A stretch of DNA of 64,000 nucleotides. Origin: Halichondria panicea. Its lineage: Eukaryota; Porifera; Demospongiae; Suberitida; Halichondriidae. Position numbers and translations under genes: made by a program. The stretch is taken from contig NC_087377.1 in assembly GCF_963675165.1 (NCBI RefSeq), positions 393,501 to 457,500 of the forward strand. Direction: 5' to 3'. The notes under the pieces were generated by a model, which was given only the letters and a program-made list of their open reading frames with translations, had not been told where the DNA came from and ran no database searches. Each line of letters begins with the position of its first letter. Positions within the stretch are counted from its first letter, which is position 1. Shown here in pieces: positions 1 through 64,000 of the stretch.

Positions 1-299
1 CAAGTGAGGGATCTTTTATAAGACTGATACATTACACAGATAATAAGTACAAGCTTATAACAAGACATGAGAGCTTACCATTAGAGCGACGGCAGTCTTT
101 GCCTCTTTATTTCTTCGAAGATCCTTCCTAGGTGCCAAGCAATCCAGCTACATAGCTATACTAGCTAGCTAGAGAGTCCTAGAACGCCTAGCCTTCATCT
201 AACTAACTTGTCTTCTCCAGAACATCTTTTACGAAGCTTTATGAGTATACGGAAGTGCCCGGAAGGCAATAATTGAACTTCAATTATTCATGACGTTTG

Positions 300-492
300 A
301 GCGTTTTACTCAAGAGGGCGTTGCAATACCTTCGTAGCGTTCCCTCGAACATATCTCCGGATAGAAAATAGCTAGGAGGTCGATCTTGGTATCATTTTGA
401 AGCTTAGAGAACGCTTTATCTGATTCAACAATAAAAATAAACTGGGGTATACCCGCGTTAAGGGGTGTTTTCCTAGGCCCTGTCACATATCG
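300..492. repeat. Diverged half of a TIR element
   Basis: The end of this stretch (about 467-489) reads TTTTCCTAGGCCCTGTCACATAT, which is the terminal sequence of the complete inverted-repeat element at 50,855-51,286. The preceding 120 bases also follow the right half of that element with many substitutions (TTTGAAGCTTA, GCTTTAT, AATAAAA in the same order). No matching left terminus is visible, so it appears to be a truncated relic. It has no convincing coding content. Confidence 0.6.
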
Positions 493-831
493 GCTGAAAT
501 TATGAATCATGTCAAGTTAATAGTTGAAAGGAATTCAGTGGCCAACCAATTGCAACTAACATGCAATACAGCCACCCACACAACTAAAGAAACAAAACTA
601 CTAACAGGGTTTCATACAGAGGGGGGAGCCTGGGATATCCCCCCCCCTAGAAATCTGAATATTAATGATGTCATCATAAAAATGTATGACTTTTCTCCTT
701 AAAAATGTCTACAATATCTCATTAGACAAGTGAAATTAATTTTATGCACACAAAAAACCATGCACTTCAGATAACCATTCCTCAACAATTGTTCCGGGGA
801 AGGGCCCCAGACCCCCCTCTAGACCAAGGAA
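493..831. other. No gene seen
   Basis: A+T-rich sequence without a supported exon. There is a homopolymer-like C run near 641-648 and a C-rich patch near 806-817. Short open frames here have no recognisable domain or matching splice sites. Confidence 0.5.
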
Positions 832-881
832 CAAGTACAGCAGCCATTCAGTGTTAGGTATAGTGCCAGACCATCAAACCA

Positions 882-2270
882 AAGATATAGGAAGGGAAGG
901 ATTGGCAACGGTAGAAAATTTGAAGCTATCCGTGACACGCTACGTCATTGGAATGCATCACTTTGCCTCTACTTTTGTTGCCTCCAAACTATGGCAATAA
1001 AAATAACAGAGAGAACAAGTCATTATTAACTCTGAAAGAAGTCATTGATGACAGATGCAAGTTGACATCCCAAGAATCTGCCTCATGTTAAATACTGAGA
1101 GGGATTCTCAAAGTCAACAAGAAAGAGAGAAGAAACAACACTTTAATACTTAGACAATACTGCTTGTGTTCATGTCCATTCTCACATTTGATACGAGCTC
1201 TGGGATTGTATGCACAAGAACTAGATAACATAGATAGACTGATAGTACTGTAGCCATTATCAATATTCTCTGTAACATGTTCTGTACGACATTTTATTAA
1301 TACCAAATTTTAATAAATTATCAACATTTCACAAGTCATATAAAGTTAAATTGCCATAATAAGCTGCATAATGAACTGCTACTGCTGCTACTGCTGCTAC
1401 TGCATGAAGTAGAGCTGGTGCTATACAACTGTACAGGTCTTTTGCATGTAACAAAGTCTTTCATTTCGTTTTTTAATTATGTAGCCCAAAATCAATCAAC
1501 TCTTCCTTCTTCAGCTTCATAAATTTCTTCCAGCATACTGATAGTACGATGGAGATCTAATAGTATGACTGTGTATGTGGGGAGGGGGGGGGGCATATGA
1601 ATGAGTTAGTAAAACACTGTGGCACTGACCTGGAGCTTTCTATCCCAGTTCTGTTTCTTACTATAATTATAAGCCGATAATCAGGCCTTACACACACCTC
1701 CAGTCATATTTTCTGCAACTGACAAAAATTTAAAGCACAAAACCTGTGCCAGTTGATGGACCTGACATTGATAAACACTCTCATGAAGTCAGTATAATTT
1801 TAAAAGCATGTGTGTTTCTTAAAAAGGGAGCATAAAACGTCAGATGAAATAAGCCATACTCAACACTACAACACATTCTAAATGGTATGAATAGGCGATT
1901 TTTGCCTTTCAGTAGATCAACCTACATACATACAACCAGGAAAACTTGAAGAATAGTAATATGGATGAGTACTGTTTCTTAAAAAGGGATCAAACCTTGT
2001 AAAATTGTAGTTTTTCTGTAGTAAAAAGTCTTTGTTTCTTTAGTTTTACAAACTGGCAAGATAATCTAACTCTAAATAAAGCACAACATCAGTGTAGAGG
2101 TCATGAGGCACTAAAGGAAGACCACAACAGACTTTTTCTGCTTTTCGTGGGCATTCTGGCAGGAAAACAGGCGAGTCACGGATGGTTTCATTACAAAACT
2201 GCAGAAACACATGTAAAATGATCACGTGAACCACTTCCGTTGCCAATCCTTCCTTCCTATAATATCTATG
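882..2270. mobile_element. Non-autonomous TIR transposon, 1.39 kb, 9-bp target duplication
   Basis: The left end (882-911) reads AAGATATAGGAAGGGAAGGA and the right end (2238-2270) is its imperfect inverse, with CCGTTGCCAATCCTTCC. The element is bracketed by ATCAAACCA at 873-881 and again at 2271-2279. The homologous repeat at 45,293 onwards has a single ATCAAACCA and no insertion. The element holds no transposase frame. Its TIR closely matches that of the 904-bp element at 51,921-52,824. A 9-bp duplication would suit Mutator-like or related superfamilies, but that is inference. Confidence 0.8.
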
Positions 2271-2842
2271 ATCAAACCATCATCAATATATACACAACCA
2301 TCAACCTACACAGAGCATGAGAGACTTGCCACACAACATAGCTAGCTACTCATCTGTGTGTATGCAGTTACAGTGGCTCCTCCACACACACAATCAACCT
2401 ACACAGAGAGCATGAGAGACACTGTACACAATGGAACTACTTATCTTTTGCTGTGAAGAGACATCCACCTACACACCATAGAAGCCAGCCATACTTATCT
2501 TTGATGTCTCCATAGCTGCACACAAAACAATCAAGAGACACTATAAATAATAGTAGTGGGCGTTGAGATCTGAGCCCCTCCCCCACATCTCCAGTCAAGC
2601 CCTGCCCCCTTCAGTAGCAATACATTATACAGTGATGAGGTTAGTAATCCTCCATGGGTCCCAGAGCAGCTGGCTTGTCTGTACCTGGGGGAGAGAGGAG
2701 ACAAAAGCAGTGAGAGAATGGAACACTAGTACAGTAGCTAGTAGGAGGAGCTGTGTGTGTGTGCATTGTGGCTGCAAGAGAACAAGCAAATGCATGGTTA
2801 CATTGAGAGCAGCAGTTCAAACAAAACCATCCACTCCACGGC

Positions 2843-4197
2843 TAGCCTCGATTCAAGGCCGATTAAAATACGGCCTGGTACCTATTGCAGGGGTGATAGT
2901 GCGCATGTGCTTCAAATTACCCAGAATATGGGTAATCGTAGCCTCGTTCCCAGGCCTTACTTTTTCTTGCTGTTGTCACTGTTCATCCATAAACATAAGA
3001 AAGACATAGTGAGGCAGCAAAGAAAGAAATGGGCGTACAGTTAAGAAAAGTAAGGCCTGGTTTGGGAAATCTCGTGATCCACAAGGATTTTTATGAACGT
3101 GGGCAATATGTAGCCCACAATCGTGACGTAAGGTATTCTCCCATGCATTCGGAGTAAGACTGTACTGAGACAACCATCAAGCTGTGCTGCAAGTCAGATC
3201 AGAGAACCAGCGTGGCCAGCTCTGGTGGCAGTAGCTACCTGCTATATGATAATGATGACTAAGCTATTCTACTATAGCATGTAGAAAGACACAAGAAAAG
3301 GTAATAGTGATAGAATCTAAACACACAATCTAGACTAGTAGATCATCTAGCTAAGCCTAAGGTATAGCTAGCTATAGTGCTTGCAAACTTCCAGTTCCAA
3401 GTCCATGTCCAGCTTGCTGCAGGCAAAGTTTTACTAGTCGTAGACCTCTGCGTGGGCAGTCCAACATCTCTAGCTCAGTATGCCCACGCTCATTTTCACC
3501 CTTCTACCACCCTACCCTCACGCGACTTCCCGATACAGGCTCTCCTTTTTCCTAACTTTACGTCTATTTCTTTCTTTATTCCTCCAATTAATACCGTATT
3601 TTATCTCATTGAACGAAAATACAGTATTTTATCTTATTGAACGATTGTGATAAAGAACAGAAAAAGGAGAGCCTGTAGAGGCTAGGGTAATCGTACTATG
3701 AACGTAAAACCTTAGTAAATTACACAGGAAATTAGTCCGTTTACTAAAAATATGTTCCGTAATACTTTATCTCTATGACTGAGTTCTGTAAAGCTGTGGC
3801 TTATGCCGTCTATTGCGTTGGTCTAGAAGGCTTGAACACTAGTTTTAAGACAGAAGAGGCTCTCATCTACGTCTAGGATGGTCCTATAGCAGGGTTGTCT
3901 TCGCAAGTAGCAGTTTGAGGCACCATACACTTCCCATAGCCTGTACAGATCCAAGGTAAGACATCCTGACCATACAACCGTCATAGAGGTAGATGAGAGC
4001 CTCTTCTGGCTTCAGACTAGTGTGAAAGCCTTCTGGAACAACGCAATAGAGAGCTAAGCTGATGTACAAAGATAGAAAAGAGATGAGAGAAAGAAAAAGG
4101 GGATTCCCCAGATTCTGGAGAATAAACTAACGCATGCAAACTATCACCCCTGCAATAGGTACCAGGCCGTATTTTAATAGGCCTGGAATCGAGGCTA
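2843..4197. mobile_element. Non-autonomous TIR transposon, 1.36 kb, 9-bp target duplication
   Basis: The ends are inverted repeats of about 57 bases with only two mismatches. The left end starts TAGCCTCGATTC and contains AAAATACGGCCTGGTACC; the right end closes with GAATCGAGGCTA. CTCCACGGC occurs on both sides (2834-2842 and 4198-4206). The corresponding place in the copy near 46,690 is uninterrupted. The interior contains further inverted segments (about 2948/3060, 3534/3677 and 3825-4034) and no open frame resembling a transposase. Confidence 0.85.
3825..4034. repeat. Fold-back arms inside the 2843-4197 element
   Basis: The left arm (about 3825-3872) reads AGAAGGCTTGAACACTAG and runs to GAGGCTCTCATCTAC. 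The right arm (about 3985-4034) is its inverse with several mismatches. The loop is about 110 bases. It could form a long stem in DNA or RNA. Confidence 0.7.
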
Positions 4198-4572
4198 CTC
4201 CACGGCACACAATACAATACCAGCCAATCACCACCACAGCTGACAACCATCAGCCTAGTATTATCAATACACACACAATACATAATTATAACACCAGACA
4301 ACAAAATTACACCCATAGCTGTTTGTGCTGTGCAGAGAAGAGATGAGAAATTCCCACAACAACAAATCAATTCAACAGCGAAGACCACCAATTAATTCAA
4401 ATCATTATTATCGTCATAATACCAGACCAGGAATGAATGCACTCCTGACCAGACAAATCATTATAATCAAATCACACATCATCACCAAACCAGACTGTGC
4501 AACAAAATTTCCCACCCCACAACAACCAATCAAATCAACCACAGGAGGACCACCACCAGTAGTCCAGTAGTT

Positions 4573-5655
4573 TCCTTGCCCAAGGGACTAATACAATAAG
4601 GGCATAATAAACTAAAGGGATACTGTGACTGTGAGTACCATTAACTGAGCACAGAGGTAATCAACCAGAATGTGTGGGATCAGTGGTTCAACAACAGTAG
4701 ACTCACAGAGACAACACCTCCTTGCTCTTGAAGCCCTTCTCGACTCCAGTTGCAACAAGCCTGGCACGCAAGGCATGCACAAGTGCTCAAGACTACTCTT
4801 CACTAATCCAGTCAAAGGCTACAGTTCCCTTGGCACACCTATAGGGTTTAGTTAAAGCCTGAACTTACAATTCCATGTGCAGTAGGCACAGAGTTAAGAT
4901 CCTAAAAAAGCCGTCATAACAGATTAGTATAAGCCAAGAAGCAGCAGTTGTCTAACTATAATTATTATAGCTAGCTATTCTAATGATCCTATAGCTAACT
5001 AACTATTGGAACTGATAACGAGATCTTAACACTCCCAATTATGGCAGGATCCTGTGCTGCTTTCCTTTAGGCAGGTACTAACAGCAGAGTGCTCCCTCAA
5101 TAGACTGGAACGCCATGAGTAATCCATCATTGCACCCCAAAGGCTGGTTCGACAACGGTTTCAAGAACAAGAAGATGCTGTCCTGCGACCCGGCTGTTAA
5201 AGAACCTTCCACACACATTCTGATTGATTACTTGAGTGCTACAGACACCATCCCTCCCCCCCCCAACCACCAAAGGGTTCAAGGCCATGCAGGTAATAGA
5301 CTCTTAGCCATGCGTATTAAAAACAGTATACAAAAAGCGTTGTCGACACGAGTTTAGCCATGCATACATGCATTTAACGTGCGCTTTGCTGGCAAGTATG
5401 TATCTATTAAGCTGCATGACCTACACACCTCACAGTCAAGAAGGGGCCACCACACTTAGACACAAGGAATACCAGAACTTCCACTCTCAACAAACAAAGC
5501 AACACCAATACACTCAAAGGCCAGAGAGTGAACAATCCAATCAATAGCTGGGACAAGATACACACAAGATGAACATGCGGACGTACGGTTTTAACTTACA
5601 AATGACTCTTGCAGCCTGCACTGCTTCCAATCTATCTTTCAATGGCTGGATAATG
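4573..5655. other. No gene confirmed
   Basis: No exon with both matching splice sites and a recognisable domain was found. A possible minus-strand exon end occurs near 5598 (GTAAG donor after a frame reading IQPLKDRLEAVQAARVI). Its acceptor would lie in the adjacent 30-bp repeat, and its phase does not match the candidate exon at 5917-6039. Confidence 0.4.
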
Positions 5656-5804
5656 CTTGCGCTGTTTCTGCAACACAGTAGAAGGCTTGCGCTGTTTCTG
5701 CAACACAGTGGAAGGCTCGCAATGTTCTGCAACACAGTGGAAAGCTAGCGCTGTTTCTGCAACACAGTGGAAAGCTCGCGATGTTTTTGCAACACAGCGG
5801 AAGG
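5656..5804. repeat. Tandem repeat, five 30-bp units
   Basis: Five head-to-tail units (5656, 5686, 5716, 5745, 5775) share GCTGTTTCTGCAACACAGTG with small changes; the third is 29 bases. On the minus strand every unit contains TGTGTTGCAG, a good 3-prime splice site, so the array repeats an acceptor. A single related unit occurs at about 50,533-50,560. Confidence 0.9.
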
Positions 5805-5916
5805 CTGCAAAAAAATCAAGTCAATACCAATCAATAAAACATGACTAAATAGACAACTACAATGCTCTTCCTAGCCTAACATTCCTGCAAACATGCAAGC
5901 AAGCAAAAAAACTCAC

Positions 5917-6039
5917 CTCTTCCAGCAAGACACTGAGCTTCTTCTTCAAACGGGTCAGGTGGCATATCGGGCACCTGATCCCTTCAAACTTCAAAGGAAC
6001 TGAGCTTCTAGAACTGGATCTGAGAATATTCCAGGCCAT
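5917..6039 (-). CDS. Candidate first exon, unknown protein
   Basis: Read on the minus strand from ATG at 6039, this gives 41 codons starting MAWNILRSSSRSS, containing CPIC and a lysine-rich LKKKLSVLLEE end, followed directly by the strong donor GTGAG. The lysine/leucine tail could begin a coiled coil. The CPIC pair alone is too little to call a zinc-binding domain. No partner exon in compatible phase was found downstream: the nearest candidate needs a two-base carry-over whereas this exon ends on a codon boundary. It may be a real first exon with a distant partner, or chance. Confidence 0.25.
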
Positions 6040-6380
6040 TGACGTCAGAGTCTCCAAGGAGATGCCATGGAGACAACATGGAGGACCGCAGGAGTACTAG
6101 CTACAAGGTGTTGCGAGTATATATTGTGGGTACATTGCGAAATCTGTCCCAGTGAATACTCATACGCATGCGCAGTGTGCCCCTTCTCTGTCTACCCGTT
6201 TGTACTTACCTCGTTTCGCCATAAAGGCTAAAAAAAAAAAAAAAAAAAAAACCCTTCATGCAATTCAACAGCTAGAGACCAGCCCCTCCCCTTTTATCCA
6301 TCATTGTGCAGAAGCTTGACAACCTTTTCAGCTAGCTATCATGCATGCTGCCATTAATGTACAAAATCAACCTGAACATA

Positions 6381-6780
6381 TACCGTATATCTTCTAATTT
6401 ATCGGACACTTCTAATTACCCGGACACTCTTTTGGGCAATTTTCGTTGTTCTAATACAACGGACACTCCAGTACTTTAATATTACATTTGTTCTAAATAT
6501 CCGGACAATACCTTGAAAAGTTGAGTTACCATTCATAGACGGCAAGTGAGACTTAGAGTGCTGCAGTTAGATAGCCTTTGAGTAGCTAGTTTTAGATAGC
6601 TATATAGTGCAACTATTCAGTCGTACCCTGTTCTATTAAACTTAGCTAGCTCGCATGCAGCTGCTTGCTTGTTCTAATTATTCCGGACATTTCGCATGCT
6701 CTATAAAAGTCTGTTCCAATTATACCCGGACAATTTAATAATTATTTTTTGCTGTCCGATAAATTAGAAGATATACGGTA
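6381..6780. mobile_element. MITE, 400 bp, TA-flanked
   Basis: The ends are perfect inverses over about 27 bases (TACCGTATATCTTCTAATTT at the left, its complement at 6754-6780). TA stands at both outer edges, as expected for a TA target duplication. The interior repeats a TTCTAAT...CCGGACA motif about six times (near 6410, 6450, 6490, 6671, 6715 and inverted near 6755). No coding capacity. Confidence 0.85.
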
Positions 6781-6961
6781 ACTACTTAGAAACTGCCATG
6801 GCAAATGCTTTTATATAATTATAACGCTGATGGACTGGATTATTTTTATTCAAAAATCTTAGCAAGAGTGGGAACCAGCAAAACAAAGCATAAAAATAAA
6901 TTAGCTGTTTCTGATCAATAAAGATACGAGTCACTATCATGATATGGAGTCAGTGGAGCTG

Positions 6962-8813
6962 TTACTGTGAAGCTAGCTTGGTTAGTTTAGACTCCATCTG
7001 TTGGGCAATGTCTCCACGACTAATGACAGGAGACTTGAGTGCATGGATGAGTGCTCCTAGTGTGGGGGCGGGGATGGATCCTGTCAACCATTGCTCCAGT
7101 AGTTTAGTGAAACAGTCATCACACTCATTCGGACAGTCCCTCTTGATGGCCTGTGTGTGTGTGTGTGTGTGTGTGTGGGTGTGTGGGTGTGTGTGGGTGT
7201 GTGTGTGTGTGGGTGGGTGTACATGTGAACTACTAATTTCACTACTACAGCTATAGAGTCACTGACACCACAGGCACACAGAGGATTATGGGAATGAGGA
7301 TAATTATTGCTATAGGCTAATAATAATAAATGGGTTTGCACATGCAGGCTAATTATGACAATGAGTGCAGTACTGCTTGCTGGCACATTCCTTAACTGAT
7401 GATGCCTGACTGTATGAGCACAGGGCTATTAGTACACAGTCATCTACTGCTATACAGTGTTCAGTACACACACAGCAGAGCACTCACATCTAGTGTCCCC
7501 TCATTGACACCCAACTGCTCTCCCAGAGGACGCCATGTCCCCCTCACCTCCCAGGCAGCTGTCCTCACTACCCTCAAATGATGATCCACACTCAGTCCCT
7601 CTGGAAGGAACACACAATCATGATAACAACATAACACTGTCATTATTCCTAAGCAATGCCTACTAACTAAAACACACATTACTGAAGGACACTCTGTATT
7701 GTACTGATAAGATCAGCTACATTATTATTCACTGCTGTTAATTAAATCAAAATTAATATACTTACCATCGTGAGTGAGAGGACAAATATCAGGAGAGATG
7801 TCGTTGGTAGCTTTTGTCTGTAAAGAGAAATCAAATATTAGTTACTATGTTTATATAATGTATAATTATAGAACATGTTCTGTAAAGACTTGTAATATTA
7901 TAGTTGCCAACCTTAATGGTTGTTGCAATGTCCCCACGAGCAATGGCGGGAGACTCTAGTGCTCTAACAAGGGCAGACCAGGAGGGGGGAGGAGAGGAGC
8001 GCTTTACCCAGTGTGTCAGCATGGCCTCAAAGCACGGCTCAACCCAGCGATAGTCCTTCTCAAGACTCTGTATCAGTACACACAGTGAAACACAGTATTA
8101 AATACTTGGTAAGAGCTCAACATTACGTTGCTATAGTAACCTGTTAAATAGCTTCATACAAGACCACACCAAATATGCAGAGTCAGCATTGCTAGAGATA
8201 CCTCATTCTAAGAATGCTTACAATTGAAACGCTCAATATTCAACCATTAAATAACAGTAGCAGTCAATTAAATAGTGCACACACATAATTAGAATGAAGG
8301 GACTACACTGGGAGAATATACTCAAGGTGGCCGGTGGAGGTAGTCATTGTTAAGGTCTCCCCTTCCTAGTTGCATAGTCAATGTCCAGTTCTATAGCCAG
8401 GCTGTACCAGTCAGAGCGTATCTCTTTGATCACTTCCTTCACATCTGCAAACTGCGGCTGATCAGTTTCAGAGCTGGAGGTGTCCTCTGTAACAATTCAA
8501 ATATAATCACACATTGTACAGTACACACGTAACAATGTACACACAATCTGCACACATGCTCTGACATTATTCTCACCAACACTCTCTTTGAGGCAGTGGT
8601 ACACGGTGAAGAAAGGCTTCTGGTTCTTGGAGATCTCACAACTGATAAAGCCCTTGAAGTGACCATTTGATGAGGCCTTGAATTCCAATTTGTGTTCAAC
8701 CTCATCAATTTCAGGGCTTCTCTTGCTCCACTTGAAGGTGAGGTTCTTGTCCATCAACTCTCGCTTAGAGGCAAAGGGCAGAGCCTTAATGACCTCATCT
8801 GAAGAAAGGTCAA
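6962..8813 (-). CDS. Tandem death-domain protein (5-prime end unresolved)
   Basis: Exons in transcription order: 8813-8577, 8486-8366, about 8065-7912, 7817-7766, 7600-7488, 7150-6962. They join in one frame to give at least 288 residues ending LTKLASQ-stop. The first exon encodes an unrecognised domain (LSSDEVIKALPFASKREL onward). Then come two death-domain folds. DD1 has the pattern DWYSLAIELDI, a CFEAMLTHWVK helix, SWSALVRALESP and RGDIATTI. DD2 has TWRPLGEQLGV, CFTKLLEQWL, LGALIHALKSP and RGDIAQQM. Death domains are six-helix adaptor modules that pair with other death domains in apoptotic and immune signalling, so a cytoplasmic adaptor role is likely. The donor after 8366 is unusual: the sequence is ACTAG-GAAGG with no GT. 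The last intron ends in about 70 bases of CA repeat just before its acceptor. Confidence 0.75.
7151..7222. repeat. GT/CA microsatellite in an intron end
   Basis: An interrupted GT run on the plus strand. On the minus strand it is the CA tract immediately upstream of the acceptor of the terminal exon of the death-domain gene. Confidence 0.9.
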
Positions 8814-8913
8814 CTGATATAAAGACCAGGTACTAAATTAATGAACAGTTTGTGTACAGCCAAAATATTGCTCCCCTAATGTGTATGTTATAAAGAGATT
8901 CCACTGTACTGAC

Positions 8914-9059
8914 CTTGAGGTCACGATGTATGGTGGGTTTTGTCCGATGGTGTAGCCTAGCAACGGCCTTAGCAACAGAGAAGATATGCAACACTTCACG
9001 TTGTCTCAGTTGAGTGCCCGCTGATAATCGCTGATTCAGCAAATCTATCACCGAAGTAC
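8914..9059 (-). CDS. Protein kinase exon, NAK-family-like (fragment)
   Basis: The minus-strand frame between an AG acceptor (9061-9060) and the donor GTCAGT (8913-8908) reads SVIDLLNQRL, then VLHIFSVAKAVARLHH, then PTIHRDLK. HRDLK is the catalytic-loop start of protein kinases. The preceding pattern (helix with LH before PxIHRDLK) resembles the NAK family (GAK/AAK1/BIKE-like) by my recollection of the family. It ends on a codon boundary, whereas the exon at 8813-8577 needs a one-base carry-over, so the two cannot simply be spliced together. No other kinase exon (ATP-binding lobe, DFG) was found nearby on this strand. It is either part of a gene whose other exons I cannot see or a leftover fragment. 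Confidence 0.55.
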
Positions 9060-9116
9060 CTATTTATACAGGAAGAAAACTTCAGTAATATTATTATTAT
9101 TAGCTACAATAAGTGT

Positions 9117-9440
9117 TAGGCCATGCAAAGTCAATTTGTAGTTTCTCAGGCCCTCGTGCTTGGAAATTGGCAGCTTTATAAAAAAAAAACTTAAATATCA
9201 CGTGACCTCAAATTAAAGGCACTAAAAGAAAAGATAAATTTGTATGGTTTTTGGTCAAGAATATAATTATGACTAAAATTAATTAGTAAAAATTATGCAC
9301 TTCCGCTTATTGAGGAAGTTAGGGGCCAGTTTTCAATTAAAATGCTATGAATATCATTATTATTTATCAAAATGCCTCAATCGCTTGCTATTTTAGGAAT
9401 AATACCCTGAGGAACTACAAATTGACTTTGCTTGGCCCTA
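9117..9440. mobile_element. MITE, 324 bp
   Basis: The left end (9117-9150) contains GCAAAGTCAATTTGTAGTTT, and the right end (9407-9440) is its inverse with a few mismatches (AACTACAAATTGACTTTGC). TA is present at both edges. There is no open frame of note inside. Confidence 0.8.
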
Positions 9441-10038
9441 GATGACAGAATGTCAACACTTGATTAGAGGGAGTGGGAATCACTACTAAGCTGATTGAAA
9501 CATGTCAACAATCTGAAAGGATTTAATATTCCTAAGCGAACCTACTCACCCTAGCATTGTCCAGCTCCCTCTGCAGACTAGCCACCATATCCACTAATAC
9601 TGGACTGTGTGCTCCTCCAGCTCATGCCTGCAGACACTCACTCTAGCATCTAGCTCTAGCTCTGATCATGAGGAGGCCATGTGGTTAACAAGAAGCTGCA
9701 ACTGAAGTGATCCGTACCCAACAACAATGGTAAAAGGTCACTAAACTAGAAAACTGGAAATGAAATTCTGATAATAAAAATAGAATTAAGGTGGTATAAT
9801 CAAACACAGAACACAGAGCATTATAATAGTCAGTACTTATAGTCAACACAGAGTTAGTTCTTTACTTGACATTCTTGCATGCTTCTTTACTTTACATCTT
9901 TATTCGTCCCTTTCAAGCAACTCCAGTATCTGTATGAAAGCATGAGCACAGCACAATCAATCAAAGCTATAGAGAACAAAACATCAGACAAGACTACAAT
10001 CAGATTACAAACACACGTACCTTGTCAGGTTCTCTTGA
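9441..10038. other. 3-prime flank of gene A, shared with gene B
   Basis: From about 9655 to 9955 the sequence matches 52,835-53,113 downstream of gene B almost exactly (TGATCATGAGGAGGCCA, then GCATTATAATAGTCAGTACT). The duplication that made genes A and B therefore took in downstream DNA. A minus-strand frame near 9550-9590 (SLQRELDNAR) ends at a donor but is cut by stops from every nearby acceptor, so I do not call it an exon. Confidence 0.7.
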
Positions 10039-13000
10039 TCAATTGGTGGCACTATGAGCAACTGCAGTTGCTGTCTTCACATACTTGTCTTCAATTTCCT
10101 CGGCTACATCGTTACACTCAACAGTAGGCCTCCTTAGACATTCACATATGTAAGCCCATGTCATCGGTGGTTCAGTGACTTGAAGACGCTTGCCCACCAT
10201 CTTCAGTAGGCGGCGTTGGTTATGGCGGTATGCATCTTCAATGTCTTCCAAGTCAGTAATCTTCATTCCAAGAGCCAGTCCCAAGTTGAACCAATCATTG
10301 CTGGCATTGTTCAGACTATCACAAATTATTAGAACATCATCTCCAGTCAGAACAATGGACGACCGTTGGTTTCTGCTAGGATGCTCCTCTTGTGATGATC
10401 CTATACACACAAGGAAATGGATTTAAAACAAGATTGATTAACTTGTCCAACATGTACAACCTTATTCTCACATTCCCTAACGTCACACAATTGATCTGAT
10501 GACATCGACACAATGAACAAATCTCTACAATGGAATGCTCGGCCTGATCGTAATCATTATAGACAAATGGGAATTATTGGATACTAAATTTAAGCCAACA
10601 CCAGATGTAGTTTCAACACATGTACATGTACTACATTCTACATACTCTAGTTCACTGATCTGTACGTGATGACATCTCATACCTTGTACAGTGACATCCT
10701 TCTTTGGACGCTTTAACAGAGTTTCACCTTCTTCACCTGATCCCAACAATCTTTTGCGGTGTCCTGGGGCTAGAGGATCTGTACACATATGCAGTAGGAA
10801 GTGTCAGCAATACGTATACATGATGTAACGGCATTAAAGAATGAAATGGCAGGTTTCTAATTATGAGTCCTCTGCATGATCCTCTCACCAGTGATGTGGG
10901 GTGGTCGGGATGAGTCCTCTGTATGGGGTCTGGGAACACACGAATCGTTTCTTTGTCTCTTTCTCTTCCCTGATAGCCGACCTAGTTTTTGGAACAATTT
11001 TTAGCTTTAGTGAACTTCACACAATCACACTTACCATCGTATTTCTCCTCAATCGTATTTGCTAGAACGTCTTGTCTGACAGTGCCACTTCTGAGGCCAT
11101 TGCAAATGTCACTCCATGTACGAGAAGGTGAAGATTCCAGCCACTGGGTCAGCATTCTAATCAAACCATCTTTATTGTGATTTGTGTGACACTTGATATT
11201 CTCAAGCGTGGCAACTGGGATCCCTAAAGCGAGGCCCAACTCAAACCAAACATTAATGGCTTCCATTAATTGAGAAACAACTTCTTGCAAGTCTTTAGTG
11301 TATAATTGATTTTCATCTTCTTGATCATCATGTACAGCAATGCCTGCAGTGAGAATAGTCCTTTAACTAAAGATGGGAATGACCAATAGAGATAACACAT
11401 AAACCTATATATAGAAGAACAATCGGATTGAAGGATGGCAGTTTTGCAACTGAGTGTTTGGTTTTTGCTATAATTACTATATGCAGTGACAGATCATACC
11501 TTGTACAGTAATGTCAGTCGTTGGACGCTTTGAAATTTTTTTATTGCGCTGACCTGAGGCTAGAGGATCTGCAGGAATAGATACAGTGCTAATGTTAATT
11601 ATAAACAGTTACAAAGTTGTTACATAGTCTAGCTAACTGACTATTAAATAATGTCTTTGTGCTACATTGAGAGACATGTATGAACATAAATATGGGCCTA
11701 GAATAACTGGTAAGCATAATCTCACGTTCCACAGAAGTCTCACTGCCCAGAACTGATGGTTGTGACGATGCGTCAGAGGCTACACTCATAGATGGACACA
11801 CAGAGAGCCAATCTTTGTGACCTTTTTCTAACTTATACGTCATTCTATTGCGTTGAGTACACGTCATAGAAGTGCCCTTAGCCACAACACAAGCTGGGTG
11901 GTGGGGCACTTGGGGACTTGCTTCAGTAGAGGGCAATTCATGGGGACACAAAAATGCAACTTCAGGATCCTCATACGTGTATTTCAGGGCTTTGTAAGCT
12001 GATCGAAGACCAGAGTGAACATTTTCATTTATCAACGACAATATGTCTTTCCGATTAGTACTGGAATGAATTTCGAGGAATGAAAACCCGTCAATTAGCG
12101 TAACAAAAAAATTTTCCTGACGATGAAAAAATTGTACAAAGTTTCTACTCGGCTGGTGATCATCTATGTCAATTTCCCATTCACATTCTTTAATCAGGTA
12201 CACTTGGAGACAGCAAAACACTCCACAGCACTGCCAGTTATTTTTGAAATGTAAAACGAGTGGGATCAAATTACCGGTCTTAAGCAAATCAGCTCGTTTG
12301 TCATTGACTTGAGTCGGTGGAAGCAAGGATAGAAGTGATGGCATATAGAAACGCTTGTCTTGTCCTCGTGAGAATATACCAAATGGGGTGGCTATCAGCA
12401 AGTGCTTGAATATTTCAATCAGATCAATGGGTGCAAAGAGTCCATCGATGTAGTGCTTTTCAAAATTTTTCTCAGATAAAAGTTCAATTGTAATAATTCC
12501 TTTGTCAAAAACATCAAACAAGTTTCCAAACCCAGGATCATTGCTAACTCGCATGTATGCAGCATACTCGACAAGCTCTGTTACTTTATCGAGAAGCACT
12601 TGAGTATCACAGAATACCACATTTGGTAGAATGGTAGGATAGTAGTGAAAGATGTGATGCTCATGGAAGAATTTTAAAGCTTCACAAAGTGCATCTTCGT
12701 GAAAATTATGTAATGCTTTTGCAATTTGTTCACATTCGGTCTTGCTTAAAACTTTTCTTTTTTCATCGTTTGAAACCTTCTCGACAATAATTTCCAAAAC
12801 AAACCACCAAAAAGGGACCTTGATTTTAAGATTTTGAGATAGTTTGTGAACATATTCACGAATTGTCTTTGCCACTTTCTTACTGTCAGGATCGCATTTC
12901 TTGCAATTCACAGGAAATATGACATCCTTCTTCCTACATTTGAAAAACAAAGTTAAGTTCTTAATGCAATCCTTCTGAGTAAAGTTGAACAAAGTTTTAT

Positions 13001-13927
13001 TTTTGTCTGATAATGTTTCCTTGCATTCAGATTGATGGTCTTTGTGAGTACCAATGCATACCAGCTTGCAGTTTTCACTGTGAGATTGAATTGACTGCAC
13101 GAGATACTTGAAGTTATCCAGAACTGAGAGATGGGACTTAAAAGCTTCACCAACTGGCTCATTATCCTTGTAGTATTCAACCAGCGGATGATCGTCTAGG
13201 CAGTCAGAGAGACGAAGAATGTACAACGCTACAGAAATCTTGGGCATGAAGAGTGGCAGAAGATTATGAAAGTGTGGTTGCCCACCGCTATCGATTATGT
13301 AGATCCAATGAGATCCAAACTTTTCTTGAACAGCAGTACGATCAGCGTCAGAAAATCGCTTAATACTCGCCATTACATTTGAAACAGTTTTAAGAAATTT
13401 ACTCTTTTTTCCTTCTCGCGTTATTTCTGCTCCAGCTACTGATGGTTTAGTTGTTCTTGAAGTTGAAGGAGTCGCATCAACTGGCGTACTTGATTCATTG
13501 CTAGGTTCAAGTTGCTTCAGAGCAATGCTGAGTTCTAGTGGGATAGCAGATTCTTCACTGGTTACACGAGATTTAATAGCATCAGCAACAATGCGTTGTA
13601 GGTCATCACTAGTTACTGGTTTCCAGAGATCTTCCTGAGCTTCCATTTGTATCTTCGTAGTGTGACAGTCACGAATTTGTCGACTATCCATCTTCTCCTT
13701 TGTAGTGTGATGATTTGGTTGAATACATATCCTCTCTGCTGTGCTAGCTAATGGAGTACTATTTCGATCTACAGGAGGAGACAGTCCCAGAAGGAGATGC
13801 TTAGTGGAGGTTTTACCAGTGCCAGCCATTCCAAATAATAAGATATTAGTAATGCTCACAGGGACAAATCCAGCCTTCATGGCATCATTAAGAGCTTGCT
13901 CAGACTTGGATGATTCATCATTGAGGG
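10039..13927 (-). CDS. Gene A: ROC/COR-like GTPase with two death domains (5-prime exon unresolved)
   Basis: Exons: 13927-11726, 11568-11500, 11343-11035, 10969-10889, 10778-10683, 10400-10039. All junctions are GT-AG and every intron is phase 1, giving at least 1,039 residues. The large exon carries a P-loop (FGMAGTGKTSTK, about 13,800-13,835), a DSGGQ switch motif (about 13,276-13,292) and THKD (about 13,036-13,050), the nucleotide-binding signature of ROC-type GTPases. A COR-like region follows (FWWFVLEIIVEKVS; FFHEHHIFHYYP; VVFCDTQVLLDKV). Exon 2 is a basic hinge (PLASGQRNKKISKRP). Exon 3 is a death domain (VWFELGLALGIP; MLTQWLE; RTWSDICNGLR). Exons 4-5 are a linker and a second copy of the hinge (PLAPGHRKRLL). 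Exon 6 is a second death domain (DWFNLGLALGMK; PMTWAYICECLR) ending in TGA. A cytoplasmic signalling GTPase is likely; compare DAPK1, which also joins ROC-COR to a death domain. The upstream exon is probably near 13,985-14,045, where GTSSRDV precedes a GT. Confidence 0.8.
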
Positions 13928-14111
13928 CTGAAATAATAGGAATAATAATAGACTGAAACACGGAGTGATTCACACGTACGTCCCTTGAAGAAGTACCCAG
14001 TATAATCACGTATGCACAGTAATAGTCACAGTTCATATTCACTTTCAAAAAGAAGTCATCTATAATACCGTCTAGTTATCATCTTCTGCAATTAACCTCT
14101 ACACATAATTA

Positions 14112-14407
14112 TACCGTATATGCTCGATCAGAGGCCGCTCTCAATAGTATAGCCTCCTTTGCTAGCAAAATGAGTAGCCACTCTCAAATAGTAGCCTCAT
14201 GCATACAGTGAACTTTGACTCTAGCATTTCTGGACGAGGCAGCCAAACAAATTAATTATTAATACTAGCAGCTAGCTACATGTACGTAGCTACTATAGGT
14301 ACAGGTATTAGTTAGTGCTTCACAAAGACTTTCTCAGAGCAGAACTTTTGATAACAAAACCAGCAAAATGTATATAGCCGCAGCCTCTGATCAAGCATAA
14401 TACGGTA
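14112..14407. mobile_element. MITE, 296 bp, cut by a duplication breakpoint
   Basis: Inverted ends: TACCGTATATGCTCGATCAG at the left and, inverted, TACCGTATTATGCTTGATCA at the right (14,383-14,407). The element's last 111 bases also open the second tandem copy at 21,511, showing that the duplication breakpoint at 14,297 lies inside this MITE. Confidence 0.8.
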
Positions 14408-14692
14408 TGCAATAATTATTCACATTCCAAGGATCACAAACTAGCAAACTAAATGACCATCATCAACACTACACATGCACTGCATGACACGTTACGTGAA
14501 GTCTCAATTAATACCAGCTATATAGCTAGCGTACGTTGCATTTACACATGGCTTGACATAATGATAGCGCAGTTCATATTTATATTGAGGCATGACACAC
14601 ACATACAGAGACTTGATGCTGAGGATTAATATTTTGGGTGTAAAATGTTTTTATCATTGTAAAGTGAGGTATTACAATAATCGCAATCTGAT

Positions 14693-14836
14693 TACCGTAC
14701 ATGCAGAGGGTAATTTTCGTAGGGTAAATATTTTCGTTGGCAAGCTGACCTCTACGAAAAAATTTTTACTCACAAAAATCACCGTTTTCCAGATAAACGA
14801 ATTTTTTACCTCACGAAAATTACCCGCTATATGGTA
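14693..14836. mobile_element. Short fold-back MITE
   Basis: The left arm TACCGTACATGCAGAGGG followed by TAATTTTCGTAGG is the imperfect inverse of CCTCACGAAAATTACCCG...ATGGTA at the right. The same arms recur at 21,907-22,050 as part of copy 2. Related GGGTAATTTTCGTGG-type ends occur near 44,500, 44,735, 60,100 and 61,770. Confidence 0.7.
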
Positions 14837-14861
14837 AGCACAAAAACAGTCTATGCACAAC

Positions 14862-15206
14862 AGGTTGCCACGAAGCAACAAATTCACAACGGAGGCAGCA
14901 CTAACCCTCAGGAAAACATACCACAAAATACCACAAATAAGTCAAAAGTGAGAGCAATGCCATCAATAGGGAGGTGGGTGGTGCTTTAAGGTTACGCTAA
15001 AATACCACTACTTACTACCTGACAGCACTGCTATTCACAACGGAGGCAGCTAACTCACAAAACAGGTAAAAGTGAGTTCATGCAATGCAATCAATAGGAA
15101 GGTGGGTGGTGCTTTAGCTATATCCTCGTCCCTACGTCCATTTCACCTCCAAGAAAGAGGGTCTGGTATCAGTATAATGGACTGAAAAGCCGACACTAGC
15201 CTCCAT
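14862..15206. repeat. About 340-bp subrepeat, five copies in the window
   Basis: Landmarks are CACGAAGCAACAAATTCAC, ATAGGGAGGTGGGTGGTGCTT, GGTTACGCTAAAATACC and GGTCTGGTATCAGTATAATG. Copies: here, 15,806-15,941 continued at 20,464-20,688 (split by piggyBac), 22,075-22,420, 23,036-23,384 and 63,523-63,842. Two copies lie in each tandem unit. No coding content recognised. Confidence 0.85.
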
Positions 15207-15941
15207 CGATGATATCAAGTGATGAATGAAATGGTTCACAGTCAATAAAGTGATCATGTGCTGTAATACTCAATTTCTTAATATAGTCTGACGATGACAA
15301 TGACAATATTAAAACAAAGTACACAGTAAGTGCAGTGAGCATTCTATGATAGTAATGAAGTATCTGCATATGATACTACAATGACAAGGTTAGCTGCCAA
15401 GTTGCTTCATTCTCAGATTCTTTGTGTCCAGTTAATTGTTGCTGACTCAGCAACACTTTCACCCGTTTTAAAATTGCATAACAAATCGTAATCACGGTGC
15501 GTATACGAATAAAACATGAGCGTTCAATTCCAGTTGACAAGACATTGTCAGTTTGCATAAAAACGACAACGTGACGTCCCATGCAAACGGTACAGGAACT
15601 TTATTCTGACGGCTATTGTATGTTATTACTCATGCACGAGGGATGTACTGCTAATACAACTAGAGCACGAGAGCAAGAGTTGTTTTAGCAGTACATCACG
15701 AGGGCATTATGTTATAATCAACTTAATGCTGATAGTGCGTAATAGTCTTGCATGCGTCATATACTGCGTTCCTAGTAGCAACCAATGACATTTGAGCATC
15801 TATGCGGCATAACAGGTTGTCACGAAGCAACAAATTCACAACAGAGGCAGCACTAACCCTCAGGAATTCATACCACAAAATACCACAAATAAGTCAAATG
15901 TGAGAGCAATGCCATCAATAGGGAGGTGGGTGGTGCTTTAA
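15207..15941. other. Left part of duplicated unit, no gene
   Basis: Starts with a GATATCAAGTGATGA block that recurs at about 22,425, 57,270 and 62,190. A 68-codon minus-strand frame (15,376-15,582) stays open in the copies, but nearly all differences between copies change the amino acid, so it is not treated as a gene. Confidence 0.6.
15642..15697. repeat. Conserved 20-bp-stem hairpin
   Basis: GATGTACTGCTAATACAACT at 15,642-15,661 pairs with AGTTGTTTTAGCAGTACATC at 15,678-15,697 with one mismatch and a 16-base gap. The same hairpin is in copy 2 (about 22,859-22,919) and in the third copy near 63,349-63,404, where the right arm has GTATTAG and pairs perfectly. Confidence 0.8.
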
Positions 15942-16271
15942 CCGATTAGCCGCGGTTGACGCTTTGAAGCGTCAATACGGGAATAGCTGATAGCCGCGGT
16001 TGACGCTTTGAAGCGTCAGCTGCACAATACTCCACTTTTTGCTCGTTTGTGGTAAGCTGAAACCTTCAAAGACACCACAGTTTTCGCAGGGATTCTCTCA
16101 AAGGATAACAGAAACCATACCGAGACTGATCACAGTAGGTTAGTTATCAAAAATTTGCTGATATTTTATTGTGAAAATTGCACACATAACTTTTTTGCAA
16201 TAATTTCAATGGTGAAGATACAGTTGATATAATACAATAAATACAATAATAATATATTCCATAGCATAACA

Positions 16272-18180
16272 ATGACAAAGAGGACTCTCTATACAAGGGA
16301 TGAGGTACTTCAGGGTATCCTTGACAGTAGTGAGCAGGACCTCTCTGACTCAGAACACACTGATGGCCTCGAAGACGATGATGGCCCCATGGCAGAAGGG
16401 AGTGACGATGAGTTCACAGACCTGGATGAGGAGGAACAAGAGTACCCTACACAACCAGACATCCCATTCGAGTATGTAAAAATTTATAATCAGCATAAAG
16501 TAGTTTCAAAGATTTAAATTTGCACAGGCACAGTGACACTCCAAGACAGTCACCAGAAACAACCCTCCCATCATCAGAAATAACCCTCTCACCCATAGAC
16601 TTCAATTTCTCACCACCTGACTTAGAACCCCCCATCTCACCAACTGACCTAGAACCCACTCACCCTAAACGTCCGACCACAAGGTAACACCAAGTAGACA
16701 ACAATGGAGTTACTTTTAGAGAATGTACTAATAATAATTATATACAGCTAATAATTACAATTATAACTTTACTTGCACAGAGGCAGAGGCAGAGGCAGAG
16801 TCATGAACAGAACTAATTCTACAAGGTAAAGCCAACACTATTGAAAATGATATCATTGGGAACAAGTGACCATACATAGCAAACAGTACATACACAAACC
16901 AACCTTACTTTATAGGCAGGAGTGCCTAAGGAACAAACACCTCACACCCCCACAAGCCTATAGGCCTGTCAGGTACAGCACATACATATTGAATAAAAAG
17001 GTCACAACACTATCATGCAATCTCAATTACTATTTGGACAAAGCAAATACATAAGGCTGGAGCAAGAAACAGAAACACCTAGAATTGTGAATTATGAGTG
17101 TACAGAAGTTTATCAACAGGAATATTAATTTTGTCTTGGGAAAGCAACTGCACATTTTGGTCACCTTTTATCATGCAATCAATAATCTCTTTACAGACAC
17201 TCAAAGTACATGTAGTAATTATGCCTGTACCTAAATACACCTTACAAGCAAAGCACAATTAAAAAGATGACATTGGGCACAGAATGACACAAGCCAGTCA
17301 TAATTATACAGAATTGAGCTATGGTGCCAACCCTTCAGTAAAAAGGTCAAAAGATTATCACACAATCAATCCTAATAAGCACTCTGTTTACAGACACTCA
17401 AAGTACATGTAGTCCTGTACCTAAATACACCTTACAAGCAAAGCACAATTAAAAAGATGACATTGGGCACAGAATGACACAAGCCAGTCATAATTATACA
17501 GAATTGAATTTCTCCTATGGTGCCAACCCTTCAGTAAAAAGGTCAAAAGATTATCACACAATCAATCCTAATAAGCACTCTGTTTACAGACACTCAAAGT
17601 ACATGTAGTCCTGTACCTAAATACACCTTACAGGCAAAGCACAATTGACATTGGGCACAGAATGACACAACCAAGTCATACAGAATTGAATTTCAACCTA
17701 GGGTAACCTACAGTGGCAACAACCCTTCAGTCAAAAGGTGATCATGCAATCAATAACTTATCTTTACAGCCACTCAAAGTTTGTGTACATGTAGTAATTA
17801 CACAAGCAAAGATGAAATACACAAGAGACAGCATACTACATACCACACACAACAGCTGTACAATCATGGGTTATCATTGGGAAAAATAATTATCCAGACA
17901 ACCACACAAGCCAAAGTAAATTGTGACCTCTGGTAACAGACTGATTACAGTCCACACACACATAAATTATATCCAGTGAGTGCTACAGCAATTTACACAA
18001 CAATGGAAGCTAATCAAGCTAAGAAAACACAAGCTGTACAACACTGCCTAGAGGCACATAATTATAATATCTTACAATGTAGCAAACAGAAATTGCAAAT
18101 ACAAGCCTTGGCATACAGTGTAAAAGGGCACTTTGTTGTAGCATCACACACACACGCACACGCACGCGCACGCGCACGCG

Positions 18181-18265
<85 letters not shown>

Positions 18266-19837
18266 AAAGCAGTGCCACTCCTGGTTCCTCCAGTCAATGG
18301 ACTCCCACCATTCGTGACCATCCACGGCAATTGTTCACTCAATCTGTTGGCCCGACTGTGATCATTTCAGATTCTCCACTGGAGACCTTCCAACTACTGT
18401 TCACACCTGAGATGTTGGAGTACATCGTTACTGAAACAAATAAGTACGCAGACCAAAGTATGACCCCATTACAGCACGAAAAGTGGATCCCTTTGACACT
18501 CGAAGAGCTCAAGGCCTATATAGGTTTTTGCATATTGATGGGCGTAGTTACGCTCCCATCAATAGAGGATTATTGGAAGAAAGACACCCTTCTCCACTAC
18601 TCACCTATCGCATCCAAGATCTCAAGGGATCGGTTCAGAGATATTCGTCGCTACCTCCATTTCGCTGACAACACAACGCTCCCAACTCCCGGCACCCCTG
18701 GTAGTGATCGCTTGGCAAAAGTACGTCCCCTCATCAACAAAGTCAATGAGCGCTGTTCGGCAGTGTACTTGTTAGACCGGGACGTGGCTGTTGATGAGGC
18801 GATGATTAAGTTCCAGGGAAGATCGTCACTCAAGCAGTACCTCCCCAACAAGCCTGTGAAGAGGGGAATAAAGGTATGGGTGTTAGCTGATAGCAAGAAT
18901 GGCTACTTCCACACCATGCAAGTCTACACTGGAAGGCAGGGCACACCAGAAAAACATCTAGGCACCCGAGTTGTCAAAGACCTCACTACTTCGCTGAAGG
19001 GAAAATACCACCATGTGTACTTTGACAACTATTTCACTTCACTAAACCTCCTCGAAGACCTGGAAAAGGATGGGATCTATGCTTGTGGAACAACTCGCAG
19101 CAACCGTGTTGGTTTCCCTGTAGATCTTAAGGATCCAAGCCTGCCTGACAGGTATATAAATGATTATTACAGTAATTCTATTACTTTAGCTTACCTTTTT
19201 CAGAGGAGATTATTTGATGAGGCAGAAGGACACGGTCACAGTGACAGCCTGGAAGGACAATAGGATTGTCCGTGTAATGTCCACGGCCTCTGACCCCACT
19301 GCCAGCTCCACTGTAAATCGGCGATGCAGGACAGGAGAGAAGATCGCTGTACCATGCCCTCAGTGCATTGAAGACTACAATCGGTTGATGGGTGGCGTTG
19401 ATAGAGGAGACCAGATGAGGGGGTACTATCGATGCCCTACAAAATTTCACAAATTTTACATGTACATCTATTCATTTCTGATGGATGTATGTGTAACCAA
19501 TAGCTACATACTACACTCAAGATACTCCTCACCCTCAAACAAGAGCAAGACAAGCCTCTCTTTTCGCCTTCGGCTGGCAGAGGAGCTGATCGGAAGCTAT
19601 GCGTCTAGGAAGAGAGGAGTGGGGACACATACTACAGCGAAGACGCTACCCATAGCCCACTTCCCCCTGCATCACCAGGAAGGATGTAGAGGGCGCTGTC
19701 ATCTATGCAAATCGATAAAAGCAAGAAAAGACTCCCTGTGGTTTTGCCAGGCATGCCAGAAATGGTTCTGCCACACAGGAGACACTTCTACAGACTGCTT
19801 TATGACATGGCACAAGAGAGCAGTCACAACAACATGA
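16272..19837 (+). CDS. piggyBac transposase, five exons, open throughout
   Basis: Exons 16272-16471, 16528-16683, 16781-16825, 18273-19151 and 19204-19837 join through GT-AG introns to 1,914 bases, 637 residues. Exons 1-3 encode an acidic, proline-rich N-terminus (TRDEVLQGILDSSEQDLSDS) and an RGRGRGR patch. The main exon begins with TPTIRDHPRQLF and contains SAVYLLDRDVAVDEAMIKFQ (first catalytic aspartate), then YFDNYFTSLNLLEDL (second). The last exon has YNRLMGGVDRGDQMRGYY (third) and a C-terminal cysteine-rich domain with CHLCK, FCQACQKWFC and DCFMTWHK, which in this family binds the subterminal DNA. The three acidic residues perform hairpin cut-and-paste transposition at TTAA. No stop or frameshift is visible. 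Intron 3 is long and holds tandem repeats and a CA tract. Confidence 0.9.
17196..17800. repeat. Tandem repeat of about 196 bp in transposase intron 3
   Basis: Three units begin at 17,196, 17,393 and 17,589 with GACACTCAAAGTACATGTAG, and a partial fourth starts near 17,769. Each unit includes ACATTGGGCACAGAATGACA and ends in a TTTACAG that resembles an acceptor. The second and third are nearly identical. Confidence 0.9.
18147..18263. repeat. CA microsatellite before transposase exon 4
   Basis: A run of about 115 bases of CA/CG-CA dinucleotides that ends ten bases before the exon 4 acceptor (CCCAAAGCAG at 18,263-18,272). Confidence 0.95.
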
Positions 19838-20467
19838 ACTCTAGTTGCTGTTATCTATTATTGTTTTATCTAATTATGTTTATGATAAAGGCTGTAAAAG
19901 CTGTGCTTACAGACACAGGTACTATCTACCTATATATATTTATGTATATTATATCTATGTATATATTTCCTAAAGAAAACGGTTGTAGTTTCTAAGTTAT
20001 GCATCTTTCTTTGCCAGAGGCGAATGCTGAACAAAAAGATAAAATTGAATATCTAACCGTGTAGGCTACACTCTAAAAAGGGTCTGTAAACATATTCAGC
20101 TACTACTAAACTATACTCTCTACATACTGAGGCATCTAAGTAGGTATCTAAGTACAGTACATCAGCTAAGAACGCTTATAAAGGCTTCACAAGCTACAAG
20201 TACGATCGTTATACGCACAAAACGCTTACCTCTAAAATGATCCTTCGCTGTGGCCTTGGCTGGTTGACAATTCCGTTGCAATCCAGGAGATCCTGATAGA
20301 GTAGCTACTGTAGACTAGCTAGCTGCAAAGTTGCCCAAAGAAAACTGCTACCGTTTCGAAGCTACGCAGCTTTCTTTGCTAAGGGCTGAAAACTGGAAGT
20401 ACTTTAAAAAATGGTTCCGCGGTGGGAGGTACTACGTATGAAATCATAACCGCGGCTATTCGGTTAA

Positions 20468-21510
20468 GGTTACGCTAAAATACCACTACTTACTACCTGA
20501 CAGCACTGCTATTCACAACGGAGGCAGCACTAACTCACAAAACAGGTAAAAGTGAATTCATGCAATGCAATCAATAGGGAGGTGGGTGGTGCTTTAGCTA
20601 TCCTCGTCCCCACGTCCACTTCACCTCCAAGGAAGAGGGTCTGGTATCAGTATAATGGACTGAAAAGCTGACACTAGCCTCCATCGATGGACGGACCACG
20701 CCCATATAACACTAACGTAGGCTCTATTAAGAGAGCTGTGAAGAGCAGCTGTAACAAACCTAACCTCTGTCTCAAGCTAGCTAGCTATATAATTATAGCG
20801 TATAAAGAGAAGTGGGCTATATGTACTGGGCAACATCTAAACAAGAGGCCGTATCAAATAAATTGCTATGGCCTCGGGGTAGGAAATGATTGACTTGCTA
20901 AAAGGATTCTAAAACTTCAAACTTAAAAACAACAACACGTGGTAGACAGACGTGGTAGACAGTACATTTGATGCTGGTGGCAGCTCTTTTATCACCCTGG
21001 CTACTAATAATATCTTCGCTCTATTGCAGGGACACTATTGCGTCTAAACTGAGACTAAAGATTCTACTCCAAGGAGGCAAAAAAACTAGCCATAAACTCG
21101 AATATTTGCACTAGTTAAAATCTAATTAACAAAAAGTGGTTAAGAGCCATAGTAAGCATCGAGGCAAGCACAATAAAATAATGTATTCGTAAACCCTAAC
21201 TCCATATATGGGCGTACATGCAGTAAACCCTTTCAATCACAGGGTCATGAGTATTATTATAGTGTTAACGTGTTTTCAGCATTACACAAAGCGTGTGTGT
21301 ATAAAGAGAAGAAAGCATGCAACTCACTATGTATACTAGGGAACGTTTAAAAATGTGAGGCTGTATCAATTTACACATGAAGGCAGCTCTAAAAATAGCT
21401 ACAGTATGATTTTGACTCAGTCTGAGCAGCACGCCCACTTCTCTTAATTTAAACGTACCACTGATTGATACTTCATATTATTATTACTCACTTGATGAGG
21501 TTAGGTTAAT
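20468..21510. other. Right part of duplicated unit, no gene
   Basis: Matches 23,161-24,203. It includes the end of a 340-bp subrepeat and then about 800 bases of A+T-rich DNA with no exon I can support. A 68-codon plus-strand frame at 20,687-20,893 is identical in both copies but has no domain or splice context. Confidence 0.6.
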
Positions 21511-24203
21511 AGGTACAGGTATTAGTTAGTGCTTCACAAAGACTTTCTCAGAGCAGAACTTTTGATAACAAAACCAGCAAAATGTATATAGCCGCAGCCT
21601 CTGATCAAGCATAATACGGTATGCAATAATTATTCACATTCCAAGGATCACAAACTAGCAAACTAAATGACCATCATCAACACTACACATGCACTGCATG
21701 ACACGTTACGTGAAGTCTCAATTAATACCAGCTATATAGCTAGCGTACGTTGCATTTACACATGGCTTGACATAATGATAGCGCAGTTCATATTTATATT
21801 GAGGCATGACACACACATACAGAGACTTGATGCTGAGGATTAATATTTTGGGTGTAAAATGTTTTTATCATTGTAAAGTGAGGTATTACAATAATCGCAA
21901 TCTGATTACCGTACATGCAGAGGGTAATTTTCGTAGGGTAAATATTTTCGTTGGCAAGCTGACCTCTACGAAAAAATTTTTACTCACAAAAATCACCGTT
22001 TTCCAGATAAACGAATTTTTTACCTCACGAAAATTACCCGCTATATGGTAAGCACAAAAACAGTCTATGCACAACAGGTTGCCACGAAGCAACAAATTCA
22101 CAACGGAGGCAGCACTAACCCTCAGGAAAACATACCACAAAATACCACAAATAAGTCAAAAGTGAGAGCAATGCCATCAATAGGGAGGTGGGTGGTGCTT
22201 TAAGGTTACGCTAAAATACCACTACTTACTACCTGACAGCACTGCTATTCACAACGGAGGCAGCTAACTCACAAAACAGGTAAAAGTGAGTTCATGCAAT
22301 GCAATCAATAGGAAGGTGGGTGGTGCTTTAGCTATATCCTCGTCCCTACGTCCATTTCACCTCCAAGAAAGAGGGTCTGGTATCAGTATAATGGACTGAA
22401 AAGCCGACACTAGCCTCCATCGATGATATCAAGTGATGAATGAAATGGTTCACAGTCAATAAAGTGATCATGTGCTGTAATACTCAATTTCTTAATATTA
22501 TAGTCTGACGATGACAATGACAATATTAAAACAAAGTACACAGTAAGTGAAGTGAGCATTCTATGATAGTAATGAAGTATCTGCATATGATACTACAATG
22601 ACAAGGTTAGCTGCCAAGTTGCTTCATTCTCAGATTCTTTGTGTCCAGTTAATTGTTGCTGACTCAGCAACACTTTCACCCGTTTTAAAATTGCATAACA
22701 AATCGTAATTATGGTGCGTATACGAATAAAACATGAGCGTTCAATTCCAGTTGACAAGACATTGTCAGTTTGCATAAAAACGACAACGTGACGTCCCATG
22801 CAAACGGTACAGGAACTTTATTCTGACGGCTATTGTATGTTATTACTCATGCACGAGGGATGTACTGCTAATACAACTATATAGAGCACGAGAGCAAGAG
22901 TTGTTTTAGCAGTACATCACGAGGGCATTATGTTATAATCAACTTAATGCTGATAGTGCGTAATAGTCTTGCATGCGTCATATACTGCGTTCCTAGTAGC
23001 AACCAATGACATTTGAGCATCTATGCGGCATAACAGGTTGTCACGAAGCAACAAATTCACAACAGAGGCAGCACTAACCCTCAGGAATTCATACCACAAA
23101 ATACCACAAATAAGTCAAATGTGAGAGCAATGCCATCAATAGGGAGGTGGGTGGTGCTTTAAGGTTACGCTAAAATACCACTACTTACTACCTGACAGCA
23201 CTGCTATTCACAACGGAGGCAGCACTAACTCACAAAACAGGTAAAAGTGAATTCATGCAATGCAATCAATAGGGAGGTGGGTGGTGCTTTAGCTATCCTC
23301 GTCCCCACGTCCACTTCACCTCCAAGGAAGAGGGTCTGGTATCAGTATAATGGACTGAAAAGCTGACACTAGCCTCCATCGATGGACGGACCACGCCCAT
23401 ATAACACTAACGTAGGCTCTATTAAGAGAGCTGTGAAGAGCAGCTGTAACAAACCTAACCTCTGTCTCAAGCTAGCTAGCTATATAATTATAGCGTATAA
23501 AGAGAAGTGGGCTATATGTACTGGGCAACATCTAAACAAGAGGCCGTATCAAATAAATTGCTATGGCCTCGGGGTAGGAAATGATTGACTTGCTAAAAGG
23601 ATTCTAAAACTTCAAAGTTAAAAACAACAACACGTGGTAGACAGACGTGGTAGACAGTACATTTGATGCTGGTGGCAGCTCTTTTATCACCCTGGCTACT
23701 AATAATATCTTCGCTCTATTGCAGGGACACTATTGCGTCTAAACTGAGACTAAAGATTCTACTCCAAGGAGGCAAAAAAACTAGCCATAAACTCGAATAT
23801 TTGCACTAGTTAAAATCTAATTAACAAAAAGTGGTTAAGAGCCATAGTAAGCATCGAGGCAAGCACAATAAAATAATGTATTCGTAAACCCTAACTCCAT
23901 ATATGGGCGTACATGCAGTAAACCCTTTCAATCACAGGGTCATGAGTATTATTATAGTGTTAACGTGTTTTCAGCATTACACAAAGCGTGTGTGTATAAA
24001 GAGAAGAAAGCATGCAACTCACTATGTATACTAGGGAACGTTTAAAAATGTGAGGCTGTATCAATTTACACATGAAGGCAGCTCTAAAAATAGCTACAGT
24101 ATGATTTTGACTCAGTCTGAGCAGCACGCCCACTTCTCTTAATTTAAACGTACCACTGATTGATACTTCATATTATTATTACTCACTTGATGAGGTTAGG
24201 TTA
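21511..24203. repeat. Tandem duplication, copy 2 (no transposon)
   Basis: This direct repeat of copy 1 abuts it without spacer. It preserves the truncated MITE end, both 340-bp subrepeats, the fold-back MITE (21,907-22,050), the hairpin and the unoccupied TTAA site. Near-identity suggests a recent event. Confidence 0.9.
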
Positions 24204-24271
24204 GGATCATCACTTGAAGAAGTGGAAGGAAGTTGTTCGGAACCATTTGGAGTATCTGAGGTGTACAGTAA

Positions 24272-24735
24272 TAATGAAAGCACAGCAGGTGCTGATGCCT
24301 CGGTGGAGGTGTCAAACAACATAACAAATAAAGCTACTAGCAATAGCTTATACACACATTTATCATTTTTGCAATTTTACTGCAGGCAGAATATATAGGG
24401 AAACTCAAAGAGTGGGTAATGATCGACCATGATTGTTGTTAAAAACGATCGATGCTATATAAAATTATAGTGGCAGCATCAGCAGAGCCTTGCAGCTCTC
24501 TTCTCACTCTTGCAGCTACCAATAGCTAGCGTTCTAGTGCAGAGCTAACTACTAAGTAGAGTAGCAACACTCCATGGACAACTTTGGCTACATGCTCTTC
24601 TGAAAAGGCATTCCAAGTAAGCTAAACTAGGCATAATTTTTAAAATCCATGAATTAAAATCCAAGTAAACATGACTAGAAGCCTATAGAAACTCTTACTT
24701 GCAGCACTTCATTGATCCTAGAGCAGCTGTAGCGG
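24272..24735. repeat. Dispersed repeat leading into a CA array, copy 1
   Basis: Matches 49,468-49,920 (AATGAAAGCAC.GCAGGTGCTGATGCC, then GCAGAGCCTTGCAGCTCTCTT, then AGAGCTAACTACTAAGTAG). In both places it is followed directly by a long CA tract, so the microsatellite appears to belong to the repeat. Confidence 0.8.
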
Positions 24736-24739
24736 TCTA

Positions 24740-24882
24740 CACACACACCCACCCACCCACCCACTCACCCACACCCACACACACACACACACACACACAC
24801 CCACAAACCACACACCCACAAACACACACACCCACACACCCACAAACACACACACCCACACACACACACACCCACAAACACA

Positions 24883-24933
<51 letters not shown>

Positions 24934-24958
24934 ACACACACCCACCCACACACACACG

Positions 24959-25025
<67 letters not shown>

Positions 25026-25066
25026 ACACACACACCCACCCACGCACGCACACACACACACACACA
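24740..25066. repeat. Long CA microsatellite
   Basis: About 325 bases of CA with CCACA and CACG interruptions. Open frames through it (poly-Thr-His or poly-Cys-Val) are artefacts. Confidence 0.95.
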
Positions 25067-25240
25067 CTACTATCTATTTATTTTGACTAATACCTTGTGC
25101 TAATTTCTAAGAACCAAAATTAGAGGTTAATGATTGTTTTGTGCTTGCCACCTATAGAAAAACCACATAGACCCATCCCCATTATCAGATACTACCACCA
25201 CAAAACCTGGCCCAGACAATACAGGCCTGTTCCTAGGCCT
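25067..25240. repeat. Dispersed repeat following a CA tract
   Basis: Matches 30,341-30,485: ACTATCTATT...TTTGAC, CTAATTTCTAAGAACC/CTAATTCTAAGAACC, then AGACCCATCCCCATTATCAG. Both copies are preceded by a CA tract, as if CA plus flank moved as one unit. Confidence 0.75.
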
Positions 25241-26016
<776 letters not shown>

Positions 26017-28015
26017 TTATAGGCCAAGAAGTAGAATGGAATGTGCGTGGGAGCTACTAACATTCCAGGTATTATCGGGGTCTACAAAACGTGTAATTGT
26101 ACCACAACCAATTGTCCTACAAAAACATTGAAGGTATCAATGGAACCGGCATGGCTTGCTCTATTGGTATGCAAAGTTTGAACTTGCTATACCAATATTT
26201 GTGGAAATTAGGTATGGGATTTCTAGTGACACATACCTGGTTCAGGAGTGGAGACTACAGACTTGAGATAGTCAGCAACTTCAGTGTTCCCCAACTGTAC
26301 TGCCATGTCAAGAGGAGTGTTGCCAGCATCACTAGTCACATCTAGACAGGTAAGGGATAGAGATTTGTAGTAGTACTGACAGCATTGAACATTACCATGC
26401 AGGATGACTACATTATTTTATTATCATGTACCAACAGTGTATTGTATTGCAGTTGCCATGACGATACAATTGCAGGTACACTGATTGTTTCATTACATGC
26501 ACATTGAACCACATTAATATATTCACGGGTTGTCTATCAGAGGATCTAATGAAACAGTACCCACTACGGAAATCACTCACCAACATCCCACTTTAGTTCC
26601 TCAACTAGGTATTTCACTAGTTGTATATGTCCTCCCAAACAAGCCTCGTGCAGTGGTGTTCGGCCCTGCCAGTCCCTCACATCTGTGTGTGGTGATACTC
26701 AATATACTCAATAATTAAGTGAGATATGTTATTATAGAGTATAGACTCAAAATTGCGGAAAAATAAAACAAGCCTATGCAAATAGAAATAGTTGGTCTTA
26801 TTAATATTGGTATACAAAGTTTGAACGTGATACACGACTGTGTGCGGAAGTTAGGTATGGGATTTCTAGTGACGAGTTTAACTTCAGCCATGTATGTAAG
26901 TGTATAGTGGTCAAGATGGACCAAACATGTCATTGTACCACAACCACTTGTCGTACAGAGAAAGTAAAGGTAGCATAGGAAAGGGCATGCCTTGTTCTAT
27001 TGGTGTGCGAAATTTGAGCTTGATACACCACTGTTTGTGGAAATTAGGTATGGGATTTCTAAAGCGCATACAGAAATGCCTGAGTCCTGTTACTATTATC
27101 CCTCACATCTGTTGTGGAACAAAGTTCAACTATCACATATATTTTTAACAGATATTACTATGGCAACCGTATAGCAAATGTTTATGTATTTCAAACAAGT
27201 GTACGTACATTGCAAATAATTATTCGAAATTGAAATGTAACACTATTAAACTTTCCGCTGTATGTATGGTATGAAAACTTCACATACACAACGACTACTT
27301 ACCAGTGCTACGACTACTACATCGCAAATAATTATTATACTACGCGAAATTACTGACACAATTGATATTGCTACACAGTACATGTATATAATTCAGATAC
27401 CATAATGATATGGAGAAACAATTACAATACACAAATAATTATATAATGACTACTTACCAGTGCTGCACCCGACCTCCTTCAAGTACTGCACCACCTCTTT
27501 ATGACCTCCCTCGCATGCCCAGTGAAGTGGAGTACTGTTGTACACCCCATCACCTTTATCAGTACGAGCTCCATGAGTAACAAGTGTCTTCACAATCTCA
27601 AGGTAGCCCTCCCAGCAAGCCCAGTGTAATGGAGGCTTGCCCGCCCACTCATCACTCCAGTAGAGCTGGTGGTTGGGGTCTGCTCCCTGTCCCAACAGGG
27701 ACCTAACTTTGGTGACGTCATTATTGTCTACAGCCTGCCTTAAGTCCCTGGCTAGCTTCTTTTGAGCACTGTACGAAATAGATGGTTGGGGGGTCAGTCA
27801 TACAGAGAATTACTTGATATGTGTATATAGTTTATACAAGTGACACCATGCACATATCCAGCTGTCACTTTGCTGTACAGTGTTCCACCTCTGATCATAG
27901 CCTGCTCTGACTCTACTAATGGAATGAGCCTCCCTCCATGCAATCACAAGGTGCTACCATGAGTAGTAATTATAGTCTACATGTTCACTCACTCTGAATC
28001 TTGTTCAGTAGCCAT
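26017..28015 (-). CDS. Small ankyrin-repeat protein
   Basis: Five exons (28015-27993, 27768-27458, 26682-26581, 26341-26237, 26081-26017) join in frame to 201 residues. The start is MATEQDS on a 23-base first exon. The body has ankyrin repeats: a first helix pair LRQAVDNNDVTKVRSLLGQG, then PLHWACWEGYLEIVKTLVTH, then TPLHWACEGGHKEVVQYLKE, then TPLHEACLGGHIQLVKYLVE, then a weaker TPLDMAVQLGNTEVADYL. Ankyrin repeats stack as helix pairs and bind protein partners; the partner is unknown. Introns 2, 3 and 4 fall at the same point of the repeat (phase 1 before DV), so exons 3 and 4 are each one repeat. The last exon (22 codons, no repeat) is the least certain. Introns 2 and 4 contain copies of a dispersed 130-bp repeat. 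Confidence 0.8.
26096..27065. repeat. Three copies of a 130-bp intronic repeat
   Basis: Copies at 26,096-26,231, about 26,800-26,877 (partial) and 26,930-27,062. All end in GGTATGGGATTTCTA, with GGAAATTAGGTATGGG or GGAAGTTAGGTATGGG before it and TTGAAC/TTGAGC earlier. They lie in introns of the ankyrin gene; class unknown. Confidence 0.8.
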
Positions 28016-28464
28016 TCGGAAGCTTTGTTCAAACTCTGTCAAATTCTCCCCTTGAATTGTTTCTCAGTAAGCAAAGTGCATGCCACATGCATGCACCCTC
28101 TTTCTGTATTTCAAGGGCCCTTCCGGCCACAAAAACCCACATGATTAATTGCAATTGCAAAAGCATAAAAATCCATTTATAATTGCACAGATGTACAGTC
28201 AATAGTGGAGTCATGTGATCCTACTACACACAAAACAACACTTATAATAATACTAAACACACGAAAAAATAAATATTAAAATTCAGCTAAAAGGAACTGC
28301 TCCAAATTGATCTACAGTTGTCATTGTCGGCGTAACCTTTGAACCCTCCAAACAAATCTCGTCTTGCATTGTCAGCAGTATTATGAGTGGGCGGGGTAGA
28401 GGAACGTCCGTCAAAAATGAAGTGCTACCAAAGTCATCCGTAGGAAATGGACTGCCAGTCTGTG

Positions 28465-28468
<4 letters not shown>
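28016..28468. other. Upstream of ankyrin gene, no gene seen
   Basis: This should include the ankyrin gene promoter, but no clear core element was identified. It ends at the GT microsatellite 28,469-28,528. Confidence 0.5.
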
Positions 28469-28503
<35 letters not shown>

Positions 28504-28528
28504 TGGGTGTGTGTGTGTGTGTGTGTGA
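28469..28528. repeat. GT microsatellite
   Basis: An interrupted GT run with GGGTG units. Confidence 0.9.
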
Positions 28529-28580
28529 GGGGTGGGAGGTTCAATAAGCAGTATATAGAGTGGAGTGTGTCTATTGTAGT

Positions 28581-29392
28581 CACCCTCTATAATACAGCCA
28601 GGTTTGATAAGGGACCCAGAGTCAGCCTCTGCTGTATAATCAATAAGCCAGATTAATGGGCCCCAAAGTCTCCATAGCATGTGTTTGGACCTGTGTTAGC
28701 AGGCCACCCTCTATAATACAGCCAGGTTAATGGGCCCCAAAGTCTCCATAGCATGTGTTTGGACCTGTGTTAGCAGGCCACCCTCTATAATACAGCCAGG
28801 TTAATGGGCCCCAAAGTCTCCATAGCATGTGTTTGGACCTGTGTCAGCAGACCACCCTCTATAATACAGCCAGGTTAATGGGCCCCAAAGTCTCCATAGC
28901 ATGTGTTTGGACCAGTGTTAGCAGGCCACCCTCTATAATACAGCCAGGTTAATGGGCCCCAAAGTCTCCATAGCATGTGTTTGGACCAGTGTTAGCAGGC
29001 CACCCTCTATAATACAGCCAGGTTAATGGGCCCCAAAGTCTCCATAGCATGTGTTTGGACCAGTGTTAGCAGGCCACCCTCCATAATACAGCCAGGTTAA
29101 TGGGCTCCAAAGTCTCCATAGCATGTGTTTGGACCTGTGTTAGCAGGCCACCCTCTATAATACAGCCAAGTTAATGGGTCCCAAAGTCTCCATAGCATGT
29201 GTTTGGACCTGTGTTAACACCACCCTCTATAATACAGCCAGGTTAATGGGCCCCAAAGTCTCCATAGCATGTGTTTGGACCTGTGTCAGCAGACCACCCT
29301 CTATAATACAGCCAGGTTAATGGGCCCCAAAGTCTCCATAGCATGTGTTTGGACCTGTGTTAGCAGACCACCCTCTATAATACAGCCACTGT
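28581..29392. repeat. Minisatellite, 74-bp unit, about 10 copies
   Basis: Units share CCCTCTATAATACAGCCAGG, GGGCCCCAAAGTCTCC and ATAGCATGTGTTTGGACC. Unit starts are near 28,581 (longer, diverged), 28,708, 28,782, 28,856, 28,930 and so on to 29,370. Variation is confined to a few positions, such as CCTGTGTTAGCAGG versus CCAGTGTTAGCAGG. Confidence 0.9.
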
Positions 29393-29445
29393 TGGTCTAC
29401 CCACCACTATACATATACAGGGTATACTAATAGTAAGGTACTCAC

Positions 29446-29762
29446 AAAGACATTAGTGACATGGTTGGTAGTTCCTGTGATCCTGGACACCACCTCACAC
29501 ACTTGCCAGATACTGGGACGCAGCTCAGGGTCAGAGGTCAACAAGTAAGCTACAAAGAGGGGGAGAATCATTAGAGCAATACACTTAGGACTTAAGGCTG
29601 GTGTGTGTGTGTGTGTGTGTGTGTGTAAGGGGGTGGGGTGTGTGTGTGTGTACATGTACCTCTCAAGTTGTGCATGCAGGTCTTGTGTGTAGGGGGAGTC
29701 TTCAGGAATGCTGTACTGAGCACTGACTATGGCTAGAGGGTTGTCACCAAATGGAGTAGTGC
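29446..29762 (-). pseudogene. Protein kinase C-lobe fragment, NAK-like
   Basis: Exon candidates 29762-29660 (TTPFGDNPLAIVSAQYSIPE; then DLHAQLER) and 29549-29446 (LLTSDPELRPSIWQVCEVVS) read as the end of a protein kinase domain. The PFG block, the I/IP step and DPxxRPxIWQV match the NAK family layout (GAK, AAK1, BIKE). Each exon has good splice signals, but their phases disagree: the first ends with two extra bases and the second needs one, so joining them shifts the frame. The HRDLK exon of a similar kinase lies 20 kb away in the wrong order to belong to this gene. It is probably a relic or rearranged copy; an undetected alternative splice site is the other option. A CA tract fills the intron. 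Confidence 0.55.
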
Positions 29763-30283
29763 CTATGTGTGGGCGGGTGTGTGTTGTGTGAAGGTGTGAT
29801 GATATGGGTACCATTACATTCGTCTCATTGAGAGCTTTCAAATGAGTATTACTAGCAAACGTGTTTCACATATAAAGAGGAAATTTCGCCCCTTTCCTTG
29901 TTTCTCTGTTTCTCAGTAAACATAATCATTGCACAGATCCTCCCCCTTTTCAGAGAGGTGTCACATTCCACCCCTTTCACAGTAAACAAAGCAATTTGGT
30001 AGAATGTCATTGAAAGGTCATAATTAGTGAAAGGTCACCTCCAATAGTACTGCCACATGTCCATACATGCATGGATAAATAATTACACCATACTGTAGTG
30101 TAAAATACCACCACAAATGAAATCTCTGAGCCCATGCCAACTCAGCTAGCTATGGTTGCTCAATATTGACCTCCCTCCACCAATAAGGTCTAACACATGG
30201 GCAAGCAATACTATCGGGAAATATGAACAAAACAATGAGAACCTCGTGATTATTATAAGTAGCCAACAACAGGTGCCATCTCT
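29763..30283. other. No gene seen
   Basis: No further kinase exon could be recognised upstream on the minus strand. The sequence is A+T-rich with a C-rich patch near 29,886-29,975. Confidence 0.4.
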
Positions 30284-30308
30284 ACACACACGCACGCACG
30301 CACGCACG

Positions 30309-30341
<33 letters not shown>

Positions 30342-30485
30342 CTATCTATTTTTTGACGAATGCCTAACGCTAATTCTAAGAACCAACATTTGAGGTTAAT
30401 GCTTGTTTTGTGCTTGCCACCTAGAAGAACCACATAGACCCATCCCCATTATCAGATACTATCACCACAAAACCTGGCTCAGACT
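30284..30485. repeat. CA tract plus dispersed repeat
   Basis: CACG/CA microsatellite 30,284-30,340 followed by the sequence that also follows the CA array at 25,067. Confidence 0.8.
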
Positions 30486-30972
30486 ACAAAGCATCTCCCC
30501 TCACCTCCATCCTTTCATGCATTCATCCATTCTTATCCTATAGCACAGCCACTGGACTGGCACATGCTGGCAGCAGATCACATTCACGCTGAGTAGGTAA
30601 TGGCATATGCTAGGCCTCGTCATAGATAGTGGTATGGCCTCATCAACCTCATCTTCAGTGCGGCCTGAGATCGAGGCTAAAAGATCCCCTTCCTCACACG
30701 TTTGTGACTTGTTGCAGTTCACCCACGTAGCGTGTCGTGCACAGAGTCATGGAGTATGTTCTCAATCTGAATCAAAATCAGTGGAAATAATTATAATCAT
30801 GTGAGCTTAAATGCTTTGTAATATTGAATAACCGTGATTTCAATGGATTGTACAGGCCTTGAAATACAAAAATACGCTCGCAAAATTAGCATTAATCATC
30901 ATTTATTTCTAGCTCTACGGTATCATCAACTATTGGATAGAGCTATTGGATGATACTTTATACTCTAATAAA
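30486..30972. other. No gene confirmed
   Basis: A minus-strand frame at 30,501-30,722 includes EEGDLLASISGRTEDEVDEA, but no flanking splice sites or domain support it. Confidence 0.4.
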
Positions 30973-31640
30973 GGTAGCGCTCACCTTTCTCCTGAGTTAG
31001 AGTGTTGGTCCATTGTGTCCAGTGCACCGTGCTAGCTAGTAGGACCACTCCAATGGATGTGCCCTCAGAGTATTAGAACTGCAATGAATGCACCACATGG
31101 CCAGTGGGTAAAGGATCGTCAAACCATTAGACAAAATATGTTTCATTTTGTAGATTTGATGACATACCCTTTTAAAGGTGTCTGGTAAAGGTCCTTTACC
31201 AGACACGCTCACACACAAGATGGAGACGGCTGGTGAGGAAAAGCGTTCACTTGTCCTTCCCTCTAGGAGCTTCCATAAGGCTGGATATCGGGTGGATACT
31301 CCTCCAAAAGACCAGCAGCAATGGATCACAAGGCAAAGAGCATCGCAGCGAGTACAAGTGAGTGGCTAGTCATGATCAAAAGTGGATCACCTAGTATAGT
31401 GTATAGGCTGCTTTAGATGACTGGCATTCAATATCTGCTAATAGATATCATTACTAGTGATCAAACTATACAGCCTCTGTGACAAATGCATCCATTGCTA
31501 CACATTTGTTGATCCGTTACTTCATTGCGTACAGTGATGGAGAGCACGAGAGGGGCGGAGTCAGTGACAAGTTACTATGACAACATATGATGGAGGAGTT
31601 ACAAGGTGACACTGTGGAGTTTGTGTACGACCCATTGGAC
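30973..31640. repeat. Segment duplicated at 51,287-51,920
   Basis: From AAGGTAGCGCTCACCTTTC to GTGGAGTTTGTGTACGACC this matches 51,287-51,920 with small indels and substitutions. It carries the candidate exon at 31,220-31,357. Confidence 0.85.
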
Positions 31641-32122
31641 GTCTTGCACTGTAAATAAAGGAACACAATTAAGAAATAGTGAGTACTGCCGCGTGCAGAG
31701 TGTGACTCTTTCCCCCACCAGAACTGTGATCTGAGCATGTCATGTGATAAGCCTTGTCTAGAGCTACAGAATGCATCTCTTAGTTTTTATATTGATTGCT
31801 TTTTAGTGAAGTTCTGATCTCCTGAAAGTTGCATTGTACATTTTATGGGGAAAGCGTTGTGTTAAATCAGGCCTAAGTTTGAGAGCCCCATATTTAGTAG
31901 TGCTACAAGACTGTACATACACTATCAATTATTGCAGCTCAAGTTGATTTGAAGAAATAAAATTGTTTAAGATAATAATTGTTATGGTGGAATTATCTAC
32001 TAGTGATTGAGTGGTCTGATTGTTCTCTCACTTGTTAGATTCGTGAGGGTCAGTTGTTCACTCTGTTGGATGCTGATGATGATCCAGCCATTGGACGTCA
32101 GATAAAAATACAATCGACCTAA
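31220..32122 (+). CDS. Candidate two-exon small gene, unknown product
   Basis: Exon 1 (31220-31357) starts METAGEEKRSLVLPSRS and ends at a codon boundary before the strong donor GTGAGT. A compatible exon (32039-32122) follows an AG acceptor and reads IREGQLFTLLDADDDPAIGR to a TAA. Joined, they give 73 residues rich in charged side chains, with no recognised domain. The duplicate of exon 1 at 51,508 has a CAG-to-TAG stop at codon 33. Intermediate exons may have been missed: a piece resembling the exon 2 end (CCATTGGACGTC) also occurs at 31,632-31,643. Confidence 0.35.
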
Positions 32123-32277
32123 GAAACAGTGAGTACTGCCGCGTGCAGAGTGTGACTCTTTCCCTGACCAAACTTTGATCTCTCTTTCCCTGACCAAACT
32201 TTGATCTGAGCATATTAATGTGATAGGCCTTATTTAACAGTGCTTGGAATAGTTATTCGCTGTACTCCCCCCTAGTG

Positions 32278-35200
32278 TTTACGTTCCCGTGGGTGGGTTC
32301 AATTCACTAGCAATAGTTTTGCGTTCCCGTGAGTGGGTTCAATTCACTAGCAATAGTTTTGCGTTCCCGTGAGTGGGTTCAATTCACTAGCAATAGTTTT
32401 GCGTTCCCGTGAGTGGGTTCAATTAATTCACTAGCAATAGTTTTACGTTCCCGTGAGTGGGTTCAATTCACTAGCAATAGTTTTGCGTTCCCGTGAGTGG
32501 GTTCAATTCACTAGCAATAGTTTTGCGTTCCCGTGGGTGGGTTCAATTCACTAGCAATAGTTTTGCGTTCCCGTGGGTGGGTTCAATTCACTAGCAATAG
32601 TTTTACGTTCCCGTGAGTGGGTTCAATTCACTAGCAATAGTTTTACGTTCCCGTGAGTGGGTTCAATTCACTAGCAATAGTTTTAAGTTCCCGTGAGTGG
32701 TCACTATCAATAGTTTTGCGTTCCCATGAGTGGGTTCAATTCACTAGCAATAGTTTTAAGTTCTCGTGAGTGGTCACTAGCAATAGTTTTGCGTTCCCAT
32801 GAGTGGGTTCAAGTCACTAGCAATAGTTTTGCGTTCCCGTGGGTGGGTTCAATTCACTAGCAATAGTTTTAAGTTCCTGTGAGTCGTCACTAGCAATAGT
32901 TTTGCGTTCCCGTGGGTGGGTTCAATTCACTAGCAATAGTTTTGCGTTCCCGTGGGTGGGTTCAATTCACTAGCAATAGTTTTAAGTTCCCGTGAGTGGT
33001 CACTAGCAATAGTTTTGCATTCCCGTGGGTGGGTTCAATTCACTAGCAATAGTTTTGCGTTCTCGTGAGTGGATTCAATTCACTAGCAATAGTTTTGCAT
33101 TCCCTTGAGTGGGTTCAATTCACTAGCAATAGTTTTACGTTCCCGTGAGTGGGTTCAATTCACTAGCAATAGTTTTAAGTTCCCGTGAGTGGGTTCAATT
33201 CACTAGCAATAGTTTTGCGTTCCCGTGGGTGGGTTCAATTCACTAGCAATAGTTTTGCGTTCCCGTGAGTGGGTTCAATTCACTAGCAATAGTTTTGCGT
33301 TCCCGTGGGTGGGTTCAATTCACTAGCAATAGTTTTGCGTTCCCGTGGGTGGGTTCAATTCACCAGCAATAGTTTTGCGTTCCCGTGGGTGGGTTCAATT
33401 CACCAGCAATAGTTTTACGTTCCCGTGAGTGGGTTCAATTCACTAGCAATAGTTTTAAGTTCTCGTGAGTGGTCACTAGCAATAGTTTTGCGTTCCCGTG
33501 GGTGTGTTCATTTCACTAGCAATAGTTTTAAGTTCCTGTGAGTGGTCACTAGCAAAAGTTTTGCGTTCCCGTGGGTGGGTTCAATTCACTAGCAATAGTT
33601 TTGCGTTCCCGTGAGTGGGTTCAATTCACTAGCAATAGTTTTACGTTCCCGTGAGTGGGTTCAATTCACTAGCAATAGTTTTACGTTCCCGTGAGTGGGT
33701 TCAATTCACTAGCAATAGTTTTAAGTTCTCGTGAGTGGTCACTAGCAATAGTTTTGCGTTCCCGTGGGTGGGTTCAATTCACTAGCAATAGTTTTACGTT
33801 CCCGTGAGTGGGTTCAATTCACTAGCAATAGTTTTAAGTTCTCGTGAGTGGTCACTAGCAATAGTTTTGCGTTCCCGTGAGTGGGTTCAATTCACTAGCA
33901 ATAGTTTTGCGTTCCCGTGAGTGGGTTCAATTCACTAGCAATAGTTTTAAGTTCCCGTGAGTGGGTTCAATTCACTAGCAATAGTTTTGCGTTCCCGTGA
34001 GTGGGTTCAATTCACTAGCAATAGTTTTGCGTTCCCGTGAGTGGGTTCAATTCACTAATAGTTTTACGTTCCCGTGAGTCGGTTCAATTCACTAGCAATA
34101 GTTTTACGTTCCCGTGAGTGGGTTCAATTCACTAGCAATACTTTTAAGTTCTCGTGAGTGGTCACTAGCAATAGTTTTGCGTTCCCGTGGGTGTGTTCAT
34201 TTCACTAGCAATAGTTTTAAGTTCCTGTGAGTGGTCACTAGCAAAAGTTTTGCGTTCCCGTGGGTGGGTTCAATTCACTAGCAATAGTTTTGCGTTCCCG
34301 TGAGTGGGTTCAATTCACTAGCAATAGTTTTACGTTCCCGTGAGTGGGTTCAATTCACTAGCAATAGTTTTACGTTCCCGTGAGTGGGTTCAATTCACTA
34401 GCAATAGTTTTAAGTTCTCGTGAGTGGTCACTAGCAATAGTTTTGCGTTCCCGTGGGTGGGTTCAATTCACTAGCAATAGTTTTACGTTCCCGTGAGTGG
34501 GTTCAATTCACTAGCAATAGTTTTAAGTTCTCGTGAGTGGTCACTAGCAATAGTTTTGCGTTCCCGTGAGTGGGTTCAATTCACTAGCAATAGTTTTAAG
34601 TTCCCGTGAGTGGGTTCAATTCACTAGCAATAGTTTTGCGTTCTCGTGAGTGGGTTCAATTCACTAGCAATAGTTTTGCGTTCCCGTGAGTGGGTTCAAT
34701 TCACTAGCAATAGTTTTGCGTTCCCGTGGGTGGGTTCAATTCACTAGCAATAGTTTTGCGTTCCCGTGGGTGGGTTCAATTCACCAGCAATAGTTTTGCG
34801 TTCCCGTGGGTGGGTTCAATTCACCAGCAATAGTTTTACGTTCCCGTGAGTGGGTTCAATTCACTAGCAATAGTTTTAAGTTCTCGTGAGTGGTCACTAG
34901 CAATAGTTTTGCGTTCCCGTGGGTGTGTTCATTTCACTAGCAATAGTTTTAAGTTCCTGTGAGTGGTCACTAGCAAAAGTTTTGCGTTCCCGTGGGTGGG
35001 TTCAATTCACTAGCAATAGTTTTGCGTTCCCGTGAGTGGGTTCAATTCACTAGCAATAGTTTTACGTTCCCGTGAGTGGGTTCAATTCACTAGCAATAGT
35101 TTTACGTTCCCGTGAGTGGGTTCAATTCACTAGCAATAGTTTTAAGTTCTCGTGAGTGGTCACTAGCAATAGTTTTGCGTTCCCGTGGGTGGGTTCAATT

Positions 35201-38200
35201 CACTAGCAATAGTTTTACGTTCCCGTGAGTGGGTTCAATTCACTAGCAATAGTTTTAAGTTCTCGTGAGTGGTCACTAGCAATAGTTTTGCGTTCCCGTG
35301 AGTGGGTTCAATTCACTAGCAATAGTTTTAAGTTCCCGTGAGTGGGTTCAATTCACTAGCAATAGTTTTGCGTTCCCGTGAGTGGGTTCAATTCACTAGC
35401 AATAGTTTTGCGTTCCCGTGAGTGGTTTCAATTCACTAATAGTTTTACGTTCCCGTGAGTCGGTTCAATTCACTAGCAATAGTTTTACGTTCCCGTGAGT
35501 GGGTTCAATTCACTAGCAATACTTTTAAGTTCTCGTGAGTGGTCACTAGCAATAGTTTTGCGTTCCCGTGGGTGGGTTCAATTCACTAGCAATAGTTTTG
35601 CGTTCCCGTGGGTGGGTTCAATTCACTAGCAATAGTTTTAAGTTCCCGTGAGTGGTCACTAGCAATAGTTTTAAGTTCCCGTGAGTGGGTTCAATTCACT
35701 AGCAATAGTTTTGCGTTCCCGTGAGTGGGTTCAATTCACTAGCAATAGTTTTAAGTTCCCGTGAGTGGGTTCAATTCACTAGCAATAGTTTTGCATTCCC
35801 TTGAGTGGGTTCAATTCACTGGCAATAGTTTTACGTTCCCGTGAGTGGGTTCAATTCACTAGCAATAGTTTTAAGTTCCCGTGAGTGGGTTCAATTCACT
35901 AGCAATAGTTTTGCGTTCCCGTGAGTGGGTTCAATTCACTAGCAATAGTTTTGCGTTCCCGTGAGTGGGTTCAATTCACTAGCAATAGTTTTAAGTTCCC
36001 GTGAGTGGGTTCAATTCACTAGCAATAGTTTTGCGTTCCCGTGGGTAGGTTCAATTCACTAGCAATAGTTTTGCGTTCCCGTGGGTGGGTTCAATTCACT
36101 AGCAATAGTTTTAAGTTCCCGTGAGTGGTCACTAGCAATAGTTTTGCATTCCCGTGGGTGGGTTCAATTCACTAGCAATAGTTTTGCGTTCTCGTGAGTG
36201 GATTCAATTCACTAGCAATAGTTTTGCATTCCCTTGAGTGGGTTCAATTCACTAGCAATAGTTTTACGTTCCCGTGAGTGGGTTCAATTCACTAGCAATA
36301 GTTTTAAGTTCCCGTGAGTGGGTTCAATTCACTAGCAATAGTTTTGCGTTCCCGTGGGTGGGTTCAATTCACTAGCAATAGTTTTGCGTTCCCGTGAGTG
36401 GGTTCAATTCACTAGCAATAGTTTTGCGTTCCCGTGGGTGGGTTCAATTCACTAGCAATAGTTTTGCGTTCCCGTGGGTGGGTTCAATTCACCAGCAATA
36501 GTTTTGCGTTCCCGTGGGTGGGTTCAATTCACCAGCAATAGTTTTACGTTCCCGTGAGTGGGTTCAATTCACTAGCAATAGTTTTAAGTTCTCGTGAGTG
36601 GTCACTAGCAATAGTTTTGCGTTCCCGTGGGTGTGTTCATTTCACTAGCAATAGTTTTAAGTTCCTGTGAGTGGTCACTAGCAAAAGTTTTGCGTTCCCG
36701 TGGGTGGGTTCAATTCACTAGCAATAGTTTTGCGTTCCCGTGAGTGGGTTCAATTCACTAGCAATAGTTTTACGTTCCCGTGAGTGGGTTCAATTCACTA
36801 GCAATAGTTTTACGTTCCCGTGAGTGGGTTCAATTCACTAGCAATAGTTTTAAGTTCTCGTGAGTGGTCACTAGCAATAGTTTTGCGTTCCCGTGGGTGG
36901 GTTCAATTCACTAGCAATAGTTTTACGTTCCCGTGAGTGGGTTCAATTCACTAGCAATAGTTTTAAGTTCCCGTGAGTGGTCACTATCAATAGTTTTGCG
37001 TTCCCATGAGTGGGTTCAATTCACTAGCAATAGTTTTAAGTTCTCGTGAGTGGTCACTAGCAATAGTTTTGCGTTCCCATGAGTGGGTTCAAGTCACTAG
37101 CAATAGTTTTGCGTTCCCGTGGGTGGGTTCAATTCACTAGCAATAGTTTTAAGTTCCTGTGAGTCGTCACTAGCAATAGTTTTGCGTTCCCGTGGGTGGG
37201 TTCAATTCACTAGCAATAGTTTTGCGTTCCCGTGGGTGGGTTCAATTCACTAGCAATAGTTTTAAGTTCCCGTGAGTGGTCACTAGCAATAGTTTTGCAT
37301 TCCCGTGGGTGGGTTCAATTCACTAGCAATAGTTTTGCGTTCTCGTGAGTGGATTCAATTCACTAGCAATAGTTTTGCATTCCCTTGAGTGGGTTCAATT
37401 CACTAGCAATAGTTTTACGTTCCCGTGAGTGGGTTCAATTCACTAGCAATAGTTTTAAGTTCCCGTGAGTGGGTTCAATTCACTAGCAATAGTTTTGCGT
37501 TCCCGTGGGTGGGTTCAATTCACTAGCAATAGTTTTGCGTTCCCGTGAGTGGGTTCAATTCACTAGCAATAGTTTTGCGTTCCCGTGGGTGGGTTCAATT
37601 CACTAGCAATAGTTTTGCGTTCCCGTGGGTGGGTTCAATTCACCAGCAATAGTTTTGCGTTCCCGTGGGTGGGTTCAATTCACCAGCAATAGTTTTACGT
37701 TCCCGTGAGTGGGTTCAATTCACTAGCAATAGTTTTAAGTTCTCGTGAGTGGTCACTAGCAATAGTTTTGCGTTCCCGTGGGTGTGTTCATTTCACTAGC
37801 AATAGTTTTAAGTTCCTGTGAGTGGTCACTAGCAAAAGTTTTGCGTTCCCGTGGGTGGGTTCAATTCACTAGCAATAGTTTTGCGTTCCCGTGAGTGGGT
37901 TCAATTCACTAGCAATAGTTTTACGTTCCCGTGAGTGGGTTCAATTCACTAGCAATAGTTTTACGTTCCCGTGAGTGGGTTCAATTCACTAGCAATAGTT
38001 TTAAGTTCTCGTGAGTGGTCACTAGCAATAGTTTTGCGTTCCCGTGGGTGGGTTCAATTCACTAGCAATAGTTTTACGTTCCCGTGAGTGGGTTCAATTC
38101 ACTAGCAATAGTTTTAAGTTCTCGTGAGTGGTCACTAGCAATAGTTTTGCGTTCCCGTGAGTGGGTTCAATTCACTAGCAATAGTTTTAAGTTCCCGTGA

Positions 38201-41200
38201 GTGGGTTCAATTCACTAGCAATAGTTTTGCGTTCCCGTGAGTGGGTTCAATTCACTAGCAATAGTTTTGCGTTCCCGTGAGTGGGTTCAATTCACTAATA
38301 GTTTTACGTTCCCGTGAGTCGGTTCAATTCACTAGCAATAGTTTTACGTTCCCGTGAGTGGGTTCAATTCACTAGCAATACTTTTAAGTTCTCGTGAGTG
38401 GTCACTAGCAATAGTTTTGCGTTCCCGTGGGTGTGTTCATTTCACTAGCAATAGTTTTAAGTTCCTGTGAGTGGTCACTAGCAAAAGTTTTGCGTTCCCG
38501 TGGGTGGGTTCAATTCACTAGCAATAGTTTTGCGTTCCCGTGAGTGGGTTCAATTCACTAGCAATAGTTTTACGTTCCCGTGAGTGGGTTCAATTCACTA
38601 GCAATAGTTTTACGTTCCCGTGAGTGGGTTCAATTCACTAGCAATAGTTTTAAGTTCTCGTGAGTGGTCACTAGCAATAGTTTTGCGTTCCCGTGGGTGG
38701 GTTCAATTCACTAGCAATAGTTTTACGTTCCCGTGAGTGGGTTCAATTCACTAGCAATAGTTTTAAGTTCTCGTGAGTGGTCACTAGCAATAGTTTTGCG
38801 TTCCCGTGAGTGGGTTCAATTCACTAGCAATAGTTTTAAGTTCCCGTGAGTGGGTTCAATTCACTAGCAATAGTTTTGCGTTCCCGTGAGTGGGTTCAAT
38901 TCACTAGCAATAGTTTTGCGTTCCCGTGAGTGGGTTCAATTCACTAATAGTTTTACGTTCCCGTGAGTCGGTTCAATTCACTAGCAATAGTTTTACGTTC
39001 CCGTGAGTGGGTTCAATTCACTAGCAATACTTTTAAGTTCTCGTGAGTGGTCACTAGCAATAGTTTTGCGTTCCCGTGGGTGGGTTCAATTCACTAGCAA
39101 TAGTTTTGCGTTCCCGTGGGTGGGTTCAATTCACTAGCAATAGTTTTAAGTTCCCGTGAGTGGTCACTAGCAATAGTTTTAAGTTCCCGTGAGTGGGTTC
39201 AATTCACTAGCAATAGTTTTGCGTTCCCGTGAGTGGGTTCAATTCACTAGCAATAGTTTTAAGTTCCCGTGAGTGGGTTCAATTCACTAGCAATAGTTTT
39301 GCATTCCCTTGAGTGGGTTCAATTCACTGGCAATAGTTTTACGTTTCCGTGAGTGGGTTCAATTCACTAGCAATAGTTTTAAGTTCCCGTGAGTGGGTTC
39401 AATTCACTAGCAATAGTTTTGCGTTCCCGTGAGTGGGTTCAATTCACTAGCAATAGTTTTGCGTTCCCGTGAGTGGGTTCAATTCACTAGCAATAGTTTT
39501 AAGTTCCCGTGAGTGGGTTCAATTCACTAGCAATAGTTTTGCGTTCCCGTGGGTAGGTTCAATTCACTAGCAATAGTTTTGCGTTCCCGTGAGTGGGTTC
39601 AATTCACTAGCAATAGTTTTGCGTTCCCGTGGGTGGGTTCAATTCACTAGCAATAGTTTTGCGTTCCCGTGGGTGGGTTCAATTCACCAGCAATAGTTTT
39701 GCGTTCCCGTGGGTGGGTTCAATTCACCAGCAATAGTTTTACGTTCCCGTGAGTGGGTTCAATTCACTAGCAATAGTTTTAAGTTCTCGTGAGTGGTCAC
39801 TAGCAATAGTTTTGCGTTCCCGTGGGTGTGTTCATTTCACTAGCAATAGTTTTAAGTTCCTGTGAGTGGTCACTAGCAAAAGTTTTGCGTTCCCGTGGGT
39901 GGGTTCAATTCACTAGCAATAGTTTTGCGTTCCCGTGAGTGGGTTCAATTCACTAGCAATAGTTTTACGTTCCCGTGAGTGGGTTCAATTCACTAGCAAT
40001 AGTTTTACGTTCCCGTGAGTGGGTTCAATTCACTAGCAATAGTTTTAAGTTCTCGTGAGTGGTCACTAGCAATAGTTTTGCGTTCCCGTGGGTGGGTTCA
40101 ATTCACTAGCAATAGTTTTGCGTTCCCGTGAGTGGGTTCAATTCACCAGCAATAGTTTTGCGTTCCCGTGGGTGGGTTTAATTCACCAGCAATAGTTTTA
40201 CGTTCCCGTGAGTGGGTTCAATTCACTAGCAATAGTTTTAAGTTCTCGTGAGTGGTCACTAGCAATAGTTTTGCGTTCCCGTGGGTGGGTTCAATTCACT
40301 AGCAATAGTTTTGCGTTCCCGTGGGTGGGTTCAATTCACTAGCAATAGTTTTAAGTTCCCGTGAGTGGTCACTAGCAATAGTTTTACGTTCCCGTGAGTG
40401 GGTTCAATTCACTAGCAATAGTTTTAAGTTCCCGTGAGTGGGTTCAATTCACTAGCAATAGTTTTGCATTCCCTTGAGTGGGTTCAATTCACTGGCAATA
40501 GTTTTACGTTCCCGTGAGTGGGTTCAATTCACTAGCAATAGTTTTAAGTTCCCGTGAGTGGGTTCAATTCACTAGCAATAGTTTTGCGTTCCCGTGGGTG
40601 GGTTCAATTCACTAGCAATAGTTTTGCGTTCCCGTGGGTGGGTTCAATTCACTAGCAATAGTTTTGCGTTCCCGTGAGTGGGTTCAATTCACTAGCAATA
40701 GTTTTGCGTTCCCGTGAGTGGGTTCAATTCACTAGCAATAGTTTTGCGTTCCCGTGAGTGGGTTCAATTCACTAGCAATAGTTTTGCGTTCTCGTGAGTG
40801 GGTTCAATTCACTAGCAATAGTTTTGCGTTCCCGTGAGTGGGTTCAATTCACTAGCAATAGTTTTGCGTTCCCGTGGGTGGGTTCAATTCACTAGCAATA
40901 GTTTTGCGTTCCCGTGGGTGGGTTCAATTCACCAGCAATAGTTTTGCGTTCCCGTGGGTGGGTTCAATTCACCAGCAATAGTTTTACGTTCCCGTGAGTG
41001 GGTTCAATTCACTAGCAATAGTTTTAAGTTCTCGTGAGTGGTCACTAGCAATAGTTTTGCGTTCCCGTGGGTGTGTTCATTTCACTAGCAATAGTTTTAA
41101 GTTCCTGTGAGTGGTCACTAGCAAAAGTTTTGCGTTCCCGTGGGTGGGTTCAATTCACTAGCAATAGTTTTGCGTTCCCGTGAGTGGGTTCAATTCACTA

Positions 41201-43740
41201 GCAATAGTTTTACGTTCCCGTGAGTGGGTTCAATTCACTAGCAATAGTTTTACGTTCCCGTGAGTGGGTTCAATTCACTAGCAATAGTTTTAAGTTCTCG
41301 TGAGTGGTCACTAGCAATAGTTTTGCGTTCCCGTGGGTGGGTTCAATTCACTAGCAATAGTTTTACGTTCCCGTGAGTGGGTTCAATTCACTAGCAATAG
41401 TTTTAAGTTCTCGTGAGTGGTCACTAGCAATAGTTTTGCGTTCCCGTGAGTGGGTTCAATTCACTAGCAATAGTTTTAAGTTCCCGTGAGTGGGTTCAAT
41501 TCACTAGCAATAGTTTTGCGTTCCCGTGAGTGGGTTCAATTCACTAGCAATAGTTTTGCGTTCCCGTGAGTGGTTTCAATTCACTAATAGTTTTACGTTC
41601 CCGTGAGTCGGTTCAATTCACTAGCAATAGTTTTACGTTCCCGTGAGTGGGTTCAATTCACTAGCAATACTTTTAAGTTCTCGTGAGTGGTCACTAGCAA
41701 TAGTTTTGCGTTCCCGTGGGTGGGTTCAATTCACTAGCAATAGTTTTGCGTTCCCGTGGGTGGGTTCAATTCACTAGCAATAGTTTTAAGTTCCCGTGAG
41801 TGGTCACTAGCAATAGTTTTAAGTTCCCGTGAGTGGGTTCAATTCACTAGCAATAGTTTTGCGTTCCCGTGAGTGGGTTCAATTCACTAGCAATAGTTTT
41901 AAGTTCCCGTGAGTGGGTTCAATTCACTAGCAATAGTTTTGCATTCCCTTGAGTGGGTTCAATTCACTGGCAATAGTTTTACGTTCCCGTGAGTGGGTTC
42001 AATTCACTAGCAATAGTTTTAAGTTCCCGTGAGTGGGTTCAATTCACTAGCAATAGTTTTGCGTTCCCGTGAGTGGGTTCAATTCACTAGCAATAGTTTT
42101 GCGTTCCCGTGAGTGGGTTCAATTCACTAGCAATAGTTTTAAGTTCCCGTGAGTGGGTTCAATTCACTAGCAATAGTTTTGCGTTCCCGTGGGTAGGTTC
42201 AATTCACTAGCAATAGTTTTGCGTTCCCGTGAGTGGGTTCAATTCACTAGCAATAGTTTTGCGTTCCCGTGGGTGGGTTCAATTCACCAGCAATAGTTTT
42301 ACGTTCCCGTGAGTGGGTTCAATTCACTAGCAATAGTTTTAAGTTCTCGTGAGTGGTCACTAGCAATAGTTTTGCGTTCCCGTGGGTGTGTTCATTTCAC
42401 TAGCAATAGTTTTAAGTTCCTGTGAGTGGTCACTAGCAAAAGTTTTGCGTTCCCGTGGGTGGGTTCAATTCACTAGCAATAGTTTTGCGTTCCCGTGAGT
42501 GGGTTCAATTCACTAGCAATAGTTTTACGTTCCCGTGAGTGGGTTCAATTCACTAGCAATAGTTTTACGTTCCCGTGAGTGGGTTCAATTCACTAGCAAT
42601 AGTTTTAAGTTCTCGTGAGTGGTCACTAGCAATAGTTTTGCGTTCCCGTGGGTGGGTTCAATTCACTAGCAATAGTTTTGCGTTCCCGTGAGTGGGTTCA
42701 ATTCACCAGCAATAGTTTTGCGTTCCCGTGGGTGGGTTTAATTCACCAGCAATAGTTTTACGTTCCCGTGAGTGGGTTCAATTCACTAGCAATAGTTTTA
42801 AGTTCTCGTGAGTGGTCACTAGCAATAGTTTTGCGTTCCCGTGGGTGGGTTCAATTCACAAGCAATAGTTTTGCGTTCCCGTGGGTGGGTTGAATTCACT
42901 AGCAATAGTTTTAAGTTCCCGTGAGTGGTCACTAGCAATAGTTTTACGTTCCCGTGAGTGGGTTCAATTCACTAGCAATAGTTTTAAGTTCCCGTGAGTG
43001 GGTTCAATTCACTAGCAATAGTTTTGCATTCCCTTGAGTGGGTTCAATTCACTGGCAATAGTTTTACGTTCCCGTGAGTGGGTTCAATTCACTAGCAATA
43101 GTTTTAAGTTCCCGTGAGTGGGTTCAATTCACTAGCAATAGTTTTGCGTTCCCGTGGGTGGGTTCAATTCACTAGCAATAGTTTTGCGTTCCCGTGGGTG
43201 GGTTCAATTCACTAGCAATAGTTTTGCGTTCCCGTGAGTGGGTTCAATTCACTAGCAATAGTTTTGCGTTCCCGTGAGTGGGTGCAATTCACTAGCAATA
43301 GTTTTGCGTTCTCGTGAGTGGGTTCAATTCACTAGCAATAGTTTTGCGTTCCCGTGAGTGGGTTCAATTCGCTAGCAATAGTTTTGCATTCCCTTGTGTG
43401 GGTTCAATTCACTAGCAATAGTTTTACGTTCCCGTGGGTGGATTCAATTCACTAGCAATAGTTTCAAGTTTCCGTGAGTGGGTTAAATTCACTAGCAATA
43501 GTTTACGTTCCCGTTAGTGGGTTCAATTCACTAGCAATAATTTTGCGTTCCCGTCAGTGGGTTCAATTCACTAGCAATAGTTTTGCGTTCCCGTGAGTGG
43601 GTTCAATTCACTAGCAATAGTTTTAAGTTCCCGTGAGTGGTCACTAGCAATAGTTTTGCGTTCCCATGAGTGGGTTCAATTCACTAGCAATAGTTTTACG
43701 TTCCCGTGAGTGGGTTCAATTCACTAGCAATAGTTTTACG
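32278..43740. repeat. Satellite array, about 11.5 kb, 40-bp and 33-bp units in higher-order blocks
   Basis: The basic unit is GCGTTCCCGTGAGTGGGTTC followed by AATTCACTAGCAATAGTTTT (40 bases). A deleted variant, AAGTTCTCGTGAGTGGTCAC followed by TAGCAATAGTTTT, is 33 bases. Units vary at fixed positions (GCG/ACG/AAG start, GAGTGGG/GGGTGGG, CACTAG/CACCAG). The marker variant GGGTGTGTTCATTTCACTAG recurs near 33,500, 34,180, 34,920, 36,630, 37,780, 38,430, 39,820, 41,070 and 42,385, so large multi-unit blocks are themselves repeated. Stops in all frames rule out coding. The unit is too regular and too short-spaced for a CRISPR array. Confidence 0.97.
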
Positions 43741-43954
43741 TGTTTTGTAGTTTGTGCTTTTTGCGCTGTACTCCCCCCTTGCATGTGTGACTGTGTTTTG
43801 TAGTTTGTGCTTTTTGCGCTGTACTCCCCCCTTGCATGTGTGACTGTGTTTTGTAGTTTGTGCTTTTTGCGCTGTACTCCCCCCTTGCATGTGTGACTGT
43901 GTTTTGTAGTTTGTGTGCTTTTTGCGCTGTACTCCCCCCTTGCATGTGTGACTG
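43741..43954. repeat. Tandem repeat, four 53-bp units
   Basis: Units start at 43,741, 43,794, 43,847 and 43,900 (the last two bases longer). Each contains TTTTTGCGCTGTACTCCCCC and TTGCATGTGTGACTG. The CGCTGTACTCCCCCCT core also stands at the left edge of the satellite (about 32,259-32,274). Confidence 0.95.
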
Positions 43955-44822
43955 TGTTTAGTCACTAGCAATAGTTTTACGTTCCCATGAGTGGAGGTTC
44001 AATAATTCACAACAGCTGCATTGTACCTCCTTGTTTTGTGTTTTTTATGCAAGTGCACTGAATGCGCCAGCGAAAGCTTAGGTTTTCTGAATGCTTAGAA
44101 ACAGACCTTTCAAATGATACCATATTTATTTGATATTTGCCAATTTAGTCCCCATGGTCCGAGGTCTAAAAATAACAAATTCAGGGCCCGGATGAAATAT
44201 TGGATTGAAACACATCATTTGAAATGTATTTTTCTAAGCTTTCGGAATATTATAAAATTTTTGACATGGATCAACTGTTATGGCTGTTGAAAGACCCACC
44301 TTCCGTTTAATTCGTGAATCTTTCGGCTGTCATAACTTAAATTCTGTGGATCGAAAGTCAAAAATGTTATGGTTTTCTGAATGTTTAGAAACAGACCTTT
44401 TAAATGGTACGGGTGGGTTAGGGTTAGGCTCCCGTGAGTGGACTGAATGCGCCAGCAAAAGTCTTAGGCTCCCGCGAGTTGGCTGAATGCACCACGAAAA
44501 TAACCCCACGAAAATTACCCGCTATATATACGATAGTTGGATGTTTTTTATGCGCTGTACTCCCCCCTTGTGTTGTATTTTTTATGTGAGTGCGCTAAAT
44601 GCGCCAGCGAAAGTCTTAGGCTCTCGCGAGTTGGCTGAATGCACCAGCAAAAGTCTTAGGCTCTCGCAAGTTGGGCTGAATGCGCTAGCGAACGTCTTAG
44701 GCTCTCGTGAGAGGGCTGAATGCACCACGAAAATGACCCGCTATACGATAGTTGGAATAGTTAGTATTTTTTATGCACTGTACTCCCCCCTTGCATGTGT
44801 GACGGTGTTTTGGGTTAGTTAG
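43955..44822. repeat. Degenerate satellite-related flank
   Basis: Around 44,430-44,480 and 44,600-44,730 are units such as GGCTCCCGTGAGTGGACTGA followed by ATGCGCCAGCAAAAGTCTTA that align with the 40-bp satellite unit at roughly every third position. CGCTGTACTCCCCCCTTG-type cores recur near 44,555 and 44,775. A separate direct repeat, GGTTTTCTGAATG.TTAGAAACAGACC, occurs at about 44,091 and 44,372. Confidence 0.7.
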
Positions 44823-45292
44823 TGTTCACTTCTCTATAATTACATACATGCATTAATTTGGGTGACAATTTGTGGGACATTATGATCATTGACGTGTGCA
44901 ATAAATGATGTATATATACTGTGTGTGTGTGCAGGACTGAACACCAGCCCCCGGCATGTATCATGAGGGACGCTGTACAGAGATGTTAGGGCAAGTTCCT
45001 TTAATTAGATCCAGATATTGTAATTATTTCCTTCTTCCAGGTTGTCGGTGGCTAAACGTGCTTATAGTTGCCATGGAGATGGAGATGGTAATTGACTGAA
45101 GTCATGTACCTACCTCTCGATAGAAGGAAACAAGGATTTGTCAATAATTATAGTACTGTGATAAATAAATGTTTTGTCAACTTTGATTCTCTAAGATCAT
45201 AATTATTCACAACTATAATTATACTATTGTTCTTGTTCTTACAAAACTTTAAATTATGTTACGTTGTTTCATATTAATTATAATTATATCGA
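44823..45292. other. No gene seen
   Basis: A+T-rich DNA with many AATTATAATTAT-like stretches and no supported exon. Confidence 0.5.
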
Positions 45293-47050
45293 GTACAGCA
45301 GCCATTCAGTGTTAGGTAGTGCCAGACCATCAAACCATCGCCTTGTCCATCCATATATACACAACCATCAACCTACACAGAGAGCATGAGAGACTTGTCA
45401 CACAACATAGCTAGCTACTTATCTGTGTGTATGTGGCTCCTCCACAACCGTCAACCTACACAGAGAGCATGAGAGACATGCCACACGACATAGCTAGTTA
45501 CTCATCTGTGTGTATGCTGTTACAGTGGCTCCTCCACACAATCAACCTACACAGAGAGCATGAGAGATACTGTACACAATGGAACTACTTTTGCTGTGAA
45601 GAGACATCCACCTACACACCATAGAAGCCAGCCATACTTATCTTTATTGTCTCCACTCTGCGCACTTAGGCCCGGGTCCAGATTTCAACACCAAAATTTA
45701 CACTATGTTCATACTGCTGTATTATTTGCAATATACAGTGTATGCTGCATCAAAATGATCCAAAATGAAGCTCAATGTTTTCTTTTTCCAAAAAACTAAT
45801 TAGCTTAATTCAATTATGCTAATCAGTCCCATAAATGGTGATGACGTCATGCCACTTTCAGAAAGAGAAATGCAAATACGGCGTTGAAGATGCCAAGATC
45901 AAGCTTCAAAAACAAGGCTAGATGAACATCTCATAGCTAGGTACTAGTATCCTTGATGGGAAGAGTAAGAGTTATTGTATTCTTGAGATACACAAAATAG
46001 CCTACCTCTAGAGTGGCTGTCAGAGCTAAAGAAGCTAGCATAGCTAAGAAAGTTTTGGACATTTTTACTTCCCATCAAGGAAACATAATCATAACAAGAT
46101 ACTCTATCTTTTGAGGGCCTAAACAGCTACTCTTACCTTGTTTAAGTCCGCCGTATTTGTTGCCAAAGATAATCTATAATAGTTCTAGCAGCTAGCTAAG
46201 CAAATACATTGACCTTATGACGTCATGTGCAATGAATAACATTAATAAACATTATGAATCTCATTAACACTACATGATCTACATCATCTACATAAAATGT
46301 AGGCAATGAATAAAATTAATCTTATCAGTGCCTGACCCAGGCCTTAACTGCACAGAGCATATATAGCTGCACACAAAACAATCAAGAGACACTATAAATG
46401 ATAGTAGTGGGCGTTGAGATCTGAGCCCCTCCCCCACATCTCCAGTCAAGCCCCTCCCCCTTCAGTACCTGCAATACATTATACAGTGATGAGGTTAGTA
46501 ATCCTCCCTGGGTCCCAGAGCAGCATGGCTTGTCTGTACCTGGAGGAGAGAGGAGACAAAAGCAGTGAGACAATGGAACACTAGCTATAGTACAGTAGCT
46601 AGTAGGAGGAGCTGTGTGTGTGCATCGTGGCTGCAAGAGAACAAGCAAATGCATGGTTACATTGAGAGCAGCAGTTCAAACAAAACCATCCACTCCACAC
46701 AATACAATACCAGCCAATCACCACCACAGCTGACAACCATCAGCCTAGTATTATCAATACACACACAATACATAATTATAACACCAGACAACAAAATTAC
46801 ACCCATAGCTGTTTGTGCTGTGCAGGGAACCGGAAGAGATGAGAAATTCCCACAACAACAAATCAATTCAACAGCGAAGACCACCAATTAATTCAGATCA
46901 TTATTATCATCATAATACCAGACCAGGAATGAATGCACTCCTGACCAGACAAATAATTATAATCAAATCACACATCATCACCAAACCAGACTGTGCAACA
47001 AAATTTCGCAACCACAACAACCAATCAAATCATCCACAGAAGGTTTAGTT
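45293..47050. repeat. Dispersed repeat, copy 2
   Basis: Homologue of 832-4572 without its two TIR insertions but with its own insertion at 45,656-46,357. It shows the unoccupied sites ATCAAACCA (about 45,343) and CACTCCACACAATAC (about 46,689). Confidence 0.8.
45656..46357. mobile_element. Palindromic TIR element, 702 bp, copy 1
   Basis: Ends CTCTGCGCACTTAGGCCCGG and the inverse of CCAGGCCTTAACTGCACAGAG. The interior continues as a loose palindrome: GCAAATACGGCGTTG against CCGCCGTATTTG, ATCCTTGATGGGAAG against CTTCCCATCAAGGA. It is nearly identical to 62,316-63,018. The unoccupied host sequence TGTCTCCATAGCTGCAC is at about 2507. No coding capacity. Confidence 0.85.
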
Positions 47051-47561
47051 TCCTTGCACAATATTTGGTTGCCAAAATGATGATCACCTTTGAGAAAAAA
47101 TCACACACAAAACAAACACCAAATGCTAAAATCATAAAAACTGTTCTAAAAATTAAATTCTACACTATTTTTACCCCTGGGAACAGCTGTTGTTTGCTAG
47201 ACTCTTCCAGGGCTTGCTGTGGAAAGCCCTTCTTGTTCACTCACTTTCTAGTCCTGTTTCTTACCATTGAATTTACTGTAAGAAAATACTCCCACTCACT
47301 ACTTTCAGTCTGACATCTCTACCAATAGGTGTCAGCTGCAGCAGTCCTGGCTGCTAAAGAATCTGGGTGGGGCTGCTGTTGGACTGAAGCTAGGACGCCT
47401 TCTAATTCTATCCACCTTCAAGGTACCCATATAAAGTGAAAAGCTTATATCATACAGAAATTTTTTTGATACAGACGCTTGAATACTACTGTTGTTTTTA
47501 TACCACCCAACAAACACAAAATATTTATAACATGAACAAACATTTTTTAATAATAATATAG
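47051..47561. other. No gene seen; may include the 5-prime end of the piggyBac relic
   Basis: No TTAA-flanked terminal repeat could be paired with one beyond 49,150. Confidence 0.4.
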
Positions 47562-49148
47562 AGCTGCAGGCCAAGAGGCCACACTGGACCACGGAGGAGG
47601 TTCTACAAGACATCTTGAATGATGAGGAACCTACAGAGGAGTGGGAAGAGGATATGGAAGAGGTAACAGCGGACAGGGATGAGCCAGTCATGCACGGCAG
47701 TGACAAAGAATTTTCTGATTGGGATGAAGGTGGGGTCTAAAACTAAACTGAATACCGATATAATTTATTTTACAACGTACATGTAGAAATGGAGCCCCCG
47801 TCAACAGACAGCAATCCTGCACAAGGTAAATTAAATTGTGACAGTGCCAATGAAAAGGGACCTTAACGCGGCAATAATTAAATTAAGCTATAGGCCAATT
47901 TAGTAGAAATGAAAAACATGGGCAAAAATTTTTTTTTTCACAGGTGCTAACTTCAACCCTTCCTCTACCTACCTGTAAAGTCTCTACGAAGCTTTAAACA
48001 GGTCAAGCGCGGACGTTGAAGAAACTCACCGAACGCTCATTTTGAAATTTACTGTCTACGTGAGTATTATTGTTAATTATTTTTAACAATAATTTATTAA
48101 TAATTATAAGGTTAACAATTTGTACCAGCTATTGATAAATCCATTCCTAGACGACACAAGTGACGACACAAGTGGTCCAAGCAACTCGTCACACGGTTTG
48201 TGCAATGTTATGAAGTACAATTACAATCAGTTAGACTACCACACAAAACTAATGTACAGGTAATTATTATTACCCTCACATTTATTTAGGCAATGAGCAA
48301 CCTACCTGGAGGAGTGAATTGCACACCCTGACTATCAAGTCATTTGAGTCAGCAGTAGGACCAACAGTGGACATCTCAGAGAGGCCAGAAGAAGTGTTTC
48401 TGCTATTTTTTAACAATGATCTGCAGGAACACATTGTGTGTGAGAGCAACAACTACGCTAGACATGTAATGGGAGAGGAGGCATACCGAACGTGGACTCA
48501 ACACACAGTTTAAGAGCTCTGGGCCTTCTTCGGATTCTCCATCCTCATGGGACTCAATCACCTGCCATCGATCAATGACTATTGGAGCCGAGACCACTAT
48601 GCACCCATCGCCGATGTAATCTCAAGGCAGAGATTCCGTGATATCTCCCAGTATCTGCACTTCGTGGACAACGACCATCTTGTTCCACGAGGTGACCCCT
48701 CGTACAATCGGTTAGGGAAGATCCGCCCCCTCATTCAGCACCTGGGTGAGAGGTTCGAAGCTTTGTACAACCCTACACAGAATGTAGCAGTGGACGAAGC
48801 AATGATTAAGTTTCAGGGGCAGTCTTCCTTAAAGCAATATAATATGCCTATGAAACTGATCAAACGGGGGATCAAGGTATGGGTATTGGCAGATAGTGCT
48901 AACGGCTATTTCCACAAATTTGACATATACACGGGGAAGCAAAAGAAGAGACAGGTTGGACTTGGTGAGTATGTTGTCAAAACATGTGCCTGCAACCACC
49001 TGCAAAGAGATGTAAACGGGGATGGTGTGCGTTCTGCTGGAAGGACTCCAACAAGAAGACTGACAGATGTAACGAGTGTGGTGTCTGGCTCTGCCATGGT
49101 GGAAACCCAACATCAGACTGTTTCTATTTGTGGCATAAGAACTTGTAA
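47562..49148 (+). pseudogene. piggyBac transposase pseudogene with internal deletion
   Basis: The first exon (about 47,562-47,729) encodes an acidic N-terminus (TTEEVLQDILNDEEPTEEW) like exon 1 of the intact copy. Further small exons lie near 47,789-47,825 and 48,152-48,197. The main exon (from about 48,290) reads SFESAVGPTVDISERPEEV, then an in-frame TAA at 48,511, then continues open with INDYWSRDHYAPIADVISRQ and NVAVDEAMIKFQGQSSLKQY (first catalytic aspartate). After EYVVKT (about 48,983) the sequence jumps straight to the cysteine-rich C-terminus in another frame (CAFCWKDSNKK, CNECGVWLCH, DCFYLWHKNL). The stretch holding the second and third catalytic aspartates is missing, so it cannot encode an active enzyme. 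It is clearly a different family from the intact element. Confidence 0.85.
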
Positions 49149-49467
49149 ATATTATAATTATTATCTTATTTACTGTTTATGATAATTATTATTTATTAGT
49201 ACGGCTTCATTATAGTCACATGATGTACGCTAATGATACACACTAATCATTATAATTATTTAAAGCAACAAAGCTACGCGTACATATATACGTACTGCAT
49301 CGCTCGGTAGATTAATAATACACAGCCTATCACTCACCTTGTGACACGTACGTTTGGTTGACTGCTCCACCACCTGAGAATCACACGCATCTGTGATCCA
49401 GCAATACTCTGTACACACAAAGAAAGATGATGAAGGGTTCTTAGTACTACAAATTCTAGATACAATG
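49149..49467. other. No gene seen
   Basis: A+T-rich DNA after the pseudogene; no terminal repeat recognised. Confidence 0.4.
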
Positions 49468-49930
49468 AAAGCACCGCAGGTGCTGATGCCTCGGTGGAGA
49501 TACCAAAGCTACATAACATAAAGCTACTAATAGCTACTAATAGCACATGATAAACAATTTAATTTTGCTGAGTTGGTAATGATCGACCGTGATTGTTGTT
49601 AAAAACGATTGATGCCCAAAAGTTCAAGTCTAAAGCTGCATTCAAGTAGCAGAGCCTTGCAGCTCTCTTCTCACTCTTGCAGCTACCAATAGCTAGCGTT
49701 CTATAGTGCAGAGCTAACTACTAAGTAGAGTAGCAACACTCGGTAAACAAGTTTGGCTACATGCTCTTCTGAAAAGGCTGCAATGGCATTCCAAGTAAGC
49801 AAAACTAGGCATAACTCGAGAACGAAGCATTATTTGGCAAATCCACGAATTTAAATCCATGACTAGAAGCCTATAGAAACTCTTAATTGCACTTGATTCA
49901 TCCTTGAGCAGCTGTAGCAGTCTACACACA

Positions 49931-49962
<32 letters not shown>

Positions 49963-49968
49963 CACACA

Positions 49969-50009
<41 letters not shown>

Positions 50010-50042
50010 CCGTATACCTCGCTTGCGCATGCGCACCGAGGC
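49468..50042. repeat. Dispersed repeat with CA tract, copy 2
   Basis: Homologue of 24,272-24,735, then CACG/CA microsatellite 49,924-50,007, then TACCTCGCTTGCGCATGCGC followed by ACCGAGG, as also found after the CA tract at 25,868. Confidence 0.8.
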
Positions 50043-50854
50043 TATCTGCCATTCAGGCTGTATTATTTTATCAAAGTGTATCATAGGCCCTAAAGAATAC
50101 TCTAAACATCACTACAGTCAACATACAGCTTAGGAAGCTTGGTAGAGCTGGGCCACTGCAAGTGTTTCTTCGTTCACAGTCACACACGAGATCACATTTG
50201 TATATAAGCCACACCTAGTACATACAGTACCTGCACACAAAAAAAGGTGAAGCAAAGCTTCTTAGGAGTTTAAACTCTACAGCTGTGTGCTATATACCAA
50301 GCACAATTAGTATTAGACTGTATGAAGCTTCTAGAGAATCGAAAAAGCCAAGTAACAAAGTGGAATTATACGCAACTACTACTTACCACTTGACAGAAGC
50401 AGATCACAGCCAAATTTTTGAGATAGTAAGCGATTCGGGCATCATCTTGTAGATCTTTGACTGATCAACTTGAGCTGCAATAATTGATCGTGTATGTACA
50501 GTCTTGTAGCACTACTAAATACACACATTATCTCGCGCTGTTTCTGCAACACAGTGGTAGTAGAGTCCAGCGCCCTCTTCAGCTCCAACACTTTCCTCAA
50601 AATGTGCCTGCAACCACCTGCAAACAGTGAAGTTAATGGAGGTGTCCTGTACCTGGGGGATAGCAAACACAGGGGTCAAAGTGCACAGAATTGCAGGAGA
50701 ATTTGTAGCCATTTCAGCTTGTTGAGATTCAGTAGCAGTATGCAGTAAGCTGTGTAATGTGATAGGCTTTTCAATAACTAAATGGACAATCTCAACTATA
50801 CATAAAAGTGAGTTCTACTGAAAATTAATAAGTCATCAATTATTATTTGCCTAG
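50043..50854. other. No gene confirmed
   Basis: A minus-strand frame near 50,530-50,610 reads LELKRALDSTTTVLQKQREI, coiled-coil-like, and another (50,712-50,655) starts MATNSPAILCTLTPVFAIPQ before a GTACAG donor. They are in different frames, and no joining model could be shown. The TTTCTGCAACACAGTG unit of the 5656 array is present here once. Confidence 0.35.
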
Positions 50855-51286
50855 TAATATGTGACAGGGCCTAGGAAAACAACCCTTATGGAGCAAACTA
50901 ATAATGTTCAGTACACTACAAAGTAAAATATTTAGAGCTATTTTAGGATTTTGGTTTTCTTTCATAAGAAGTAACTTCAATATCTCCTCTAACTAAAAAA
51001 AAATTTTTTTATCCGAAAATTTTTTTGTATTAGCCGTTACAAGGCAGCCATTGAATTTTTTCATGCTGTTCTTGTATGCGGATAGAACTTTGAACATTAG
51101 TTTCTCAAAACGGTAGGTCAATACTGTCCCCCTTTCACCCGAAAATATTTTGGGGTAGGAAGGTGCAAAGTGAGTGATATTGTAATCAATTTGAAGCTTA
51201 AGCACTGCTTTATTTAATTAAGCAATAAAATACAATTAATTAGTTTGCTCCATAAGGGTTGTTTTCCTAGGCCCTGTCACATATTA
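50855..51286. mobile_element. MITE, 432 bp, 48-bp perfect TIR
   Basis: The left end TAATATGTGACAGGGCCTAG and the following 28 bases are the exact inverse of 51,239-51,286. ATAT stands just inside both edges and may be the target duplication. A minus-strand frame (51,205-50,993) is a by-product. A diverged relative is at 300-492. Confidence 0.9.
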
Positions 51287-51920
51287 AAGGTAGCGCTCAC
51301 CTTTCCCCTGAGTCAGAGTGTCGGTCCATTGTGTCCAGTGCACCGTGCTAGCTAGTAGGACCACTCCAATGGATGTGCTCTCAGAGCATTAGAACTGATG
51401 AAGCACATGGCCAGTGGGTAAAGATCGTCAAACCATTAGACAAAATATGTTTCATTTTGTAGATTTGATAACCCTTTGGACCTTTACCAGACACGCTCAC
51501 ACACAAGATGGAGACAGCTGGTGAGGAAAAGCGTTCACTTGTCCTTCCCTCTAGGAGCTTCCACAAGGCTGGATATCTGGTGGATACTCACCCAAAAGAC
51601 CAGTAGCAATGGATCACAAGGCAAAGAGCATTGCAGCGAGTACAAGTGAGTGGCTAGTCATGATCAAAAGTGTACCACCTAGTGTATAGGCTGCTTTAGA
51701 TGACTGGCATTCAATATCTGCTAATAGATATCGTTACTAGTGATCAAACTATACAGCCTCTGTGACAAATGCATCCATTGTTGCACATTTGTTGACCCGT
51801 TACTTCATTGCGTACAGTGCTAGTGATGGAGAGCACGAGAGGGGCGGAGTCAGTGACACCTTTCTATGACAACATATGATGGAGGAGTTACAAGGTGACA
51901 CTGTGGAGTTTGCGTACAAC
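51287..51920. repeat. Second copy of the 30,973-31,640 segment, with a broken exon
   Basis: Contains the METAGEEKRS exon from ATG 51,508, now interrupted by TAG at 51,604 (codon 33). It is cut at its right end by the 51,921 element. Confidence 0.85.
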
Positions 51921-52824
51921 CATAGATAGTAGAGGAAGGGGATTGGAAACGGGATCACGTGAGCTTATGCTTGCAACGTAAGGCCTCTGGGACCGTGCGC
52001 GTGGCAACAATAGACACCTTGAGGTGTGATTTTACTGGTTTTGAGGTCAAGAGAAGCTTTTGAAAAGAAGCAAATGAGAGGATACTAGGTAAGTAAATGT
52101 ATGAATAGCCCTAAAATTTGTCTTGAGGCATGGCTAGGTACAAAATGAAACATTATTACTAGCTAGAAGTCATGTTCACTCTTGGTAGCACACAAAATTT
52201 GAAGATTTTACAACACTTAGCTTCTTCTTTTTATTTGTGGGGTAAGAACTGACTTATGAATTGCATCTATTGTAAATGAATGGTCACAGTAGTAGTACAT
52301 GATGGTATTTTATTGCTTCAGCTATATATTGGAAGTGGGGATATCATACTTCTTGAGTTATTGACCAATTTGTTGATTTCCACTAGCCATCTTTGCGGGG
52401 TAGCATCTCCATAACTAAGCTGAGTTTATATTCGAGACTCGGCATTATTAAAGATCAATGTCCATATTATTGCTTCCAATCCATTAGATTTTGAAAATCA
52501 CTATTCATGCTCTGATTTTGTCACCGCAGTGTCGATGTGTGGCAAGAACTTGAACTGAGAAATCACTGGAAGAACATTGATAATTTATGTATAATTATGT
52601 TTAGATCATGCTTATACCTTTTGTTGATTGTTCATTGTTGTCTATGCATGATCATAAGCTTGCTTAAGCTTTTAGTTTAGCATAAACTGCCATTAGTGCA
52701 CAAAAAGTTTATTGCAAGCTCAGCACTTTAAGCTGCATCCATGGTCGCGGCTATAATTGAGGACGGTCCGTGTGAAATAGTGTTAATTGCCTGTGTTTCC
52801 AATCCCCTTCCTCTACTATCTATG
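51921..52824. mobile_element. Non-autonomous TIR transposon, 904 bp
   Basis: Perfect 30-base inverted ends: CATAGATAGTAGAGGAAGGG plus GATTGGAAAC, inverted at 52,795-52,824. Same family as 882-2270 by TIR. No matching flanking duplication: the right flank belongs to the gene B downstream region and the left to the 30,973-type segment, so the element sits at a junction between two duplicated blocks. No transposase. Confidence 0.85.
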
Positions 52825-52834
52825 ATTAAACTCT

Positions 52835-53113
52835 CTGATCATGAGGAGGCCACGTTGTTAACAAGAAGCTGCAACTGAAGTGATCCTGTACCCAACAATA
52901 ATGGTAAAGGGTCATTAAACTAGAAAGCTGGAAATGAAATTTTATAAAAATAGAAGGTGGTATAATCAAACACAGAACACAGAGCATTATAATAGTCAGT
53001 ACTTATAGTCAACACAGAGTTAGTTCTTTACTTGACATTCTTGCATGCTTCTTTACTTGACATCTTTATTCGTCCCTTTCAAGCAACTCCAGTATCTGTA
53101 TGAAAGCATGAGC
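52835..53113. repeat. Downstream flank of gene B shared with gene A
   Basis: Matches 9,660-9,955 closely, then diverges. Confidence 0.85.
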
Positions 53114-53324
53114 ACAATAAACTAGAGCCTTATAAGCAAAACATTGTGTGCAATGAAAATAGGGATCAGATTTATAATTATTCCAGTAATATCTGTATGA
53201 AAACATGAGTGCATGATACATGATTTAGGAGCCCTCAGGGCTAGTAGAACCATCAAGTACTTAGAATGCTGTATACTATTATTGCATGGCACTACTGACG
53301 AGCAAGCTCACAAAGGTATAATGG

Positions 53325-56300
53325 TCAAAGTGATGATTCACTAGGTAACTCACTGGTATACTCCACACAGGCCTTGTGAATGCTGCGAACTGCCTCTCCA
53401 TCCTCAATCTCTGAGGCAATTTCCACTAATCGACCGTAAGTAGCTGTTGAATTCGATGGATTGATTTGAAGAATATTTTTACTCTTCCACTTCTTTAGAG
53501 CAGCGTGAAATCTCTCTGAAACACCAACAAATATGTGATCGATATTCTCAACTTCAGTCTTGCTGAGGCCCAGCCTGTGCTTGTATGTGTCATAACCAGC
53601 AATCTCGGTAGACAACTGGAGAAGAGCTCCATTCGAGCACTCTTGACTCAACTGAGCTGCGGTCGCTGTCACTATCGTCGTCTCATGAACTGTAGAGATC
53701 AAAATACCTCATCAATGACATGCAACGCAAGTAGTAGCATAATTAGAAATGCAAATACTCCATCACTGTCACATGATACACATGTATACACAATGCAACT
53801 GTCAAAGCTACTCGAACCACTTTGGACTATAATTATACTGAAGATGGTTAGATTGACTATAATTATGTGATGCATAACATGATCACATTCCCATGAAGTG
53901 GTTCCCTAATTAAGCTTAATCCTAATCAATCATGTGAACAAATGCTAGAATTGGGCAGGGAAAGCACCAAATAGCACGGAAACAAGCAAGTATAATTATA
54001 GGAGAGAACCAACCAATGACACAATGACATTGACAGTATCACAATTAAGTACAATTAAAATAGCAAACACTTAATGCTGTACTTATAGTACAATTCACTA
54101 TAAGAAGTAGTATAACTCACTGGTATGCTCCACACAGGCCTTGTGAATGCTGCGAAATGCCTCTCCATCCTCAATCTTGGTAGCAATCTCCACTAATCGA
54201 CCGTAAGTAGCTGTTGAATTCAATGGATTGTTAAAAATGATGCTTTTACTCTTCCACTTCTTTAGAGCAACGTGGAATCTCCCAGGGATATTATTAACGG
54301 TGGTAGGATTCTGATCGATAGCGTCTATCTCAGCATCACTGAGGCCCAGCCTGTGTTTGTATCTGTCATAACCAGCAACCTTGGTAGACAACTGGCGAAG
54401 AGCTTCATCTGAGCACTCTTGATTCAACTGAGCGGCAGTCGCTGTCACTATCATCTGATGTGGTTGAACTGTACAGATAAACATAATTATGTTCTAAAAA
54501 TAATAATAACGCATAATTATTATAGTCAATCATGTACTTACAGTAGCTGTGAAAATACTATGTGGAGTGGCTAGTTGAGTGTATATATTTAAAGAAGATG
54601 ACAGAATCATTTGTTTCATTATTTTCAACTGTAATGATAGATCATACCTTGTACAGTTCCATCATTCTTCGGAACCTTTGACAGAGTTTCAACTGATGGC
54701 AATGATATTTTGCGCTGGCCTGAGGCTGCAGGAATATATAGATACAGTGCCGTGTCATCTTTTACAAATTAAGTTGTTACACTGACAGCATGTGCTACAT
54801 TGAGAGACCTACGTACATGTACATGTACATGTCCAGTAATATATAGTTATGTTATAGCATGATCTCACGTATACGTTCCACAGAAGTCTCACTGCTCAGA
54901 ACTGTTGGTTGTGATGATGCCACACTGGCGACACTCATAGATGGACAACACACCGAGAGCCAATCTTTGTGACCGTTTCCTAACTTATACATCATCCGAT
55001 TGCGTTGAGTACACCTCATAGAAGTGCCCTTACCCAGAACACGAGCTGGGTGGTGGGGCACTTGGGGACTTGGACTTGCTTCAGTAGAGGGCAATTCATG
55101 GGGACACAAAAATGCAACTTCAGGGTCCTCATACGTATATTTTAGGGCTTTGTAAGCAGATCGAAGACCAGAGTGAACGTTTTCATATATCAAAGACAGC
55201 ATTTCTTTTCGATTGTTACTGGAATGAATTTCGAGGAATGAAAACCCGTCAATTAGCGTGATAAAACAATCTTCCTCTCGATGAACGAATTGTACAAAGT
55301 TTCTACTCGGCTGGTGATCCTCCATTTCAATTTCCCATTCACATTCTTTAATTAGGTACACTTGTAGACAGCAAAACACTCCACAGCACTGCCAGTTGCT
55401 TTTAAAGTATAAAACAAGTGGAATTAAACCGGTCTTAAGCAAATCAGCCCGTTTGTCATTGACTTGAGTTGGTGGGAGCAAGGATAGAAGTGATGGCATA
55501 TAGAAACGCTTGTCTTGTCCTCGTGAGAATAAACGAAATGGTGTGGCTATCAGCAAGTGCTTGAATACTTCAATGAGATGAGTAGGCGCAAATAGTCCAT
55601 CGACGTAGTGCTTTTCAAAATTCTTATCAGATAAAAGTTCAATCGTAATAATTCCTTTATTGGTAAATTTTAACCATTTTCCAGACCCGTGTATTGGAGT
55701 GTTACTTCCTCGCACATATGCAGCATACTCGACAAGCTCTGTAACTTTATCGAGAAGCACTTGAGTATCACAGAACACCACATTTGGAAGAATTTCAGGA
55801 TAATAGTGAAAGATGTGATGCTCATGGAAGAATTTCAAAGCTTCAAAAAGTGCATCTTCGTGAAAATTATGTAGCGTTTTTGCAATTTCTACACATTCGG
55901 TCTTGCTTAAAACTTGTCTGTTTTGTTCGTTTGAAACCTTCTCGACAATAATTTCCAAAACAAACCACCAAAAAGGGACCAAGATTTCAATATTATTCAG
56001 CTCTTCGTGAACATATTCACGAATTGCCATTGCCACTTCTTTACTGGCAGAATCGCAGTGCTTGCAATCGACAGGAAATATAATTTCTTTTTTCAGACCC
56101 AAATTGAAAAACATGGTCAACTCATCATTCTCCACAAAGTTTAACAAAGTTTTATTCTTGTCGGATAGTGTTTCCTTGCATTCAGATTGATGGTCTTTGT
56201 GAGTACCAATGCATACCAGCTTGCAGTTTTCATTGTGAGATTGAATTGACTGCACGAGATACTTGAAGTTATCCAGAACTGAGAGATGTGACTTGAAACC

Positions 56301-57037
56301 TTCACCAACTGGCTTATCGTCCTTGTAGTATTCAACCAGTGAATGATCGTCAAGGCAGTCAGAGAGACGAAGAATGTACAAAGCTACAGAAATCTTGGGC
56401 ATGAAGAGTGGCAGTAGATTATGAAAGTGTGGTTGCCCACCGCTATCGATTATGTAGATCCAATGAGATCCAAACTTTTCTTGAACAGCAGTACGATCAG
56501 CATCAGAAAATTGCTGTATATTCGCTATGACATTCGAAACAGTGCTAAGAAATTTACTCTTTTTTCCCTCTTGCATTAAATTTGCTCCTACTGATGGTTT
56601 AGAAGTTGCATCAACTGGCGTACTTGATTCATTGCTAGGTTCAAGTTGCTTCAGAGCAATACTGAGTTCTTGTGGGATATCAAATGCTTTAGAGTTAGAA
56701 TCTGAGCTGGCTACATGAGATTTAATAGCATCAGCAACGATGTATTGTAGGTCATCACTAGATACTGGTTTCCATGTTCTAGAGGGATCTTCTTGAGCTT
56801 CCATTTTTATCTTTGTAGTGCCACGAATTTGTCGAATACATATCCTGTCTGCTGTGCTAGCTAATGGAGTGCTATTTCGATCTATAGGAGGAGGCAGTCC
56901 CAGAAGGAGATGTTTAGTGGAGGTTTTACCAGTGCCAGCCATTCCAAAGAATAAGATATTGGTAGTGTTCACACGGACAAATCCAGCCTTCATGGCTTCA
57001 TTAAGAGCTTGCTCAGACTTGGAGGATTCATTGAGGG
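53325..57037 (-). CDS. Gene B: ROC/COR-like GTPase with a different pair of death-fold domains
   Basis: Exons: 57037 to 54875 (or 54869), 54725-54648, 54468-54121, 53689-53325; introns are all phase 1, giving at least 984 residues. The body is closely similar to gene A, with P-loop FGMAGTGKTSTK (about 56,920-56,950), DSGGQ (about 56,430) and THKD (about 56,195), and the same COR-like stretches. Differences include insertion of FDIPQELSIAL-side residues and loss of part of the linker. The hinge exon (PSGQRKISLPSVETLSK) matches that of gene A minus three codons at its start. The last two exons encode duplicated modules: YDRYKHRLGLSDAEID, FHVALKKWKSK, ATYGRLVEIATKIEDGEAF; and YDTYKHRLGLSKTEVE, FHAALKKWKSK, ATYGRLVEIASEIEDGEAV. 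These read as death-fold domains but are not the WFELGLALG type of gene A. The terminal exon runs through the position of the donor used by its sister exon and stops at TGA. Confidence 0.8.
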
Positions 57038-57267
57038 CTAAAATAATAGGAATACAGACTGAAACCTGAAACACAGTATATACTCGACTATATGTACCCT
57101 TGTGTGAGTCACGTACTTCCCTTGAAAATGTACCCACTACGTATGTACAGTAACAGTACCTTTCTCACAGTTTATATACAAAAACAAGTCAAATGTATAC
57201 ACAGCAGGAGCGCATGGATATTCATCATTTCTTTAATATTAATTTTTCATTTCCCTTGTTAGTATTA

Positions 57268-58240
57268 TGATGATATCAAGTGATGGTTCACTGTCAATAA
57301 AGTGATCATGTGCTGTAATACTCATGATATTAATGAATCATAAAACAAAGTATACACATGACGTCCATGCAGCAATCTAGCAATGACCACACGATAATTG
57401 TACACTTGCTTTACGCTATAATTATAGGCTAGCTGAGAAGTTGCTTTGTTCTCAGAATCTTTGTGTCCTGATATCTCAGGTATATTAAGGACTGGGACCT
57501 TCAATTATTGCTGAATCAGCTAAAACGCAGCCACGCCCACGATTTTTAATATGTTTTGTGTGTAAAAATTTTGTGCAGCTACTGATCTTTTTTAGTTCTA
57601 AAAACGGTGTTCTAAACCTTCCTTTTAGCTCTTAATTCTTAGTGTAGTAGGTAGTTCAAAGGCTTAAGCAGACATAATTATCTGCTGGGAGAGAGCCACT
57701 TCTTTGGCCAAAGGTGAGATTTTGCACAAAACTTAGTCTTACAGCTGACAATAAGTGACATTTTTATTTTTATAGGCTAATAACTTACTCTAAATAGAAC
57801 ATGATGCTCTCTCCCAGCGGATATGTCTGCTTAAGCCTTTGAACTACCTACTACACTAAGAATTAAGAGCTAAAAGGAAGGTTTAGAACACCGTTTTTAG
57901 AACTAAAAAAGATAAGTAGCTGCACAAAATTTTTACACACAAAACATATTAAAAATCGTGGGCGTGGCTGCGTTTTAGCTGATTCAGCAATAATTGAAGG
58001 TCCCAGTCCTTAATATACCTGAGATTGCTGATTCAGTCACAGTTTCACCCGTGTTTATGATCGTACAACAAATTTATAAATAAAACAAATTAGAGTTTTT
58101 CTGTTAATTGTGCAAAAACGCTAATGCAAACAGTACGGGGAACTTTATTCTGATGGCTACTGTATGTATGTTATTATAATTATACTCATGCAAGAGGCTA
58201 ATACAACTAGAGCTAGAGGCATGCTGACACTTTTGAGAAT
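57268..58240. repeat. Diverged copy of the tandem unit, split by a hairpin element
   Basis: GATGATATCAAGTGATGGTT, AATAAAGTGATCATGTGCTG and the block CTTTGTGTCC...TTTCACCCGT follow 15,210-15,600 in order. The sequence TTATTCTGATGGCTACTGTA near 58,145 continues the match. Confidence 0.75.
57473..58025. mobile_element. Long hairpin element, about 225-bp arms
   Basis: The left arm begins ATCTCAGGTATATTAAGGAC and the right arm ends with its exact inverse. Near-perfect pairing continues to about 57,700 and 57,805 (GCTGGGAGAGAGC against GCTCTCTCCCAGC). The loop is about 100 bases with no coding content. It lies in a copy of the repeat unit whose relatives lack it. Confidence 0.9.
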
Positions 58241-58760
58241 GGAATTTTAGTAGTGTATGAGAACATGCATTATGGACTAAGTCAGCAAAGAAGACTGGAG
58301 TCTTGGATATAACTATGGCTCTTCTGGGGCTATAGGATCAGGATAAGCAAAGAAGCAACAATCACAATTATAATTATAATTTTAGCTTTCTACTTTAGTG
58401 ACCCTTTTTTCATTCTTCCTGGCACGGGATCACTTAACAGTAAAAACGTACCTCGAATAAAGGACGCGTGTAGCTAGCTAGCCATGCAGCGGAAGTTCCG
58501 TTTTTGCTTGCTTATATTCAACAACAAAGCTTTAACGCCTTAACACAACTTGTTGTGTGAAGACTATCCATGCTGTTGACGCTGTGCCATGAAGCCTACT
58601 ATATACATGACTATACAATGATTGATTATGCATAAATGTATAATATACATGCAATGCAATATTCAACACAGACGACATAATAATTATATAACTTTAATAC
58701 AGCAACCCTAATCCGCACTATTATTATAAGAAGGTGAATGACATAAAGTAATCCAATATA
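58241..58760. other. 3-prime side of SH3 gene, no gene seen
   Basis: A+T-rich. Nothing recognised. Confidence 0.5.
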
Positions 58761-59920
58761 TCAGGAGAATATTGACTTGGGCACTACAAATGATATAGAA
58801 AACCTCCCATAGTACAGTGTGTGTGCGTGTGCGTGCAATGTCAAGTTCTTACCTGGTTCTGGTGGAGGCTCGGCTGGTACCGGGATGAATTCTATAAAGA
58901 TACTTGGGAAGACCCCCTCCTTATTGTTGAGCCTCCCTCTAAACCATCCCTCCTCCTCTTCTGCTATCACCTCAACGATCTACACAACAAAGCAGAATAC
59001 TCATTTATCATCTAAATACATGTACAATATAAATGTAAAACCTCGGACTTCCTAACAAGATGAGCAGTTATTACTCTGCCTAACGCTTTATGATGGTACA
59101 GTGCACATAAGAAAGGAAAGCACATGACTCTAGTGTATAAGAGAATAATCTGCATGACAATAGACTGGTTTACACAGTTAATAAACATCAACAGCCCTGC
59201 ACAGAACAGTCAAGTTTTAATTACCTGTCCAGCTTCAAGAGAAAGCTCGTTAGGACTTTCTGCAACAAAGCTGTACACCACCTTAGCACGTCGGCTCTTT
59301 ATAGCTCCTCCACCATCTGAAATCACGCAGACACGCACATGTAACGTTAGCATAGTTAACATACAAACATCAGGATATTTTCCTTGTAGCTCTAACTAAC
59401 TAACAAAGTCTGTTAAGTACCTCGCACAACCGGTGGCTCTGATGGTGGTTGTGCTGGAGGTGGGATCTTGGCTGGTCTCATTTTGATAAAATTGACAGGG
59501 AAGAGCCCTCTTTCTCCATTCAGAGTTCCTTCACACCAGCCTTCATCAACCTGTGTGTGTAAGTGGGTGGGCTTGTATTGATCCTGTAATGTTAATTTAT
59601 GGGTGAAAACAGAAAAACGAAAGTCTAGGTGCACAGAGCTCCCTCTGAAACTAGAACCAACACCCTTTCAGAGGAGGTTATTGCTCCAAATACAGACTCC
59701 CCCACACAGGGAGATACCAGCCTGACCACTACATACAATACCATTTACAAGACACACTACACACAAAACTAAACACTGTCACAATAGAGAAGAAGCCTGG
59801 ATCCCTAAACAGTGAAGCAACACACATAACTCACTGTCACAACATCTTGAATGATATCCCCTACATTCAAAGACAGCTCACCATCTTGAGTTTTCGGAAA
59901 CGCAAAAAGAACTTCTGCCG
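58761..59920 (-). CDS. Two-SH3-domain adaptor protein (first exon not found)
   Basis: Exons 59920-59835, 59550-59421, 59316-59225, 58979-58853 and 58783-58761 join in frame to about 152 residues. SH3-1: [20 protein letters not shown] then [21 protein letters not shown] proline-rich linker follows ([13 protein letters not shown]). SH3-2: [20 protein letters not shown] then [20 protein letters not shown] and a proline tail. Both show the ALYDY-like start, the GW and the GLFP/GVFP-N/S-F signature of SH3 domains, which bind PxxP ligands. They resemble those of CD2AP/CIN85-type endocytic adaptors (family resemblance, not proven). Each SH3 is split at the same place by a phase 0 intron, so they arose by duplication. 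The final seven-codon exon (VPKSIFS-stop) is plausible only. The missing start exon may lie beyond the transposon nest at 60,100. Confidence 0.8.
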
Positions 59921-60414
59921 CTGTTTGGAAAAACAACATTAATGTGTATCAGGAAGAACAACATAATTATACAACACAAACAAATTCAACGATTTTCTGA
60001 TTTTTTGAGAGGCTTATAGAAGGAGCTCTTTCAGATAGCTTGCTCAAATCTCAAATTTAAAACGGGCCATAATTTCTCTTTCAGAAAAATACCATGGGCT
60101 ACTGTATAGCGGGTATATTTCGAGGGTATAAATGTTCGCAGTTTTCGCCTGTACCGGGAAATTTTATACCCATGAAAATTTATGAATAGTACTATTAGTA
60201 GGCGTGTTCAGTATTATTGACCACACCTATCGACAATAAGAGGAAAGAAAAAAGGAATCAAGAGACAAGGACGCCGGTATAGGCCTGATTGTTTTGTACT
60301 GGTGCATGCATGCATGGTATCCCCTGATCATGGCCTGCACAGCAAACGTTCTGCTAGAGGTGGGAGACATAGTGCCTCACCGATTCTATTATTTTATACA
60401 GGCATTTGAGGCTA

Positions 60415-61630
60415 CAGTAGACTCTCGCTATTCCGGCTCTCTGAAGTACGGCCACCTCAATATATCGGCCATTTGGCTTGGCACGGAATGCTAGCTATAT
60501 GTTTACTGCACAAAACTCACCATGAAGTACGGCCACTCGCTATTCCGTTTACCGGCCAGTGCTGGCTGTCCCAAACAAGGTTTTCACTGTAATTTTATAC
60601 GTATATTACGGCCGGATATGACGTTTTGGGTGTGGTTTAGCAAATAAATAAAATTGGATTACACTTAACCCTTTCCCGGCTTTAATTAAAAAAACAAAAT
60701 ACAGAATAAATACATATTTTTCTTTAAAAATACATATCTCATGAACAACGCATTGAAAATCACTTGCAACTATTTCCTACAGGTAGCCCAGATCCTGGGG
60801 GTACCATGACATCATCATCGTTACCTAGCAACTAGTTCAATCAGGATCAGCAGAAACTTCTCTGCGAGGTCGTATCGGCAGGCGCTCTTTTCCCGGGAAA
60901 TGTTTTCTTCACCTACACACAGGTTTACAAGTTCAATGGTGGCTCATGATGTCCACTTGTGTACTAACTAGACTAAGCATACCATACTGAAGCTATCCAG
61001 ACTACATAATTATGATACTCCATAGTTACTTACAAGGTCCAGGACTTTGGTTCATGCTCAGGAGCTTCTTCCTCCGGCTCTTCAGGCTCTATGTTTATAG
61101 CTTGACCTCTGAGAAGTAGTTTCCTCTCTTGGTATGATCCCAGTCACTGTCCTCTTACTCAACAAGGCCATAAGTATCGTTATTCTCACTGTCTAGCTGC
61201 CCTAGAACCTCGCTGAGGTTGTACTACCAAGATCTTGTAGCCATTATCAAACAGTCACTTTTCTTTCGACAGTACTGCACAAAGTGTACCTTGAGGCAAG
61301 ATATTAAAGATACCATGTGAAAGAGCAGCCCAATGCGCATGTGCTGGTACCTACAGTGTGCGCATAACTCCAACACAGCGCCCACAACGATTTTTTGAAA
61401 ATTATCACTACCGCTGCCGTCATATGACGGCTAAAGCCGGGAAAGGGTTAAATAGAGAACAGAATGATTCATTATCCTACATTATCCTCGAGACAAGAAC
61501 CGCAAAAGTAGTCATTAGATTCGAGGTAAGGTCGTTTTTAAGCCGCGGCTATTTCCTGAGCTGCAGCCACCTCGCTATTCCGGCCAAGCTGCATAGTCCC
61601 AAAGGTGACCGGATTAACGAGAGTCTACTG
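60415..61630. mobile_element. Pogo/Tigger-like TIR element, TA target, itself split
   Basis: Ends CAGTAGACTCTCGCTATTCC and the inverse of CAGTAGACTCTCGTTAATCC, with TA on both sides (60,413-60,414 and 61,631-61,632). The CAGTxxACTCTCG start and TA duplication resemble Tigger/pogo ends as I remember them. Repeats of the GCTATTCCG...GGCC motif occur inside. No transposase frame. Confidence 0.8.
60669..61447. mobile_element. Innermost element: piggyBac-derived, non-autonomous
   Basis: The ends CCCTTTCCCGGCTTTA are exact inverses over 16 bases and are flanked by TTAA (60,665-60,668 and 61,448-61,451). On the minus strand at about 61,245-61,025 a decayed acidic segment (LSEVLGQLDSENNDT, a stop, EDSDWD, then EPEEPEEEAPEHEPKSW before a GTAAGT) resembles the N-terminus of piggyBac transposases. 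It is therefore a deleted copy keeping only part of its gene. Confidence 0.8.
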
Positions 61631-61856
61631 TATTACCGCTAAGGGTGTGGAGGTACAGCTGCATGTAGATGTGCGCAAGCGCCAGAAGGCTGGAACTCAG
61701 ACCACGAACGCGAAATCCTTCGTAGAGGTCCACCCGCGAAAATTTATATCCTCGAAATAATACCTGCTATACGGTACATAGCTTTGAAAAAAAACGTTTG
61801 CTACTGCCTAATGAAAGGCAGTAGGGCTGCTACCTAATGAAAGGCAGTATAGGGCA

Positions 61857-62095
61857 GGGATGGAGGAGATGCTCAAGTGATACTGGGATATACCCAGAGG
61901 AATGCAAGCAGGTACTAGGTGAGGGATGGAGGAGATACTCAAGTGATACTGGGAGACCCAGAGGAGAGCATGAGGTACTAGGTGAGGGGTGGAGGAGATG
62001 CTCAAGTGATACTGGGAGACCCAAGGGAGAGCATGACTGCAAGCAGGTACTAGGTGAGGGGTGGAGGAGATGCTCAAGTGACACTGGGAGACTGC
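61857..62095. repeat. Tandem repeat, four units of 63-72 bp
   Basis: Units share GGGTGGAGGAGATGCTCAAG, TGATACTGGGAGACCCA and GGTACTAGGTGAGG. Open frames in both strands are by-products. Confidence 0.9.
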
Positions 62096-62190
62096 CACCA
62101 TCACAATAGGAGAGAGGAAGAGATCGCACATGCACTGGATACTTTTCAATAATAATTATAATTATTTCCATTTCACTTATTATAATACAT

Positions 62191-64000
62191 GATGATATCA
62201 AGTGATGAATGAAATGGTTCACAGTCAATAAAGTGATCACGTGCTGTAATACTCAATTTCTTGATTTAGTCTGACAATGACATGATATTAAAATGAAATT
62301 AAGAATAACAAAGTACTCTGCGCACTTAAGGCCCGGGTCCAGATTTCAACACCAAAATTTACACTCTGTTCAAACTGCTGTATTATTTGCAATATACAGT
62401 GTATGCTGCATCAAAATGATCCAAAATGAAGCTCAATGTTTTCTTTTTCCAAAAAACTAATTAGCTTAATTCAATTATGCTAATTAGTCCCATAAATGAT
62501 GATGACGTCATGGCACTTTCAGAAAGAGAAGTGCAAATACGGCGTTGAAGATGCCAAGATCAAGCTTCAAAAACAAGGCTAGATGAACATCTCATAGCTA
62601 GGTACTAGTATCCTTGATGGGAAGAGTAGGAGTTATTGTATTCTTGAGATACACAAAATAGCCTACCTCTAGAGTGGCTGTCAGAGCTAAAGAAGCTAGC
62701 ATAGCTAAGAAAGTTTTGGACATTTTTACTTCCCATCAAGGAAACATAATCATAACAACATACTCTATCTTTTGAGGGCCTAAACAGCTACTCTTACCTT
62801 GTTTAAGTCCGCTGTATTTGTTGCCAAAGATAATCTATAATAGTTCTAGCAGCTAGCTAAGCAAATACATTGACCTTATGACGTCACATGCAATGAATAA
62901 CATTAATAAACATTATGAATCTCATTAACACTACATGATCTACATGATCTACATAAAATGTTGGCAATGAATAAAATTAATCTTATCAGTGCCTGACCCA
63001 GGCCTTAACTGCGCAGAGTACACAGTAAGTGAAGTGAGCATTCCATGATAGTAATAAACTATCTGCATAATTATGATACTACAATGACAAGCTAGGTTAG
63101 CTGCCAAGTTGCTTCATTCTCAGATTCTTTGTGTCCAGTTAATTGTTGCTGACTCATCAACACTTTCACCCGTTTTAAAATTGTACAACAAATCGTAATT
63201 ACGGTGCGTATACGAATAAAACATGTGCGTTCAATTCCAGTTGACAAGACATTTTCTGTTTGCGTAAAAACGACAACGTGACGTGCCATGCAAATGGTAC
63301 AGGAACTTTATTCTGACGGCTACTGTATGTTATTACTCATGCACGAGGGATGTACTGCTAATACAACTAGAGCACGAGAGCAAGAGTTGTATTAGCAGTA
63401 CATCACAAGGGCATCACCTTATAATCAACTTAATGCTGATAGTGCGTAATAGTCTTGCATGCGTCATAATTATACTGGGTTCCTAGTAGCAACCAATGAC
63501 ATTTGAGCATCTATGCGGCATAACAGGCTGCCACGAAGCAACAAATTCACAACAGAGGCAGCACTAACCCTCAGGAATTTATACCACAAAATACCACAAA
63601 TAAGTCAAATGTGAGAGCAATGCCATCCATAGGGAGGTGGGTGGTGCTTTAAGGTTACGCTAAAATACCACTACTTACTACCCGACAGCACTGCTATTCA
63701 CAACGGAGGCAGCGGTAAAATCAATAGGGAGGTGGGTGGTGCTTTAGCTATCCTCGTCCCCACGTCCACTTCACCTCCAAGGAAGAGGGTCTGGTATCAG
63801 TATAATGAACTGAAAAGCTGACACTAGCCTCCATCGATGGACGGACCACGCCCATATAACACTAACGTAGGCTCTATTAAGAGAGCTGTGAAGAGCAGCT
63901 GTAACAAACCTAACCTCTGTCTCAAGCTAGCTAGCTATATAATTATAGCGTATAAAGAGTGGGCTATATGTACTGGGCAACATCTAAACAAGAGGCCGTA
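62191..64000. repeat. Third copy of the 2.69 kb unit, partial, with an insertion
   Basis: 62,191-62,315 plus 63,019-64,000 matches about 22,430-23,545 at lower identity than copies 1 and 2 show to each other. It runs to the window edge. Includes the conserved hairpin (63,349-63,404) and one 340-bp subrepeat. Confidence 0.85.
62316..63018. mobile_element. Palindromic TIR element, 703 bp, copy 2
   Basis: Nearly identical to 45,656-46,357. The host reads AAAGTA before and TACACAG after, while copies 1 and 2 of the unit have AAAGTACACAG, so the target duplication is TA. Confidence 0.9.

Follow-up and report, generated by a model that had tools for sequence, protein, structure and literature searches.

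The window analysed here, a 64,000-nucleotide stretch of the Halichondria panicea genome (contig NC_087377.1, positions 393,501 to 457,500), carries two related genes on its minus strand, A and B. Their limits agree to the base with those originally predicted, the body of gene A running from 13,927 to 11,726 with the stop at 10,039, and the body of gene B from 57,037 to 54,875 with the stop at 53,325. In gene A, the exon for a predicted ROC-COR GTPase body (11,726-13,927), which has a phase-1 acceptor and a phase-1 donor, is followed in the exon model by hinge exon 1 (11,500-11,568), Death exon A1 (11,035-11,343), a small phase-1 exon (10,889-10,969) that is 85-92% identical in L012, L048 and L062, hinge exon 2 (10,683-10,778), which is kin to the hinge of gene B, and the terminal Death exon A2 including the stop (10,039-10,400). 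An 88-bp 3′ spacer that accompanies A2 tails (9,951-10,038) comes next, and then an element common to the 3′ DNA of A and B tails, which we call u (9,660-9,950, with an AATAAA inside). A frame scan of 13,950-24,000 yielded no convincing candidate for a start exon of gene A.

Gene B has the same general order, with the body exon (54,875-57,037), a hinge exon placed by the exon model (54,648-54,725), Death exon B1 (54,121-54,468), the terminal Death exon B2 including the stop (53,325-53,689), a spacer that goes along with B tails (53,117-53,324) and u (52,833-53,116), the last delimited by comparison with the 3′ DNA of gene A. All of these features, too, lie on the minus strand. To correct the first reading, the C-terminal part of gene A comprises two Death exons along with another hinge and one further small exon, and that of gene B two B-type Death exons. 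Every modelled intron from the body on is of phase 1 (5/5 in A and 3/3 in B), as are both body acceptors, and the sites are AG and GT, in line with the claim that all introns share this phase.

Upstream of gene B, four minus-strand exons between 59,920 and 58,853 encode two SH3 domains, which the original prediction had missed. Unit 1 is made up of exons at 59,835-59,920 (SH3_1, 20.1 bits, under the cut-off of 22.9) and 59,421-59,550 (phase-1 donor), and unit 2 of exons at 59,225-59,316 (phase-1 acceptor) and 58,853-58,979 (phase-1 donor; 25.3 bits, over the same cut-off); unit borders are of phase 1 and the internal introns of phase 0. L014 and L016 have the second exon of unit 2 upstream as well. 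The start of gene B thus probably lies beyond the body exon, and the gene takes in both SH3 domains, presumably through a splice from the SH3 exons to the body. Frame scans upstream of both genes, and Pfam searches of two stretches upstream of B, recognised SH3 at gene B only; in DAPK1-type kinases the N-terminus has a kinase and ankyrin repeats. The idea that an upstream B-type cassette supplies the N-terminus of A or B was rejected, since only gene B's own exons match near them. Both gene models have COR followed by hinge and Death, with incomplete N-termini; LRRK and MFHAS1 proteins have LRRs before ROC, and LRRK a kinase after COR.

Self-comparison of the window showed what the two genes have in common. 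Their bodies match at 85.3% over 2,279 bp, and a protein identity of 84% shows them to be related but not ‘near-identical’ as claimed. The shared hinge exon (72% over 112 bp) and the shared downstream DNA (94.2% over 292 bp) were both recovered, along with one 65-bp upstream piece that has further copies elsewhere in the window. No DNA match was found between the tails of A and B in this comparison.

We then considered the identity of the bodies. Pfam by itself was too weak a basis, with Roc scoring 13-14 bits on the A and B bodies against a cut-off of 27 and COR-A reaching an E-value of 1.2e-5 on body II, under the cut-off, and it was the fold that settled the matter. An AlphaFold2 model of the B body (pTM 0.76) gave LRRK2 and the Roc-COR of Roco as best matches, residues 19-702 aligning with LRRK2 1329-1866 and residues 2-694 with Chlorobium tepidum Roco 424-938; the fold of the A body is read from this model. 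The model also matched G-alpha, Rab and Rag proteins, which was set aside as reflecting the common GTPase fold. The B body carries the motifs GMAGTGKTS (G1), DSGGQ (G3) and GTHKD (G4), and the G1 and G3 glycines, the lysine, Asp and Gln, and the G, T and D of G4 are invariant in 38 aligned bodies. THxD is the usual G4 motif of ROCO proteins. On the modelled fold, the A and B bodies are a ROC GTPase with COR directly after it, for which GTP binding and hydrolysis are predicted. Searches of the PDB with phmmer, using the single A body and module B1 as queries, gave no match, and no kinase, LRR or NACHT was recognised in the scanned parts of A and B. At L024, which has a close body, a partial NACHT match (38.3 bits) precedes the body in the same open frame.

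The tails had been taken for two distinct death-fold types. All four modules score under the cut-off of Pfam Death (PF00531, 22.6 bits), with A1 at 21.2 bits (E-value 3.2e-4), A2 at 15.6 (0.018), B1 at 21.6 and B2 at 19.8. For the A as for the B modules, Pfam listed Death but neither DED nor CARD, and it gave no TRADD-N model either. Death was found in 15 of 22 A-type modules at E ≤ 0.1 (best 1.9e-5), and an A-type profile had FADD as its best match in the PDB (E-value 0.02); by these profile matches the A-type tail is a Death domain. The B-type module is one by its predicted fold, a six-helix Death structure in the AlphaFold2 model of exon B1 that is nearest to known death domains. On the Pfam listings and the B-type fold matches, a difference between Death, DED and CARD was rejected as the source of the two types. 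A tail exon of L034, a 49% relative, looked CARD-like by eye, but no Pfam model matched it and this lead was dropped.

That both types are Death domains might suggest that the tails of A and B are the same ancestral exons, which simply drifted apart after the genes duplicated. The two profiles barely align, however (HHalign probability 4.6%, P = 0.009), and the tails lack any DNA match while the bodies are 85% alike. Each subfamily also recurs in three body families, and exons of both types lie directly upstream of NACHT exons in this genome, so the tails are not drifted A and B copies, and this explanation is extremely improbable. At the level of sequence, the tails represent two distant Death subfamilies. 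The predicted distinction thus stands between subfamilies and not between death-fold types; the domain is indeed the same in both, though not by ordinary divergence of a shared tail.

The original prediction also supposed a larger family, and a search of the whole genome revealed a large one, of bodies as well as modules. A similar arrangement is seen again among 24 loci that have a close body, which indicates that the arrangement of A and B is more than chance. Body II was entered at 31 places, a count that omits the C6 array between 3.36 and 3.67 Mb (53-57%), further rows with 40-60% and an 85% fragment at C1:4,664,657, and body III at 36 places, omitting rows on C4, C14 and C6:4.98 Mb (44-60%). 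Module counts used 99 of 119 rows for B, the first 54 of 150 A rows for A2 and six later rows for A1. Features up to 5 kb apart were joined into chains, such that a few entries with both A and B may cover two adjacent genes. Pairs with dS ≤ 0.02 were omitted from the dN/dS counts, and 52 of 78 orphan pairs were kept. No tail was recognised in the 5 kb downstream of L022, L024 and L026, and the gene after L022 belongs to another body family.

Comparison of tails among these genes bore out the idea of one kind of body with alternative outputs. On a body tree of 23 rows, 19 of them with a tail label (after removal of L023, which nearly repeats L022, and of the broken copy L032/L033), tail type carried no signal, with 5 changes for 6 B-tailed genes. 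L014 and L016, the clearest sister pair on this tree (support 100/99), have an A tail in one gene and a B tail in the other. They have 3.7 kb in common at 94%. Their similarity extends from the SH3 exon through the upstream intron and the body, has a gap at the tail and resumes in the 3′ DNA at 86%. With similar DNA on both sides, it is the tail that is the differing part. This speaks against the reverse possibility that gene conversion spreads body exons among genes that keep their own tails, a reading for which one may cite the similarity of the A and B bodies, which ends close to the exon, and the only partly resolved body tree. It is further weakened by L062, where a tail block without body-I DNA sits behind another body, and we regard it as very unlikely.

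At L062, the whole tail of gene A (1.8 kb, 98%) lies behind a different ROC-COR body family; the block in gene A (9,615-11,410, minus strand) is 97.9% identical to C1:359,500-361,300. The match breaks at 11,410, inside the phase-1 intron between hinge 1 and A1, and with more DNA it goes on to at least 7,799 (95.9% over 3,650 bp). The 3′ spacer is specific to the tail type and ends at one common border with u, and the distance from module to u is near-constant. The A2 spacer is 90-98% identical in L062, L010, L014 and L020, extends to at most its first 28 bp in L011, L045 and L046, and has no match at gene B, L016 or L019; the B spacer (query 53,117-53,344) is found in L016 (93%), L045 and L046 (85-87%) and, for its first 67 bp only, L019.

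Some genes have tails of both kinds, namely L048 (hinge-A1-small-hinge2-B), L047 (hinge-B-B-A2), and L045 and L046, in which a B exon and part of u are followed by an A2 exon. Such genes are what one would expect if the ancestral tail had A and B in series and each gene dropped one, with no need for exchange. Moreover, the B1 exon soon reaches a stop when read beyond its splice donor, so a B exon could be either internal or last. Repeated independent deletions, though, would not readily give module-specific spacers with one border and a near-constant distance to u. Nor do they fit the tail of gene A, which piece by piece is 96-99% identical behind another body family, or the tails of gene A and L012, which are closer to each other than are their bodies. 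We therefore consider differential loss unlikely.

The assembly could also have joined bodies to the wrong tails, if paralogues in this repeat-rich region had been collapsed or made chimeric. Indeed, C1:4,709,927 and C1:4,749,869 (L022 and L023), together with the genes next to them, are nearly one segment twice, although not letter-identical, and some of the duplication may be an effect of assembly. The pattern is seen, however, on several contigs and at many loci, whose sequences are distinct and whose spacers are consistent, and an assembly error has hardly any probability as its general cause.

Taken together, these results make it likely that A and B belong to a ROCO-type family of exchangeable phase-1 cassettes, in which tails move between genes and outputs are re-plugged. 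Tail exchange between genes is itself well supported by the sequence comparisons, and takes the predicted frame-safety of phase-1 exons from mere possibility to apparent use. The cassettes would be ordered from an N-terminal part, which in gene B has two SH3 domains, through the ROC-COR switch and the hinge to a tail of at least one Death module of type A or B. Exchange may occur by ectopic recombination or gene conversion, for which the body side and u would serve as homology arms, and also through segmental duplications that break within phase-1 introns. We infer the transcript structure, an immune-type function and the choice of adaptor. The protein would be a cytoplasmic sensor whose ROC-COR part changes in a GTP-dependent way, so that the Death tail becomes exposed or clustered and draws in Death-domain adaptors. 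Replacing an A tail by a B tail, or a single module by a double one, could thereby recruit a new adaptor and produce a new output with an unchanged switch.

The minus strand of C1 also has 18 units of B and u to which no recognised body belongs, and 13 of these precede a receptor body by 8-14 kb. A germline cassette-exchange system, in which body-less Death cassettes serve as donors, u and the body side provide the homology arms, and one sensor is connected time and again to different Death-adaptor pathways, has in our view a small chance of being correct. If it were, the exchange could differ from one individual to the next and contribute to immune or self/non-self diversity.

Searches for receptor diversity usually look to the sensing end; here it is the output end that appears to be exchanged, the switch being kept while Death subfamily and copy number vary in three body families as well as among close paralogues. 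The flanks are young (94-98% identical in the best cases) and the breakpoints consequently readable, which makes the rewiring of a sensor with its switch untouched testable, including whether it takes place within living populations. As relatives of LRRK2 and DAPK1, Death-tailed ROC-COR proteins also offer material for studying the coupling of GTPase and Death domains.

A literature search by title and start of abstract, which covered few subscription journals, found no report of tail exchange in animal ROC-COR genes. The genes resemble the ROCO family (LRRK1/2, DAPK1, MFHAS1/MASL1 and bacterial Roco) in having a ROC GTPase followed by COR, with fold matches to LRRK2 and C. tepidum Roco. DAPK, too, is reported to have a C-terminal death domain (PMC3726526). 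Unlike these proteins, A and B have no recognised kinase or LRR in the scanned parts, SH3 lies upstream of B, and the tail varies among close paralogues. Sponge NLRs combine N-terminal DEATH with NACHT (PMC12909245), which recalls the Death exons of both types directly upstream of NACHT exons in this genome, whereas A and B have ROC-COR, no recognised NACHT and a C-terminal Death tail. In Amphimedon, a lineage-specific expansion of TRADD-N/Death-like genes has N-terminal Death-like domains and variable C-termini that include SH3 (PMC8195603); it is centred on TRADD-N, while here the C-terminal Death exons of ROC-COR genes are exchanged. Placozoans have at least 17 putative ROCO genes, with CARD and death domains among those around ROC-COR, and the accessible text does not report near-sister tail exchange, spacers or a common 3′ element (PMC4104024). 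A further parallel is in brown algae, whose ROCO genes, proposed to be immune receptors, shuffle LRR exons as symmetrical exons (PMC11378527; Zambounis 2012, as cited by others), with exons reported to occur in noncoding regions as well (PMC4104024). ROC-COR genes are diversified by shuffling of symmetrical exons in both systems, but the algae shuffle N-terminal, ligand-binding LRR exons of phase 2, and the sponge C-terminal signalling exons of phase 1.

Genes A and B, the two minus-strand ROC-COR GTPase genes of the window (C1:393,501-457,500, in a genome of 131.5 Mb and 39 contigs), were modeled from one assembly, with incomplete 5′ ends. Gene A comprises a body exon (13,927-11,726), a first hinge (11,568-11,500), the Death exon A1 (11,343-11,035), a small exon (10,969-10,889), a second hinge (10,778-10,683) and the Death exon A2, which includes the stop (10,400-10,039). 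The body exon of gene B (57,037-54,875) is followed by a single hinge (54,725-54,648) and the Death exons B1 (54,468-54,121) and B2, stop included (53,689-53,325). The original prediction of phase-1 introns throughout held for every intron from body to stop, all with AG/GT ends. Self-comparison of the window aligned the bodies at 85.3% DNA identity, one hinge at 72% and 292 bp 3′ of the stop at 94.2%, but revealed no DNA-level match between the tails. A 65-bp repeat lies upstream of both genes (84.6%). Residues 56-185 of body B, between the P-loop and switch II, form a long, fast-evolving and poorly predicted ROC insert, a candidate sensing or regulatory region.

The DNA between the genes contains a 40-bp tandem array of about 296 copies (32,273-43,741; 11.5 kb) with a strong strand composition skew, and a 74-bp unit repeated in tandem 10 times with 96% matches (28,642-29,388). 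Two plus-strand transposase stretches (18,142-19,260 and, partial, 48,514-49,179) match Pfam DDE_Tnp_1_7, a piggyBac transposase domain.

Family sizes are lower bounds from this single assembly. The body of gene B gave at least 64 matches in the genome, with 62 of 340 candidates scored, and 24 of the loci, one broken, carried close bodies (≥79%). Together with two further ROC-COR body families, II and III, these bear out the suggestion that genes A and B belong to a larger family. Tails at the 24 close loci were A-type in 13, B-type in 6 and not recognised in 5; the feature table alone gives 12/6/6, L031 having been moved to A on a separately found A1 exon. A frame break interrupts the A tail of L028, and a stop lies within the L029 body. 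The same tail types were carried by body II (Pfam COR-A, E 1.2e-5), with A at 10, B at 12, both at 5 and none at 4 of 31 places entered in the feature table, and by body III (Pfam Roc at no better than E 0.06), with 7, 5, 1 and 23 of 36, respectively. Distant relatives of body I, the family of genes A and B, at 33-39% had A-like or B-like Death exons, in some cases at either end. An Ig-like exon lies between ROC-COR and hinge in the body II genes L047, L048 and L062 (in L048, Ig_2 at E 3.7e-4, below cut-off); their N-terminal exon has no Pfam match and occurs at 28 genome places, many directly before body II.

We then compared the tails with the phylogeny of the bodies. On the body-I tree, A-tailed and B-tailed genes were sisters in L014/L016 (support 100/99) and L011/L019 (98/98), and a third clade mixed both types; the supported pairs L013/L015, L028/L030 and L029/L031 agreed in tail. 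Monophyly of the six B-tailed genes was rejected (p-AU 8e-37). The tail label required 5 changes, and since 53% of 5,000 shuffles reached 5 or fewer, it fits the body tree no better than shuffled labels. A single clade for the B modules of body-I genes was likewise rejected (p-AU 4e-5), one of them pairing with a body-III module (100/85). Some cases may be due to differential loss, starting from longer tails of mixed type. Taken together, the anatomy is modular, and tails are uncoupled from bodies.

DNA shared between genes gave further evidence of tail exchange. L014 and L016 were 94.3% identical over 3,704 bp from SH3 exon through body, and 82% over 240 bp of the intron that follows; similarity resumed in the 3′ DNA (296 bp at 86%), but the exon in the intervening stretch was A2 in one gene and B in its sister. 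The whole gene A tail matched C1:359,500-361,300 at 97.9% over 1,799 bp; the gene upstream of that copy combines body II with an Ig-like exon, a hinge and an A2 exon of its own. On the left, the match breaks off within the hinge1-A1 intron (window 11,410); rightward, the match ran for at least 3,650 bp at 95.9%, reaching the end of the compared DNA. Gene A and L012 had bodies at 86.7% and tails at 97-100%, the L012 A2 being compared only in part. Each tail type has its own 3′ spacer, the two without similarity to each other, and both end at one common border, the start of an element we call u. All 40 scored u matches, from 125 candidates, lay on the 3′ side of a tail module, 14 of them behind A2 (at 92 bp in 11) and 26 behind B (at 219-253 bp in 25), with distances counted from where the matched domain ends. 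A u match was lacking, or reduced to a diverged remnant, in many tails. Since u contains AATAAA, it is plausibly a common transcript end.

Upstream of gene B lie two SH3 domains spread over four exons (59,920-58,853). Each unit consists of two exons with a phase-0 intron inside; because the outer borders are phase 1, the unit is itself exchangeable. The last SH3 exon stands 1.2-1.8 kb ahead of the body in each of gene B, L014 and L016 (97.7-100% identity). Among its nine genome copies at ≥86%, three precede body I, three body III and one body II by 1.2-2.9 kb; another has its nearest entered body II 10.3 kb on, with a further body-II fragment about 4 kb away, and the last has no entered body. 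This recurrence before ROC-COR bodies makes SH3-SH3-ROC-COR-Death-Death the likely architecture of gene B. A perfect 204-bp inverted repeat (57,473-57,676 and 57,822-58,025, arms 145 bp apart), probably a recent foldback element, sits in the presumed SH3-to-body intron.

Tail modules also occurred as 63 chains without an entered body within 5 kb, some of which surely reflect bodies not scored or entered. The 13 B-plus-u units that were compared (L063-L075; C1:1.38-2.40 Mb, minus strand) were all open and differed little from one another (median dN 0.019, dS 0.026, dN/dS 0.54; 17% of pairs with dS above 0.02 exceeded 1). Of the 18 such units on the minus strand of C1, 13 lay 8-14 kb upstream of body I, II or III and five lay 41-82 kb from a body, whereas random placement put a mean of 1.7 and a maximum of 8 units at 8-14 kb in 5,000 trials; the array is tandem-duplicated, so the 13 placements are not independent events. 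Such units could represent the last exons of adjacent genes, Death exons at the N-terminus of the receptor genes, or a reservoir of donors. A genome search for B modules found no such unit near gene A or gene B. At four C14 loci (L076 and C14:5.39-5.48 Mb), the distance from the end of a B-type Death exon to a NACHT exon downstream (92 bits in L076) is 1.2-2.1 kb, so that these Death-NACHT genes would draw on the same Death subfamily. On C15, a partial NACHT match (L024:580-1485; 38.3 bits) precedes a close ROC-COR body in the same open frame, a possible fusion.

Bodies are under purifying selection (median dN/dS 0.35), and tails are under milder constraint (0.55 for B and 0.68 for A2, with 10% of A2 pairs above 1). 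Tails were probably exchanged through ectopic recombination or conversion in which the body side and u served as arms, and additionally through segmental duplication that broke within introns; the frame would be preserved by the phase-1 borders. From what is known of ROCO proteins and Death domains, the switch would be controlled by GTP and would present the Death domains to adaptors.

Among the papers listed by literature searches, no title or abstract opening dealt with C-terminal Death exon exchange between ROC-COR genes. Published work reports expanded Death-like and TRADD-N proteins (PMC8195603) and expanded NLRs with DEATH domains (PMC12909245) in sponges, Death or CARD domains in ROCO genes of Trichoplax (PMC4104024), and shuffling of LRR exons in the ROCO genes of brown algae (PMC4104024; PMC11378527).
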